This document shows positions 1-64,000 of a stretch of 64,000 nucleotides of DNA, piece by piece (within the stretch, counting starts at the first letter, position 1; each line of letters starts with the position of its first letter). Under the pieces are notes generated by a model. It had not been told where the DNA came from. It saw only the letters and a list, made by a program, of their open reading frames with translations, and did not search any database. Origin of the DNA: Onchidella celtica (taxonomy: Eukaryota > Mollusca > Gastropoda > Systellommatophora > Onchidiidae); contig OZ007576.1 of assembly GCA_963931925.1 (NCBI GenBank), positions 10,178,371 through 10,242,370 of the forward strand. Direction: 5' to 3'. The translations under genes were made by a program, and so were the position numbers.

Positions 1-446
1 CTGGATATTCATGTTGTATGTAGATTTACTGGGTCTTATCGAAAATTCTAAGGTCCCAAGTTAGTAATGTCATAACACAACTTCAAGGATTGTTATATGG
101 GAAAGTTGATTTCTCAGGAATATTTATTATCGAAGTTGATATGTGCAAGATGTTTCTATCAGGATGAAAGAATTAGAGAAATAACTGAATAATTTGTGCT
201 GTTATCTTTCTATTTATTTTGTCAACCCAACACACACATACAGCATAGCAATTAACACATGTAGGAAGTCAATGTAATAAAGGACTAATGACTAATACTG
301 CAAATAACATTACAGGATAGTGACGAATATATAAGGTTACAATAGCTAGGCCACATTTTTCACAATCTTTCGGAAACAGAACCCGATTCCAGTCTTTCAT
401 GACTTCGTCTTACGCTGCTTAATTCTAACTCTTATGAATTCCTCAG
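1..446. other. Left-edge intron
   Basis: Intron sequence of the left-array type containing the exon stump at 217-263. The first bases match the intron that follows type A exons (tgtagatttactgggtctta), so an exon probably lies just outside the window. Confidence 0.6.
217..263 (+). pseudogene. 3' stump of an A-type exon
   Basis: Reads as the last loop of a repeat (gtcaacccaacacacacata to acacatgta) with a broken donor (ggaagt). The 5' half is absent. Similar stumps are at 1866-1912 and 6803-6847, each about 200 bp upstream of a live A exon, so this is a fixed dead position in the left array. Confidence 0.5.
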
Positions 447-548
447 GGTGTCAAAGCAGTTGTCCCAGCAATGCCATTCAGAATGCAAACTGTGGCTGTA
501 CTTGTGTTAATTCGGCATTGATATACGACGCTGTCAGCAACACTTGTG
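447..548 (+). CDS. Repeat exon, type A (left array), first intact copy
   Basis: 102 bp, acceptor cctcag, donor gtaagt. Six cysteines in place. It begins CQSSCPSNAIQNANC; position 11 is Ile instead of the usual Asn, and the C-terminal loop reads NSALIYDAVSNTC. The first base pair is GG rather than GA, which still gives Gly at the split codon. It is the leftmost intact exon; upstream there is only a dead 3' stump at 217-263. Confidence 0.78.
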
Positions 549-1366
549 GTAAGTCATTGTAACAAAGACTTAATATTCATATTGGATGTAGATTTACTGG
601 GTATTACCGAAAGTGCCGAAAGACATGCATGAGAAGTGATGAAGATATACAGTATTAAAGTATTGTAAATCCACATAAATGATATTCTATCGCCATCTAG
701 TTGTTCTCTTAATTATCTACCGCTCACATGGGCGCTAGGCTGACAGTATGGCGCTTCATGTAATGTTATATAGACATGTAACTCTAATAGCAATACAGTA
801 TCTTAGTTCATGCAAAGTAATTATTGTTCATCAATGAGTGAAATATAGAATGATACAAACCAAACAAAATTACTATATATAATTATGAGAGAAAAAGAAT
901 AACCGAAGAAAAGAGTGGCAACTGTTAAAAGACATTGAGTGAACTTGTATTTTAAATTAGCCTTCTCAGGTTTCTGGATCCTTGACTCAAGTAAATTATA
1001 CCAAAAAAAACACCTCATTTCAATAAGAATAAACTGGCTTACGTAGTAGTGATTACTAATTTCTGTCAGATTTGAGAAAGCACAAAACTGTGTCACATCA
1101 GAATGAAAGATTTAGAGGTGTTTCGTTTTTAGGAAAACAATTATGAAAAGTAAATAGTTAAAAAATTCCATATTTTTTTCTGATGCCAAATAAAAAACCC
1201 TCAGCTTTTCTACCTTACTGATATGATATTTGTTTTCTAGACCTACACCTGTTGTAGAGAAACATGTACTAAGAGGTTAAAAAAAGCATTAATTTTTGTT
1301 ACTCTTGATTTTATCTGAATATATTACTTTGTTACTTCATTATAAACGACATTTATCTTGATAATT

Positions 1367-1417
1367 GTCAGTGTTTAAATAGTGGCCAGATATACGACAC
1401 GGCGTCAAACCAGTGCA
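1367..1417 (+). pseudogene. 3' half of a B exon with intact donor
   Basis: TGT CAG TGT and the following codons read the B tail (NSGQIYDTASNQC), ending TGC A before gtaagt. The 5' half with the first cysteines is missing. It occupies the B position between the A exons at 447 and 2097. Confidence 0.55.
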
Positions 1418-1626
1418 GTAAGTAAAGGGCGATGCACAACATTTGTAATTATTTAGGAAGAAATACATGTATTATGACTGCTGTATTTGCTATTTTGTTT
1501 TATCGATCCGACCTTTGTACACCTTTCTTGAAGTACCCCATTGGTTAAGCAAGCATGACAACTTTTGTTAACATCATTATAGTGAAATCGCCACTATTAT
1601 GACACATAGTTAAACGTTTCTTAATC

Positions 1627-1627
<1 letters not shown>

Positions 1628-1662
<35 letters not shown>

Positions 1663-1686
1663 CCTCTCTCTCTCTCTCTCTCTCTG
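1628..1686. repeat. Microsatellite (GTCT)n followed by (TC)n
   Basis: About eight GTCT-like units run directly into about eleven TC units, inside the intron between the exons at 447 and 2097. It is not present in the other units, so it arose or expanded after they separated. Confidence 0.9.
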
Positions 1687-2096
1687 TGCGTGTTTTTTCA
1701 ACTACCATGTCTAGAATAGAGAAGAAGTTGAAAAAAAAGTGTTATTCTGAATGTTTGTTTGTTTTGTACATGATGAACTTGAAAGGAGAAAAATCTTTCT
1801 TATATTTCTTTCAGGATGAAATAATTAGAGAGATAACTTAATAATGTGTCCTGTTATCTCTGTATCTTTGTCAGCCCAACACACATATACAACTTAGCAA
1901 CTAACACATGCAGGAAATCAATTACTAAAGGACTAATGACTTATACTGCTAATAACTTTGCAGGACAGTTACTAATATTTGAAAGGTTACAATACCTGGG
2001 CCACATTTTTCATAATCTTTCCGAAACAGAACCCGATTCCAGTCTTTTATGTCTTCGTCTTCAACTGCTTGATTCTGAATCTTATTAATTCTTCAG

Positions 2097-2198
2097 GATG
2101 TGCAAGAAATTGTCCCAGGAATGCCAATCAGAATGCAAACTGTAGCTGTACTTGTGTTGATCCGGCACTCAGATACAACCCTGATTCTAACACCTGTG
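2097..2198 (+). CDS. Repeat exon, type A (left array)
   Basis: 102 bp, acceptor cttcag, donor gtaggt. It begins CARNCPRNANQNANC and then SCTC, with the loop DPALRYNPDSNTC. Arg8 replaces the common Ser, and Ser17 replaces Gly between cysteines 3 and 4. It is closest to the exon at 7030, sharing Arg8, ALRYNPDSNTC and the gtaggt donor. Those two are sister copies within the A group. Confidence 0.8.
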
Positions 2199-2529
2199 GT
2201 AGGTCAATGTAACCAAAGACGAAATATTCGTATTGTATGTACATTTACTGGTTATCACTGAAAATTCCAAGGGCCTAAGTTAGTACTAACTATTGTTATA
2301 TGAGAAAGTTCATTTCCCAGAGACATTTGTTGTTGAAATTTGAATCTACAACATGAACCATTAGAGAAGGAACATAATAATGTTTTTATATCTCTGATCT
2401 CTGAATGTAAATAGTGCTATTTTTTCTTTTTCAAAATCAGATGATTTATGTAAAGAATGAATACAGAAACAAAAAACAATAAAAATCGATTAACCAGTAA
2501 CATAATAGCAGATCTAGTTAATTGTTCAA

Positions 2530-2605
2530 GATATCCCAGACATCCAGGTTTGGACTGCTGGTGTACTCATGTTGAGCCTGCAGTCATTTGTAATGAATGC
2601 ATTGT
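2530..2605 (+). pseudogene. Decayed exon w
   Basis: A weak exon relic upstream of the B exon. After gttcaag the phase 1 frame reads a tail DCWCTHVEPAVICNE that lines up with the NCGCTCVNPA part of live exons. The first two cysteines are gone and no donor is visible. Confidence 0.45.
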
Positions 2606-2913
2606 TAGATTGTTTTGTTGAATGAAAGTGCTGAAAGAGCCAACATTGAAATTATTTGTACCTTGAAATCTTTTTGATGAAAATTTATGTGGAAAACTTT
2701 CCCCCATATTGTGTATTCCTGCAACTAGCTTTGGCTTTTTTATTTGAAAGAGGTAAGGCCTGAAGAAAATCCCTCTCAGGAAAGAAATTAAGAAGTAGAA
2801 AAAGTTTTATTGAAGAATCAGTCATCCGAAAGAAATTCCAGAGGGTTTGAATAAAAAATAACATGACAATAGTGACATTCCTACCACTAATAAGTATGAT
2901 TTGCCCCACGCAG

Positions 2914-3015
2914 GATGTCCTCAGATCTGTCCCAGGAATGCCCAACGTGTTGGTGTGTGTGATTGTCAATGTGTGAACAGTAATCAGATATACGACAGTT
3001 CGTCAAATCAGTGCA
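2914..3015 (+). CDS. Repeat exon, type B
   Basis: 102 bp, acceptor cccacgcag, donor gtaagt. It begins CPQICPRNAQRVGVC and then DCQC, with the loop NSNQIYDSSSNQC. The cysteine spacing is the same as in type A, but the middle loop is RVGV instead of NQNA and the exon ends in A rather than G. A following exon starting GA therefore gives Arg, not Gly, at the junction. Ile5 and Arg8 are specific to this copy. Confidence 0.8.
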
Positions 3016-3708
3016 GTAAGTAATGGGCGATACAGAACAATATTGTAATTGATTTGTAAGAAATGCATGCATTATAAATACTGTATTTGTTATTTTGATT
3101 TATCGACGCGAGCTCGGTGCAAGTTTCTCGGACTACCCCATTGGTGCATCATGTCAACTTCTGTTAAGATCATTATCTTATTTACCCAAAATCGTCATAA
3201 TTATAACACCCTGTTGGACTTTTCTTGCTGTTTTTTTTTAGTGTGCGTGTGTTTACTTGCCATGTTTAGAAGAGAGAAGAATTTTTTTTTTTAAACCGTT
3301 CTTCTGAATATTTGTTAGTTTTGTACACGGCCCTCGTCTTCACAGCCCTGAGCATCTGAACTCTATCACTTACAATAAGAGCAGTTATGAAGAATAACAG
3401 GAAATGATATCGAGAAAGTTGATGAACATGAACAGAGAAAAACATTTCTTATGAATTTGACGGTAAAAGGCGATCTGTAAGAAAAAAACCATTTGATCAT
3501 GCACATTAAGAAAGTCCTAGGCCAAGCCGTTCCAACCTATCTATTTGGCACTTTAGGGTATAACAAAAACCTACATAAAAACCACCCCGTGATCTTCAAC
3601 AGTGACAATGGAAATATTTACTATGTAATTAAAGATCACTTTGTTGCCTTCTTCATGGTAAACTAAATTCACTACATAAAATACATAGTAATAATGTTAA
3701 TTGCTCAG

Positions 3709-3810
3709 GATGTCCAAAAGGTTGTTCCAGTAAAGCCAATCAGAATGAAAATTGTGCTTGAATATGTATCAACCCAGTACACATATCCAACCAAACAATT
3801 AACACATGCA
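3709..3810 (+). pseudogene. Dead exon A' with TGA at cysteine 4
   Basis: Full 102 bp with acceptor ttgctcag and donor gtaagt, and five of six cysteines. The codon for Cys18 is TGA (3759-3761). The upstream intron (accaccccgtgatc to ttgctcag) is homologous to the intron before live right-array exons. It is either a skipped pseudoexon or, less likely, a recoded TGA. Confidence 0.7.
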
Positions 3811-4244
3811 GTAAGTTAATATAACAATCGATCATTGACTCATACGTTAGGTAACTTTACACAATGCGAAAGAATATTTAAAACGGCCATCACTCAATAA
3901 GTAACGACTTGAATAGAATTTCGAAAAGTAATTTATGAGGAAATAGATTCGAACTAGACATTTAGCGTCTAACTGTAGATAGAGATGAGGTTTCTTTCAG
4001 GACAAATAAATTAGAAAAGGTGTTGAAAATTGTCAATACTTTTTATAAGCAAAATTATAAACTGTGTATATTGAATTGACATTGAAATGATTCTTGTTAT
4101 CTTCATGTACAGAATGAACAAAGAAAGAAAGATAAAAAATACACAGGCCACATATTTCTATAACTCTTTGCAACTAGAATCCGACGCCAGTCTTTTATGA
4201 GTTCATCTTAAGTTGCTTACTACTAAATCTTATTAATCGTTCAG

Positions 4245-4346
4245 GATGTCGAAGAAATTGTCCCAGCAATGCCAATAAGAATGCAAACTGTGATTGTATT
4301 TGTGTTAATTCCGCATTTACATACGACCCTGTCCGTAATACCTGTG
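4245..4346 (+). CDS. Repeat exon, type A (left array)
   Basis: 102 bp, acceptor cgttcag, donor gtaagt. It begins CRRNCPSNANKNANC and then DCIC, with the loop NSAFTYDPVRNTC. Lys12 and Asp17 are unusual for type A. All six cysteines are kept. It sits between the dead A' exon at 3709 and the B exon at 5107. Confidence 0.8.
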
Positions 4347-4703
4347 GTAAGTCATTGTAAGCAAAGACTTAATATTCTTATTGTATGTAGATTTACTGGG
4401 TATTACCGAATGTTCCATGGCCCCAAGTTAATATATAATGTGATAACACAAACTTCAAGGATTGTTATGTGAGAAAGTTCATTTCCCCGAGAATTTGTTG
4501 TTGAAACTTGAAAAATACAAGATGGAACGTTGGAGAAGGAACATAATAATGTATGTATATCTCTGATCTCTGAATACAAATCGTGCTATATTTTCTTTTT
4601 CAAAATCAGATGATTATATTTATGTACAAAATGAATACGGAAACAAAAAAAGAGAAAATACGATTAACCAGTAAGGTAATAATAGATCTAGTTAATTGTT
4701 CAG

Positions 4704-4775
4704 GTGTCTCAACTAACCAAGTCTGGACTGGAAGTGTACTTATGTTGAGTTTGCAATAACTTATAATGCATTGTT
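4704..4775 (+). pseudogene. Decayed exon w
   Basis: Same position relative to the B exon as the relic at 2530, preceded by ttgttcag. The body (gtgtctcaactaacc) no longer codes a recognisable repeat and contains TAA. Confidence 0.4.
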
Positions 4776-5106
4776 AGATTGTTTCATTAGATGAAGGTAC
4801 TTAAAGCGTCAGCATTGAAATTATTTGTACCATGAAATCTTTCTGATGAAAATTTGTGTGGAAAACTTTCCCCCATTTAGTGTATTCCTGCAACTAGCTT
4901 TGGCTTTTTTATATGAAAGAGGTAAGGCCTGAAGAAAATCCCTTTCAGGAAAGAGATTAAGAAGTAGAAAAACTTTTATTGAAAAATCATTAATCCCAAA
5001 GAAGCATCGAGTGATTTATACACTATAAATATTGGTTTGAATAAAAAAAAATAACATGACAATAGTGACATTCCTACCACTAATAAGTATGATTTGCCCC
5101 ATGCAG

Positions 5107-5208
5107 GATGTCCTCAGAACTGTCCCAGCAATGCCCAACGTGTTGGTGTGTGTGATTGTCAATGTGTGAACAGTAATCAGATATACGACAGTCCGTCAAA
5201 CCAGTGCA
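5107..5208 (+). CDS. Repeat exon, type B
   Basis: 102 bp, acceptor catgcag, donor gtaagt. It begins CPQNCPSNAQRVGVC and then DCQC, with the loop NSNQIYDSPSNQC. Pro29 in the last loop is the only coding change from the later B copies. The spacing to the preceding A exon matches that in the 2,146-bp units. Confidence 0.8.
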
Positions 5209-5912
5209 GTAAGTAATGGGCGATACAGAACATTTGTAATTGATTTGTAAGAAATGCACTCATTATAAATACTGTATTTGTTATCTTGTTTTATCGACGC
5301 GAGCTCGGTGCACGTTTCTCGGAGTACCGCATTGGTGCATCATGTCAACTTTTGTTAAGATCATTAGGCTGTATTTATCTAAAATCGTCATAATTATATC
5401 ACTGTGTTGGACTTTTCTTGCTGTTTTCATTTTTAGGGTGTGTCTGTGTGTGTTTAATTTCCATGTTTAGAATAGAGAAGGAGTTTAAAAAAAACCGTTC
5501 TTCTGAACATTTATTAGTTTTGTACATGGCCCTCGTCTTCACAGCCCTGAGCATCTGAACTCTATCACTTACAGTAAGAGCAGTTATGAAGAATATTAAG
5601 AGGAAATGGTATCGAGAAAGGTGATGAACCTGAACGGAGAAAAACATTTCTTATGAATTTGGCGGTAAAGAGGCCATCTATAGGAGGAAAAGCATTTGAT
5701 AGTTCACATTAAAAAAGTCCTAGGCCAGGCCGTTTCAACCTATCTATTTGGCACTTTAGGGTATAACAAAAACCTACATAAAAACCACCCTGTGATCTCC
5801 AATAATGACATTGGAAATATTTACTATGTAATTAAAGATCACTTTGTTGCCGTCTTCGTGGTAAACTAAATTCCCTACATAAAATACATAGTAATAATGT
5901 TAAATTGCTCAG

Positions 5913-6016
5913 GATGTCCATGAGGTTGTCCCAGTAAAGCCAATCAGAATGAAAATTGTGGTTGTATATATGTGTCAACCCAGTGCAAATATCCACCCAA
6001 ACAATTAACACATGCA
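5913..6016 (+). pseudogene. Dead exon A' with stop and 2-bp insertion
   Basis: 104 bp between AG and gtaagt. A TGA stands at residue 4 (CCA TGA GGT) and two extra bases after Cys18 shift the frame. Doubly broken. Confidence 0.75.
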
Positions 6017-6455
6017 GTAAGTTAATATAACAAAAGAATATTGATTCATACGGTAGGTAACTTTACAGGATGCGGAAGAATATTTTAACACTGCACTCAC
6101 TCAATAAGTAACGACTTGAACAGAATTTCGAAAATTAATAATTTTATGAGGAAATAGATTCGAACTAGACATTTAATGTCTAACTGTAGATAGAGATGTT
6201 GTTTTTTTCAGGACAAATGAATTAGAAAAGGGGCTGAAAATTGTCAATAATTTTTATAAACACAATCATAAACTGTCTATATTGAATTGATATTGAAATG
6301 ATTCTTGTTATCTTCATGTACGGAATGAACAGAGAAAGAAAGAATAAAAATATACTGGCCACATTTTTCAATAACTCTTTGCAAATAGAATCCGACGCCA
6401 GTCTTTTATGAGTTCATCTTAAGTTTCTTACTACTATATCTTATTAATCGTTCAG

Positions 6456-6557
6456 GATGTCGAAGAAATTGTCCCAGCAATGCCAATCGGAATGCAAACT
6501 GTGGCTGTACTTGTTTTAATCCGGCATTTACATACGACCCTGCCCGTAATACCTGTG
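6456..6557 (+). CDS. Repeat exon, type A (left array)
   Basis: 102 bp, acceptor cgttcag, donor gtaagt. It begins CRRNCPSNANRNANC and then GCTC, followed by F and the loop NPAFTYDPARNTC. Arg12 and Phe21 are copy-specific. The next live exon is another type A at 7030, so the A-B alternation is broken here. The intervening B position was evidently lost, and only a stump of an A-like exon (6803-6847) lies between. Confidence 0.8.
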
Positions 6558-7029
6558 GTAAGTCATTGTAACCAAAGACTTAATATTCTTATTGTATGTA
6601 GATTTACTGGGTATTACCGAACGTTCCTAGGTCCCAAGTTAGTAATGTGATAAAACAACTTTAACGATTGTTATATGTTATATGAAAAAGTATATTTCGC
6701 AATAATATTTATTATGGAACTTGAGATGTTCAAGATATTTCTATCAGGATGGAAGAATTAGAGAAATAATTTAATAATGTATGCTGTTATCTCTGTATTT
6801 ACTTTGTCAATCCAACACATACACAACTTAGTAATTAACACATGCAGAAAGTCAATGTAATAAAGGACTAATGACTCATAATGCCAATAACATTACAGGA
6901 TAGTTACGAATATTTAAGGTTACAATACCTAGGCCACATTTTTCACAATCTTTTGTAAACAGAACCCGATTCCAGTCTTTTATGAATTCGTCTAAAGCTG
7001 CCTAATTCTGAATCTTATCAATTCTTCAG

Positions 7030-7131
7030 GATGTCAAAGAAATTGTCCCAGGAATGCCAATCAGAATGCAAACTGTGGCTGTACTTGTGTTGATTCGGCA
7101 CTCAGATACAACCCTGATTCTAACACCTGTG
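7030..7131 (+). CDS. Repeat exon, type A (left array)
   Basis: 102 bp, acceptor cttcag, donor gtaggt. It begins CQRNCPRNANQNANC and then GCTC, with the loop DSALRYNPDSNTC. It is the sister of the exon at 2097, and the intron sequence on both sides is also shared, so a whole block was duplicated rather than the exon alone. Confidence 0.8.
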
Positions 7132-7436
7132 GTAGGTCAATTTAATCAAAAACGTGATAATCGTATTGTATTTAGATTTACTGAATATTACTGAAAATTC
7201 CAAGGGACTACGTTAGTACTAACGATTGTTATATGAGACATTTGTTGTCGAAATTTGAATCTACAACATGAACCATTTGAGAAGGAAAATAATATTTTTA
7301 TATCTCTGATCTCTAAATGTAAATAGTGCTATTTTTTCTTTCTCAAAATCAGATGATTTATGTAAAGAATGAATACAGAAACAAACAAAAATTCGATTAA
7401 CCAGTAACATAATAGCAGATCTAGTTATTTGTTCAG

Positions 7437-7512
7437 GATATCCCAGACATCCAGGTTTGGACTGCTAGTGTAGTCATGTTGAGCCTGCAGTCATTTATAA
7501 TGAATGCATTGT
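7437..7512 (+). pseudogene. Decayed exon w
   Basis: Closest to the relic at 2530 and preceded by an intact ttgttcag. TAG interrupts the C-x-C region. Confidence 0.45.
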
Positions 7513-7820
7513 TAGATTGTTTTGTTGGGTGAAGGTGCTGAAAGAGCCAGCATTGAAATTACTGGTACCTTGAAATCTTTTTGATGAAAATTTGTGTGGA
7601 AAACTTTCCCCCATATTGTGCATTCCTGCAACTAGCTTTGGCTTTTTTATTTGAAAGAGGTAAGGCCTGAAAAAAATCCCTCTCAGGAAAGAGATTAAGA
7701 AGTAGAAAACCTTTTTTTGAACAATCAGTCATCCGAAAGAAATTCCATAGGCTTTGAATAAAAAATAACATGACAATAGTGACATTTCCACCACTAATAA
7801 GTATGATTTCCCCATGGCAG

Positions 7821-7922
7821 AATGTTCTCAGAACTGTCCCAGCAATGCCCAACGTGTTGGTGTGTGTGATTGTCAATGTGTGAACAGTAATCAGATATAC
7901 GACAGTTCGTCAAACCAGTGCA
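7821..7922 (+). CDS. Repeat exon, type B, with AA start
   Basis: 102 bp, acceptor catggcag, donor gtaagt. The first two bases are AA instead of GA, so after a type A exon the split codon becomes Glu. It then reads CSQNCPSNAQRVGVC and DCQC, with the loop NSNQIYDSSSNQC. From base 7827 onward it is the start of the first of three near-identical 2,146-bp units. Confidence 0.78.
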
Positions 7923-8615
7923 GTAAGTAATGGGCGATACAGAACAATTGTAATTGATTTGTAAGAAATACATGCATTATAAATACTGTATCTGTTATTT
8001 TGTTTTATCGACACGAGCTCGGTGCAAGTTTCTCGGACTACCCCAATTGGTGCATCATGTCAACTTCTGTTAAGATCATTATCTTATTTACCTAAAATCG
8101 TCATAATTATAACACCCTGTTAGACTTTTCTTGCTGTTTTTTTTTAATGTGCGTGTGTTTACTTGCCATGTTTAGAAGAGAGAAGAATTTTTTTTTTAAA
8201 AACTGTTCTACTGAATATTTGTTAGTTTTGTACACGGCCCTCGTCTTCACAGCCCTGAGCATCTGAACTCTATCACTTACAATAAGAGCAGTTATGAAGA
8301 ATAACAGGAAATGATATCGAGAAAGTTGATGAACATGAACAGAGAAAAACATTTCTTATGAATTTGACGGTAAAAGGCGATCTGTAAGAAAAAAACCATT
8401 TGATCATGCACATTAAGAAAGTCTTAGGCCAAGCCGTTCCAACCTATCTATTTGGCACTTTAGGGTATAACAAAAACCTACATAAAAACCACCCTGTAAC
8501 CTTCAACAGTGAGAATGGAAATATTTACTATGTAATTAAAGATCACTTTGTGGCCTTCTTCATGGTAAACTAAATTCACTACATAAAATACATAGTAATA
8601 ATGTTAATTGCTCAG

Positions 8616-8717
8616 GATGTCAAAAAAGTTGTTCCAGTGAAGCCAATCAGAATGAAAATTGTGCTTGAATATGTATCAACCCAGTACACATATCCAACCA
8701 AACAATTAACACATGCA
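8616..8717 (+). pseudogene. Dead exon A', 2,146-bp unit 1
   Basis: 102 bp, acceptor ttgctcag, donor gtaagt, TGA in place of Cys18, other five cysteines kept. Same lesion as at 3709. Confidence 0.7.
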
Positions 8718-9151
8718 GTAAGTTAATATAACAATCGATCATTGACTCATACGTTAGGTAACTTTACACAATGCGGAAGAATATTTAAAACGGCCATCAC
8801 TCAATAAGTAACGACTTGAATAGAATTTCGAAAAGTAATTTATGGGGAAATAGATTCGAACTAGACATTTAGCATCTAATTGTAGATAGAGATGAGGTTT
8901 CTTTCAGGACAAATGAATTAGAAAGGGTGTTGAAAATTGTCAATAATTTTTATAAACAAAATTATAAACTGTGTATATTGAATTGACATTGAAATGATTC
9001 TTGTTATCTTCATGCACAGAATGAACAAAGAAAGAAAGATAAAAAATACACAGGCCACATATTTCTATAACTCTCTGCAACTAGAATCCGACGCCAGTCT
9101 TTTATGAGTTCATCTTAAGTTGCTTACTACTAAATCTTATTAATCGTTCAG

Positions 9152-9253
9152 GATGTGGAAAAAGTTGTCCCAGCAATGCCAATCAGGATGCAAACTGTGG
9201 CTGTACTTGTGTTAATTCGGCATTGACATACAACCCTGCCCGTAATACCTGTG
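9152..9253 (+). CDS. Repeat exon, type A, in 2,146-bp unit 1
   Basis: 102 bp, acceptor cgttcag, donor gtaagt. It begins CGKSCPSNANQDANC and then GCTC, with the loop NSALTYNPARNTC. Asp13 replaces the usual Asn; the same change is in unit 2 but not in unit 3. Confidence 0.8.
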
Positions 9254-9613
9254 GTAAGTCATTGTAAGCAAAGACTTAATATTCTTATTGTATGTAGATT
9301 TACTGGGTATTACCGAACGTTCCATGGCCCCAAGTTAATATATAATGTGATAACACAAACTTCAAGGATTGTTATGTGAGAAAGTTCATTTCCCCGAGAA
9401 TTTGTTGTTGAAACTTGAAAAATACGAGATGGAACGTTGGAGAAGGAACATAATAATGTCTGAATGTCTCTGATCTCTGAATACAAATCGTGCTATTTTT
9501 TCTTTTTCAAAATCAGATGATTATATTTATGTGCAAAATGAATACAGAAACAAAAAAAGAGAAAACACGACTAACCAGTAAGGTAATAATAGATTATTTA
9601 GTTAATTGTTCAG

Positions 9614-9654
9614 GTGTCTCAACTAACCAAGTCTGGACTGCAAGTGTACTTATG
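9614..9654 (+). pseudogene. Decayed and shortened exon w (unit 1)
   Basis: Same relic as at 4704 but with a deletion of about 55 bp running into the following intron. Identical copies are at 11760-11800 and 13906-13946 in units 2 and 3. Confidence 0.4.
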
Positions 9655-9966
9655 AAGGTACTTAAAGCGCCAGCATTGAAATTATTTGTACCATGAAATC
9701 TTTTTGATGAAAATTTGTGTGGAAAACTTTCCCCCATATTGTGTATTCCTGCAACTAGCTTTGGCTTTTTTATATGAAAGAGGTAAGGCCTGAAGAAAAT
9801 CCCTTTCAGGAAAGAGATTAAGAAGTAGAAAAACTTTTATTGAAAAATCATTAATCCCAAAGAAGCATCGAGTGATTTATACACTATAAATATTGGTTTG
9901 AATAAAAAAAGTAACCTGACCATAGTGACATTCCTACCACTAATAATTATGATTTGCCCCACGCAG

Positions 9967-10068
9967 GATGTCCTCAGAACTGTCCCAGCAATGCCCAACG
10001 TGTTGGTGTGTGTGATTGTCAATGTGTGAACAGTAATCAGATATACGACAGTTCGTCAAACCAGTGCA
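9967..10068 (+). CDS. Repeat exon, type B, at junction of units 1 and 2
   Basis: 102 bp, acceptor cccacgcag, donor gtaagt. It begins CPQNCPSNAQRVGVC and then DCQC, with the loop NSNQIYDSSSNQC. This is the consensus B exon. The unit boundary, defined by the longest shared run, falls inside its first codons. Confidence 0.82.
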
Positions 10069-10761
10069 GTAAGTAATGGGCGATACAGAACAATTGTAAT
10101 TGATTTGTAAGAAATACATGCATTATAAATACTGTATCTGTTATTTTGTTTTATCGACACGAGCTCGGTGCAAGTTTCTCGGACTACCCCAATTGGTGCA
10201 TCATGTCAACTTCTGTTAAGATCATTATCTTATTTACCTAAAATCGTCATAATTATAACACCCTGTTAGACTTTTCTTGCTGTTTTTTTTTAATGTGCGT
10301 GTGTTTACTTGCCATGTTTAGAAGAGAGAAGAATTTTTTTTTTAAAAACTGTTCTACTGAATATTTGTTAGTTTTGTACACGGCCCTCGTCTTCACAGCC
10401 CTGAGCATCTGAACTCTATCACTTACAATAAGAGCAGTTATGAAGAATAACAGGAAATGATATCGAGAAAGTTGATGAACATGAACAGAGAAAAACATTT
10501 CTTATGAATTTGACGGTAAAAGGCGATCTGTAAGAAAAAAACCATTTGATCATGCACATTAAGAAAGTCTTAGGCCAAGCCGTTCCAACCTATCTATTTG
10601 GCACTTTAGGGTATAACAAAAACCTACATAAAAACCACCCTGTAACCTTCAACAGTGAGAATGGAAATATTTACTATGTAATTAAAGATCACTTTGTGGC
10701 CTTCTTCATGGTAAACTAAATTCACTACATAAAATACATAGTAATAATGTTAATTGCTCAG

Positions 10762-10863
10762 GATGTCAAAAAAGTTGTTCCAGTGAAGCCAATCAGAATG
10801 AAAATTGTGCTTGAATATGTATCAACCCAGTACACATATCCAACCAAACAATTAACACATGCA
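10762..10863 (+). pseudogene. Dead exon A', 2,146-bp unit 2
   Basis: Copy of the exon at 8616, with the TGA at Cys18 and intact splice sites. Confidence 0.7.
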
Positions 10864-11297
10864 GTAAGTTAATATAACAATCGATCATTGACTCATACGT
10901 TAGGTAACTTTACACAATGCGGAAGAATATTTAAAACGGCCATCACTCAATAAGTAACGACTTGAATAGAATTTCGAAAAGTAATTTATGGGGAAATAGA
11001 TTCGAACTAGACATTTAGCATCTAATTGTAGATAGAGATGAGGTTTCTTTCAGGACAAATGAATTAGAAAGGGTGTTGAAAATTGTCAATAATTTTTATA
11101 AACAAAATTATAAACTGTGTATATTGAATTGACATTGAAATGATTCTTGTTATCTTCATGCACAGAATGAACAAAGAAAGAAAGATAAAAAATACACAGG
11201 CCACATATTTCTATAACTCTCTGCAACTAGAATCCGACGCCAGTCTTTTATGAGTTCATCTTAAGTTGCTTACTACTAAATCTTATTAATCGTTCAG

Positions 11298-11399
11298 GAT
11301 GTGGAAAAAGTTGTCCCAGCAATGCCAATCAGGATGCAAACTGTGGCTGTACTTGTGTTAATTCGGCATTGACATACAACCCTGCCCGTAATACCTGTG
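11298..11399 (+). CDS. Repeat exon, type A, in 2,146-bp unit 2
   Basis: Identical at the protein level to the exon at 9152, including Asp13. Acceptor cgttcag, donor gtaagt. It lies exactly 2,146 bp downstream of its counterpart. Confidence 0.8.
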
Positions 11400-12112
11400 G
11401 TAAGTCATTGTAAGCAAAGACTTAATATTCTTATTGTATGTAGATTTACTGGGTATTACCGAACGTTCCATGGCCCCAAGTTAATATATAATGTGATAAC
11501 ACAAACTTCAAGGATTGTTATGTGAGAAAGTTCATTTCCCCGAGAATTTGTTGTTGAAACTTGAAAAATACGAGATGGAACGTTGGAGAAGGAACATAAT
11601 AATGTCTGAATGTCTCTGATCTCTGAATACAAATCGTGCTATTTTTTCTTTTTCAAAATCAGATGATTATATTTATGTGCAAAATGAATACAGAAACAAA
11701 AAAAGAGAAAACACGACTAACCAGTAAGGTAATAATAGATTATTTAGTTAATTGTTCAGGTGTCTCAACTAACCAAGTCTGGACTGCAAGTGTACTTATG
11801 AAGGTACTTAAAGCGCCAGCATTGAAATTATTTGTACCATGAAATCTTTTTGATGAAAATTTGTGTGGAAAACTTTCCCCCATATTGTGTATTCCTGCAA
11901 CTAGCTTTGGCTTTTTTATATGAAAGAGGTAAGGCCTGAAGAAAATCCCTTTCAGGAAAGAGATTAAGAAGTAGAAAAACTTTTATTGAAAAATCATTAA
12001 TCCCAAAGAAGCATCGAGTGATTTATACACTATAAATATTGGTTTGAATAAAAAAAGTAACCTGACCATAGTGACATTCCTACCACTAATAATTATGATT
12101 TGCCCCACGCAG

Positions 12113-12214
12113 GATGTCCTCAGAACTGTCCCAGCAATGCCCAACGTGTTGGTGTGTGTGATTGTCAATGTGTGAACAGTAATCAGATATACGACAGTTC
12201 GTCAAACCAGTGCA
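12113..12214 (+). CDS. Repeat exon, type B, at junction of units 2 and 3
   Basis: Identical in coding sequence to the consensus B exon at 9967, 2,146 bp further on. Acceptor cccacgcag, donor gtaagt. Confidence 0.82.
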
Positions 12215-12907
12215 GTAAGTAATGGGCGATACAGAACAATTGTAATTGATTTGTAAGAAATACATGCATTATAAATACTGTATCTGTTATTTTGTTTTAT
12301 CGACACGAGCTCGGTGCAAGTTTCTCGGACTACCCCAATTGGTGCATCATGTCAACTTCTGTTAAGATCATTATCTTATTTACCTAAAATCGTCATAATT
12401 ATAACACCCTGTTAGACTTTTCTTGCTGTTTTTTTTTAATGTGCGTGTGTTTACTTGCCATGTTTAGAAGAGAGAAGAATTTTTTTTTTAAAAACTGTTC
12501 TACTGAATATTTGTTAGTTTTGTACACGGCCCTCGTCTTCACAGCCCTGAGCATCTGAACTCTATCACTTACAATAAGAGCAGTTATGAAGAATAACAGG
12601 AAATGATATCGAGAAAGTTGATGAACATGAACAGAGAAAAACATTTCTTATGAATTTGACGGTAAAAGGCGATCTGTAAGAAAAAAACCATTTGATCATG
12701 CACATTAAGAAAGTCTTAGGCCAAGCCGTTCCAACCTATCTATTTGGCACTTTAGGGTATAACAAAAACCTACATAAAAACCACCCTGTAACCTTCAACA
12801 GTGAGAATGGAAATATTTACTATGTAATTAAAGATCACTTTGTGGCCTTCTTCATGGTAAACTAAATTCACTACATAAAATACATAGTAATAATGTTAAT
12901 TGCTCAG

Positions 12908-13009
12908 GATGTCAAAAAAGTTGTTCCAGTGAAGCCAATCAGAATGAAAATTGTGCTTGAATATGTATCAACCCAGTACACATATCCAACCAAACAATTA
13001 ACACATGCA
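12908..13009 (+). pseudogene. Dead exon A', 2,146-bp unit 3
   Basis: Third copy of the same pseudoexon, with TGA at Cys18 and intact splice sites. Confidence 0.7.
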
Positions 13010-13443
13010 GTAAGTTAATATAACAATCGATCATTGACTCATACGTTAGGTAACTTTACACAATGCGGAAGAATATTTAAAACGGCCATCACTCAATAAG
13101 TAACGACTTGAATAGAATTTCGAAAAGTAATTTATGGGGAAATAGATTCGAACTAGACATTTAGCATCTAATTGTAGATAGAGATGAGGTTTCTTTCAGG
13201 ACAAATGAATTAGAAAGGGTGTTGAAAATTGTCAATAATTTTTATAAACAAAATTATAAACTGTGTATATTGAATTGACATTGAAATGATTCTTGTTATC
13301 TTCATGCACAGAATGAACAAAGAAAGAAAGATAAAAAATACACAGGCCACATATTTCTATAACTCTCTGCAACTAGAATCCGACGCCAGTCTTTTATGAG
13401 TTCATCTTAAGTTGCTTACTACTAAATCTTATTAATCGTTCAG

Positions 13444-13545
13444 GATGTGGAAAAAGTTGTCCCAGCAATGCCAATCAGAATGCAAACTGTGGCTGTACTT
13501 GTGTTAATTCGGCATTGACATACAACCCTGCCCGTAATACCTGTG
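13444..13545 (+). CDS. Repeat exon, type A, in 2,146-bp unit 3
   Basis: As the exons at 9152 and 11298 but with Asn13 instead of Asp13, one of very few differences between the three units. Acceptor cgttcag, donor gtaagt. Confidence 0.8.
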
Positions 13546-14258
13546 GTAAGTCATTGTAAGCAAAGACTTAATATTCTTATTGTATGTAGATTTACTGGGT
13601 ATTACCGAACGTTCCATGGCCCCAAGTTAATATATAATGTGATAACACAAACTTCAAGGATTGTTATGTGAGAAAGTTCATTTCCCCGAGAATTTGTTGT
13701 TGAAACTTGAAAAATACGAGATGGAACGTTGGAGAAGGAACATAATAATGTCTGAATGTCTCTGATCTCTGAATACAAATCGTGCTATTTTTTCTTTTTC
13801 AAAATCAGATGATTATATTTATGTGCAAAATGAATACAGAAACAAAAAAAGAGAAAACACGACTAACCAGTAAGGTAATAATAGATTATTTAGTTAATTG
13901 TTCAGGTGTCTCAACTAACCAAGTCTGGACTGCAAGTGTACTTATGAAGGTACTTAAAGCGCCAGCATTGAAATTATTTGTACCATGAAATCTTTTTGAT
14001 GAAAATTTGTGTGGAAAACTTTCCCCCATATTGTGTATTCCTGCAACTAGCTTTGGCTTTTTTATATGAAAGAGGTAAGGCCTGAAGAAAATCCCTTTCA
14101 GGAAAGAGATTAAGAAGTAGAAAAACTTTTATTGAAAAATCATTAATCCCAAAGAAGCATCGAGTGATTTATACACTATAAATATTGGTTTGAATAAAAA
14201 AAGTAACCTGACCATAGTGACATTCCTACCACTAATAATTATGATTTGCCCCACGCAG

Positions 14259-14360
14259 GATGTGCTCAGAACTGTCCCAGCAATGCCCAACGTGTTGGTG
14301 TGTGTGATTGTCAATGTGTGAACAGTAATCAGATATACGACAGTTCGTCAAACCAGTGCA
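14259..14360 (+). CDS. Repeat exon, type B, last intact B copy
   Basis: 102 bp, acceptor ccacgcag, donor gtaagt. It begins CAQNCPSNAQRVGVC, with Ala3 instead of Pro3, and the rest is consensus B. It is the last intact B exon in the window; every B copy further right is broken. Confidence 0.8.
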
Positions 14361-15063
14361 GTAAGTAATGGGCGATACAGAACATTTGTAATTGATTTGT
14401 AAGAAATGCATGCATTATAAATACTGTATCTGTTATTTTGTTTTATCGACGCGAGCTCGGTGCACGTTTCTCGGAGTACCGCATTGGTGCATCATGTCAA
14501 CTTTTGTTAAGATCATTAGGCTGTATTTATCTAAAATCGTCATAATTATATCACTGTGCTGGACTTTTCTTGCTGTTTTCATTTTTAGGGTGTGTCTGTG
14601 TGTGTTTAATTTCCATGTTTAGAATAGAGAAGGAGTTTTAAAAAAACCGTTCTTCTGAACATTTATTAGTTTTGTACATGGCCCTCGTCTTCACAGCCCT
14701 GAGCATCTGAACTCTATCACTTACAGTAAGAGCAGTTATGAAGAATATTAAGAGGAAATGGTATCGAGAAAGGTGATGAACCTGAACGGAGAAAAACATT
14801 TCTTATGAATTTGGCGGTAAAAATGCCATCTATAGGAGGAAAAGCATTTGATAGTTCACATTAAAAAAGTCCCAGGCCACGCTGTTTCAACCTATCTATT
14901 TGGCACTTTAGGGTATAACAAAAACCTACATAAAAACCACCCTGTGATCTCCAATAATGACATTGGAAATATTTACTATGTAATTAAAGATCACTTTGTT
15001 GCCGTCTTCGTGGTAAACTAAATTCCCTACATAAAATACATAGTAATAATGTTAATTGCTCAG

Positions 15064-15167
15064 GATGTCCATGAGGTTGTCCCAGTAAAGCCAATCAGAA
15101 TGAAAATTGTGGTTGTATATATGTGTCAACCCAGTACACATATCCACCCAAACAATTAACACATGCA
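15064..15167 (+). pseudogene. Dead exon A' with three lesions
   Basis: 104 bp. It has TGA at residue 4 and a 2-bp insertion after Cys18 (both as at 5913), plus a donor changed from gtaagt to ttaagt. Confidence 0.75.
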
Positions 15168-15601
15168 TTAAGTTAATATAACAAAAGAATATTGATTCAT
15201 ACCGTAGGTAACTTTACACAATGCAGAAGAATATTTAAAACGGCCATCACTCAATAAGTAACGACTTGAATAGAACTTCGAAAAGTAATTTATGGGGAAA
15301 TAGATTCGAAGTAGACATTTAGCATCTAACTGTAGATAGAGATGAGGTTTTTTTCAGGACAAATAAATTAGAAAAGGGGCTGAAAATTGTCAATAATTTT
15401 TATAAACAAAATTATAAACTGTGTATATTGAATTGACATTGAAATGATTCTTGTTATCTTCATGTACAGAATGAACAGAGAAAGAAAGAATAAAAATATA
15501 CTGGCCACATTTTTCAATAACTCTCTGCAAGTAGAATCCGACGCCAGTCTTTTATGAGTTCATCTTAAGTTTCTTACTACTAAATCTTATTAATCGTTCA
15601 G

Positions 15602-15703
15602 GATGTCGAAGAAATTGTCCCAGCAATGCCAATCAGAATGCAAACTGTGGCTGTACTTGTGTTAATCCGGCATTTACATATGACTCTGTCCGTAACACCT
15701 GTG
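15602..15703 (+). CDS. Repeat exon, type A, last of the left array
   Basis: 102 bp, acceptor cgttcag, donor gtaagt. It begins CRRNCPSNANQNANC and then GCTC, with the loop NPAFTYDSVRNTC. About 125 bp downstream the intron is interrupted by a deletion junction (about 15,829) that removed the following w and B positions. Confidence 0.8.
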
Positions 15704-16405
15704 GTAAGTCATTGTAAGCAAAGTCTTAATATTCATACTGTATGTAGATTTACTGGGTATTATCGAACGTTCCTAGGTCCCAAGTTAGTAATGTGATAAC
15801 ACAACTTTAACGATTGTTATATGTTATATGGTGCATCATGTCAACTTTTGTTAAGATCATTAGGCTGTATTTATCTAAAATCGTCATAATTATATCACTG
15901 TGTTGGACGTTTCTGGCTATTTTCATTTTTAGGGTGTGTCTGTGTGTGTTTAATTTCCATGTTTAGAATAGAGAAGGAGTTTTAAAAAAGTGTTCTTCTG
16001 AATATTTGTTAGTTTTGTACACGGCCCTCGTCTTCACATCCCTGAGCATCTGAACTCTATCACTTACAATAAGAGCAGTTATGAAGAATAAGAGGAAATG
16101 GTATCGAGAAAGTTGATGAACCCGAACAGAGAAAAACATTTCTTATGAATTGAATTTGGCGGTAAAAGGTGATCTACAGGAGAAAAACCATTATTTTGAT
16201 CATGCACCTTAAGAAAGTCCTAGGCCAAGCTGTTCCAACCTATCTATTTGGCACTTTAGGGTATAACAAAAACCTATATAAAAACCACTCTGTGGTCTCC
16301 AACAGTGACAATGGAAAAATTTACCATGTAATTAAAGATCATTTTGTTGCCTTCTTCGTGGTGAACTAAATTCCCTACATAAAATACATAGTGTTATTTG
16401 CCCAG

Positions 16406-16507
16406 GATGTCCAAGAGGTTGTCCCAGTAAAGCCAATCAGAATGAAAAATGTGGTTGAAAATATGTCAACCCAGTACACATATCCAACCAAACAATTAAC
16501 ACATGTA
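16406..16507 (+). pseudogene. Dead exon A', stop and lost donor
   Basis: 102 bp. Cys18 is TGA, Cys20 is Tyr and the donor reads ttaagt. It is the last A' copy before the scrambled zone. Confidence 0.75.
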
Positions 16508-16884
16508 TTAAGTTAATATAACAAAAGAATATTGACTCATACGTTAGGTACCGCATTGGTGTATCATGTCAACTTTTGGTAAGATCATTAAGCTATATTT
16601 TTCTGAAATCGTCCTAATTATACCATCCTGTCAGACATTTCTCTCTCTTTTTTTTTTTTTTTTAGAGGTAAGGCCTGAACAAAATCATTTCGGGAAAAAG
16701 ATTGAGAAAATTAAAAGCTTTTATTTAAAAGTCAGAAATCCGAATAAAGTACCGAAGTTTATCAGTCATGCAGATTGAGAAAGTGTCATATGAGGACAAG
16801 CTGAAAATTGTTTAATAGCTCTCTCCGTGGTAAACTATTGTTGCTGCATAAAATACATAATTATTTAGTATGTTAATTGTTCAG

Positions 16885-17018
16885 GATGTCCGAGAAGTTG
16901 TCCCCGCAATGTTAACCAGAATACAAGTTGTGGATGTATTTGTCAGAACCCAGCAAACACATACAACCAAGTTTTTGAATAGTAACCAGATATACGGCAA
17001 AGCGCCAGACCAGTGCAA
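16885..17018 (+). pseudogene. Fused A/B pseudoexon
   Basis: It starts as a normal A-type exon after ttgttcag (CPRSC, then CGCIC and NPANTYNQ). After the codons for Tyr-Asn-Gln it switches into the 3' part of a B exon (tttgaatagtaaccagatat). The join runs into TAG, and the donor is missing (cagtgcaattact). It looks like a recombination or deletion that fused two neighbouring exons. Confidence 0.65.
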
Positions 17019-17832
17019 TTACTTAATGAGCGATTCAAAATCCTGATGGCTGATTAGGAAAGAAATGCATGCAACATAATTACTGTATTTGTTATTTTGT
17101 TTTTTTTAGACTCCAACTCCTTATACCTTTCTTAGATTAACTCATTAGTTTGTCACTTCAAGTTTGGTTATGGTCATTATGTTGAGCTAACATCTTCAAT
17201 AGTGCATCACCCTATTAATTATTTCCTGCTTATTTTGTCACTGCCATTTTGAGAAGAGAGAAGACATTAAAAAAAAAAAAAGTATTATTATGAATATTCA
17301 TTAGCTACCTACTTGGCCGTGGTCTTTACAGACCCGAGGATCTTTGTTCCTGCCACGTTCCCATTCCATGAAAGAAGTACCATCCTGATGTTAAGCCTGA
17401 TGCCATTTCAATTAACTGAAACTTCTAAAATCCAGAGGTACTCTGTAGGATGGCTGTTCGTTGCAGTTCTTTGGCTGTCCTGATAAACAGCTGGCTGACG
17501 CAGAGTAAGGGCACTTATGAAGAATAAAAGGAAAGGCTATCGAGCAAGGTGGTGAACTTGAAAGCAGTGAAGCCTTTCTTATGAATATGGCGGTAGGAAG
17601 GGATAAGAGACAAAATAGTTGATTATACACATTGAAAATGTCACATGTGAGGCTGTTCCCGCCTAACTGTTTAGCATCTTAGGGTGTAAATAAGCTGCAT
17701 AAAAACCAAACTCGAGACCTCCGGGAGTTCCAAGGAAAATATTTTTAGCCAGCCAAAGAGCTTTTAGTAGCTCTCTTCGTGGTAAACTAAAGTCGCTGCA
17801 TAAAATACATAGTTACAATGTTCATTGTTCAG

Positions 17833-17934
17833 GATGTCCGAGAAGTTGTCCCAGCAATGCCAACCAGAATGCAAATTGTGGCTGTATTTGCCGGAACCAA
17901 GCACACACATATAACCAAGCAACTAACACATGCG
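17833..17934 (+). CDS. Repeat exon, type P, first of the right array
   Basis: 102 bp, acceptor ttgttcag, donor gtgagt. It begins CPRSCPSNANQNANC and then GCIC, followed by RNQAHTYNQATNTC; Arg21 and Gln23 are unique to this copy. The upstream intron is homologous to the one preceding the dead A' exons of the left array, so the P position descends from A'. Confidence 0.82.
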
Positions 17935-18038
17935 GTGAGTTATTGTAGCAAAAGACCAATTACTCATACTGCAGGTAAACTTACAGATTGATTATTGTCA
18001 AATGTCTAAAGATGTCATCACTGGATGACATGTGTAGT

Positions 18039-18090
18039 TGTCGGTGTTTGAATAGTAAGTAGATATACAACGGTGCATCATCCCTGTACA
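18039..18090 (+). pseudogene. B-exon stump after each P exon
   Basis: A 52-bp relic matching the 3' half of a B exon. It starts 206 bp after the start of the P exon, contains a TAG after NSK, and keeps the donor gtaagtaatg. Copies: 24463-24514, 36522-36573, 42959-43010, 49390-49441, 55824-55875, 62267-62318. The 5' half is unrecognisable in all. Confidence 0.6.
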
Positions 18091-19475
18091 GTAAGTAATG
18101 AGTGACACATAATGTTTATGATTAATTAGGAAGAAATGCATGCATCATGTATTTTTTATTTCAGTTTTTCGACGCCAGCCTATTCTACTTTTCTTGGAAT
18201 ACCCCATTAGTGACTGCTAAACTTTTTTTTCAGGATATTATGATTAACTAAGATCCTCAGTTTTGAATATCCTGTGAGTCGTTACTTTCTTTTTTTTTCT
18301 TCTGTTCTTTTTTCAGTAAAGAATGGCTAATTTGATATTAGAAAAAAAAGTTTCAAAAAATGTTATTCATAAAGTTTTTTAGGTTTCTGCCTATTCTAAA
18401 TCCATATAGAACCTCCGATTTGAGCTCTTACTACTTTCCCGGGTCGTTAAAGAAGGATCATTCTGTTGTTAGCCCAGATGCCATCTTCATTAAATAAAAG
18501 CTCTAGTTTCATTGGACGGTGGCTATTTATAATAGGTCTGTTGCTTTCCTAATCAGCAACTGACTGAGTTAGAGAAAGTGCATTTATGAAGATTAAGAGG
18601 AAGGGGTATCGAACAAGCAGATGTTTATTCAAACCAGATATACGGCAATAAGTCAAACCACCGCAATTGATTAATGAGTGTTTGACTAGCCTTCATGATT
18701 GATTAGGAAAAATGCATGCAAAATAATTCTTGTATTTGTTATTAATTTGTCTTGTCCACTCCAGCTAATCAGGCGTCTCTTGAAGTAACCCATTAGTGAG
18801 TCAGTTCAACTTTGATTAAGATTATTACGTTTCTCTAAAATATCGACAATAATGTATCATTGTGTCGGTAATTTCTTATTCTTTTTTTTTCCCTTGGATT
18901 TTGAGAACAGAGAAGACGTTTTTTAAAAAAGTGTTACACTGAATATTTATTAATTTTCTGCATGGCCGTTGTCTTTACCGACCTGAGGATCTGAGCTCTC
19001 CCCACTTTTCCATTCCATCAAAGAAGTAAATGTTGTTAGGCCAAGTGCCATCTCAGTTAAATAAACGTTCTAAAATCCAAAGGTCCTCAGTATGGTGGCT
19101 GTTTGTGCCTGTTCTGTTCCTGTAGCAGTGAACAGTTGAGTGATTTAGGGTAAGGGCATTTATGAAGAATAAAAGGAAAGGCTTTCGAGCTAGATGATGA
19201 ACTTGAAAGGAATAAAACCTTTCTTATGAATATGGCGGTAAAAGGGGATAAGAGAAAAACAAGTTGATTATACACACTGAAAATGTCCCATTTGAGGCTG
19301 TTCCTTCCTTTCCGTTTGGCTTCTTAGGGTTAAGTAAACTGCATAAAAATCCAACCTGAGACCTCCAGCCCTTCTCATGAAAATATCTATTACCTAGCCA
19401 AAGATCTTTAAGTAGCTATTTCCGTGAAACTAAAGTCTCTGCATAAAATACATCATTACAATGTTCATTGTTCAG

Positions 19476-19577
19476 AATGTCGGAGAAGTTGTCCCAGCAA
19501 TGCCAACCAGAATGCAAATTGTGGCTGCATTTGTCAGAACCCAGCACAAACATATAACCAAGCAACTAACAGATGCG
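19476..19577 (+). CDS. Repeat exon, type E1, cycle 1
   Basis: 102 bp, acceptor ttgttcag, donor gtaagt. It starts AA, so the split codon after any right-array exon (all end in G) is Glu and the junction is C-E-C. It then reads CRRSCPSNANQNANC and GCIC, with the loop NPAQTYNQATNRC. Gln25 is copy-specific; Arg33 is typical of E exons. Confidence 0.82.
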
Positions 19578-19676
19578 GTAAGTCAGTATAAAAAAGACCA
19601 ATTAATCATAATGTAGGTAAGTTTAAAGGTTATTGACAAATGTCTAAAGCTGCCATTATTGCATTTTGTGTGTAGT

Positions 19677-19728
19677 TGTAAGTATTGGAATAGTAAGTAG
19701 ATATACTGTGGTGCGTCAAATGTGTGCA
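19677..19728 (+). pseudogene. B-exon stump after each E exon
   Basis: A 52-bp relic of the B tail, 201 bp after the E exon start, with TAG and a weakened donor (gtaatt; ttaagt at 23055). Copies after E1: 26103, 31714, 38151, 44588, 51019, 57453. Copies after E2: 23003, 29484, 35098, 41535, 47966, 54400, 60831. Both internal cysteines of the C-x-C pair are partly lost. Confidence 0.55.
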
Positions 19729-20654
19729 GTAATTAATGAGTGACGGGTCATTTTTATGATTGATTAGGAAGAAATGCATACATAATGTATCTGTTATTTC
19801 TTTTTTTTTTTTACGCCAGCTCATTCTGTTTTTCTTTGAATGGCCCATAAGTGAATCAGTTCAATTTTGTTAAGGACATTATGTTTAATTAAGGTCGTCA
19901 GTATTGTGTCAGTTTTTACTTGATTTTTTTTTGTTCTGTTCTTCTTATAATGTAGAAAATCAGATTAGAAAAACAATTTAAAAAAATGTTATTCATAATG
20001 TTTTACTAGGTTTCTACCTCTTTATGGTCTATATAGAACCTTTTACAACGTACAGAAGAATATTTATAAGTGCAATCACTCAATATTTATGAGAAAATAT
20101 AATTGGAAATAGACATTTAACGTATAATTGTAGATATAGATGATGTTTCTTTTAGGACAAATGAATTAGAAATGAATCTGAAAACCTTATTAAAGACTAA
20201 GTACACAATCACGTTAAGTAAGCCATTCGTGAATCAGTTCAACTTTGGTTAAAGTCATTATGTTTATCTAAAATATCGACAATAATTTATCATTCTGTCA
20301 ATCATTTCTTACTTTTTTTTTGTCACTGCCATTTTGAGAAGAGAGAAGAAGTTAAAAAAAAAAAAGCAGCGATCTGCTGAATGCTTATTTGTTTTCTTCG
20401 TGTCCGTGGTCTTTACCGACGTGAGGACCTGAGCTATTGCCACTTTTCCATTCCATCAGAGAAGTATGTATTGTAGGGCCACTCATTCATACTGTTGGTA
20501 AACGTAAAGGTTATTGACAAATACCTAATGTTGCCATCACTGGATGGCATATAGTTATGAGTGTTATTACCTAGCCTAAGATCTTTAAGTAGCTCTTTTC
20601 GTGGTAAACTAAAGTCGCTGCATAAAATACATAGTTATAATGTTCATTGTTTAG

Positions 20655-20756
20655 GATGTCGGAGAACTTGTCCCAGCAATGCCAACCAGAATGCAAATTG
20701 TGGCTGCATTTGTCAGAACCCAGCACACACATATAACCAAGCAACTAACACATGCG
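20655..20756 (+). CDS. Repeat exon, type T, cycle 1
   Basis: 102 bp, acceptor ttgtttag, donor gtaagt. It begins CRRTCPSNANQNANC and then GCIC, with the loop NPAHTYNQATNTC. Thr5 marks the T type. The reading frame also stays open for a stretch into the upstream intron, but the repeat boundary and AG set the exon start. Confidence 0.82.
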
Positions 20757-20856
20757 GTAAGTCAGTATAACAAAAGACCAATTATTCATACTGTTGGTAA
20801 CCTTAAAGGTTATTGACAAATACTTAAAATTGCCATCACTGGATGGTGTGTATAGT

Positions 20857-20908
20857 TGTGAGTGTTTGAATCCTAACCAGATATATAGCGATGAGTCAAA
20901 CCAGTGCA
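20857..20908 (+). pseudogene. B-exon stump after each T exon
   Basis: A 52-bp B tail ending in TGC A before gtaagt. This first copy is open and reads CECLNPNQIYSDESNQC, with a Gln codon where the later copies have TAG. Later copies: 27285-27336, 32902-32953, 39339-39390, 45774-45825, 52204-52255, 58639-58690. The 5' half is decayed, with stops in frame. Confidence 0.55.
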
Positions 20909-21690
20909 GTAAGTAATAAGCAACGGACAATTTGTATGACTGATTAGGAAGAAAGGAATGCATAATGTATGTGTTAATTTGTTTTTGTTTTTTTTCTACG
21001 CCAGCCTTATTATATTTTACCTGGAGTACCTCATTGGTGAATCAGTTCAATTTTTGTTAAGGATATTATGTCTGTCTAAGATTGTCAGTCACGTATATCC
21101 CCGCGAGACGGTTTTTGTCTTCTGTTCTTTTTTCAGTCTTGGAGTGCTAATTTGAGATTAGAAAAAAAAAACCCATTAAAAAATGATATTCATAATGTTT
21201 ATTAGGTTTCTACCTCTATATGATCTATATAGAACCTTGGATTTGAGCTTTTGCCACTCTCCTGTGCCACCAAACAGGCATCATTCTATTGTTACTCTAA
21301 ATGCTATGTCCTTTACATGGAAATTATAGTTCCACTGGAAGGTAGCTTTTTATGATAGGTCTGTTACTTTCATAATCAGCAAGTGACTCAGTTAGAGAAA
21401 GTGCATTTATGAAGAATAAGAGGATGAGGCATGGAACAAGGAGATGAGAGAGGCAAAACCTTATTTATGTATTAGCTGTAAATTGTGAGTAGAGAAATTA
21501 ATTTGATCGTGGTCATCAAAAAATTCCCAAGCCACTCCCATTTCACTGTTGCTCATTGACTTTGGAAAAAAACACAATGAGTACTTACATTGGAAATATT
21601 TGTTACGTACCTCAAGATCTTAGAGGTGTTCTCTTGATGTTAAACTAAATTTGCTGCAAAGAATACACATTCACCTTGTTAATTATTCAG

Positions 21691-21789
21691 GATGTCGAAG
21701 TTGTCCCAGCAATGCCAATCAAAATACAAACTGTGGCTGTACTTGTATCAACCCAGCACAGACATACAACCCAGCCACTAACTTATGCG
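21691..21789 (+). CDS. Repeat exon, type S (short, 99 bp), cycle 1
   Basis: 99 bp, acceptor attattcag, donor gtaggt. It lacks one codon between cysteines 1 and 2 and begins CRSCPSNANQNTNC, then GCTC and the loop NPAQTYNPATNLC. The spacing is therefore C-x2-C instead of C-x3-C, and frame is preserved. Later S copies have CPSC and a gtaagt donor. Confidence 0.82.
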
Positions 21790-21916
21790 GTAGGTCAATG
21801 GAATAAGAGAATGAACATGTATTGTGTGACATATATATTATGAATTAGACTAAAGATCAAATGATAATGGTGATATTACTACTATACTAGTAATAATTAT
21901 GGCTTGCCCTTGACAT

Positions 21917-22012
21917 GCTGTCCTCAGAACTGTTCCAGCATTGCTCGACATGCTGGTGTGTGTGGTGATCAGTGTTTGAATAGTAACCAGATATACGACA
22001 ATGCGTCAAATC
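21917..22012 (+). pseudogene. Dead B exon after S exon, cycle 1
   Basis: Most of a B exon remains: CPQNCSS at the start, RHAGVCGD in the middle, NSNQIYDNASN at the end. The acceptor AG is lost (tgacatg), Cys18 is Asp and the donor is missing. Confidence 0.65.
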
Positions 22013-22179
22013 TTGATGAATGATTATGAAAAGTTCAAGCAACCTAATTATTGTATTTGTTATTTTCTCTTATCCACTGCAACTGATAATGCCTCTCTTG
22101 GAGTAACCCATTAATGAACCAGTTCAACTTTGGTTAAGGTCATTATGTTTATCTAAAATATCGACAGTAATGTATCATC

Positions 22180-22262
22180 TTGTCTGTTGTTTTTTTTTTT
22201 TTTGTCGTTTTTTGTTATTGTCATTTTGGGAAAAAGAGAAGAAGTTAAAAAAAAGTGTAATA
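22180..22262. repeat. T-run and A-run pair in intron
   Basis: A run of T (about 13 here), roughly 50 bp including gtcattttgggaaaaagaga, then a run of A. The same arrangement recurs in almost every right-array intron (for example 20308-20365, 26743-26800, 32360-32415) with different run lengths. Confidence 0.7.
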
Positions 22263-22801
22263 CTTAATGTTTGTTAGTTTTCTATGTGTCCGCGGTCTTT
22301 ACAGACCTGAGGACCTAAGGTCTTCCCACTTTTCCATTCCATCAAAGAAGTATCTATTGTTAGTTCTGGTGCCATCTCAATTAAATGAACGTTAAAGAAG
22401 CCAGAGGTCCTCTTTAAGGTGGCTTTTTGTGCCAGTTCTGTTGCTGTACTAATGAATAGTTGAGTGGTCAAGAGTTAGTACATTTATGATGAGTAAAAAG
22501 AAATACTATCGACCTAGATGATGAACTTTAAGGGATTAAAATCTTCCTCATGAATATGGCGGTAAAAGGGGTTAAGAAGAAAATAAGTTCATTATAAACA
22601 CTGAAAATGTCCCATTTGAGGCTAGTCCCTCATTTAAAGTTGGCTTCTTAGGGTTAAGTAAACTGCATAAAAATCCAACCTGAGACCTCCAGCCCTTCTC
22701 ATGAAAATATCTATTACCTAGCCAGAAATCTTTATGCAGCTATTTATGTGGTAAACTAAAGTCACTGCATAAAATACATAGTTATAATGTTCGTTGTTCA
22801 G

Positions 22802-22903
22802 AATGTCGGAGAAGTTGTCCCAACAATGCCAACCAGAATGCAAATTGTGGCTGCATTTGTCAGAACCCAACACACACATACAACCAAGTAACTAACAGAT
22901 GCG
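22802..22903 (+). CDS. Repeat exon, type E2, cycle 1
   Basis: 102 bp, AA start (Glu junction), acceptor ttgttcag, donor gtaagt. It reads CRRSCPNNANQNANC and then GCIC, with the loop NPTHTYNQVTNRC. Asn8, Thr24 and Val30 are unique, making it the most diverged E exon. Confidence 0.8.
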
Positions 22904-24256
22904 GTAAGTCAGTATAAAAAAGACCAATTAATCATAATGTAGGTAAGTCTAAAGGTTATTGACAAATGTCTAAAGCTGCCATCATTGCATAATGTTTATA
23001 GTTGTAAGTATTGAAATAGTAAGTAGATATACGGTGGTGCGTCAAATGTGTGCATTAAGTAATGAGCGACGGGTCATTTTTCTGACTGATTAGGAAGAAA
23101 TGCATACATAATGTATTTGTTATTTTATTTTTTTGTACGCCGGCTTATTCTGTTTTTCTTTGAGCGGCCCGTAAGTGAATCAGTTTAACTTTTATTAAGG
23201 ATATTATGTTTAAGTAAGATCGTCAGTATTTTATAATATATGAGTCTTTAGTTGGTTTTTGTTTTGTTCTGTTATTCTTGTAGGCCTAATATTGAAATGC
23301 TAATTTGAGATTAGAAAAACCATTAAAAAAATTGTTATTCATAATGTTTTGCTAGGTTTCTCCCTCTTCATGGTCTATATAGAACCTTTTACAACGTACA
23401 GAAGAATATTTAAAAGTTCAATCACTCAATATTTATGAGAGAATATAATTGGAAATAGACATTTAACGTCTAAATGTAGATATTGATGACCTTTCTTTAG
23501 GGACAAATGAATTAGACAAGAATCTGAAAATCTTATTCAAGATTAAGTACACAATTACTTTAAGTAACCCATTAGTGAATCAGTTTAACTTTGGATAAAG
23601 TCATTATGTTTATCTAAAATATCGACAATAATGTATCATTCTGTCAATCACTTCTTAATATGTTTTTTTTTGTTATTACTATTTTGAGAAGAGAGAAGAA
23701 GTCAAAAAAAAGAAGAAAAGCGATCTACTGAATATTTATTACTTTTCTAAGTGCCCGTGGTCTTTACAGACCTGAAGATCTAAGCTCTTGCCACTTTTCC
23801 ATTCCATCAAAGAAGTAACGTATTGTTAAGCCAGGTGCCATCTCAGTTAAATGAACGTTCTAAAAGCCCAGGGTCATCTGTAAGGTGGCTATTTGTGCCA
23901 GTTCTGTTGCTGTGAGTGATTTAAAGTAAAAGCATTTATGAAGAATAAAAAGCAAAGCAATCCATCGAGCTAGATGATGAACTTGAAAGGAATAAAACTT
24001 TTTAATGAATATAACAGCAAAGGGGGATAAGACAAAAATCAATTGATTCTACACATTGAAAATGTCCCATTTAAGTCTTTTCATGTCTAAACGTTTGGCT
24101 TTTTAGTTTGTAAGTAAGCTGTATAAAAAGCAAACTAAGACTTCCAGCAGTTCCAATGAAAATCTTTATCACCTAGCCAGAGATCTTTAAGTAGCTCTTT
24201 TCGTGGTAAACTAAAGTCGCTGCATAAAATACAGAGTTATAATGTCAATTGTTCAG

Positions 24257-24358
24257 GATGTCCGAGAAGTTGTCCCAGCAATGCCAACCAGAATGCAAAT
24301 TGTGGCTGTATTTGTCAGAACTCAGCACACACATATAACCAAGCAACTAACACATGCG
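24257..24358 (+). CDS. Repeat exon, type P, cycle 1
   Basis: 102 bp, acceptor ttgttcag, donor gtgagt. It begins CPRSCPSNANQNANC and then GCIC, with the loop NSAHTYNQATNTC. Ser23 replaces the usual Pro. It lies 6,424 bp after the previous P exon, which sets the cycle length. Confidence 0.82.
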
Positions 24359-25048
24359 GTGAGTTGTTGTAGCAAAAGACCAATTACTCATATTGCAGGT
24401 AAACTTACAGATTGATTATTGTCAAATGTCTAAAGATACCATCAATGGATGAAGTGTGTAGTTGTCGGTGTTTGAATAGTAAGTAGATATACAACGGTGC
24501 ATCATCCCTGTACAGTAAGTAATGAGTGACACATAATGTTTATGATTAATTAGGAAGAAATGCATGCATCATGTATTTTTTAATTTTGGTTTTTCGACGC
24601 CAGCCTATTCTACTTTTCTTGGAATACCCCATTAGTGAATCTGCTAAACTTTTTTTTCAGGATATTATGTTTAACTAAGATCCTTAGTTTTGAATATCCT
24701 GTGATATTTTTTTTTGTCTGTTCTTTTTTTTTCAGGCAGGAATTGCTAATTTGATATTAGAAAAAAAAGTTTAAAAAAATGATATTCATAAAGTTTTTTT
24801 TTTTTTGTTTCTACCTATTCTAAATCTATATATAGAACCTCAGATTTGAGCTCTTACTACTTTCCCGGGTCATTACAGAAGGATCATTCTGTTGTTAGTC
24901 CAGATGCCATCTCCATTAGATAAAAGCTCTAGTTTCATTGGAAGGTGGCTATTTATAATAGGTCTGTTGCTTTCCTAATCAGCAACTGACTGAGTTAGAG
25001 AAAGTGCATTTATGAAGATTAAGAGGAAGGGGTATCGAACAAGCAGAT

Positions 25049-25093
25049 ATTTGAATAGTAACCAGATATACGGCAATAAGTCAAACCACCGCC
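25049..25093 (+). pseudogene. Second B-tail relic about 790 bp after P exons
   Basis: ttgaatagtaaccagatata followed by tcaaaccaccgcc: the last loop of a B exon with final Cys changed to Arg and no donor. Copies near 18623, 30661, 37098, 43535, 49966, 56400 and 62847. It shows that the P-to-E1 intron once held a further exon pair. Confidence 0.5.
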
Positions 25094-25399
25094 ATTGATT
25101 AATGGGTGTTTCATAAACCTTCATGATTGATTAGAAAAAATGCATGCAAAATAATTCTTATATTTGTTATTAATTTGTCTTGTCCACTCCAGCTAATCAC
25201 GCGTCTCTTGAAGTAACCCATTAGTGAGTCAGTTCAACTTTGATTAAGATTATTACGTTTCTCTAAAATATCGACAATAACGTATCATGGTGTCATTAAT
25301 TTCTCGCTCTTTTTTTCCCTTGGATTTTGAGAACAGAGAAGAAGTTTTTAAAAAAAGTGTTACACTGAATATTTATTAATTTTCTGCATGGCTGTTGTA

Positions 25400-25901
25400 T
25401 TTATCGACCTGAGGATCTGAGCTCTCCCCACTTTTCCATTCCATCAAAGAAGTAAATGTTGTTAGGCCAAGTGCCATCTCAGTTAAATAAACGTTCTAAA
25501 ATCCAAAGGTCCTCAGTATGGTGGCTGTTTGTGCCTGTTCTGTTCCTGTAGCAGTGAACAGTTGAGTGATTTAGGGTAAGGGCATTTATGAAGAATAAAA
25601 GGAAAGGCTTTCGAGCTAGATGATGAACTTGAAAGGAATAAAACCTTTCTTATGAATATGGCGGTAAAAGGGGATAAGAGAAAAACAAGTTGACTATACA
25701 CACTGAAAATGTCCCATTTGAGGCTGTTCCTTCCTTTCCGTTTGGCTTCTTAGGGTTAAGTAAACTGCATAAAAATCCAACCTGAGGCCTCCAGCCCGTC
25801 TCATGAAAATATCTATTACCTAGCCAAAGACCTTTAAGTAGCTATTTCCGTGAAACTAAAGTCTCTGCATAAAATACATCATTACAATGTTCATTGTTCA
25901 G
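25400..25901 (+). repeat. Conserved intron block upstream of live right-array exons
   Basis: Representative copy of a tract of about 500 bp before most P and E exons. Landmarks in order: gacctgaggatctgagctc, ccacttttccattccatc, aagggcatttatgaagaa, gatgatgaacttgaaagg, atgaatatggcggtaaaa, attacctagccaaagatc, ctgcataaaatac, ttgttcag. A recognisably related block precedes the dead A' exons of the left array (for example 5521-5912). No terminal inverted repeats or coding were seen, so it is duplicated intron rather than a transposon. Confidence 0.7.
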
Positions 25902-26003
25902 AATGTCGGAGAAGTTGTCCCAGCAATGCCAACCAGAATGCAAATTGTGGCTGCATTTGTCAGAACCCAGCACACACATATAACCAAGCAACTAACAGAT
26001 GCG
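25902..26003 (+). CDS. Repeat exon, type E1, cycle 2
   Basis: 102 bp, AA start, acceptor ttgttcag, donor gtaagt. Consensus E protein CRRSCPSNANQNANC, GCIC, loop NPAHTYNQATNRC. Confidence 0.83.
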
Positions 26004-27085
26004 GTAAGTCAGTATAAAAAAGACCAATTAATCATAATGTCGGTAAGTCTAAAGGTTATTGACAAATGTCTAAAGCTGCCATTATTGCATTTTGTGTGTA
26101 GTTGTAAGTATTGGAATAGTAAGTAGATATATGGTTGTGCCTCAAATGTGTGCAGTAATTAATGAGCGACGGGTCATTTTTATGATTGATTAGGAAGAAA
26201 TGCATACATAATGTATTTGTTATTTTATTTTTTTTACGCCAGCTCATTCTGTTTTTCTTTGATTGGTCCATAAGTGAATCAGTTTAACTTTTGTTAAGGA
26301 TATTATGTTTAAGTAAAATCGTCAGTTTTTGTGTCAGTTTTTAATTGATTTTTTTTGTTCTGTTCATTTTGTAATATAGAATTGCTACTTTGAGATTAGA
26401 AAAACAATTTTTAAAAATGTTATTCATAATGTTTTGCAAAGTTTCTACCTCTTCATAGTCTATATGGAACCTTTTACAACGTACAGAAGAATATTTAAAA
26501 GTGCAATCACTCAATATTTATGAGAAAATATAATGGGAAATAGACATTTAACGTATAATTATAGATATAGATGACTTTTCTTTTAGGACAAATGAATTAG
26601 GAATGAATATGAAAACCTTATTCACGATTAAGTACACAATCACGTTAAGTAAGCCATTCGTGAATCAGTTCAACTTTGGTTAAAGTCATTATGTTTATCT
26701 AAAATATCGACAATAATGTATCATTCTGTCAATCATTTCTTACTTTTTTTTTGTCACTGCCATTTTGAGAAGAGAGAAGAAGTTTCAAAAAAAAAAAAAG
26801 CGATCTGCTGAATGTTTATCTGCTTTCTTCGTGTCCGCGGTCTTTACCGACGTGAGGACCTGAGCTATTGCCACTTTTCCATTTCATCAGAGAAGTATGT
26901 AGTGTAGGGCCAATCATTCATAATGTTGGTAAACTTAAAGGTTATTGACAAATAATTATTTTTGCCATCACTGGATGGTGTATAGTTGTGAGTGTTATTA
27001 CCTAGCCAAAGATCTTTAAGTAGCTCTTTTCGTGGTAAACTGAAGTCGCTGCATAAAATACTAAGTTATAATTTTCATTGTTCAG

Positions 27086-27187
27086 GATGTTGGAGAACTT
27101 GTCCCAGCAATGCCAACCAGAATGCAAATTGTGGCTGCATTTGTCAGAACCCAGCACACATATATAACCAAACAACTAACACATGCG
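27086..27187 (+). CDS. Repeat exon, type T, cycle 2 (Trp variant)
   Basis: 102 bp, acceptor ttgttcag, donor gtaagt. It begins CWRTCPSNANQNANC and then GCIC, with the loop NPAHIYNQTTNTC. Trp3, Ile26 and Thr30 set it apart. The same combination reappears only at 52005, 25 kb away, where it arrived as a patch (see findings). Confidence 0.83.
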
Positions 27188-28140
27188 GTAAGTCAGTGTA
27201 AAAGACAAATTATTCATACTGTTGATAACCTTAAAGGTTATTGACAAATACCTAAAGTTGGAATCACTGGGTGGTGTGTATAGTTGTGAGTATTTGAATC
27301 CTAACTAGATATACAGCGGTGAGTCAAACCTGTGCAGTAAGTAATAAGCAACGGACAATTTTTATGATTGATTGGGAAGAAATGAATGCATAATATATGT
27401 GTTAATTTGTTGTTTTTTTTCTACGCCAGCCTTATTATATTTTATCTGGAGTACCGCATTGGTGAATCAGTTCAATTTTTGTTAAGGATATTATGTCTGT
27501 CTAAGACTGTCAGTAATGTATGTCGTGAGAGATTTTTTTTTTTTTCTGTTCCTTTTTCAGTCTTGGAGTGCTAATTTGAGATTAGAAAAGAAAAAAAAAA
27601 AAAACGTTAAAATTGATAATTATTCATAATGTTTATTATGTTTCTACCTCTTCATGATCTGTATAGAACCTTTGATTTAAGCTTCTGACGCTTTCCTTTG
27701 CCATCAAACCGGCATCATTCTGTTGTCAGTCTAGATGCTATCTCCTCTAAATGGAAATTGTAGTTCCACTAGAAGGTGGCTTGTTATGATAGGTCTGTTA
27801 CTTTCATAATCAGCAAGTGACTCAGTTAGAGAAAGTGCATTTATGAAGAATAAGAGAATGAGGCATGCAACAAGGAGATGAAAGAGGCAAAAGCTTATTT
27901 ATGAATGCATAATGTATGAGCTGTAAATTGTGAGAAGAGAAATTAATTAGATCGTGGCCATCAAGAATTTCCCATTTCGAGCCACTCCCATTTCACTGTT
28001 GCTCATTGACTTTGGAAAAAAACACAATGAGCATTTAAATTGGAAATATTTGTTATGTACCTCAAGATCTTGGAGGTGTTCTCTTGATGTTAAACTAAAT
28101 TTGCTGCAAAGAATACACATTCACCTTGTTAATTATTCAG

Positions 28141-28239
28141 GATGTCCAAGTTGTCCCAGCAATGCCAATCAAAACACAAACTGTGGCTGTACTTGTATCA
28201 ACCCAGCACAGACATACAACCCAGCCACTAACTTATGCG
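28141..28239 (+). CDS. Repeat exon, type S (99 bp), cycle 2
   Basis: 99 bp, acceptor attattcag, donor gtaagt. It begins CPSCPSNANQNTNC and then GCTC, with the loop NPAQTYNPATNLC. All later S exons have this protein sequence. Confidence 0.83.
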
Positions 28240-28366
28240 GTAAGTCAATGGAATAAGAGAATGAACATGTATTGTGTGACATATATATTATGAATTAGAC
28301 TAAAGATCAAATGATGATGGTGATATTACTACTAAACTAGCAATGATTATGGCTTGGCCCTGACAG

Positions 28367-28467
28367 CCTGTCCTCAGAACTGTTCCAGCAATGGTCGACG
28401 TGCTGGTGTGTGTGGTTGTCAGTATTTGATAGTAACCAGTTGTACGACAATGCGTCAAATCAGTGCA
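28367..28467 (+). pseudogene. Dead B exon after S exon, cycle 2
   Basis: 101 bp after acceptor tgacag. CPQNCSSN and RRAGVCGC are readable, but a 1-bp deletion after Cys18 shifts the frame, Cys20 is Tyr, and the donor is aattaat. Confidence 0.7.
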
Positions 28468-29282
28468 ATTAATTAATGGGCGATTTAAAACCTTGATGAT
28501 TGATTATGAAAAGTGCAAGCAACATAATTATTGTATTTGTTATTTTCTCTTGTCCAATCCAACTGATCATGCCTCTCTTTGAGTAACCTATTAACGAATC
28601 AGTCCAACTTTGGTTAGGGTCATTATATTTATCTAAAATATCGACAGTAATGTATCATCCTGTCTGCCATTTGTTGTTTTTTTGTTTTGTTTTTTGTTTC
28701 TGCCATTTTGAAAAAAGAGAAGAAGTTTAAAAAAAGTGTTATACTTAATGATCATTAGTTTCCTACGTGTCCGTGGTCTTTACCGACCTGAGGACCTGAG
28801 CTCTTGCCACTTTTCCATTCCATCAAAGAAATATCTATTGTTAGGACTGGTGCCATCTCAATTAAATGAACTTTAAAAAAGCCAGAGGTGCTCTGTAAGG
28901 TGGCTGTTTGTGCCAGTTCTGTTGCTGTACTAATGAATAGTTGAGTTATCAAGACTAAGTACATTTATGCGGAATGAAAGGCAAGACTATCTAGCTAGTT
29001 GACGAACTTGAAAGGAGTAAAATCGTCCTTATGAATATGGCGGTAAATGGGGATAAAAAAAAAACAAGTTCATTATAATCACTGAATATGTCCCATTTGA
29101 GGCTAGTCCCTCCTTTCAGTTTGTCTTCTCAAGGTTAAGTAAGCTGCATAAACATCCAGCCTGAGACCTCCAGCCCTTCTCATGAAAATATTTATTACCT
29201 AGCCAAAGATCTTTATGTAGCTATTTAAGTGGTAAACTAAAGTCGCTGCATAAAATACATAGTTATAATGTTCATTGTTCAG

Positions 29283-29384
29283 AATGTCGGAGAAGTTGTC
29301 CCAGCAATGCCAACCAGAATGCAAATTGTGGCTGCATTTGTCAGAACCCAGCATACACATATAACCAAGCAACTAACAGATGCG
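29283..29384 (+). CDS. Repeat exon, type E2, cycle 2
   Basis: 102 bp, AA start, acceptor ttgttcag, donor gtaagt. E consensus with Tyr25 (NPAYTYNQATNRC). The P exon that should follow at about 30.7 kb is deleted, so the next live exon is E1 at 31513. Confidence 0.83.
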
Positions 29385-31512
29385 GTAAGTCAATATAAAC
29401 AAGACCAATTAATCATAATGTAGGTAGGTCTAAAGGTTATTGACAAATATCTAAAGCTGCCATTATTGCATTTTGTGTGTAGTTGTAAGTATTGGAATAG
29501 TAAGTAGATATACTGTGGTGCGTCAAATCTGTGCAGTAATTAATGAGCGACGGGTCATTTTTATGATTGATTAGGAAGAAATGCATAAATAATGTATCTG
29601 TTATTTTATTTTTTTGTACGCCGGCTCATTCTGTTTTTCATTGAATGGCCCATAAGTGAATCCGTTCAACTTTTGTTAAGGGTATTATGTTTAAGTAAGA
29701 TCGTCAGTATTGTGTCAGTTTTTACTGGATTTTTTTTTTGTTCTGTTCTTCTTGTAATATAGAAAATCAGATTAGAAAAACAATTTTTAAAAATGTTATT
29801 CATAATGTTTTGCTAGGTTTCTACCTCTTCATGGTCTATATAGAACCTTTTACAACGTACAGAAGAATATTTAAAAGTGCACTCACTCAATATTTATGAG
29901 AAAATATAATGGGAAATAGACATTTAGCGTATAATTGTAGACATAGATGACGTTTCTTTTAGGAGAAATGAATTAGAAAAGAATCTGAAAACCTTATTAA
30001 GATGAAGTACACACTCACGTTAAGTAAGCCATTAGTGAATCAGTTCAACTTTAGATAAAGTCATTGTCTTTATCTAAAATATCGATAATAATGTATCATT
30101 CAAGAGACAAAAAGTTAGAAAAAAAGTGTTATGCTTAATGTTTATTAGTTTTCAATGTGTCCGTGGTATTTACCGACATGAAGATCTGAACTCTAGCCAC
30201 TTTTCCATTCCATCAAAGAAGTATCTACTGTTAGGCCTGGTGCCATCTCAATTAAATGAACGTTTTAAAAGCCAGAGATCCTCTGTAAGGTGGCTATTTG
30301 TGTCAGCTCTGTTGCTGTACTAATGAACAGTTGAGTAATTCAAAGTAAAGGCATTTATGAAGAATAAAAGGCAAGGCAATCGAGCTAGATGATGAACTTG
30401 AAAGGAATAAAATCTTTCTTATGAATATAACAGTAAAAGGGGATAAAAGAAAAAAGACTTGATTGTACACATTGAAGATGTCCCATTTGGGTCTTTTCAT
30501 GCCTAACCGTTTGGCTTCTTAGTTTGTAAGTAAGCTGCATAAAAATCCATAAAAGATGGCTATTTATAATAGGTCCGTTGCTTTCCTAATCAGCAACTGA
30601 CTGAGTTAGAGAAAGTGCATTTATGAAGATTAAGAGGAAGGGGTATCGAACAAGCAGATATTTGAATAGTAACCAGATATACGGCAATAAGTCAAACCAC
30701 CGCAATTGATTAATGGGTGTTTCATAAACCTTCATGATTGATTAGAAAAAATGCATGCAAAATAATTCTTATATTTGTTATTAATTTGTCTTGGCCACTC
30801 CAATTGATCACGCGTCTCTTGAAGTAACCCATTAGTGAGTCAGTTCAACTTTGGTTAAGATTATTACGTTCATCTAAAATATCGACAACGTATCATGGTG
30901 TCAGTAATTTCTTGCTCTTTTTTTTTTCCCTTGGATTTTGAGAACAGAGAAGAAGTTTTTAAAAAAAATGTTACACTGAATATTTATTAATTTTCTGCCT
31001 GGCCGTTGTCTTTACCGACCTGAGGATCTGAGCTCTCCCCACTTTTCCATTCCATCAAAGAAGTATCTGTTGTTAGGCCAAGTGCCATCTCAGTTAAATA
31101 AACGTTCTAAAATTCAAAGGTCCTCAGTATGGTGGCTAATTGTGCCAGTTCTGTTGCTGTACTAATGAACAGTTGAGTGACTCATAGTAAGGGCCTTTAT
31201 GAAGAATAAAAGGAAAGTCTTTCGAGCTAGATGATGAACTTGAAAAGAATAAAATCTTTCTTATGAATATGGCAGTAAAAGGGGATAAGAGAAAAACAAA
31301 TTGATTATACACACTGAAAATGTTCCATTTGAGGCTGTTCCTTGCTTTCCCTTTGGCTTCTTAGGGTTAAGTAAGTTGCATGAAAGTCCAACCTGAGACC
31401 TCCAGCCCTTCTCATGAAAATATCTATTACCTAGCCAAAGATCTTTAAGTAGCTCTTTCCGTGAAACTAACGTCTCTGCATAAAATACATAGTTATAATG
31501 TTCATTGTTCAG

Positions 31513-31614
31513 AATGTCGGAGAAGTTGTCCCAGCAATGCCAACCAGAATGCAAATTGTGGCTGCATTTGTCAGAACCCAGCATACACATATAACCAAGC
31601 AACTAACAGATGCG
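31513..31614 (+). CDS. Repeat exon, type E1, cycle 3
   Basis: 102 bp, AA start, acceptor ttgttcag, donor gtaagt. E protein with Tyr25. First exon of the block of near-identical cycles. Confidence 0.83.
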
Positions 31615-32699
31615 GTAAGTCAGTATAAACAAGACCAATTAATCATAATGTCGGTAAGTCTAAAGGTTATTGACAAATATCTGAAGCTGCCATTATTGCA
31701 TTTTGTGTGTAGTTGTAAGTATTGGAATAGTAAGTAGTTATATGGTGGTGCGTCAAATCTGTGCAGTAATTAATGAGCGACGGGTCATTTTTATGATTGA
31801 TTAGGAAGAAATGCATACATAATGTATCTGTTATTTTTTTTTTTTTGTACGCCAGCTCATTCTGTTTTTCTTTGAGTGGTCCATAAGTGAATCAGTTCAA
31901 CTTTTGTTAAGGATATTGTGTTTAACTAAGATCGTCAGTATTGAGTCAGTTTTTACTTAATTTGTTGTTTGTTCTGTTGCTTTTGTAATATAGAATTGCT
32001 AATTTGAGATTAGAAAAACAATTAAAAAAAATGTTATTCATAATGTTTTGCTAGGTTTCTACCTCTTCATGGTCTATATAGAACCTTTTTACAACGTACA
32101 GAAGAATATTTAAAAGTGCAATCACTCAATATTTATGAGAAAATATAATGGGAAATAGACATTTAACGTATAATTGTAGATATAGATGATGTTTCTTTTA
32201 GGAGAAATGAATTAGAAAAGAATCTGAAAACCTTATTAAAGATAAAGTACACAATCACGTTAAGTAAGCCATTAGTGAATCAGTTCGAATTTGGTTAAAG
32301 TCATTATGTTTATCTAAAATATCGACAATAATGTATCATCCTGTCTCTTATTTTTTACCTTTTTTTGTCACTGCCATTTTGAGAAGAGAGAAGAAGTTTT
32401 AAAAAAAAAAAAAGCGAACTGCTGAATGTTTATTTGTTTTCTTCGTGTCCGCGGTCTTTACCGACGTGAGGACCTGAGCTATTGCCACTTTTCCATTTCA
32501 TCAGAGAAGTATGTATTGTAGGGCCAATCATTCATACTGTTGGTAAACTTAAAGGTTATTGACAAATACTTAATATTGCCATCAATGGATGGTGTATAGT
32601 TGTGAGTGTTATTACCTAGCCAAAGATATTTAAGTAGCTCTTTTCGTGGTAAACTAAAGTCGCTGCATAAAATACAGAGTTATAATTTTCATTGTTCAG

Positions 32700-32801
32700 G
32701 ATGTCGGAGAACTTGTCCCAGCAATGCCAACCAGAATGCAAATTGTGACTGCATTTGTCAGAATGCAGCACACACATATAACCAAGCAACTAACACATGC
32801 G
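32700..32801 (+). CDS. Repeat exon, type T, cycle 3 (Asp variant)
   Basis: 102 bp, acceptor ttgttcag, donor gtaagt. It begins CRRTCPSNANQNANC and then DCIC, with the loop NAAHTYNQATNTC. Asp17 and Ala23 define this variant, which recurs at 39137, 45572 and 58437. Confidence 0.83.
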
Positions 32802-33157
32802 GTAAGTCAGTGTAACAAAAGACCAATTATTCATACTGTTGGTAAACTTAAAGGTTATTGACAAATACCTAAAATTGGAATCAATGGATGGTGTGTATAG
32901 TTGTGAGTGTTTGAATCCTAACTAGATATACAGCGGTGAGTCAAACCTGTGCAGTAAGTAATAAGCAACGGACAATTTTTATGATTGATTAGGAAGAAAT
33001 GAATGCATAATGTATGTGTTAATTTGTTGTTTTTTTTCTACGCCAGCCTTGTTATATTTTACCTGGAGTACCGCATTTTTGAATCAGTTCAGTTTTTGTT
33101 AAGGATATTATGTCTGTCTAAGACTGTCAGTAATGTATGTCGTGAGAGACGTTTTTT

Positions 33158-33210
33158 TTTTTCTTCTGTTCTTTTTTCAGTCTTGGAGTGCTAATTTGAG
33201 ATTAGAAAAG
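33158..33210 (+). promoter_or_regulatory. Strong decoy 3' splice site in intron
   Basis: A long pyrimidine stretch ending ttctgttcttttttcag at 33,180 is followed by tcttggagtgctaatttgag. It has a better pyrimidine tract than the real exons (ttgttcag). Related sites end near 18,316, 21,136, 24,735, 27,560, 36,789, 39,617, 43,226, 46,048, 49,658, 52,482, 56,091, 58,913 and 62,539. No six-cysteine coding follows any of them. Confidence 0.45.
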
Positions 33211-33756
33211 AAAAAAAAGACGTTAAAAATTAATAATTGTTCATAATGTTTATTAGGTTTCTACCTCTTCATGATCTGTATAGAACCTTTGATTTAAGCT
33301 TCTGACGCTTTCCTTTGCCATCAAACCGGCATCATTCTGTTGTCAGTCTAGATGCTATCTCCTCTAAATGGAAATTGTAGTTCCACTAGAAGGTGCTTGT
33401 TATGATAGGTCTGTTACTTTCATAATCAGCAAGTGACTCAGTTAGAGAAAGTGCATTTATGAAGAATAAGAGAATGAGGCATGCAACAAGGAGATGGAAG
33501 AGGCAAAAGCTTATTTATGAATGCATAATGTATGAGCTGTAAATTGTGAGAAGAGAAATTAATTAGATCGTGGCCATCAAGAATTTCCCATTTCGAGCCA
33601 CTCCCATTTCACTGTTGCTCATTGACTTTGGAAAAAAACACGATGAGCATTTAAATTGGAAATATTTGTTATGTACCTCAAGATCTTGGAGGTGTTCTCT
33701 TGATGTTAAACTAAATTTGCTGCAAAGAATACACATTCACCTTGTTAATTATTCAG

Positions 33757-33855
33757 GATGTCCAAGTTGTCCCAGCAATGCCAATCAAAACACAAACTGT
33801 GGCTGTACTTGTATCAACCCAGCACAGACATACAACCCAGCCACTAACTTATGCG
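33757..33855 (+). CDS. Repeat exon, type S (99 bp), cycle 3
   Basis: 99 bp, acceptor attattcag, donor gtaagt, protein as at 28141 (CPSC start, loop ending NPATNLC). Confidence 0.83.
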
Positions 33856-33982
33856 GTAAGTCAATGGAATAAGAGAATGAACATGTATTGTGTGACATAT
33901 ATATTATGAATTAGACTAAAGATCAAATGATGATGGTGATATTACTACTAAACTAGCAATGATTATGGCTTGGCCCTGACAG

Positions 33983-34083
33983 CCTGTCCTCAGAACTGTT
34001 CCAGCAATGGTCGACGTGCTGGTGTGTATGGTTGTCAGTATTTGATAGTAACCAGTTGTACGACAATGCGTCAAATCAGTGCA
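33983..34083 (+). pseudogene. Dead B exon after S exon, cycle 3
   Basis: Same 101-bp frameshifted pseudoexon as in cycle 2; here Cys16 is also changed to Tyr (gtgtatggt for gtgtgtggt). Confidence 0.7.
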
Positions 34084-34896
34084 ATTAATTAATGGGCGAT
34101 TTAAAACCTTGATGATTGATTATGAAAAGTGCAAGCAACATAATTATTGTATTTGTTATTTTCTCTTGTCCAATCCAACTGATCATGCCTCTCTTTGAGT
34201 AACCTATTAACGAATCAGTCCAACTTTGGTTAGGGTCATTATATTTATCTAAAATATCGACAGTAATGTATCATCCTGTCTGCCATTTGTTGTTTTTTTG
34301 TTTTGTTTTTTGTTTCTGCCATTTTGAAAAAAGAGAAGAAGTTTAAAAAAAGTGTTATACTTAATGATCATTAGTTTCCTACGTGTCCGTGGTCTTTACC
34401 GACCTGAGGACCTGAGCTCTTGCCACTTTTCCATTCCATCAAAGAAATATCTATTGTTAGGACTGGTGCCATCTCAATTAAATGAACTTTAAAAAAGCCA
34501 GAGGTGCTCTGTAAGGTGGCTGTTTGTGCCAGTTCTGTTGCTGTACTAATGAATAGTTGAGTTATCAAGACTAAGTACATTTATGCGGAATGAAAGGCAA
34601 GGCTATCTAGCTAGTTGACGAACTTGAAAGGACTAAAATCGTCCTTATGAATATGGCGGTAAAGGGGGATAAGAGAAAAACAAGTTGATTATACACACTG
34701 AAAATGTCCCATTTGAGGCTGTTCCTTGCTTTCAGTTTGGCTTCTTAGGGTTAAGTAAGCTGCATGAAAGTCCAACCTGAGACCTCCAGCCCTTCTCATG
34801 AAAATATCTATTACCTAGCCAAAGATCTTTAAGTAGCTCTTTCCGTGAAACTAACGTCTCTGCATAAAATACATAGTTATAATGTTCATTGTTCAG

Positions 34897-34998
34897 AATG
34901 TCGGAGAAGTTGTCCCAGCAATGCCAACCAGAATGCAAATTGTGGCTGCATTTGTCAGAACCCAGCACACACATATAACCAAGCAACTAACAGATGCG
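34897..34998 (+). CDS. Repeat exon, type E2, cycle 3
   Basis: 102 bp, AA start, acceptor ttgttcag, donor gtaagt. E consensus with His25 (NPAHTYNQATNRC), distinguishing it from E1 of the same cycle (Tyr25). Confidence 0.83.
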
Positions 34999-36315
34999 GT
35001 AAGTCAGTATAAACAAGACCAATTAATCATAATGTAGGTAAGTCTAAAGGTTATTGACAAATGTCTAAAGCTGCCATTATTGCATTTTGTGTGTAGTAGT
35101 AAGTATTGGACTAGTAAGTAGATATACTGTGGTGCGACAAATCTGTGCAGTAATTAATGAGCGACGGGTCATTTTTATGATTGATTAGGAAGAAATGCAT
35201 AAATAATATACCTGTTATTTTATTTTTTTGTACGCCGGCTCATTCTGTTTTTCTTTGGATGGCCCATAAGTGGATCAGTTCAACTTTTGTTAAGGGTATT
35301 ATGTTTAAGTAAGATCGTCAGTATTGTGTCAGTTTTTACTGGATTTTTTTTTGTTCTGTTCTTCTTGTAATATAGAAAATCAGATTAGAAAAACAATTTT
35401 TAAAAATGTTATTCATAATGTTTTGCTAGGTTTCTACCTCTTCATGGTCTATATAGAACCTTTTACAACGTACAGAGTGCAATCAATCAATATTTATGAG
35501 AAAATATAATTGGAAAATAGACATTTAACGTCTAACTGTATATATTGATGAAGTTTCTTTAAGGACTAATGAATTAGACAAGAATCTGAAAATCTTATTC
35601 AAGATTAAGTACACAATTACTTTAAGTAACCCATTAGTGAATCAGTTCAACTTTGGATAAAGTCATTATGTTTATCTAAAATATCGACAATAATGTATCA
35701 TCCTGTCATTGCTTACTATTTTTTTGTTTTGTTATTACCATTTTGAGAAGAGAGAAGAAGTCAAAAAAATCAAAAATAGCGATCTACTGAATATTTATTA
35801 CTTTTCTAAGTGCCCGTGGTCTTTACAGACCTGAAGATCTAAGCTCTTGCCACTTTTCCATTCCATCAAAGAAGTATGTATTGTTAAGCCAGGTGCCATC
35901 TCAATTAAATGAACGTTCTAAAAGCCGAGGGTCATCTGTAAGGTGGATATTTGTGCCAGTTCTGTTGCTGTGAGTGATTTAAAGTAAAGGCATTTATGAA
36001 GAATAAAAAGCAAAGCAATCCATCGAGCTAGATGATGAACTTGAAAGGAATTAAATCTTTTTTATGAATATAACAGCAAAGGGGGATAAGACAAAAACCA
36101 ATTGATTCTACACATTAAAAATGTCCCATTTAAGTCTTTTCATGTCTAAACGTTTGGCTTTTTAGTTTGTAAGTAAGCTGTATAAAAATCAAACTGAGAT
36201 TTCCAGCAGTTCCAATGAAAATATTTATCACCTAGCCAGAGATCTTTAAGTAGCTCTTTTCGTGGTAAACTAAAGTCGCTGCATAAAATACAGAGTTATA
36301 ATGCCCATTGTTCAG

Positions 36316-36417
36316 GATGTCCGAGAAGTTGTCCCAGCAATGCCAACCAGAATGCAAATTGTGGCTGTATTTGTCAGAATCCAGCACACACATATAACCA
36401 AGCAGCTAACACATGCG
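36316..36417 (+). CDS. Repeat exon, type P, cycle 3
   Basis: 102 bp, acceptor ttgttcag, donor gtgagt. It begins CPRSCPSNANQNANC and then GCIC, with the loop NPAHTYNQAANTC. Ala31 is shared with all later P exons. Confidence 0.83.
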
Positions 36418-37949
36418 GTGAGTTATTGTAGCAAAAGACCAATTACTCATATTGCAGGTAAACTTACGGATTGATTATTGTCAAATGTCTAAAGATATCA
36501 TCAATGGATGACGTGTGTAGTTGTCGGTGTTTGAATAGTAAGTAGATTTACAACGATGCATCATCCTTGTGCAGTAAGTAATGAGTGACACATAATGTTT
36601 ATGATTAATTAGGAAGAAATGCATGCATCATGTATTTTTTATTTTGGTTTTTCGACGCCAGCCTATTCTACTTTTCTTGGAATACTTAGTGAATCTGCTA
36701 AACGTTTTTTTTTCAGGATATTATGTTTAACTAAAATCCTTAGTTTTGAATATCCTGTGATATTTTTTTTGTCCGTTCTCTTTTTTCAGGCAGGAATTGC
36801 TAATTTGAGATTAGAAAAAAAAGTTTTAAAAAATATTATTCATAAAGTTTTTTTTTTGTTTCTACCTATTCTAAATCTATATAGAACCTCGGATTTGAGC
36901 TCTTACTACTTTCCCGGGTCATTATAGAAGGATCATTCTGTTGTTAGTCCAGATGCCATCTCCATTAAATAAAAGCTTTAGTTTCTTTGGAAGGTGGCTA
37001 TTTATAATAGGTCTGTTGCTTTCCTAATCAGCAACTGACTGAGTTAGAGAAAGTGCATTTATGAAGATTAAGAGGAAGGGGTTTCGAACAAGCAGATATT
37101 TGAATAGTAACCAGATATACGGCAATAAGTCAAACCACCGCAATTGATTAATGGGTGTTTCATAAACCTTCATGATTGATTAGAAAAATGCATGCAAAAT
37201 AATTCTTATATTTATTATTAATTTGTCTTGTCCACTCCAATTGATCACGCGTCTCTTGAAGTAACCCATTAGTGAGTCAGTTCAACTTTGGTTAAGATTA
37301 TTACGTTTATCTAAAATATCGACAACGTATCATGGTGTCAGTAATTTCTTGCTCTTTTTTTTTTCCCTTGGATTTTGAGAACAGAGAAGAAGTTTTTAAA
37401 AAAAATGTTACACTGAATATTTATTAATTTTCTGCCTGGCCGTTGTCTTTACCGACCTGAGGATCTGAGCTCTCCCCACTTTTCCATTCCATCAAAGAAG
37501 TATCTGTTGTTAGGCCAAGTGCCATCTCAGTTAAATAAACGTTCTAAAATTCAAAGGTCCTCAGTATGGTGGCTAATTGTGCCAGTTCTGTTGCTGTACT
37601 AATGAACAGTTGAGTGACTCATAGTAAGGGCCTTTATGAAGAATAAAAGGAAAGTCTTTCGAGCTAGATGATGAACTTGAAAAGAATAAAATCTTTCTTA
37701 TGAATATGGCAGTAAAAGGGGATAAGAGAAAAACAAATTGATTATACACACTGAAAATGTTCCATTTGAGGCTGTTCCTTGCTTTCCGTTTGGCTTCTTA
37801 GGGTTAAGTAAGCTGCATGAAAGTCCAACCTGAGACCTCCAGCCCTTCTCATGAAAATATCTATTACCTAGCCAAAGATCTTTAAGTAGCTCTTTCCGTG
37901 AAACTAACGTCTCTGCATAAAATACATAGTTATAATGTTCATTGTTCAG

Positions 37950-38051
37950 AATGTCGGAGAAGTTGTCCCAGCAATGCCAACCAGAATGCAAATTGTGGCT
38001 GCATTTGTCAGAACCCAGCATACACATATAACCAAGCAACTAACAGATGCG
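37950..38051 (+). CDS. Repeat exon, type E1, cycle 4
   Basis: 102 bp, AA start, Tyr25 form, acceptor ttgttcag, donor gtaagt. Exactly 6,437 bp after its cycle 3 counterpart. Confidence 0.83.
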
Positions 38052-39136
38052 GTAAGTCAGTATAAACAAGACCAATTAATCATAATGTCGGTAAGTCTAA
38101 AGGTTATTGACAAATATCTGAAGCTGCCATTATTGCATTTTGTGTGTAGTTGTAAGTATTGGAATAGTAAGTAGTTATATGGTGGTGCGTCAAATCTGTG
38201 CAGTAATTAATGAGCGACGGGTCATTTTTATGATTGATTAGGAAGAAATGCATACATAATGTATCTGTTATTTTTTTTTTTTTGTACGCCAGCTCATTCT
38301 GTTTTTCTTTGAGTGGTCCATAAGTGAATTAGTTCAACTTTTGTTAAGGATATTGTGTTTAACTAAGATCGTCAGTATTGAGTCAGTTTTTACTTAATTT
38401 GTTGTTTGTTCTGTTGCTTTTGTAATATAGAATTGCTAATTTGAGATTAGAAAAACAATTAAAAAAAATGTTATTCATAATGTTTTGCTAGGTTTCTACC
38501 TCTTCATGGTCTATATAGAACCTTTTTACAACGTACAGAAGAATATTTAAAAGTGCAATCACTCAATATTTATGAGAAAATATAATGGGAAATAGACATT
38601 TAACGTATAATTGTAGATATAGATGATGTTTCTTTTAGGAGAAATGAATTAGAAAAGAATCTGAAAACCTTATTAAAGATAAAGTACACAATCACGTTAA
38701 GTAAGCCATTAGTGAATCAGTTCGAATTTGGTTAAAGTCATTATGTTTATCTAAAATATCGACAATAATGTATCATCCTGTCTCTTATTTTTTACCTTTT
38801 TTTGTCACTGCCATTTTGAGAAGAGAGAAGAAGTTTTAAAAAAAAAAAAAGCGAACTGCTGAATGTTTATTTGTTTTCTTCGTGTCCGCGGTCTTTACCG
38901 ACGTGAGGACCTGAGCTATTGCCACTTTTCCATTTCATCAGAGAAGTATGTATTGTAGGGCCAATCATTCATACTGTTGGTAAACTTAAAGGTTATTGAC
39001 AAATACTTAATATTGCCATCAATGGATGGTGTATAGTTGTGAGTGTTATTACCTAGCCAAAGATATTTAAGTAGCTCTTTTCGTGGTAAACTAAAGTCGC
39101 TGCATAAAATACAGAGTTATAATTTTCATTGTTCAG

Positions 39137-39238
39137 GATGTCGGAGAACTTGTCCCAGCAATGCCAACCAGAATGCAAATTGTGACTGCATTTGTCAGAA
39201 TGCAGCACACACATATAACCAAGCAACTAACACATGCG
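39137..39238 (+). CDS. Repeat exon, type T, cycle 4
   Basis: 102 bp, Asp17/Ala23 variant, acceptor ttgttcag, donor gtaagt; 6,437 bp after the cycle 3 copy. Confidence 0.83.
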
Positions 39239-40193
39239 GTAAGTCAGTGTAACAAAAGACCAATTATTCATACTGTTGGTAAACTTAAAGGTTATTGACA
39301 AATACCTAAAATTGGAATCAATGGATGGTGTGTATAGTTGTGAGTGTTTGAATCCTAACTAGATATACAGCGGTGAGTCAAACCTGTGCAGTAAGTAATA
39401 AGCAACGGACAATTTTTATGATTGATTAGGAAGAAATGAATGCATAATGTATGTGTTAATTTGTTGTTTTTTTTCTACGCCAGCCTTGTTATATTTTACC
39501 TGGAGTACCGCATTTTTGAATCAGTTCAGTTTTTGTTAAGGATATTATGTCTGTCTAAGACTGTCAGTAATGTATGTCGTGAGAGACGTTTTTTTTTTTC
39601 TTCTGTTCTTTTTTCAGTCTTGGAGTGCTAATTTGAGATTAGAAAAGAAAAAAAAGACGTTAAAAATTAATAATTGTTCATAATGTTTATTAGGTTTCTA
39701 CCTCTTCATGATCTGTATAGAACCTTTGATTTAAGCTTCTGACGCTTTCCTTTGCCATCAAACCGGCATCATTCTGTTGTCAGTCTAGATGCTATCTCCT
39801 CTAAATGGAAATTGTAGTTCCACTAGAAGGTGCTTGTTATGATAGGTCTGTTACTTTCATAATCAGCAAGTGACTCAGTTAGAGAAAGTGCATTTATGAA
39901 GAATAAGAGAATGAGGCATGCAACAAGGAGATGGAAGAGGCAAAAGCTTATTTATGAATGCATAATGTATGAGCTGTAAATTGTGAGAAGAGAAATTAAT
40001 TAGATCGTGGCCATCAAGAATTTCCCATTTCGAGCCACTCCCATTTCACTGTTGCTCATTGACTTTGGAAAAAAACACGATGAGCATTTAAATTGGAAAT
40101 ATTTGTTATGTACCTCAAGATCTTGGAGGTGTTCTCTTGATGTTAAACTAAATTTGCTGCAAAGAATACACATTCACCTTGTTAATTATTCAG

Positions 40194-40292
40194 GATGTCC
40201 AAGTTGTCCCAGCAATGCCAATCAAAACACAAACTGTGGCTGTACTTGTATCAACCCAGCACAGACATACAACCCAGCCACTAACTTATGCG
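40194..40292 (+). CDS. Repeat exon, type S, cycle 4
   Basis: 99 bp, acceptor attattcag, donor gtaagt, CPSC start; followed 128 bp later by the dead B exon at 40420. Confidence 0.83.
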
Positions 40293-40419
40293 GTAAGTCA
40301 ATGGAATAAGAGAATGAACATGTATTGTGTGACATATATATTATGAATTAGACTAAAGATCAAATGATGATGGTGATATTACTACTAAACTAGCAATGAT
40401 TATGGCTTGGCCCTGACAG

Positions 40420-40520
40420 CCTGTCCTCAGAACTGTTCCAGCAATGGTCGACTTGCTGGTGTGTATGGTTGTCAGTATTTGATAGTAACCAGTTGTACGA
40501 CAATGCGTCAAATCAGTGCA
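40420..40520 (+). pseudogene. Dead B exon after S exon, cycle 4
   Basis: Copy of the cycle 3 pseudoexon with one further base change (gtcgacttgctgg). Confidence 0.7.
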
Positions 40521-41333
40521 ATTAATTAATGGGCGATTTAAAACCTTGATGATTGATTATGAAAAGTGCAAGCAACATAATTATTGTATTTGTTATTTTC
40601 TCTTGTCCAATCCAACTGATCATGCCTCTCTTTGAGTAACCTATTAACGAATCAGTCCAACTTTGGTTAGGGTCATTATATTTATCTAAAATATCGACAG
40701 TAATGTATCATCCTGTCTGCCATTTGTTGTTTTTTTGTTTTGTTTTTTGTTTCTGCCATTTTGAAAAAAGAGAAGAAGTTTAAAAAAAGTGTTATACTTA
40801 ATGATCATTAGTTTCCTACGTGTCCGTGGTCTTTACCGACCTGAGGACCTGAGCTCTTGCCACTTTTCCATTCCATCAAAGAAATATCTATTGTTAGGAC
40901 TGGTGCCATCTCAATTAAATGAACTTTAAAAAAGCCAGAGGTGCTCTGTAAGGTGGCTGTTTGTGCCAGTTCTGTTGCTGTACTAATGAATAGTTGAGTT
41001 ATCAAGACTAAGTACATTTATGCGGAATGAAAGGCAAGGCTATCTAGCTAGTTGACGAACTTGAAAGGACTAAAATCGTCCTTATGAATATGGCGGTAAA
41101 GGGGGATAAGAGAAAAACAAGTTGATTATACACACTGAAAATGTCCCATTTGAGGCTGTTCCTTGCTTTCAGTTTGGCTTCTTAGGGTTAAGTAAGCTGC
41201 ATGAAAGTCCAACCTGAGACCTCCAGCCCTTCTCATGAAAATATCTATTACCTAGCCAAAGATCTTTAAGTAGCTCTTTCCGTGAAACTAACGTCTCTGC
41301 ATAAAATACATAGTTATAATGTTCATTGTTCAG

Positions 41334-41435
41334 AATGTCGGAGAAGTTGTCCCAGCAATGCCAACCAGAATGCAAATTGTGGCTGCATTTGTCAGAACCC
41401 AGCACACACATATAACCAAGCAACTAACAGATGCG
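41334..41435 (+). CDS. Repeat exon, type E2, cycle 4
   Basis: 102 bp, AA start, His25 form, acceptor ttgttcag, donor gtaagt. Confidence 0.83.
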
Positions 41436-42752
41436 GTAAGTCAGTATAAACAAGACCAATTAATCATAATGTAGGTAAGTCTAAAGGTTATTGACAAATG
41501 TCTAAAGCTGCCATTATTGCATTTTGTGTGTAGTAGTAAGTATTGGACTAGTAAGTAGATATACTGTGGTGCGACAAATCTGTGCAGTAATTAATGAGCG
41601 ACGGGTCATTTTTATGATTGATTAGGAAGAAATGCATAAATAATATACCTGTTATTTTATTTTTTTGTACGCCGGCTCATTCTGTTTTTCTTTGGATGGC
41701 CCATAAGTGGATCAGTTCAACTTTTGTTAAGGGTATTATGTTTAAGTAAGATCGTCAGTATTGTGTCAGTTTTTACTGGATTTTTTTTTGTTCTGTTCTT
41801 CTTGTAATATAGAAAATCAGATTAGAAAAACAATTTTTAAAAATGTTATTCATAATGTTTTGCTAGGTTTCTACCTCTTCATGGTCTATATAGAACCTTT
41901 TACAACGTACAGAGTGCAATCAATCAATATTTATGAGAAAATATAATTGGAAAATAGACATTTAACGTCTAACTGTATATATTGATGAAGTTTCTTTAAG
42001 GACTAATGAATTAGACAAGAATCTGAAAATCTTATTCAAGATTAAGTACACAATTACTTTAAGTAACCCATTAGTGAATCAGTTCAACTTTGGATAAAGT
42101 CATTATGTTTATCTAAAATATCGACAATAATGTATCATCCTGTCATTGCTTACTATTTTTTTGTTTTGTTATTACCATTTTGAGAAGAGAGAAGAAGTCA
42201 AAAAAATCAAAAATAGCGATCTACTGAATATTTATTACTTTTCTAAGTGCCCGTGGTCTTTACAGACCTGAAGATCTAAGCTCTTGCCACTTTTCCATTC
42301 CATCAAAGAAGTATGTATTGTTAAGCCAGGTGCCATCTCAATTAAATGAACGTTCTAAAAGCCGAGGGTCATCTGTAAGGTGGATATTTGTGCCAGTTCT
42401 GTTGCTGTGAGTGATTTAAAGTAAAGGCATTTATGAAGAATAAAAAGCAAAGCAATCCATCGAGCTAGATGATGAACTTGAAAGGAATTAAATCTTTTTT
42501 ATGAATATAACAGCAAAGGGGGATAAGACAAAAACCAATTGATTCTACACATTAAAAATGTCCCATTTAAGTCTTTTCATGTCTAAACGTTTGGCTTTTT
42601 AGTTTGTAAGTAAGCTGTATAAAAATCAAACTGAGATTTCCAGCAGTTCCAATGAAAATATTTATCACCTAGCCAGAGATCTTTAAGTAGCTCTTTTCGT
42701 GGTAAACTAAAGTCGCTGCATAAAATACAGAGTTATAATGCCCATTGTTCAG

Positions 42753-42854
42753 GATGTCCGAGAAGTTGTCCCAGCAATGCCAACCAGAATGCAAATTGTG
42801 GCTGTATTTGTCAGAATCCAGCACACACATATAACCAAGCAGCTAACACATGCG
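42753..42854 (+). CDS. Repeat exon, type P, cycle 4
   Basis: 102 bp, acceptor ttgttcag, donor gtgagt, Ala31 form identical to the exon at 36316. Confidence 0.83.
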
Positions 42855-44386
42855 GTGAGTTATTGTAGCAAAAGACCAATTACTCATATTGCAGGTAAAC
42901 TTACGGATTGATTATTGTCAAATGTCTAAAGATATCATCAATGGATGACGTGTGTAGTTGTCGGTGTTTGAATAGTAAGTAGATTTACAACGATGCATCA
43001 TCCTTGTGCAGTAAGTAATGAGTGACACATAATGTTTATGATTAATTAGGAAGAAATGCATGCATCATGTATTTTTTATTTTGGTTTTTCGACGCCAGCC
43101 TATTCTACTTTTCTTGGAATACTTAGTGAATCTGCTAAACGTTTTTTTTTCAGGATATTATGTTTAACTAAAATCCTTAGTTTTGAATATCCTGTGATAT
43201 TTTTTTTGTCCGTTCTCTTTTTTCAGGCAGGAATTGCTAATTTGAGATTAGAAAAAAAAGTTTTAAAAAATATTATTCATAAAGTTTTTTTTTTGTTTCT
43301 ACCTATTCTAAATCTATATAGAACCTCGGATTTGAGCTCTTACTACTTTCCCGGGTCATTATAGAAGGATCATTCTGTTGTTAGTCCAGATGCCATCTCC
43401 ATTAAATAAAAGCTTTAGTTTCTTTGGAAGGTGGCTATTTATAATAGGTCTGTTGCTTTCCTAATCAGCAACTGACTGAGTTAGAGAAAGTGCATTTATG
43501 AAGATTAAGAGGAAGGGGTTTCGAACAAGCAGATATTTGAATAGTAACCAGATATACGGCAATAAGTCAAACCACCGCAATTGATTAATGGGTGTTTCAT
43601 AAACCTTCATGATTGATTAGAAAAATGCATGCAAAATAATTCTTATATTTATTATTAATTTGTCTTGTCCACTCCAATTGATCACGCGTCTCTTGAAGTA
43701 ACCCATTAGTGAGTCAGTTCAACTTTGGTTAAGATTATTACGTTTATCTAAAATATCGACAACGTATCATGGTGTCAGTAATTTCTTGCTCTTTTTTTTT
43801 TCCCTTGGATTTTGAGAACAGAGAAGAAGTTTTTAAAAAAAATGTTACACTGAATATTTATTAATTTTCTGCCTGGCCGTTGTCTTTACCGACCTGAGGA
43901 TCTGAGCTCTCCCCACTTTTCCATTCCATCAAAGAAGTATCTGTTGTTAGGCCAAGTGCCATCTCAGTTAAATAAACGTTCTAAAATTCAAAGGTCCTCA
44001 GTATGGTGGCTAATTGTGCCAGTTCTGTTGCTGTACTAATGAACAGTTGAGTGACTCATAGTAAGGGCCTTTATGAAGAATAAAAGGAAAGTCTTTCGAG
44101 CTAGATGATGAACTTGAAAAGAATAAAATCTTTCTTATGAATATGGCAGTAAAAGGGGATAAGAGAAAAACAAATTGATTATACACACTGAAAATGTTCC
44201 ATTTGAGGCTGTTCCTTGCTTTCCGTTTGGCTTCTTAGGGTTAAGTAAGCTGCATGAAAGTCCAACCTGAGACCTCCAGCCCTTCTCATGAAAATATCTA
44301 TTACCTAGCCAAAGATCTTTAAGTAGCTCTTTCCGTGAAACTAACGTCTCTGCATAAAATACATAGTTATAATGTTCATTGTTCAG

Positions 44387-44488
44387 AATGTCGGAGAAGT
44401 TGTCCCAGCAATGCCAACCAGAATGCAAATTGTGGCTGCATTTGTCAGAACCCAGCATACACATATAACCAAGCAACTAACAGATGCG
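44387..44488 (+). CDS. Repeat exon, type E1, cycle 5
   Basis: 102 bp, AA start, Tyr25 form, acceptor ttgttcag, donor gtaagt. Confidence 0.83.
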
Positions 44489-45571
44489 GTAAGTCAGTAT
44501 AAACAAGACCAATTAATCATAATGTCGGTAAGTCTAAAGGTTATTGACAAATATCTGAAGCTGCCATTATTGCATTTTGTGTGTAGTTGTAAGTATTGGA
44601 ATAGTAAGTAGTTATATGGTGGTGCGTCAAATCTGTGCAGTAATTAATGAGCGACGGGTCATTTTTATGATTGATTAGGAAGAAATGCATACATAATGTA
44701 TCTGTTATTTTTTTTTTTTTGTACGCCAGCTCATTCTGTTTTTCTTTGAGTGGTCCATAAGTGAATCAGTTCAACTTTTGTTAAGGATATTGTGTTTAAC
44801 TAAGATCGTCAGTATTGAGTCAGTTTTTACTTAATTTGTTGTTTGTTCTGTTGCTTTTGTAATATAGAATTGCTAATTTGAGATTAGAAAAACAATTAAA
44901 AAAAATGTTATTCATAATGTTTTGCTAGGTTTCTACCTCTTCATGGTCTATATAGAACCTTTTACAACGTACAGAAGAATATTTAAAAGTGCAATCATTC
45001 AATATTTATGAGAAAATATAATGGGAAATAGACATTTAACGTATAATTGTAGATATAGATGACGTTTCTTTTAGGAGAAATGAATTAGAAAAGAATCTGA
45101 AAACTTTATTAAAGATAAAGTACACAATCACGTTAAGTAAGCCATTAGTGAATCAGTTCGAATTTGGTTAAAGTCATTATGTTTATCTAAAATATCGACA
45201 ATAATGTATCATCCTGTCTCTTATTTTTTACCTTTTTTTGTCACTGCCATTTTGAGAAGAGAGAAGAAGTTTTAAAAAAAAAAAAGCGAACTGCTGAACG
45301 CTTATTTGTTTTCTTCGTGTCCGCGGTCTTTACCGACGTGAGGACCTGAGCTATTGCCACTTTTCCATTTCATCAGAGAAGTATGTATTGTAGGGCCAAT
45401 CATTCATACTGTTGGTAAACTTAAAGGTTATTGACAAATACTTAATATTGCCATCAATGGATGGTGTATAGTTGTGAGTGTTATTACCTAGCCAAAGATA
45501 TTTAAGTAGCTCTTTTCGTGGTAAACTAAAGTCGCTGCATAAAATACAGAGTTATAATTTTCATTGTTCAG

Positions 45572-45673
45572 GATGTCGGAGAACTTGTCCCAGCAATGCC
45601 AACCAGAATGCAAATTGTGACTGCATTTGTCAGAATGCAGCACACACATATAACCAAGCAACTAACACATGCG
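45572..45673 (+). CDS. Repeat exon, type T, cycle 5
   Basis: 102 bp, Asp17/Ala23 variant. Its upstream intron has small changes (such as gaacgcttatttg) shared only with the copy at 58437 within the near-identical block, linking cycles 5 and 7. Confidence 0.83.
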
Positions 45674-46624
45674 GTAAGTCAGTGTAACAAAAGACCAATT
45701 ATTCATACTGTTGGTAAACTTAAAGGTTATTGACAAATACCTAAAATTGGAATCAATGGATGGTGTGTATAGTTGTGAGTGTTTGAATCCTAACTAGATA
45801 TACAGCGGTGAGTCAAACCTGTGCAGTAAGTAATAAGCAACGGACAATTTTTATGATTGATTAGGAAGAAATGAATGCATAATGTATGTGTTAATTTGTT
45901 GTTTTTTTTCTACGCCAGCCTTGTTATATTTTACCTGGAGTACCGCATTTTTGAATCAGTTCAGTTTTTGTTAAGGATATTATGTCTGTCTAAGACTGTC
46001 AGTAATGTATGTCGTGAGAGACTTTTTTTTCTTCTGTTCTTTTTTCAGTCTTGGAGTGCTAATTTGAGATTAGAAAAGAAAAAAAAAACGTTAAAAATTG
46101 ATAATTGTTCATAATGTTTATTAGGTTTCTACCTCTTCATGATCTGTATGGAACCTTTGATTTAAGCTTCTGACGCTTTCCTTTGCCATCAAACCGGCAT
46201 CATTCTGTTGTCAGTCTAGATGCTATCTCCTCTAAATGGAAATTGTAGTTCCACTAGAAGGTGCTTGTTATGATAGGTCTGTTACTTTCATAATCAGCAA
46301 GTGACTCAGTTAGAGAAAGTGCATTTATGAAGAATAAGAGAAGGAGGCATGCAACAAGGAGATGAAAGAGGCAAAAGCTTATTTATGAATGCATAATGTA
46401 TGAGCTGTAAATTGTGAGAAGAGAAATTAATTAGATCGTGGCCATCAAGAATTTCCCATTTCGAGCCACTCCCATTTCACTGTTGCTCATTGACTTTGGA
46501 AAAAAACACAATGAGCATTTAAATTGGAAATATTTGTTATGTACCTCAAGATCTTGGAGGTGTTCTCTTGATGTTAAACTAAATTTGCTGCAAAGAATAC
46601 ACATTCACCTTGTTAATTATTCAG

Positions 46625-46723
46625 GATGTCCAAGTTGTCCCAGCAATGCCAATCAAAACACAAACTGTGGCTGTACTTGTATCAACCCAGCACAGACATA
46701 CAACCCAGCCACTAACTTATGCG
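46625..46723 (+). CDS. Repeat exon, type S, cycle 5
   Basis: 99 bp, acceptor attattcag, donor gtaagt, CPSC start. Confidence 0.83.
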
Positions 46724-46850
46724 GTAAGTCAATGGAATAAGAGAATGAACATGTATTGTGTGACATATATATTATGAATTAGACTAAAGATCAAATGATG
46801 ATGGTGATATTACTACTAAACTAGCAATGATTATGGCTTGGCCCTGACAG

Positions 46851-46951
46851 CCTGTCCTCAGAACTGTTCCAGCAATGGTCGACGTGCTGGTGTGTATGGT
46901 TGTCAGTATTTGATAGTAACCAGTTGTACGACAATGCGTCAAATCAGTGCA
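46851..46951 (+). pseudogene. Dead B exon after S exon, cycle 5
   Basis: Copy of the cycle 3 pseudoexon, 101 bp, frameshifted, donor lost. Confidence 0.7.
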
Positions 46952-47764
46952 ATTAATTAATGGGCGATTTAAAACCTTGATGATTGATTATGAAAAGTGC
47001 AAGCAACATAATTATTGTATTTGTTATTTTCTCTTGTCCAATCCAACTGATCATGCCTCTCTTTGAGTAACCTATTAACGAATCAGTCCAACTTTGGTTA
47101 GGGTCATTATATTTATCTAAAATATCGACAGTAATGTATCATCCTGTCTGCCATTTGTTGTTTTTTTGTTTTGTTTTTTGTTTCTGCCATTTTGAAAAAA
47201 GAGAAGAAGTTTAAAACAAGTGTTATACTTAATGATCATTAGTTTCCTACGTGTCCGTGGTCTTTACCGACCTGAGGACCTGAGCTCTTGCCACTTTTCC
47301 ATTCCATCAAAGAAATATCTATTGTTAGGACTGGTGCCATCTCAATTAAATGAACTTTAAAAAAGCCAGAGGTGCTCTGTAAGTTGGCTGTTTGTGCCAG
47401 TTCTGTTGCTGTACTAATGAATAGTTGAGTTATCAAGACTAAGTACATTTATGCGGAATGAAAGGCAAGGCTATCTAGCTAGTTGACGAACTTGAAAGGA
47501 CTAAAATCGTCCTTATCAATATGGCGGTAAAAGGGGATAAGAGAAAAACAAGTTGATTATACACACTGAAAATGTCCCATTTGAGGCTGTTCCTTGCTTT
47601 CCGTTTGGCTTCTTAGGGTTAAGTAAGCTGCATGAAAGTCCAACCTGAGACCTCCAGCCCTTCTCATGAAAATATCTATTACCTAGCCAAAGATCTTTAA
47701 GTAGCTCTTTCCGTGAAACTAACGTCTCTGCATAAAATACATAGTTATAATGTTCATTGTTCAG

Positions 47765-47866
47765 AATGTCGGAGAAGTTGTCCCAGCAATGCCAACCAGA
47801 ATGCAAATTGTGGCTGCATTTGTCAGAACCCAGCACACACATATAACCAAGCAACTAACAGATGCG
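47765..47866 (+). CDS. Repeat exon, type E2, cycle 5
   Basis: 102 bp, AA start, His25 form, acceptor ttgttcag, donor gtaagt. Confidence 0.83.
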
Positions 47867-49183
47867 GTAAGTCAGTATAAACAAGACCAATTAATCATAA
47901 TGTAGGTAAGTCTAAAGGTTATTGACAAATGTCTAAAGCTGCCATTATTGCATTTTGTGTGTAGTAGTAAGTATTGGACTAGTAAGTAGATATACTGTGG
48001 TGCGACAAATCTGTGCAGTAATTAATGAGCGACGGGTCATTTTTATGATTGATTAGGAAGAAATGCATAAATAATATACCTGTTATTTTATTTTTTTGTA
48101 CGCCGGCTCATTCTGTTTTTCTTTGGATGGCCCATAAGTGGATCAGTTCAACTTTTGTTAAGGGTATTATGTTTAAGTAAGATCGTCAGTATTGTGTCAG
48201 TTTTTACTGGATTTTTTTTTGTTCTGTTCTTCTTGTAATATAGAAAATCAGATTAGAAAAACAATTTTTAAAAATGTTATTCATAATGTTTTGCTAGGTT
48301 TCTACCTCTTCATGGTCTATATAGAACCTTTTACAACGTACAGAGTGCAATCAATCAATATTTATGAGAAAATATAATTGGAAAATAGACATTTAACGTC
48401 TAACTGTATATATTGATGAAGTTTCTTTAAGGACTAATGAATTAGACAAGAATCTGAAAATCTTATTCAAGATTAAGTACACAATTACTTTAAGTAACCC
48501 ATTAGTGAATCAGTTCAACTTTGGATAAAGTCATTATGTTTATCTAAAATATCGACAATAATGTATCATCCTGTCATTGCTTACTATTTTTTTGTTTTGT
48601 TATTACCATTTTGAGAAGAGAGAAGAAGTCAAAAAAATCAAAAATAGCGATCTACTGAATATTTATTACTTTTCTAAGTGCCCGTGGTCTTTACAGACCT
48701 GAAGATCTAAGCTCTTGCCACTTTTCCATTCCATCAAAGAAGTATGTATTGTTAAGCCAGGTGCCATCTCAATTAAATGAACGTTCTAAAAGCCGAGGGT
48801 CATCTGTAAGGTGGATATTTGTGCCAGTTCTGTTGCTGTGAGTGATTTAAAGTAAAGGCATTTATGAAGAATAAAAAGCAAAGCAATCCATCGAGCTAGA
48901 TGATGAACTTGAAAGGAATTAAATCTTTTTTATGAATATAACAGCAAAGGGGGATAAGACAAAAACCAATTGATTCTACACATTAAAAATGTCCCATTTA
49001 AGTCTTTTCATGTCTAAACGTTTGGCTTTTTAGTTTGTAAGTAAGCTGTATAAAAATCAAACTGAGATTTCCAGCAGTTCCAATGAAAATATTTATCACC
49101 TAGCCAGAGATCTTTAAGTAGCTCTTTTCGTGGTAAACTAAAGTCGCTGCATAAAATACAGAGTTATAATGCCCATTGTTCAG

Positions 49184-49285
49184 GATGTCCGAGAAGTTGT
49201 CCCAGCAATGCCAACCAGAATGCAAATTGTGGCTGTATTTGTCAGAATCCAGCACACACATATAACCAAGCAGCTAACACATGCG
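49184..49285 (+). CDS. Repeat exon, type P, cycle 5
   Basis: 102 bp, acceptor ttgttcag, donor gtgagt, Ala31 form. Confidence 0.83.
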
Positions 49286-50817
49286 GTGAGTTATTGTAGC
49301 AAAAGACCAATTACTCATATTGCAGGTAAACTTACGGATTGATTATTGTCAAATGTCTAAAGATATCATCAATGGATGACGTGTGTAGTTGTCGGTGTTT
49401 GAATAGTAAGTAGATTTACAACGATGCATCATCCTTGTGCAGTAAGTAATGAGTGACACATAATGTTTATGATTAATTAGGAAGAAATGCATGCATCATG
49501 TATTTTTTATTTTGGTTTTTCGACGCCAGCCTATTCTACTTTTCTTGGAATACTTAGTGAATCTGCTAAACGTTTTTTTTTCAGGATATTATGTTTAACT
49601 AAAATCCTTAGTTTTGAATATCCTGTGATATTTTTTTTGTCCGTTCTCTTTTTTCAGGCAGGAATTGCTAATTTGAGATTAGAAAAAAAAGTTTTAAAAA
49701 ATATTATTCATAAAGTTTTTTTTTTGTTTCTACCTATTCTAAATCTATATAGAACCTCGGATTTGAGCTCTTACTACTTTCCCGGGTCATTATAGAAGGA
49801 TCATTCTGTTGTTAGTCCAGATGCCATCTCCATTAAATAAAAGCTTTAGTTTCTTTGGAAGGTGGCTATTTATAATAGGTCTGTTGCTTTCCTAATCAGC
49901 AACTGACTGAGTTAGAGAAAGTGCATTTATGAAGATTAAGAGGAAGGGGTTTCGAACAAGCAGATATTTGAATATTAACCAGATATACGGCAATAAGTCA
50001 AACCACCGCAATTGATTAATGGGTGTTTCATAAACCTTCATGATTGATTAGAAAAATGCATGCAAAATAATTCTTATATTTATTATTAATTTGTCTTGTC
50101 CACTCCAATTGATCACGCGTCTCTTGAAGTAACCCATTAGTGAGTCAGTTCAACTTTGGTTAAGATTATTACGTTTATCTAAAATATCGACAACGTATCA
50201 TGGTGTCAGTAATTTCTTGCTCTTTTTTTTTTCCCTTGGATTTTGAGAACAGAGAAGAAGTTTTTAAAAAAAATGTTACACTGAATATTTATTAATTTTC
50301 TGCCTGGCCGTTGTCTTTACCGACCTGAGGATCTGAGCTCTCCCCACTTTTCCATTCCATCAAAGAAGTATCTGTTGTTAGGCCAAGTGCCATCTCAGTT
50401 AAATAAACGTTCTAAAATTCAAAGGTCCTCAGTATGGTGGCTAATTGTGCCAGTTCTGTTGCTGTACTAATGAACAGTTGAGTGACTCATAGTAAGGGCC
50501 TTTATGAAGAATAAAAGGAAAGTCTTTCGAGCTAGATGATGAACTTGAAAAGAATAAAATCTTTCTTATGAATATGGCAGTAAAAGGGGATAAGAGAAAA
50601 ACAAATTGATTATACACACTGAAAATGTTCCATTTGAGGCTGTTCCTTGCTTTCCGTTTGGCTTCTTAGGGTTAAGTAAGCTGCATGAAAGTCCAACCTG
50701 AGACCTCCAGCCCTTCTCATGAAAATATCTATTACCTAGCCAAAGATCTTTAAGTAGCTCTTTCCGTGAAACTAACGTCTCTGCATAAAATACATAGTTA
50801 TAATGTTCATTGTTCAG

Positions 50818-50919
50818 AATGTCGGAGAAGTTGTCCCAGCAATGCCAACCAGAATGCAAATTGTGGCTGCATTTGTCAGAACCCAGCATACACATATAAC
50901 CAAGCAACTAACAGATGCG
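50818..50919 (+). CDS. Repeat exon, type E1, cycle 6
   Basis: 102 bp, AA start, Tyr25 form, acceptor ttgttcag, donor gtaagt. The downstream intron shares the variant gtgaattag with cycle 4 (38.3 kb) and not with cycles 3, 5 or 7. Confidence 0.83.
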
Positions 50920-52004
50920 GTAAGTCAGTATAAACAAGACCAATTAATCATAATGTCGGTAAGTCTAAAGGTTATTGACAAATATCTGAAGCTGCCATTA
51001 TTGCATTTTGTGTGTAGTTGTAAGTATTGGAATAGTAAGTAGTTATATGGTGGTGCGTCAAATCTGTGCAGTAATTAATGAGCGACGGGTCATTTTTATG
51101 ATTGATTAGGAAGAAATGCATACATAATGTATCTGTTATTTTTTTTTTTTTGTACGCCAGCTCATTCTGTTTTTCTTTGAGTGGTCCATAAGTGAATTAG
51201 TTCAACTTTTGTTAAGGATATTGTGTTTAACTAAGATCGTCAGTATTGAGTCAGTTTTTACTTAATTTGTTGTTTGTTCTGTTGCTTTTGTAATATAGAA
51301 TTGCTAATTTGAGATTAGAAAAACAATTAAAAAAAATGTTATTCATAATGTTTTGCTAGGTTTCTACCTCTTCATGGTCTATATAGAACCTTTTTACAAC
51401 GTACAGAAGAATATTTAAAAGTGCAATCACTCAATATTTATGAGAAAATATAATGGGAAATAGACATTTAACGTATAATTGTAGATATAGATGATGTTTC
51501 TTTTAGGAGAAATGAATTAGAAAAGAATCTGAAAACCTTATTAAAGATAAAGTACACAATCACGTTAAGTAAGCCATTAGTGAATCAGTTCGAATTTGGT
51601 TAAAGTCATTATGTTTATCTAAAATATCGACAATAATGTATCATCCTGTCTCTTATTTTTTACCTTTTTTTGTCACTGCCATTTTGAGAAGAGAGAAGAA
51701 GTTTTAAAAAAAAAAAAAGCGAACTGCTGAATGTTTATTTGTTTTCTTCGTGTCCGCGGTCTTTACCGACGTGAGGACCTGAGCTATTGCCACTTTTCCA
51801 TTTCATCAGAGAAGTATGTATTGTAGGGCCAATCATTCATACTGTTGGTAAACTTAAAGGTTATTGACAAATACTTATTTTTGCCATCACTGGATGGTGT
51901 ATAGTTGTGAGTGTTATTACCTAGCCAAAGATCTTTAAGTAGCTCTTTTCGTGGTAAACTGAAGTCGCTGCATAAAATACTAAGTTATAATTTTCATTGT
52001 TCAG

Positions 52005-52106
52005 GATGTTGGAGAACTTGTCCCAGCAATGCCAACCAGAATGCAAATTGTGGCTGCATTTGTCAGAACCCAGCACACATATATAACCAAACAACTAACA
52101 CATGCG
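52005..52106 (+). CDS. Repeat exon, type T, cycle 6 (Trp variant, converted)
   Basis: 102 bp, acceptor ttgttcag, donor gtaagt. It carries Trp3, Gly17, Pro23, Ile26 and Thr30, as does the exon at 27086, and not the Asp17/Ala23 form of its neighbours. Flanking introns are of the cycle 4 type, so only a patch of about 475 bp was replaced. Confidence 0.83.
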
Positions 52107-53058
52107 GTAAGTCAGTGTAAAAGACAAATTATTCATACTGTTGATAACCTTAAAGGTTATTGACAAATACCTAAAGTTGGAATCACTGGGTGGTGTGTAT
52201 AGTTGTGAGTATTTGAATCCTAACTAGATATACAGCGGTGAGTCAAACCTGTGCAGTAAGTAATAAGCAACGGACAATTTTTATGATTGATTGGGAAGAA
52301 ATGAATGCATAATATATGTGTTAATTTGTTGTTTTTTTTCTACGCCAGCCTTGTTATATTTTACCTGGAGTACCGCATTTTTGAATCAGTTCAGTTTTTG
52401 TTAAGGATATTATGTCTGTCTAAGACTGTCAGTAATGTATGTCGTGAGAGACGTTTTTTTTTTTCTTCTGTTCTTTTTTCAGTCTTGGAGTGCTAATTTG
52501 AGATTAGAAAAGAAAAAAAAGACGTTAAAAATTAATAATTGTTCATAATGTTTATTAGGTTTCTACCTCTTCATGATCTGTATAGAACCTTTGATTTAAG
52601 CTTCTGACGCTTTCCTTTGCCATCAAACCGGCATCATTCTGTTGTCAGTCTAGATGCTATCTCCTCTAAATGGAAATTGTAGTTCCACTAGAAGGTGCTT
52701 GTTATGATAGGTCTGTTACTTTCATAATCAGCAAGTGACTCAGTTAGAGAAAGTGCATTTATGAAGAATAAGAGAATGAGGCATGCAACAAGGAGATGGA
52801 AGAGGCAAAAGCTTATTTATGAATGCATAATGTATGAGCTGTAAATTGTGAGAAGAGAAATTAATTAGATCGTGGCCATCAAGAATTTCCCATTTCGAGC
52901 CACTCCCATTTCACTGTTGCTCATTGACTTTGGAAAAAAACACGATGAGCATTTAAATTGGAAATATTTGTTATGTACCTCAAGATCTTGGAGGTGTTCT
53001 CTTGATGTTAAACTAAATTTGCTGCAAAGAATACACATTCACCTTGTTAATTATTCAG

Positions 53059-53157
53059 GATGTCCAAGTTGTCCCAGCAATGCCAATCAAAACACAAACT
53101 GTGGCTGTACTTGTATCAACCCAGCACAGACATACAACCCAGCCACTAACTTATGCG
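53059..53157 (+). CDS. Repeat exon, type S, cycle 6
   Basis: 99 bp, acceptor attattcag, donor gtaagt, CPSC start. Confidence 0.83.
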
Positions 53158-53284
53158 GTAAGTCAATGGAATAAGAGAATGAACATGTATTGTGTGACAT
53201 ATATATTATGAATTAGACTAAAGATCAAATGATGATGGTGATATTACTACTAAACTAGCAATGATTATGGCTTGGCCCTGACAG

Positions 53285-53385
53285 CCTGTCCTCAGAACTG
53301 TTCCAGCAATGGTCGACGTGCTGGTGTGTATGGTTGTCAGTATTTGATAGTAACCAGTTGTACGACAATGCGTCAAATCAGTGCA
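53285..53385 (+). pseudogene. Dead B exon after S exon, cycle 6
   Basis: Copy of the cycle 3 pseudoexon, 101 bp, frameshifted, donor lost. Confidence 0.7.
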
Positions 53386-54198
53386 ATTAATTAATGGGCG
53401 ATTTAAAACCTTGATGATTGATTATGAAAAGTGCAAGCAACATAATTATTGTATTTGTTATTTTCTCTTGTCCAATCCAACTGATCATGCCTCTCTTTGA
53501 GTAACCTATTAACGAATCAGTCCAACTTTGGTTAGGGTCATTATATTTATCTAAAATATCGACAGTAATGTATCATCCTGTCTGCCATTTGTTGTTTTTT
53601 TGTTTTGTTTTTTGTTTCTGCCATTTTGAAAAAAGAGAAGAAGTTTAAAAAAAGTGTTATACTTAATGATCATTAGTTTCCTACGTGTCCGTGGTCTTTA
53701 CCGACCTGAGGACCTGAGCTCTTGCCACTTTTCCATTCCATCAAAGAAATATCTATTGTTAGGACTGGTGCCATCTCAATTAAATGAACTTTAAAAAAGC
53801 CAGAGGTGCTCTGTAAGGTGGCTGTTTGTGCCAGTTCTGTTGCTGTACTAATGAATAGTTGAGTTATCAAGACTAAGTACATTTATGCGGAATGAAAGGC
53901 AAGGCTATCTAGCTAGTTGACGAACTTGAAAGGACTAAAATCGTCCTTATGAATATGGCGGTAAAGGGGGATAAGAGAAAAACAAGTTGATTATACACAC
54001 TGAAAATGTCCCATTTGAGGCTGTTCCTTGCTTTCAGTTTGGCTTCTTAGGGTTAAGTAAGCTGCATGAAAGTCCAACCTGAGACCTCCAGCCCTTCTCA
54101 TGAAAATATCTATTACCTAGCCAAAGATCTTTAAGTAGCTCTTTCCGTGAAACTAACGTCTCTGCATAAAATACATAGTTATAATGTTCATTGTTCAG

Positions 54199-54300
54199 AA
54201 TGTCGGAGAAGTTGTCCCAGCAATGCCAACCAGAATGCAAATTGTGGCTGCATTTGTCAGAACCCAGCACACACATATAACCAAGCAACTAACAGATGCG
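54199..54300 (+). CDS. Repeat exon, type E2, cycle 6
   Basis: 102 bp, AA start, His25 form, acceptor ttgttcag, donor gtaagt. Confidence 0.83.
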
Positions 54301-55617
54301 GTAAGTCAGTATAAACAAGACCAATTAATCATAATGTAGGTAAGTCTAAAGGTTATTGACAAATGTCTAAAGCTGCCATTATTGCATTTTGTGTGTAGTA
54401 GTAAGTATTGGACTAGTAAGTAGATATACTGTGGTGCGACAAATCTGTGCAGTAATTAATGAGCGACGGGTCATTTTTATGATTGATTAGGAAGAAATGC
54501 ATAAATAATATACCTGTTATTTTATTTTTTTGTACGCCGGCTCATTCTGTTTTTCTTTGGATGGCCCATAAGTGGATCAGTTCAACTTTTGTTAAGGGTA
54601 TTATGTTTAAGTAAGATCGTCAGTATTGTGTCAGTTTTTACTGGATTTTTTTTTGTTCTGTTCTTCTTGTAATATAGAAAATCAGATTAGAAAAACAATT
54701 TTTAAAAATGTTATTCATAATGTTTTGCTAGGTTTCTACCTCTTCATGGTCTATATAGAACCTTTTACAACGTACAGAGTGCAATCAATCAATATTTATG
54801 AGAAAATATAATTGGAAAATAGACATTTAACGTCTAACTGTATATATTGATGAAGTTTCTTTAAGGACTAATGAATTAGACAAGAATCTGAAAATCTTAT
54901 TCAAGATTAAGTACACAATTACTTTAAGTAACCCATTAGTGAATCAGTTCAACTTTGGATAAAGTCATTATGTTTATCTAAAATATCGACAATAATGTAT
55001 CATCCTGTCATTGCTTACTATTTTTTTGTTTTGTTATTACCATTTTGAGAAGAGAGAAGAAGTCAAAAAAATCAAAAATAGCGATCTACTGAATATTTAT
55101 TACTTTTCTAAGTGCCCGTGGTCTTTACAGACCTGAAGATCTAAGCTCTTGCCACTTTTCCATTCCATCAAAGAAGTATGTATTGTTAAGCCAGGTGCCA
55201 TCTCAATTAAATGAACGTTCTAAAAGCCGAGGGTCATCTGTAAGGTGGATATTTGTGCCAGTTCTGTTGCTGTGAGTGATTTAAAGTAAAGGCATTTATG
55301 AAGAATAAAAAGCAAAGCAATCCATCGAGCTAGATGATGAACTTGAAAGGAATTAAATCTTTTTTATGAATATAACAGCAAAGGGGGATAAGACAAAAAC
55401 CAATTGATTCTACACATTAAAAATGTCCCATTTAAGTCTTTTCATGTCTAAACGTTTGGCTTTTTAGTTTGTAAGTAAGCTGTATAAAAATCAAACTGAG
55501 ATTTCCAGCAGTTCCAATGAAAATATTTATCACCTAGCCAGAGATCTTTAAGTAGCTCTTTTCGTGGTAAACTAAAGTCGCTGCATAAAATACAGAGTTA
55601 TAATGCCCATTGTTCAG

Positions 55618-55719
55618 GATGTCCGAGAAGTTGTCCCAGCAATGCCAACCAGAATGCAAATTGTGGCTGTATTTGTCAGAATCCAGCACACACATATAAC
55701 CAAGCAGCTAACACATGCG
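55618..55719 (+). CDS. Repeat exon, type P, cycle 6
   Basis: 102 bp, acceptor ttgttcag, donor gtgagt, Ala31 form. Confidence 0.83.
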
Positions 55720-57251
55720 GTGAGTTATTGTAGCAAAAGACCAATTACTCATATTGCAGGTAAACTTACGGATTGATTATTGTCAAATGTCTAAAGATAT
55801 CATCAATGGATGACGTGTGTAGTTGTCGGTGTTTGAATAGTAAGTAGATTTACAACGATGCATCATCCTTGTGCAGTAAGTAATGAGTGACACATAATGT
55901 TTATGATTAATTAGGAAGAAATGCATGCATCATGTATTTTTTATTTTGGTTTTTCGACGCCAGCCTATTCTACTTTTCTTGGAATACTTAGTGAATCTGC
56001 TAAACGTTTTTTTTTCAGGATATTATGTTTAACTAAAATCCTTAGTTTTGAATATCCTGTGATATTTTTTTTGTCCGTTCTCTTTTTTCAGGCAGGAATT
56101 GCTAATTTGAGATTAGAAAAAAAAGTTTTAAAAAATATTATTCATAAAGTTTTTTTTTTGTTTCTACCTATTCTAAATCTATATAGAACCTCGGATTTGA
56201 GCTCTTACTACTTTCCCGGGTCATTATAGAAGGATCATTCTGTTGTTAGTCCAGATGCCATCTCCATTAAATAAAAGCTTTAGTTTCTTTGGAAGGTGGC
56301 TATTTATAATAGGTCTGTTGCTTTCCTAATCAGCAACTGACTGAGTTAGAGAAAGTGCATTTATGAAGATTAAGAGGAAGGGGTTTCGAACAAGCAGATA
56401 TTTGAATAGTAACCAGATATACGGCAATAAGTCAAACCACCGCAATTGATTAATGGGTGTTTCATAAACCTTCATGATTGATTAGAAAAATGCATGCAAA
56501 ATAATTCTTATATTTATTATTAATTTGTCTTGTCCACTCCAATTGATCACGCGTCTCTTGAAGTAACCCATTAGTGAGTCAGTTCAACTTTGGTTAAGAT
56601 TATTACGTTTATCTAAAATATCGACAACGTATCATGGTGTCAGTAATTTCTTGCTCTTTTTTTTTTCCCTTGGATTTTGAGAACAGAGAAGAAGTTTTTA
56701 AAAAAAATGTTACACTGAATATTTATTAATTTTCTGCCTGGCCGTTGTCTTTACCGACCTGAGGATCTGAGCTCTCCCCACTTTTCCATTCCATCAAAGA
56801 AGTATCTGTTGTTAGGCCAAGTGCCATCTCAGTTAAATAAACGTTCTAAAATTCAAAGGTCCTCAGTATGGTGGCTAATTGTGCCAGTTCTGTTGCTGTA
56901 CTAATGAACAGTTGAGTGACTCATAGTAAGGGCCTTTATGAAGAATAAAAGGAAAGTCTTTCGAGCTAGATGATGAACTTGAAAAGAATAAAATCTTTCT
57001 TATGAATATGGCAGTAAAAGGGGATAAGAGAAAAACAAATTGATTATACACACTGAAAATGTTCCATTTGAGGCTGTTCCTTGCTTTCCGTTTGGCTTCT
57101 TAGGGTTAAGTAAGCTGCATGAAAGTCCAACCTGAGACCTCCAGCCCTTCTCATGAAAATATCTATTACCTAGCCAAAGATCTTTAAGTAGCTCTTTCCG
57201 TGAAACTAACGTCTCTGCATAAAATACATAGTTATAATGTTCATTGTTCAG

Positions 57252-57353
57252 AATGTCGGAGAAGTTGTCCCAGCAATGCCAACCAGAATGCAAATTGTGG
57301 CTGCATTTGTCAGAACCCAGCATACACATATAACCAAGCAACTAACAGATGCG
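57252..57353 (+). CDS. Repeat exon, type E1, cycle 7
   Basis: 102 bp, AA start, Tyr25 form, acceptor ttgttcag, donor gtaagt; 12,865 bp after the cycle 5 copy. Confidence 0.83.
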
Positions 57354-58436
57354 GTAAGTCAGTATAAACAAGACCAATTAATCATAATGTCGGTAAGTCT
57401 AAAGGTTATTGACAAATATCTGAAGCTGCCATTATTGCATTTTGTGTGTAGTTGTAAGTATTGGAATAGTAAGTAGTTATATGGTGGTGCGTCAAATCTG
57501 TGCAGTAATTAATGAGCGACGGGTCATTTTTATGATTGATTAGGAAGAAATGCATACATAATGTATCTGTTATTTTTTTTTTTTTGTACGCCAGCTCATT
57601 CTGTTTTTCTTTGAGTGGTCCATAAGTGAATCAGTTCAACTTTTGTTAAGGATATTGTGTTTAACTAAGATCGTCAGTATTGAGTCAGTTTTTACTTAAT
57701 TTGTTGTTTGTTCTGTTGCTTTTGTAATATAGAATTGCTAATTTGAGATTAGAAAAACAATTAAAAAAAATGTTATTCATAATGTTTTGCTAGGTTTCTA
57801 CCTCTTCATGGTCTATATAGAACCTTTTACAACGTACAGAAGAATATTTAAAAGTGCAATCATTCAATATTTATGAGAAAATATAATGGGAAATAGACAT
57901 TTAACGTATAATTGTAGATATAGATGACGTTTCTTTTAGGAGAAATGAATTAGAAAAGAATCTGAAAACTTTATTAAAGATAAAGTACACAATCACGTTA
58001 AGTAAGCCATTAGTGAATCAGTTCGAATTTGGTTAAAGTCATTATGTTTATCTAAAATATCGACAATAATGTATCATCCTGTCTCTTATTTTTTACCTTT
58101 TTTTGTCACTGCCATTTTGAGAAGAGAGAAGAAGTTTTAAAAAAAAAAAAGCGAACTGCTGAACGCTTATTTGTTTTCTTCGTGTCCGCGGTCTTTACCG
58201 ACGTGAGGACCTGAGCTATTGCCACTTTTCCATTTCATCAGAGAAGTATGTATTGTAGGGCCAATCATTCATACTGTTGGTAAACTTAAAGGTTATTGAC
58301 AAATACTTAATATTGCCATCAATGGATGGTGTATAGTTGTGAGTGTTATTACCTAGCCAAAGATATTTAAGTAGCTCTTTTCGTGGTAAACTAAAGTCGC
58401 TGCATAAAATACAGAGTTATAATTTTCATTGTTCAG

Positions 58437-58538
58437 GATGTCGGAGAACTTGTCCCAGCAATGCCAACCAGAATGCAAATTGTGACTGCATTTGTCAGAA
58501 TGCAGCACACACATATAACCAAGCAACTAACACATGCG
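58437..58538 (+). CDS. Repeat exon, type T, cycle 7
   Basis: 102 bp, Asp17/Ala23 variant with the same flanking intron variants as the cycle 5 copy. Confidence 0.83.
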
Positions 58539-59489
58539 GTAAGTCAGTGTAACAAAAGACCAATTATTCATACTGTTGGTAAACTTAAAGGTTATTGACA
58601 AATACCTAAAATTGGAATCAATGGATGGTGTGTATAGTTGTGAGTGTTTGAATCCTAACTAGATATACAGCGGTGAGTCAAACCTGTGCAGTAAGTAATA
58701 AGCAACGGACAATTTTTATGATTGATTAGGAAGAAATGAATGCATAATGTATGTGTTAATTTGTTGTTTTTTTTCTACGCCAGCCTTGTTATATTTTACC
58801 TGGAGTACCGCATTTTTGAATCAGTTCAGTTTTTGTTAAGGATATTATGTCTGTCTAAGACTGTCAGTAATGTATGTCGTGAGAGACTTTTTTTTCTTCT
58901 GTTCTTTTTTCAGTCTTGGAGTGCTAATTTGAGATTAGAAAAGAAAAAAAAAACGTTAAAAATTGATAATTGTTCATAATGTTTATTAGGTTTCTACCTC
59001 TTCATGATCTGTATGGAACCTTTGATTTAAGCTTCTGACGCTTTCCTTTGCCATCAAACCGGCATCATTCTGTTGTCAGTCTAGATGCTATCTCCTCTAA
59101 ATGGAAATTGTAGTTCCACTAGAAGGTGCTTGTTATGATAGGTCTGTTACTTTCATAATCAGCAAGTGACTCAGTTAGAGAAAGTGCATTTATGAAGAAT
59201 AAGAGAAGGAGGCATGCAACAAGGAGATGAAAGAGGCAAAAGCTTATTTATGAATGCATAATGTATGAGCTGTAAATTGTGAGAAGAGAAATTAATTAGA
59301 TCGTGGCCATCAAGAATTTCCCATTTCGAGCCACTCCCATTTCACTGTTGCTCATTGACTTTGGAAAAAAACACAATGAGCATTTAAATTGGAAATATTT
59401 GTTATGTACCTCAAGATCTTGGAGGTGTTCTCTTGATGTTAAACTAAATTTGCTGCAAAGAATACACATTCACCTTGTTAATTATTCAG

Positions 59490-59588
59490 GATGTCCAAGT
59501 TGTCCCAGCAATGCCAATCAAAACACAAACTGTGGCTGTACTTGTATCAACCCAGCACAGACATACAACCCAGCCACTAACTTATGCG
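59490..59588 (+). CDS. Repeat exon, type S, cycle 7
   Basis: 99 bp, acceptor attattcag, donor gtaagt, CPSC start. Confidence 0.83.
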
Positions 59589-59715
59589 GTAAGTCAATGG
59601 AATAAGAGAATGAACATGTATTGTGTGACATATATATTATGAATTAGACTAAAGATCAAATGATGATGGTGATATTACTACTAAACTAGCAATGATTATG
59701 GCTTGGCCCTGACAG

Positions 59716-59816
59716 CCTGTCCTCAGAACTGTTCCAGCAATGGTCGACGTGCTGGTGTGTATGGTTGTCAGTATTTGATAGTAACCAGTTGTACGACAAT
59801 GCGTCAAATCAGTGCA
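59716..59816 (+). pseudogene. Dead B exon after S exon, cycle 7
   Basis: Copy of the cycle 3 pseudoexon, 101 bp, frameshifted, donor lost. Confidence 0.7.
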
Positions 59817-60629
59817 ATTAATTAATGGGCGATTTAAAACCTTGATGATTGATTATGAAAAGTGCAAGCAACATAATTATTGTATTTGTTATTTTCTCTT
59901 GTCCAATCCAACTGATCATGCCTCTCTTTGAGTAACCTATTAACGAATCAGTCCAACTTTGGTTAGGGTCATTATATTTATCTAAAATATCGACAGTAAT
60001 GTATCATCCTGTCTGCCATTTGTTGTTTTTTTGTTTTGTTTTTTGTTTCTGCCATTTTGAAAAAAGAGAAGAAGTTTAAAACAAGTGTTATACTTAATGA
60101 TCATTAGTTTCCTACGTGTCCGTGGTCTTTACCGACCTGAGGACCTGAGCTCTTGCCACTTTTCCATTCCATCAAAGAAATATCTATTGTTAGGACTGGT
60201 GCCATCTCAATTAAATGAACTTTAAAAAAGCCAGAGGTGCTCTGTAAGTTGGCTGTTTGTGCCAGTTCTGTTGCTGTACTAATGAATAGTTGAGTTATCA
60301 AGACTAAGTACATTTATGCGGAATGAAAGGCAAGGCTATCTAGCTAGTTGACGAACTTGAAAGGACTAAAATCGTCCTTATCAATATGGCGGTAAAAGGG
60401 GATAAGAGAAAAACAAGTTGATTATACACACTGAAAATGTCCCATTTGAGGCTGTTCCTTGCTTTCCGTTTGGCTTCTTAGGGTTAAGTAAGCTGCATGA
60501 AAGTCCAACCTGAGACCTCCAGCCCTTCTCATGAAAATATCTATTACCTAGCCAAAGATCTTTAAGTAGCTCTTTCCGTGAAACTAACGTCTCTGCATAA
60601 AATACATAGTTATAATGTTCATTGTTCAG

Positions 60630-60731
60630 AATGTCGGAGAAGTTGTCCCAGCAATGCCAACCAGAATGCAAATTGTGGCTGCATTTGTCAGAACCCAGCA
60701 TACACATATAACCAAGCAACTAGCAGATGCG
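60630..60731 (+). CDS. Repeat exon, type E2, cycle 7 (array-edge variant)
   Basis: 102 bp, AA start, acceptor ttgttcag, donor gtaagt. It has Tyr25 and Ser32 (loop ending NQATSRC), unlike the His25 E2 exons of cycles 3-6. The intron after it resembles the one after 29283, so the homogenised block ends at about this exon. Confidence 0.82.
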
Positions 60732-62060
60732 GTAAGTCAGTATAAACAAGACCAATTAATCATAATGTAGGTAGGTCTAAAGGTTATTGACAAATATCCA
60801 AAGCTGCCATTATTGCATTTTGTGTGTAGTTGTAAGTATTGGAATAGTAAGTAGATATACTGTGGTGCGTCAAATCTGTGCAGTAATTAATGAGCGACGG
60901 GTCATTTTTATGATTGATTAGGAAGAAATGCATAAATAATGTATCTGTTATTTTATTTTTTTGTACGCCGGCTCATTCTGTTTTTCATTGAATGGCCCAT
61001 AAGTGAATCCGTTCAACTTTTGTTAAGGGTATTATGTTTAAGTAAGATCGTCAGTATTGTGTCAGTTTTTACTGGATTTTTTTTTGTTCTGTTCTTCTTG
61101 TAATATAGAAAATCAGATTAGAAAAACAATTTTAAAAAATGTTATTCATAATGTTTTGCTAGGTTTCTACCTCTTCATGGTCTATATAGAACCTTTCACA
61201 ACGTACAGAATAATATTTAAAAGTGCAATCACTCAATATTTTTGAGAAAATATAATTGGAAATAGACATTTAACGTCCAACTGTAGATATTGATGACTTT
61301 TCTTTTAGTACAAATGAATTAGACAAGAATCTGAAAATCTTATTCAAGATTAAGTACACAATTACTTTAAGTAACCCATTAGTGAATCAGTTCAACTTTG
61401 GATAAAGTCATTATGTTTATCTAAAATATCGACAATAATGTATCATCCTGTCATTGCTTACTATTTTTTTTTTTTGTTATTACCATTTTGAGAAGAGAGA
61501 AGAAGTCAAAATAAAAAAAAATAGCGATCTACTGAATATTTATTACTTTTCTAAGTGCCCGTGGTCTTTACAGACCTGAAGATCTAAGCTCTTGCCACTT
61601 TTCCATTCCATCAAAGAAGTATGTATTGTTAAGCCAGGTGCCATCTCAATTAAATGAACGTTCTAAAAGCCGAGGGTCATCTGTAAGGTGGCTATTTGTG
61701 CCAGTTCTGTTGCTGTGAGTGATTTAAAGTAAAGGCATTTATGAAGAATAAAAAGCAAAGCAATCCATCGAGCTAGATGATGAACTTGAAAGGAATTAAA
61801 CCTTTTTTATGAATATAACAGCAAAGGGGGATAAGACAAAAACCAATTGATTCTACACATTAAAAATGTCCCATTTAAGTCTTTTCATGTCTAAACGTTT
61901 GGCTTTTTAGTTTGTAAGTAAGCTGTATAAAAATCAAACTGAGACTTCCAGCAGTTCCAATGAAAATATTTATCACCTAGCCAGAGATCTTTAAGTAGCT
62001 CTTTTCGTGGTAAACTAAAGTAGCTGCATAAAATACAGAGTTTTAATGCCCATTGTTCAG

Positions 62061-62162
62061 GATGTCCGAGAAGTTGTCCCAGCAATGCCAACCAGAATGC
62101 AAATTGTGGCTGTATTTGTCAGAATCCAGCACACACATATAACCAAGCAGCTAACACATGCG
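62061..62162 (+). CDS. Repeat exon, type P, last intact exon in window
   Basis: 102 bp, acceptor ttgttcag, donor gtgagt, Ala31 form. The surrounding intron is more diverged than in cycles 3-6. No intact exon follows before the window ends; the next E1 position was deleted at about 63,616. Confidence 0.82.
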
Positions 62163-64000
62163 GTGAGTTATTGTAGCAAAAGACCAATTACTCATATTGC
62201 AGGTAAACTTACAGATTGATTATTGTCAAATGTCTAAAGATATCATCAATGGATGACGTGTGTAGTTGTCGGTGTTTGAATAGTAAGTAGATATACAACG
62301 ATGCATCATCCCTGTGCAGTAAGTAATGAGTGACACATAATGTTTATGATTAATTAGGAAGAAATGCATGCATCATGTATTTTTTATTTTGGTTTTTCGA
62401 CGCCAGCCTATTCTACTTTTCTTGGAATACACCATTAGTGAATCTGCTAAACGTTTTTTTTTTCAGGATATTATGATTAACTAAGATCCTTAGTTTTGAA
62501 TATCCTGTGATATTTTTTTTGTCCGTTCTCTTTTTTCAGGCAGGAATTGCTAATTTGAGATTAGAAAAAAAAGTTTAAAAAAATATTATTCATAAAGTTT
62601 TTTTTTTTTCTGCCTAATCTAAATCTATATAGAACCTCGGATTTGAGCTCTTACTACTTTCCCGGGTCATTAAAGAAGGATCATTCTGTTGTTAGTCCAG
62701 ATGCCATCTCCATTAAATAAAAGCTTTAGTTTCATTGGAAGGTGGCTATTTATAATAGGTCTGTTGCTTTCCTAATCAGCAACTGACTGAGTTAGAGAAA
62801 GTGCATTTATGAAGATTAAGAGGAAGGGGTATCGAACAAGCAGATATTTGAATAGTAACCAGATATACGGCAATAAGTCAAACCACCGCAATTGATTAAT
62901 GGGTGTTTCATAAACCTTCATGATTGATTAGAAAAAATGCATGCAAAATAATTCTTATATTTGTTATTAATTTGTCTTGTCCACTCCAATTGATCACGCG
63001 TCTCTTGAAGTAACCCATTAGTGAATCAGTTCAACTTTGGTTAAGATTATTACGTTCATCTAAAATATCGACAACGTATCATGGTGTCAGTAATTTCTTG
63101 CTCTTTTTTTTCCCTTGAATTTTGAGAACAGAGAAGAAGTTTTTAAAAAAGTGTTACACTGAATATTTATTAGTTTTCTGCCTGGCCGTTGTCTCTACGG
63201 ACCTGAGGATATGAGCTCTCCCCACTTTTCCATTCCATCAAAGAAGTAACTGTTGTTAGGCCAAGTGCCATCTCAATTAAATAAACGTTCTAAAATCCAA
63301 AGGTCCTCAGTATGGTGGCTAATTGTGCCAGTTCTGTTGCTGTACTAATGAACAGTTGATGACTCATAGTAAGGGCATTTATGAAGAATAAAAGGAAAGG
63401 CTTTCGAGCTAGATGATGAACTTGAAAGGAATAAAATCTTTCTTATGAATATGGCGGTAAAAGGGGATAAGAGAAAAACAAGTTGATTATACACACTGAA
63501 AATGTCCCATTTGAGGCTGTTCCTTCCTTTCCGTTTGGCTTCTTAGGGTTAAGTAAGCTGCATAAAAATCCAACCTGAGACCTCCAGCCCTTCTCATGAA
63601 AATATCTATTACCTAGAAGACCCCATTAGTGAAGAGTATTGCCTTAACTAAGATCGTCAAGACTGCATACTCTGGTGGTCGTTTCTTGTTTTTTATTTCT
63701 CATATGTTTTTGTTCAACAATAAATTGCTAAGTTTAGAACAGAAAATTTATTTTAAAATATGTTACTCTGAATATTTTTTAGTTTTCTACCAATTGATGA
63801 TCTATATAGAACCTTGGATGTGAGTTCTTGCCACTTTCCACCTCATCAAAGAAGCACCAATTAGTCCAGGTGCCATCCCCATTAAATAAATGTTCTAAAC
63901 TGGAGAATTCCGCTCATAGGTGGCTTTTTATAAAAGATCTGTTGCTGTCATAATTAGGAACTCGTTGATCATGATAGAAAGTGCCTTTATGAAGATTAAG
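62163..64000. other. Right-edge intron without live exon
   Basis: Right-array intron holding two B relics (62267 and about 62847). After the junction at about 63,616 it continues as post-B intron sequence (ccccattagtgaa to gtgcctttatgaagattaag). The array probably continues beyond the window. Confidence 0.6.

Follow-up and report, generated by a model that had tools for sequence, protein, structure and literature searches.

The window, a stretch of 64,000 nucleotides from the gastropod Onchidella celtica (contig OZ007576.1, positions 10,178,371 to 10,242,370), is probably the central array of a gene that encodes a giant secreted matrix protein, with VWA domains at one end and chitin-binding modules at the other, i.e. 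with a layout like that of Pif/BMSP, in which a spacer of cysteine repeats lengthens by unequal exchange. The genome to which it belongs measures 1.14 Gb and has a haemocyanin of the molluscan type. On the + strand we found 50 in-frame repeat exons, from 447-548 to 62061-62162, and on the - strand none. Each exon is preceded by AG and followed by GT (50/50, asserted by the script), all are in phase 1-1, and the length is 102 bp in 43 exons and 99 bp in seven. The first eighteen, all of 102 bp, lie at 447..548, 2097..2198, 2914..3015, 4245..4346, 5107..5208, 6456..6557, 7030..7131, 7821..7922, 9152..9253, 9967..10068, 11298..11399, 12113..12214, 13444..13545, 14259..14360, 15602..15703, 17833..17934, 19476..19577 and 20655..20756, with numbers 3, 5, 8, 10, 12 and 14 belonging to the RVGVC type; exons 19 to 25 follow at 21691..21789 (99 bp), 22802..22903, 24257..24358, 25902..26003, 27086..27187, 28141..28239 (99 bp) and 29283..29384, and the remaining 25 are located below together with the blocks that contain them. 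Joined, as they would be if spliced into one mRNA, the 50 exons (26 distinct sequences) amount to 5,079 bases and 1,692 complete codons with 300 cysteines and no stop. A stop-free, slightly looser version of the repeat pattern did not occur in 20 mononucleotide shuffles. Our analysis thus recovered the 50 phase 1-1 exons of 102 or 99 bp of a preliminary description, whose total of 1,693 residues and 300 cysteines agrees with ours once the split end codon is counted. The spacing C-x3-C-x9-C-x-C-x-C-x13-C, which it assigned to all 50 exons, applies to 43 of them, whereas the seven 99-bp exons (19, 24, 28, 33, 38, 43 and 48) have C-x2-C instead of C-x3-C. Since all 50 exons are in phase 1-1 and have a length divisible by three, any of them could be skipped in frame, and the array might be a repertoire of alternative exons, skipped or chosen to give isoforms that differ in length or repeat order. 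However, duplication of one exon predicts equal symmetry, and we regard such a repertoire as very improbable.

The earlier picture of one gene with an expanding array is supported, the expansion by traces of recent duplication. Two adjoining + strand blocks of 2,146 bp with two exons each (9045..11190 and 11191..13336) are identical, and the 3' part of the window consists of five near-identical + strand blocks of 6.4 kb with five exons each: copy 1 (30553..36990) with exons 26 to 30 at 31513..31614, 32700..32801, 33757..33855, 34897..34998 and 36316..36417; copy 2 (36991..43427) with exons 31 to 35 at 37950..38051, 39137..39238, 40194..40292, 41334..41435 and 42753..42854; copy 3 (43428..49858) with exons 36 to 40 at 44387..44488, 45572..45673, 46625..46723, 47765..47866 and 49184..49285; copy 4 (49859..56292) with exons 41 to 45 at 50818..50919, 52005..52106, 53059..53157, 54199..54300 and 55618..55719; and copy 5 (56293..62740) with exons 46 to 50 at 57252..57353, 58437..58538, 59490..59588, 60630..60731 and 62061..62162, beyond which the gene continues outside the window. 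Within each copy the third exon is 99 bp long and the others 102 bp. The five copies are 98.7-99.8% identical to each other (highest value 99.84%). Copies as close as these, and above all the 100% identical 2,146-bp pair, could also arise if the assembler had added near-identical blocks, in which case the copy number would be partly an artefact. Yet any two of the five 6.4-kb copies are distinguished by 10 to 84 sites, the older blocks have diverged by ~5-9%, and a tandem paralogue (see below) behaves alike with a duplication unit of its own; we find a contribution of the assembler hard to credit.

Some of the repeat exons have decayed. Examples on the + strand are found at 15078..15166, at 16887..17016, where the match ends abruptly near the exon end, and at 28369..28466, with a similar relic inside each of the five 6.4-kb blocks; altogether 29 partial relic matches, some of them two halves of one relic, are interspersed with the intact exons of the window. 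Among 77 distinct full-length repeat peptides, both splice sites are present in 72 of the 73 with six cysteines and in none of the four without (p 4e-6), two of these four being copies of one relic. In three pairs of older 3' blocks, which overlap and hence are not independent, exons have diverged less than introns (2.66 v 7.09%, 2.96 v 9.46% and 1.98 v 5.00%; Fisher p 2e-9, 4e-8 and 0.004, respectively), with 74, 41 and 21 gap events in introns and none in exons. No such advantage of exons is seen in the 5' part of the window (exons 7.45% v introns 5.31%, and 6.08 v 6.22%), and a young pair, copies 1 and 4 of the 6.4-kb block, runs opposite (1.18% in exons v 0.44% in introns). The relics, the full-length repeats that have lost splice sites and the poorly conserved 5' exons would all be expected if the array were partly or wholly dead, with working flanking domains and many central exons that, as recent passenger copies, have dropped out of splicing or translation. 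This explanation seems to us scarcely tenable: 50 exons retain their frame, all six cysteines and the splice sites on either side, the loss of cysteines coincides with the loss of splice sites, and in the older 3' blocks it is the exons that are conserved above the introns.

Within four classes of exons we obtained dN/dS values of 1.00, 1.08, 0.84 and 0.25, and between classes A and C a value of 0.20 (not computable for A-B and B-C). That amino-acid changes are about as fast as silent ones within three of the four classes may hint at a plasma or mucosal recognition protein, a diverse binding rod for parasites or microbes whose variation in repeat number and sequence is its very purpose. In the same direction, among the snail plasma proteins reported to have been recovered from columns bearing larval proteins of Schistosoma, one with the name balbiani ring protein 3 was relatively abundant (PMC5433772). 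However, the ratios near 1 come from few changes and are no demonstration of positive selection, the snail protein is compared here by name rather than by sequence, and cysteine spacing is described as a potential source of artefacts in such names (PMC6385260). A pair of VWA domains and a chitin-binding C-terminus fit matrix proteins instead, and we consider a role in recognition unlikely.

Neither end of the gene lies inside the window, as had been noted. Beginning with a start exon at window -20410, it can be followed on contig C10 for ~99 kb, up to the most distal conserved exon that we found, at window +78802, and contains at least 62 intact repeats. Upstream of the array we found the start exon, with a hydrophobic leader (chosen by a hydropathy script rather than a signal-peptide predictor), two VWA domains and exons with the pattern CX(9-11)CXCXC. 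With exons joined by hand, both VWA domains score over the Pfam cut-off (VWA1: 6.4e-15, profile positions 1-117 of 174; VWA2: 2.7e-11); scanned one at a time, the VWA2 exons fall below it. Among PDB entries, integrin alpha-M chains are the best relatives of VWA2 (3.5e-6); proximal thread matrix protein 1 scores 6e-5. Downstream of repeat exon 50 there are four further intact repeat exons, an EGF-like exon, two exons of chitin-binding type and two conserved exons without a Pfam match; the EGF-like and both chitin-binding-type exons are in phase 1-1, the same as the repeats. One of the latter two passes the Pfam cut-off as CBM_14 (7.9e-5, 23.1 v 22.1 bits), the first stays below it (E 1.2), and in the joined C-terminus CBM_14 is just below (19.7 v 22.1 bits); the locus is absent from a whole-genome CBM_14 search in which 150 of 296 candidates were scored. 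No growth-factor domain was detected in the scanned exons. Between 65.5 and 66 kb there are cysteine-rich frames whose exon ends are not clean. The stop codon and the 3' neighbour of the last conserved exon were not located; since that exon is followed by a splice donor, the model stops short of the true 3' end of the gene. The hydrophobic start exon, the two VWA domains and the CBM_14 domain support the earlier suggestion of an extracellular, matrix-type product.

The flanking exons of the window gene recur in a tandem paralogue, which ends ~98 kb upstream: a start exon at 9,827,430 (85% identical to that of the window gene), VWA at 9,832,319 (91%), CBM_14 at 10,053,364 (72%) and a late exon at 10,059,518 (81%), as well as the N-terminal cysteine exons. 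The paralogue contains at least 229 repeat matches, and block duplication is seen here too, with a different unit. Of the 101 repeat cores of 99 bases that were compared, 93 are closest to another core of their own gene. Smaller repeat arrays are present on contigs C5 and C6.

For the 34-residue unit we found no relative in the PDB, and none of the Pfam or NCBIfam models reached its cut-off. In the Pfam scan of the 50 units the only family listed was Sha_B_N, the Shavenoid B N-terminal domain (PF23328), for 44 of them; we rejected it, as the best E-value of single units (0.022) and the score for a 97-aa typed piece (23.5 v 24.4 bits) are below cut-off, and it was not listed for a 443-aa query. 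The CXCXC / BR3P repeat (PF03128) was likewise rejected, with no match listed for any of the 50 units and a score below cut-off on one N-terminal cysteine exon (10.6 v 15 bits); a genome search for this repeat carries no weight, as it detected none of its 14 controls. Neither EGF nor EB, which the preliminary description had named as possible identities that would speak against its reading, matched in the scan of the 50 units. Its label of an unrecognised family holds insofar as no model exceeds the cut-off, but the CX9CXCXC core differs by one residue from CX10CXCXC, the motif described for Balbiani ring 3 and VEGF-C, and CX(9-11)CXCXC is found in other exons of this gene. The spacing CX10CXCXC itself was not found: array units have CX9CXCXC, and N-terminal exons have CX9 or CX11 before CXCXC.

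We propose that the product of the window gene would start with a signal peptide, two VWA domains and several exons of CX(9-11)CXCXC cysteine repeats, continue with at least 62 six-cysteine repeats of 34 residues and one EGF-like exon, and end with two chitin-binding-type exons (one of them CBM_14) and two conserved exons without an assigned fold. The VWA end may bind other matrix proteins and the CBM end chitin, while the repeats would be small disulfide-locked beads forming a long, tough spacer. Cross-links between the beads of different chains are possible; in mosquito lectins, promiscuous interchain disulfides are reported to be formed by a CXCXC motif (PMC6811590). Each repeat is a single symmetric exon in phase 1-1; unequal exchange between nearly identical blocks of intron plus exon could therefore add or remove whole repeats with the frame intact, which would explain the independent growth of the arrays in the window gene and its tandem paralogue. 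More tentatively, and with some doubt, we suggest that the two genes encode chitin-anchored matrix fibres whose working length depends on how many beads they contain (at least 62 in one gene, at least 229 in the other), and that this number shifts by unequal exchange and differs between individuals or populations. If true, this would be a tandem-repeat polymorphism of whole exons and introns tuning a skeletal or cuticular material. With its dozens to hundreds of disulfide beads, each encoded by one exon, and its recent expansion in both of two adjacent genes, a spacer of this kind, built of a repeat outside every Pfam or NCBIfam model at cut-off, would be a clear case of a protein growing exon by exon, and would offer a natural series relating spacer length to the behaviour of a biological composite.

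Among known systems, the Balbiani ring 3 protein of Chironomus, a secreted salivary protein, resembles the predicted product in its CXCXC cysteine repeats and in a gene interrupted by many introns (38 in Chironomus); it differs as an insect protein encoded by an 11-kb gene with CX10CXCXC repeats (PMC4192438, PMC5816233), whereas the unit described here has CX9CXCXC and two more cysteines, and the window gene has no Pfam CXCXC match over cut-off. In the silk homology domain of VEGF-C, CX10CXCXC repeats are likewise described as anchoring the molecule in the extracellular matrix, but they are few and placed behind a growth-factor domain (PMC5816233, PMC10328876). The abalone shell protein idb_25730, likened by its description, has VWA, another type of repeat (TSP1), two chitin-binding type II domains and sequence repeats; TSP1 takes the place of the six-cysteine unit, and there is a ConA-like part in addition (PMC6003135). 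A comparable layout is that of the Pif/BMSP shell matrix proteins, with a signal peptide, VWA domain(s) and CBM_14 after VWA (PMC11291548). The window gene has an N-terminal VWA with CBM_14 downstream of it (one exon, 23.1 v 22.1 bits); the partial laminin-G domain that follows the CBM in Pif/BMSP had no Pfam match in the joined C-terminus, of which the 3' end is incomplete, and an EGF-like exon stands before the CBM. In mollusc shells, proteins that combine VWA with chitin-binding domains are considered to assist in the construction of the organic framework (PMC11291548), and the region between the two parts is described as variable, with low-complexity sequence or Sushi repeats (PMC11291548), the latter numerous in the PifCCP subfamily, or with TSP1 in idb_25730 (PMC6003135). 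In the window gene, which we liken to Pif/BMSP by domain layout rather than by sequence, this position is taken by an insert of >60 single-exon cysteine-repeat units.

The 50 repeat exons of the window, each encoding one 34-residue six-cysteine unit and mostly 102 bp long, proved to be real as first described: they lie on the + strand throughout, in phase 1-1, have AG...GT borders, contain no stops and together encode 300 cysteines. The stop-free repeat pattern occurred 0 times in 20 mononucleotide shuffles. The cysteine spacing claimed in the preliminary description requires an amendment, as C-x3-C holds in 43 of the 50 exons but is replaced by C-x2-C in the other 7. Alignment of the units reveals ten columns invariant in 50/50, namely the six cysteines and P6, N8, A9 and Y26. 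The introns that separate these exons measure 472–2,129 bp; a (TCTG)15 microsatellite is found at 1627–1687, between repeat exons 1 and 2.

The window lies at C10:10178371-10242370. The genome contains 33 matches to the haemocyanin beta-sandwich family, which is a mark of molluscan haemocyanin, and so it probably comes from a mollusc. The gene continues beyond the window in both directions, as had been noted, and its parts were traced in the 100 kb examined on either side (small part masked; window coordinates, minus for upstream). The start exon at -20410 encodes a hydrophobic leader and has a GTAAGT donor. It is followed, still upstream of the window, first by two VWA domains, one in at least three exons with approximate boundaries (profile positions 1–117 of 174 matched), the next in exons at -15026, -14430 and -13016, and then by cysteine exons near -12209 (with an uncertain start), -11867, -10112, -8899 and -7618, three of which (-11867, -10112 and -7618) carry CX(9-11)CXCXC. 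When the motif is relaxed to CX(8-12)CXCXC, it is present 81 times on the + strand of the gene span vs 3 times elsewhere in the 264 kb, both strands counted. Under the strict pattern with both splice sites required, 62 repeat exons of the gene are intact, of which 8 lie upstream (the outermost at -8311), 50 in the window and 4 downstream (64313, 65360, 69659 and 70597). Further downstream features are a short cysteine exon (66960), an EGF-like exon whose Pfam matches stay under the cut-off (73195), two chitin-binding-type exons (74079 and 74962) and two conserved exons (77825 and 78611–78802). The last of these terminates in a splice donor, and thus at least one further exon, carrying the stop codon, is still lacking from the model; neither was located in the downstream flank. 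Between +65.5 and +66 kb there are Cys-rich reading frames without clean exon ends, perhaps a decayed multi-repeat exon; a search with a CXCXC multi-repeat exon recovers them weakly, with a single internal stop. Frames of 888 and 308 codons at +93.2 to +96.6 kb contain zinc-knuckle and reverse-transcriptase-like sequence and resemble a retrotransposon.

A search of the genome (1.14 Gb, 43 contigs) identified a tandem paralogue upstream on the same contig (C10), which extends from 9,827,430 to 10,059,709 or beyond, leaving about 98 kb between its known end and the start exon of the window gene. Open frames in this interval (-65.5 to -61.8 kb) resemble what we take to be an esterase of the arylacetamide-deacetylase type. 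The two genes share the start exon (85%), a VWA exon (91%), the CBM_14 exon (72%) and a late exon (81%), as well as the N-terminal cysteine exons. Since their 5' and 3' parts still align in longer stretches at about 70–88% DNA identity, they look like copies of a whole gene. When two genome searches are combined with the loci read, the paralogue has no fewer than 229 repeat matches, a lower bound because each search scored 150 candidates, out of 461 and 462 respectively; splice sites were checked within the loci read. In the search with 461 candidates, the 150 scored matches are divided among the window gene (40), the paralogue (94) and smaller arrays on two other contigs, C5 (9) and C6 (7). 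Eight C5 repeats have both splice sites and one further repeat lacks the donor.

The preliminary description also inferred continued expansion of the array, and this is corroborated by five five-exon blocks of 6.4 kb that are 98.7–99.8% alike and two identical blocks of 2.1 kb, the latter of which could in part be an assembly error. In the paralogue, a three-exon unit of 1.6 kb is repeated about six times in nearly identical form at C10:9936371-9946370, where 18 intact repeat exons fall within 10 kb. Comparison of 101 repeat cores of 99 bases, from 111 intact repeats with the 96-base cores dropped, placed the nearest relative within the same gene for 93 of them (50/54, 37/40 and 6/7), which places most of the array expansion after the separation of the genes.

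In three comparisons of older blocks, overlapping and hence not independent, exons diverge less than introns (2.66 vs 7.09%, 2.96 vs 9.46% and 1.98 vs 5.00%) and contain no gap events vs 74, 41 and 21 in introns. In the 5' sub-array exons are not more conserved than introns (7.45 vs 5.31%, 6.08 vs 6.22%). Among the 6.4-kb blocks, exon vs intron divergence of copy 1 is 0 vs 0.17% and 0 vs 0.40% from copies 2 and 3, and 1.18 vs 0.44% and 0.39 vs 1.11% from copies 4 and 5. Inside the four classes of exon the dN/dS ratio is 1.00, 1.08, 0.84 and 0.25; comparing class A with class C gives 0.20, while A-B and B-C are saturated. In all fetched DNA, 109 of 114 full-length in-frame matches retain six cysteines and both splice sites, one has six cysteines without a donor, and four lack both. 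Counted as distinct peptides, 72/73 with six cysteines have both splice sites vs 0/4 of the Cys-deficient ones (p 4e-6), two of which are copies of one relic. At E < 0.1 the window additionally yields 29 incomplete relic matches, in some cases a pair that represents the halves of a single relic. Exons thus appear to arise in blocks and to be lost one at a time.

The repeat had been called a member of no recognised family, and indeed none of the 50 units exceeded the cut-off of any Pfam or NCBIfam model (one had a single NCBIfam match, E 0.042, which we read as chance), nor was a relative found in the PDB. Kelch, Shavenoid, EGF-type and FXa-inhibition identities were rejected, every match being under the cut-off; the Kelch likeness derives from the tail of the unit. 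The structure predicted for one repeat from the 50-row alignment (mean pLDDT 86.6, pTM 0.43) has two short strands. Its best PDB match had E 2.8 and nothing reached E <= 0.001; no fold is therefore assigned. The CXCXC core pointed to Balbiani ring 3; the published Balbiani-ring-3/VEGF-C motif is CX10CXCXC (PMC5816233, PMC10328876), whereas our unit has CX9CXCXC plus two cysteines. As the Pfam model did not match and the flanking domains are VWA and chitin-binding, we retain this as a likeness of motif only, although the unit may work like a repeat of that kind. The authors of a coral genome paper considered that the "balbiani ring 3-like" names in their own work probably arose as artefacts of the way cysteines are spaced (PMC6385260), and the CXCXC motifs described in silk mucins are single ones (PMC9745057, PMC9432349). 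Eight of 12 matches to the CXCXC multi-repeat exon fall in C2:45.26-45.46 Mb (E 0.03–8, internal stops), perhaps another cysteine-repeat family.

We consider it fairly probable that the gene encodes a giant secreted VWA-to-chitin matrix protein of Pif/BMSP-like layout, with the array as a spacer. CBM_14 itself is abundant in the genome (all 150 scored of 296 candidates exceed the cut-off, in a search that also matched in 2/14 prokaryote-type controls). The product would be secreted, with paired disulfides and chains that may be cross-linked; its tissue and any variation in its length are likewise matters of inference. A recognition protein is a less likely alternative, suggested by a snail plasma protein that bears the name balbiani ring protein 3 (PMC5433772). 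The matrix reading is drawn by analogy with mollusc shell proteins: the Pif/BMSP family has the same VWA plus CBM_14 layout, and its PifCCP subfamily places numerous Sushi repeats between these domains (PMC11291548). A Haliotis shell protein combines VWA, TSP1, two chitin-binding domains and a ConA-like part (PMC6003135), and VWA-chitin proteins are present in Lottia shells (PMC3374290). In the open-licence PubMed Central literature searched, we found no report of the present repeat between VWA and CBM_14. CXCXC motifs of mosquito lectins are described as able to cross-link chains (PMC6811590), and Chironomus BR3, with 38 introns in 11 kb (PMC4192438), comes closest as an example of a gene for cysteine repeats that is interrupted by numerous introns.
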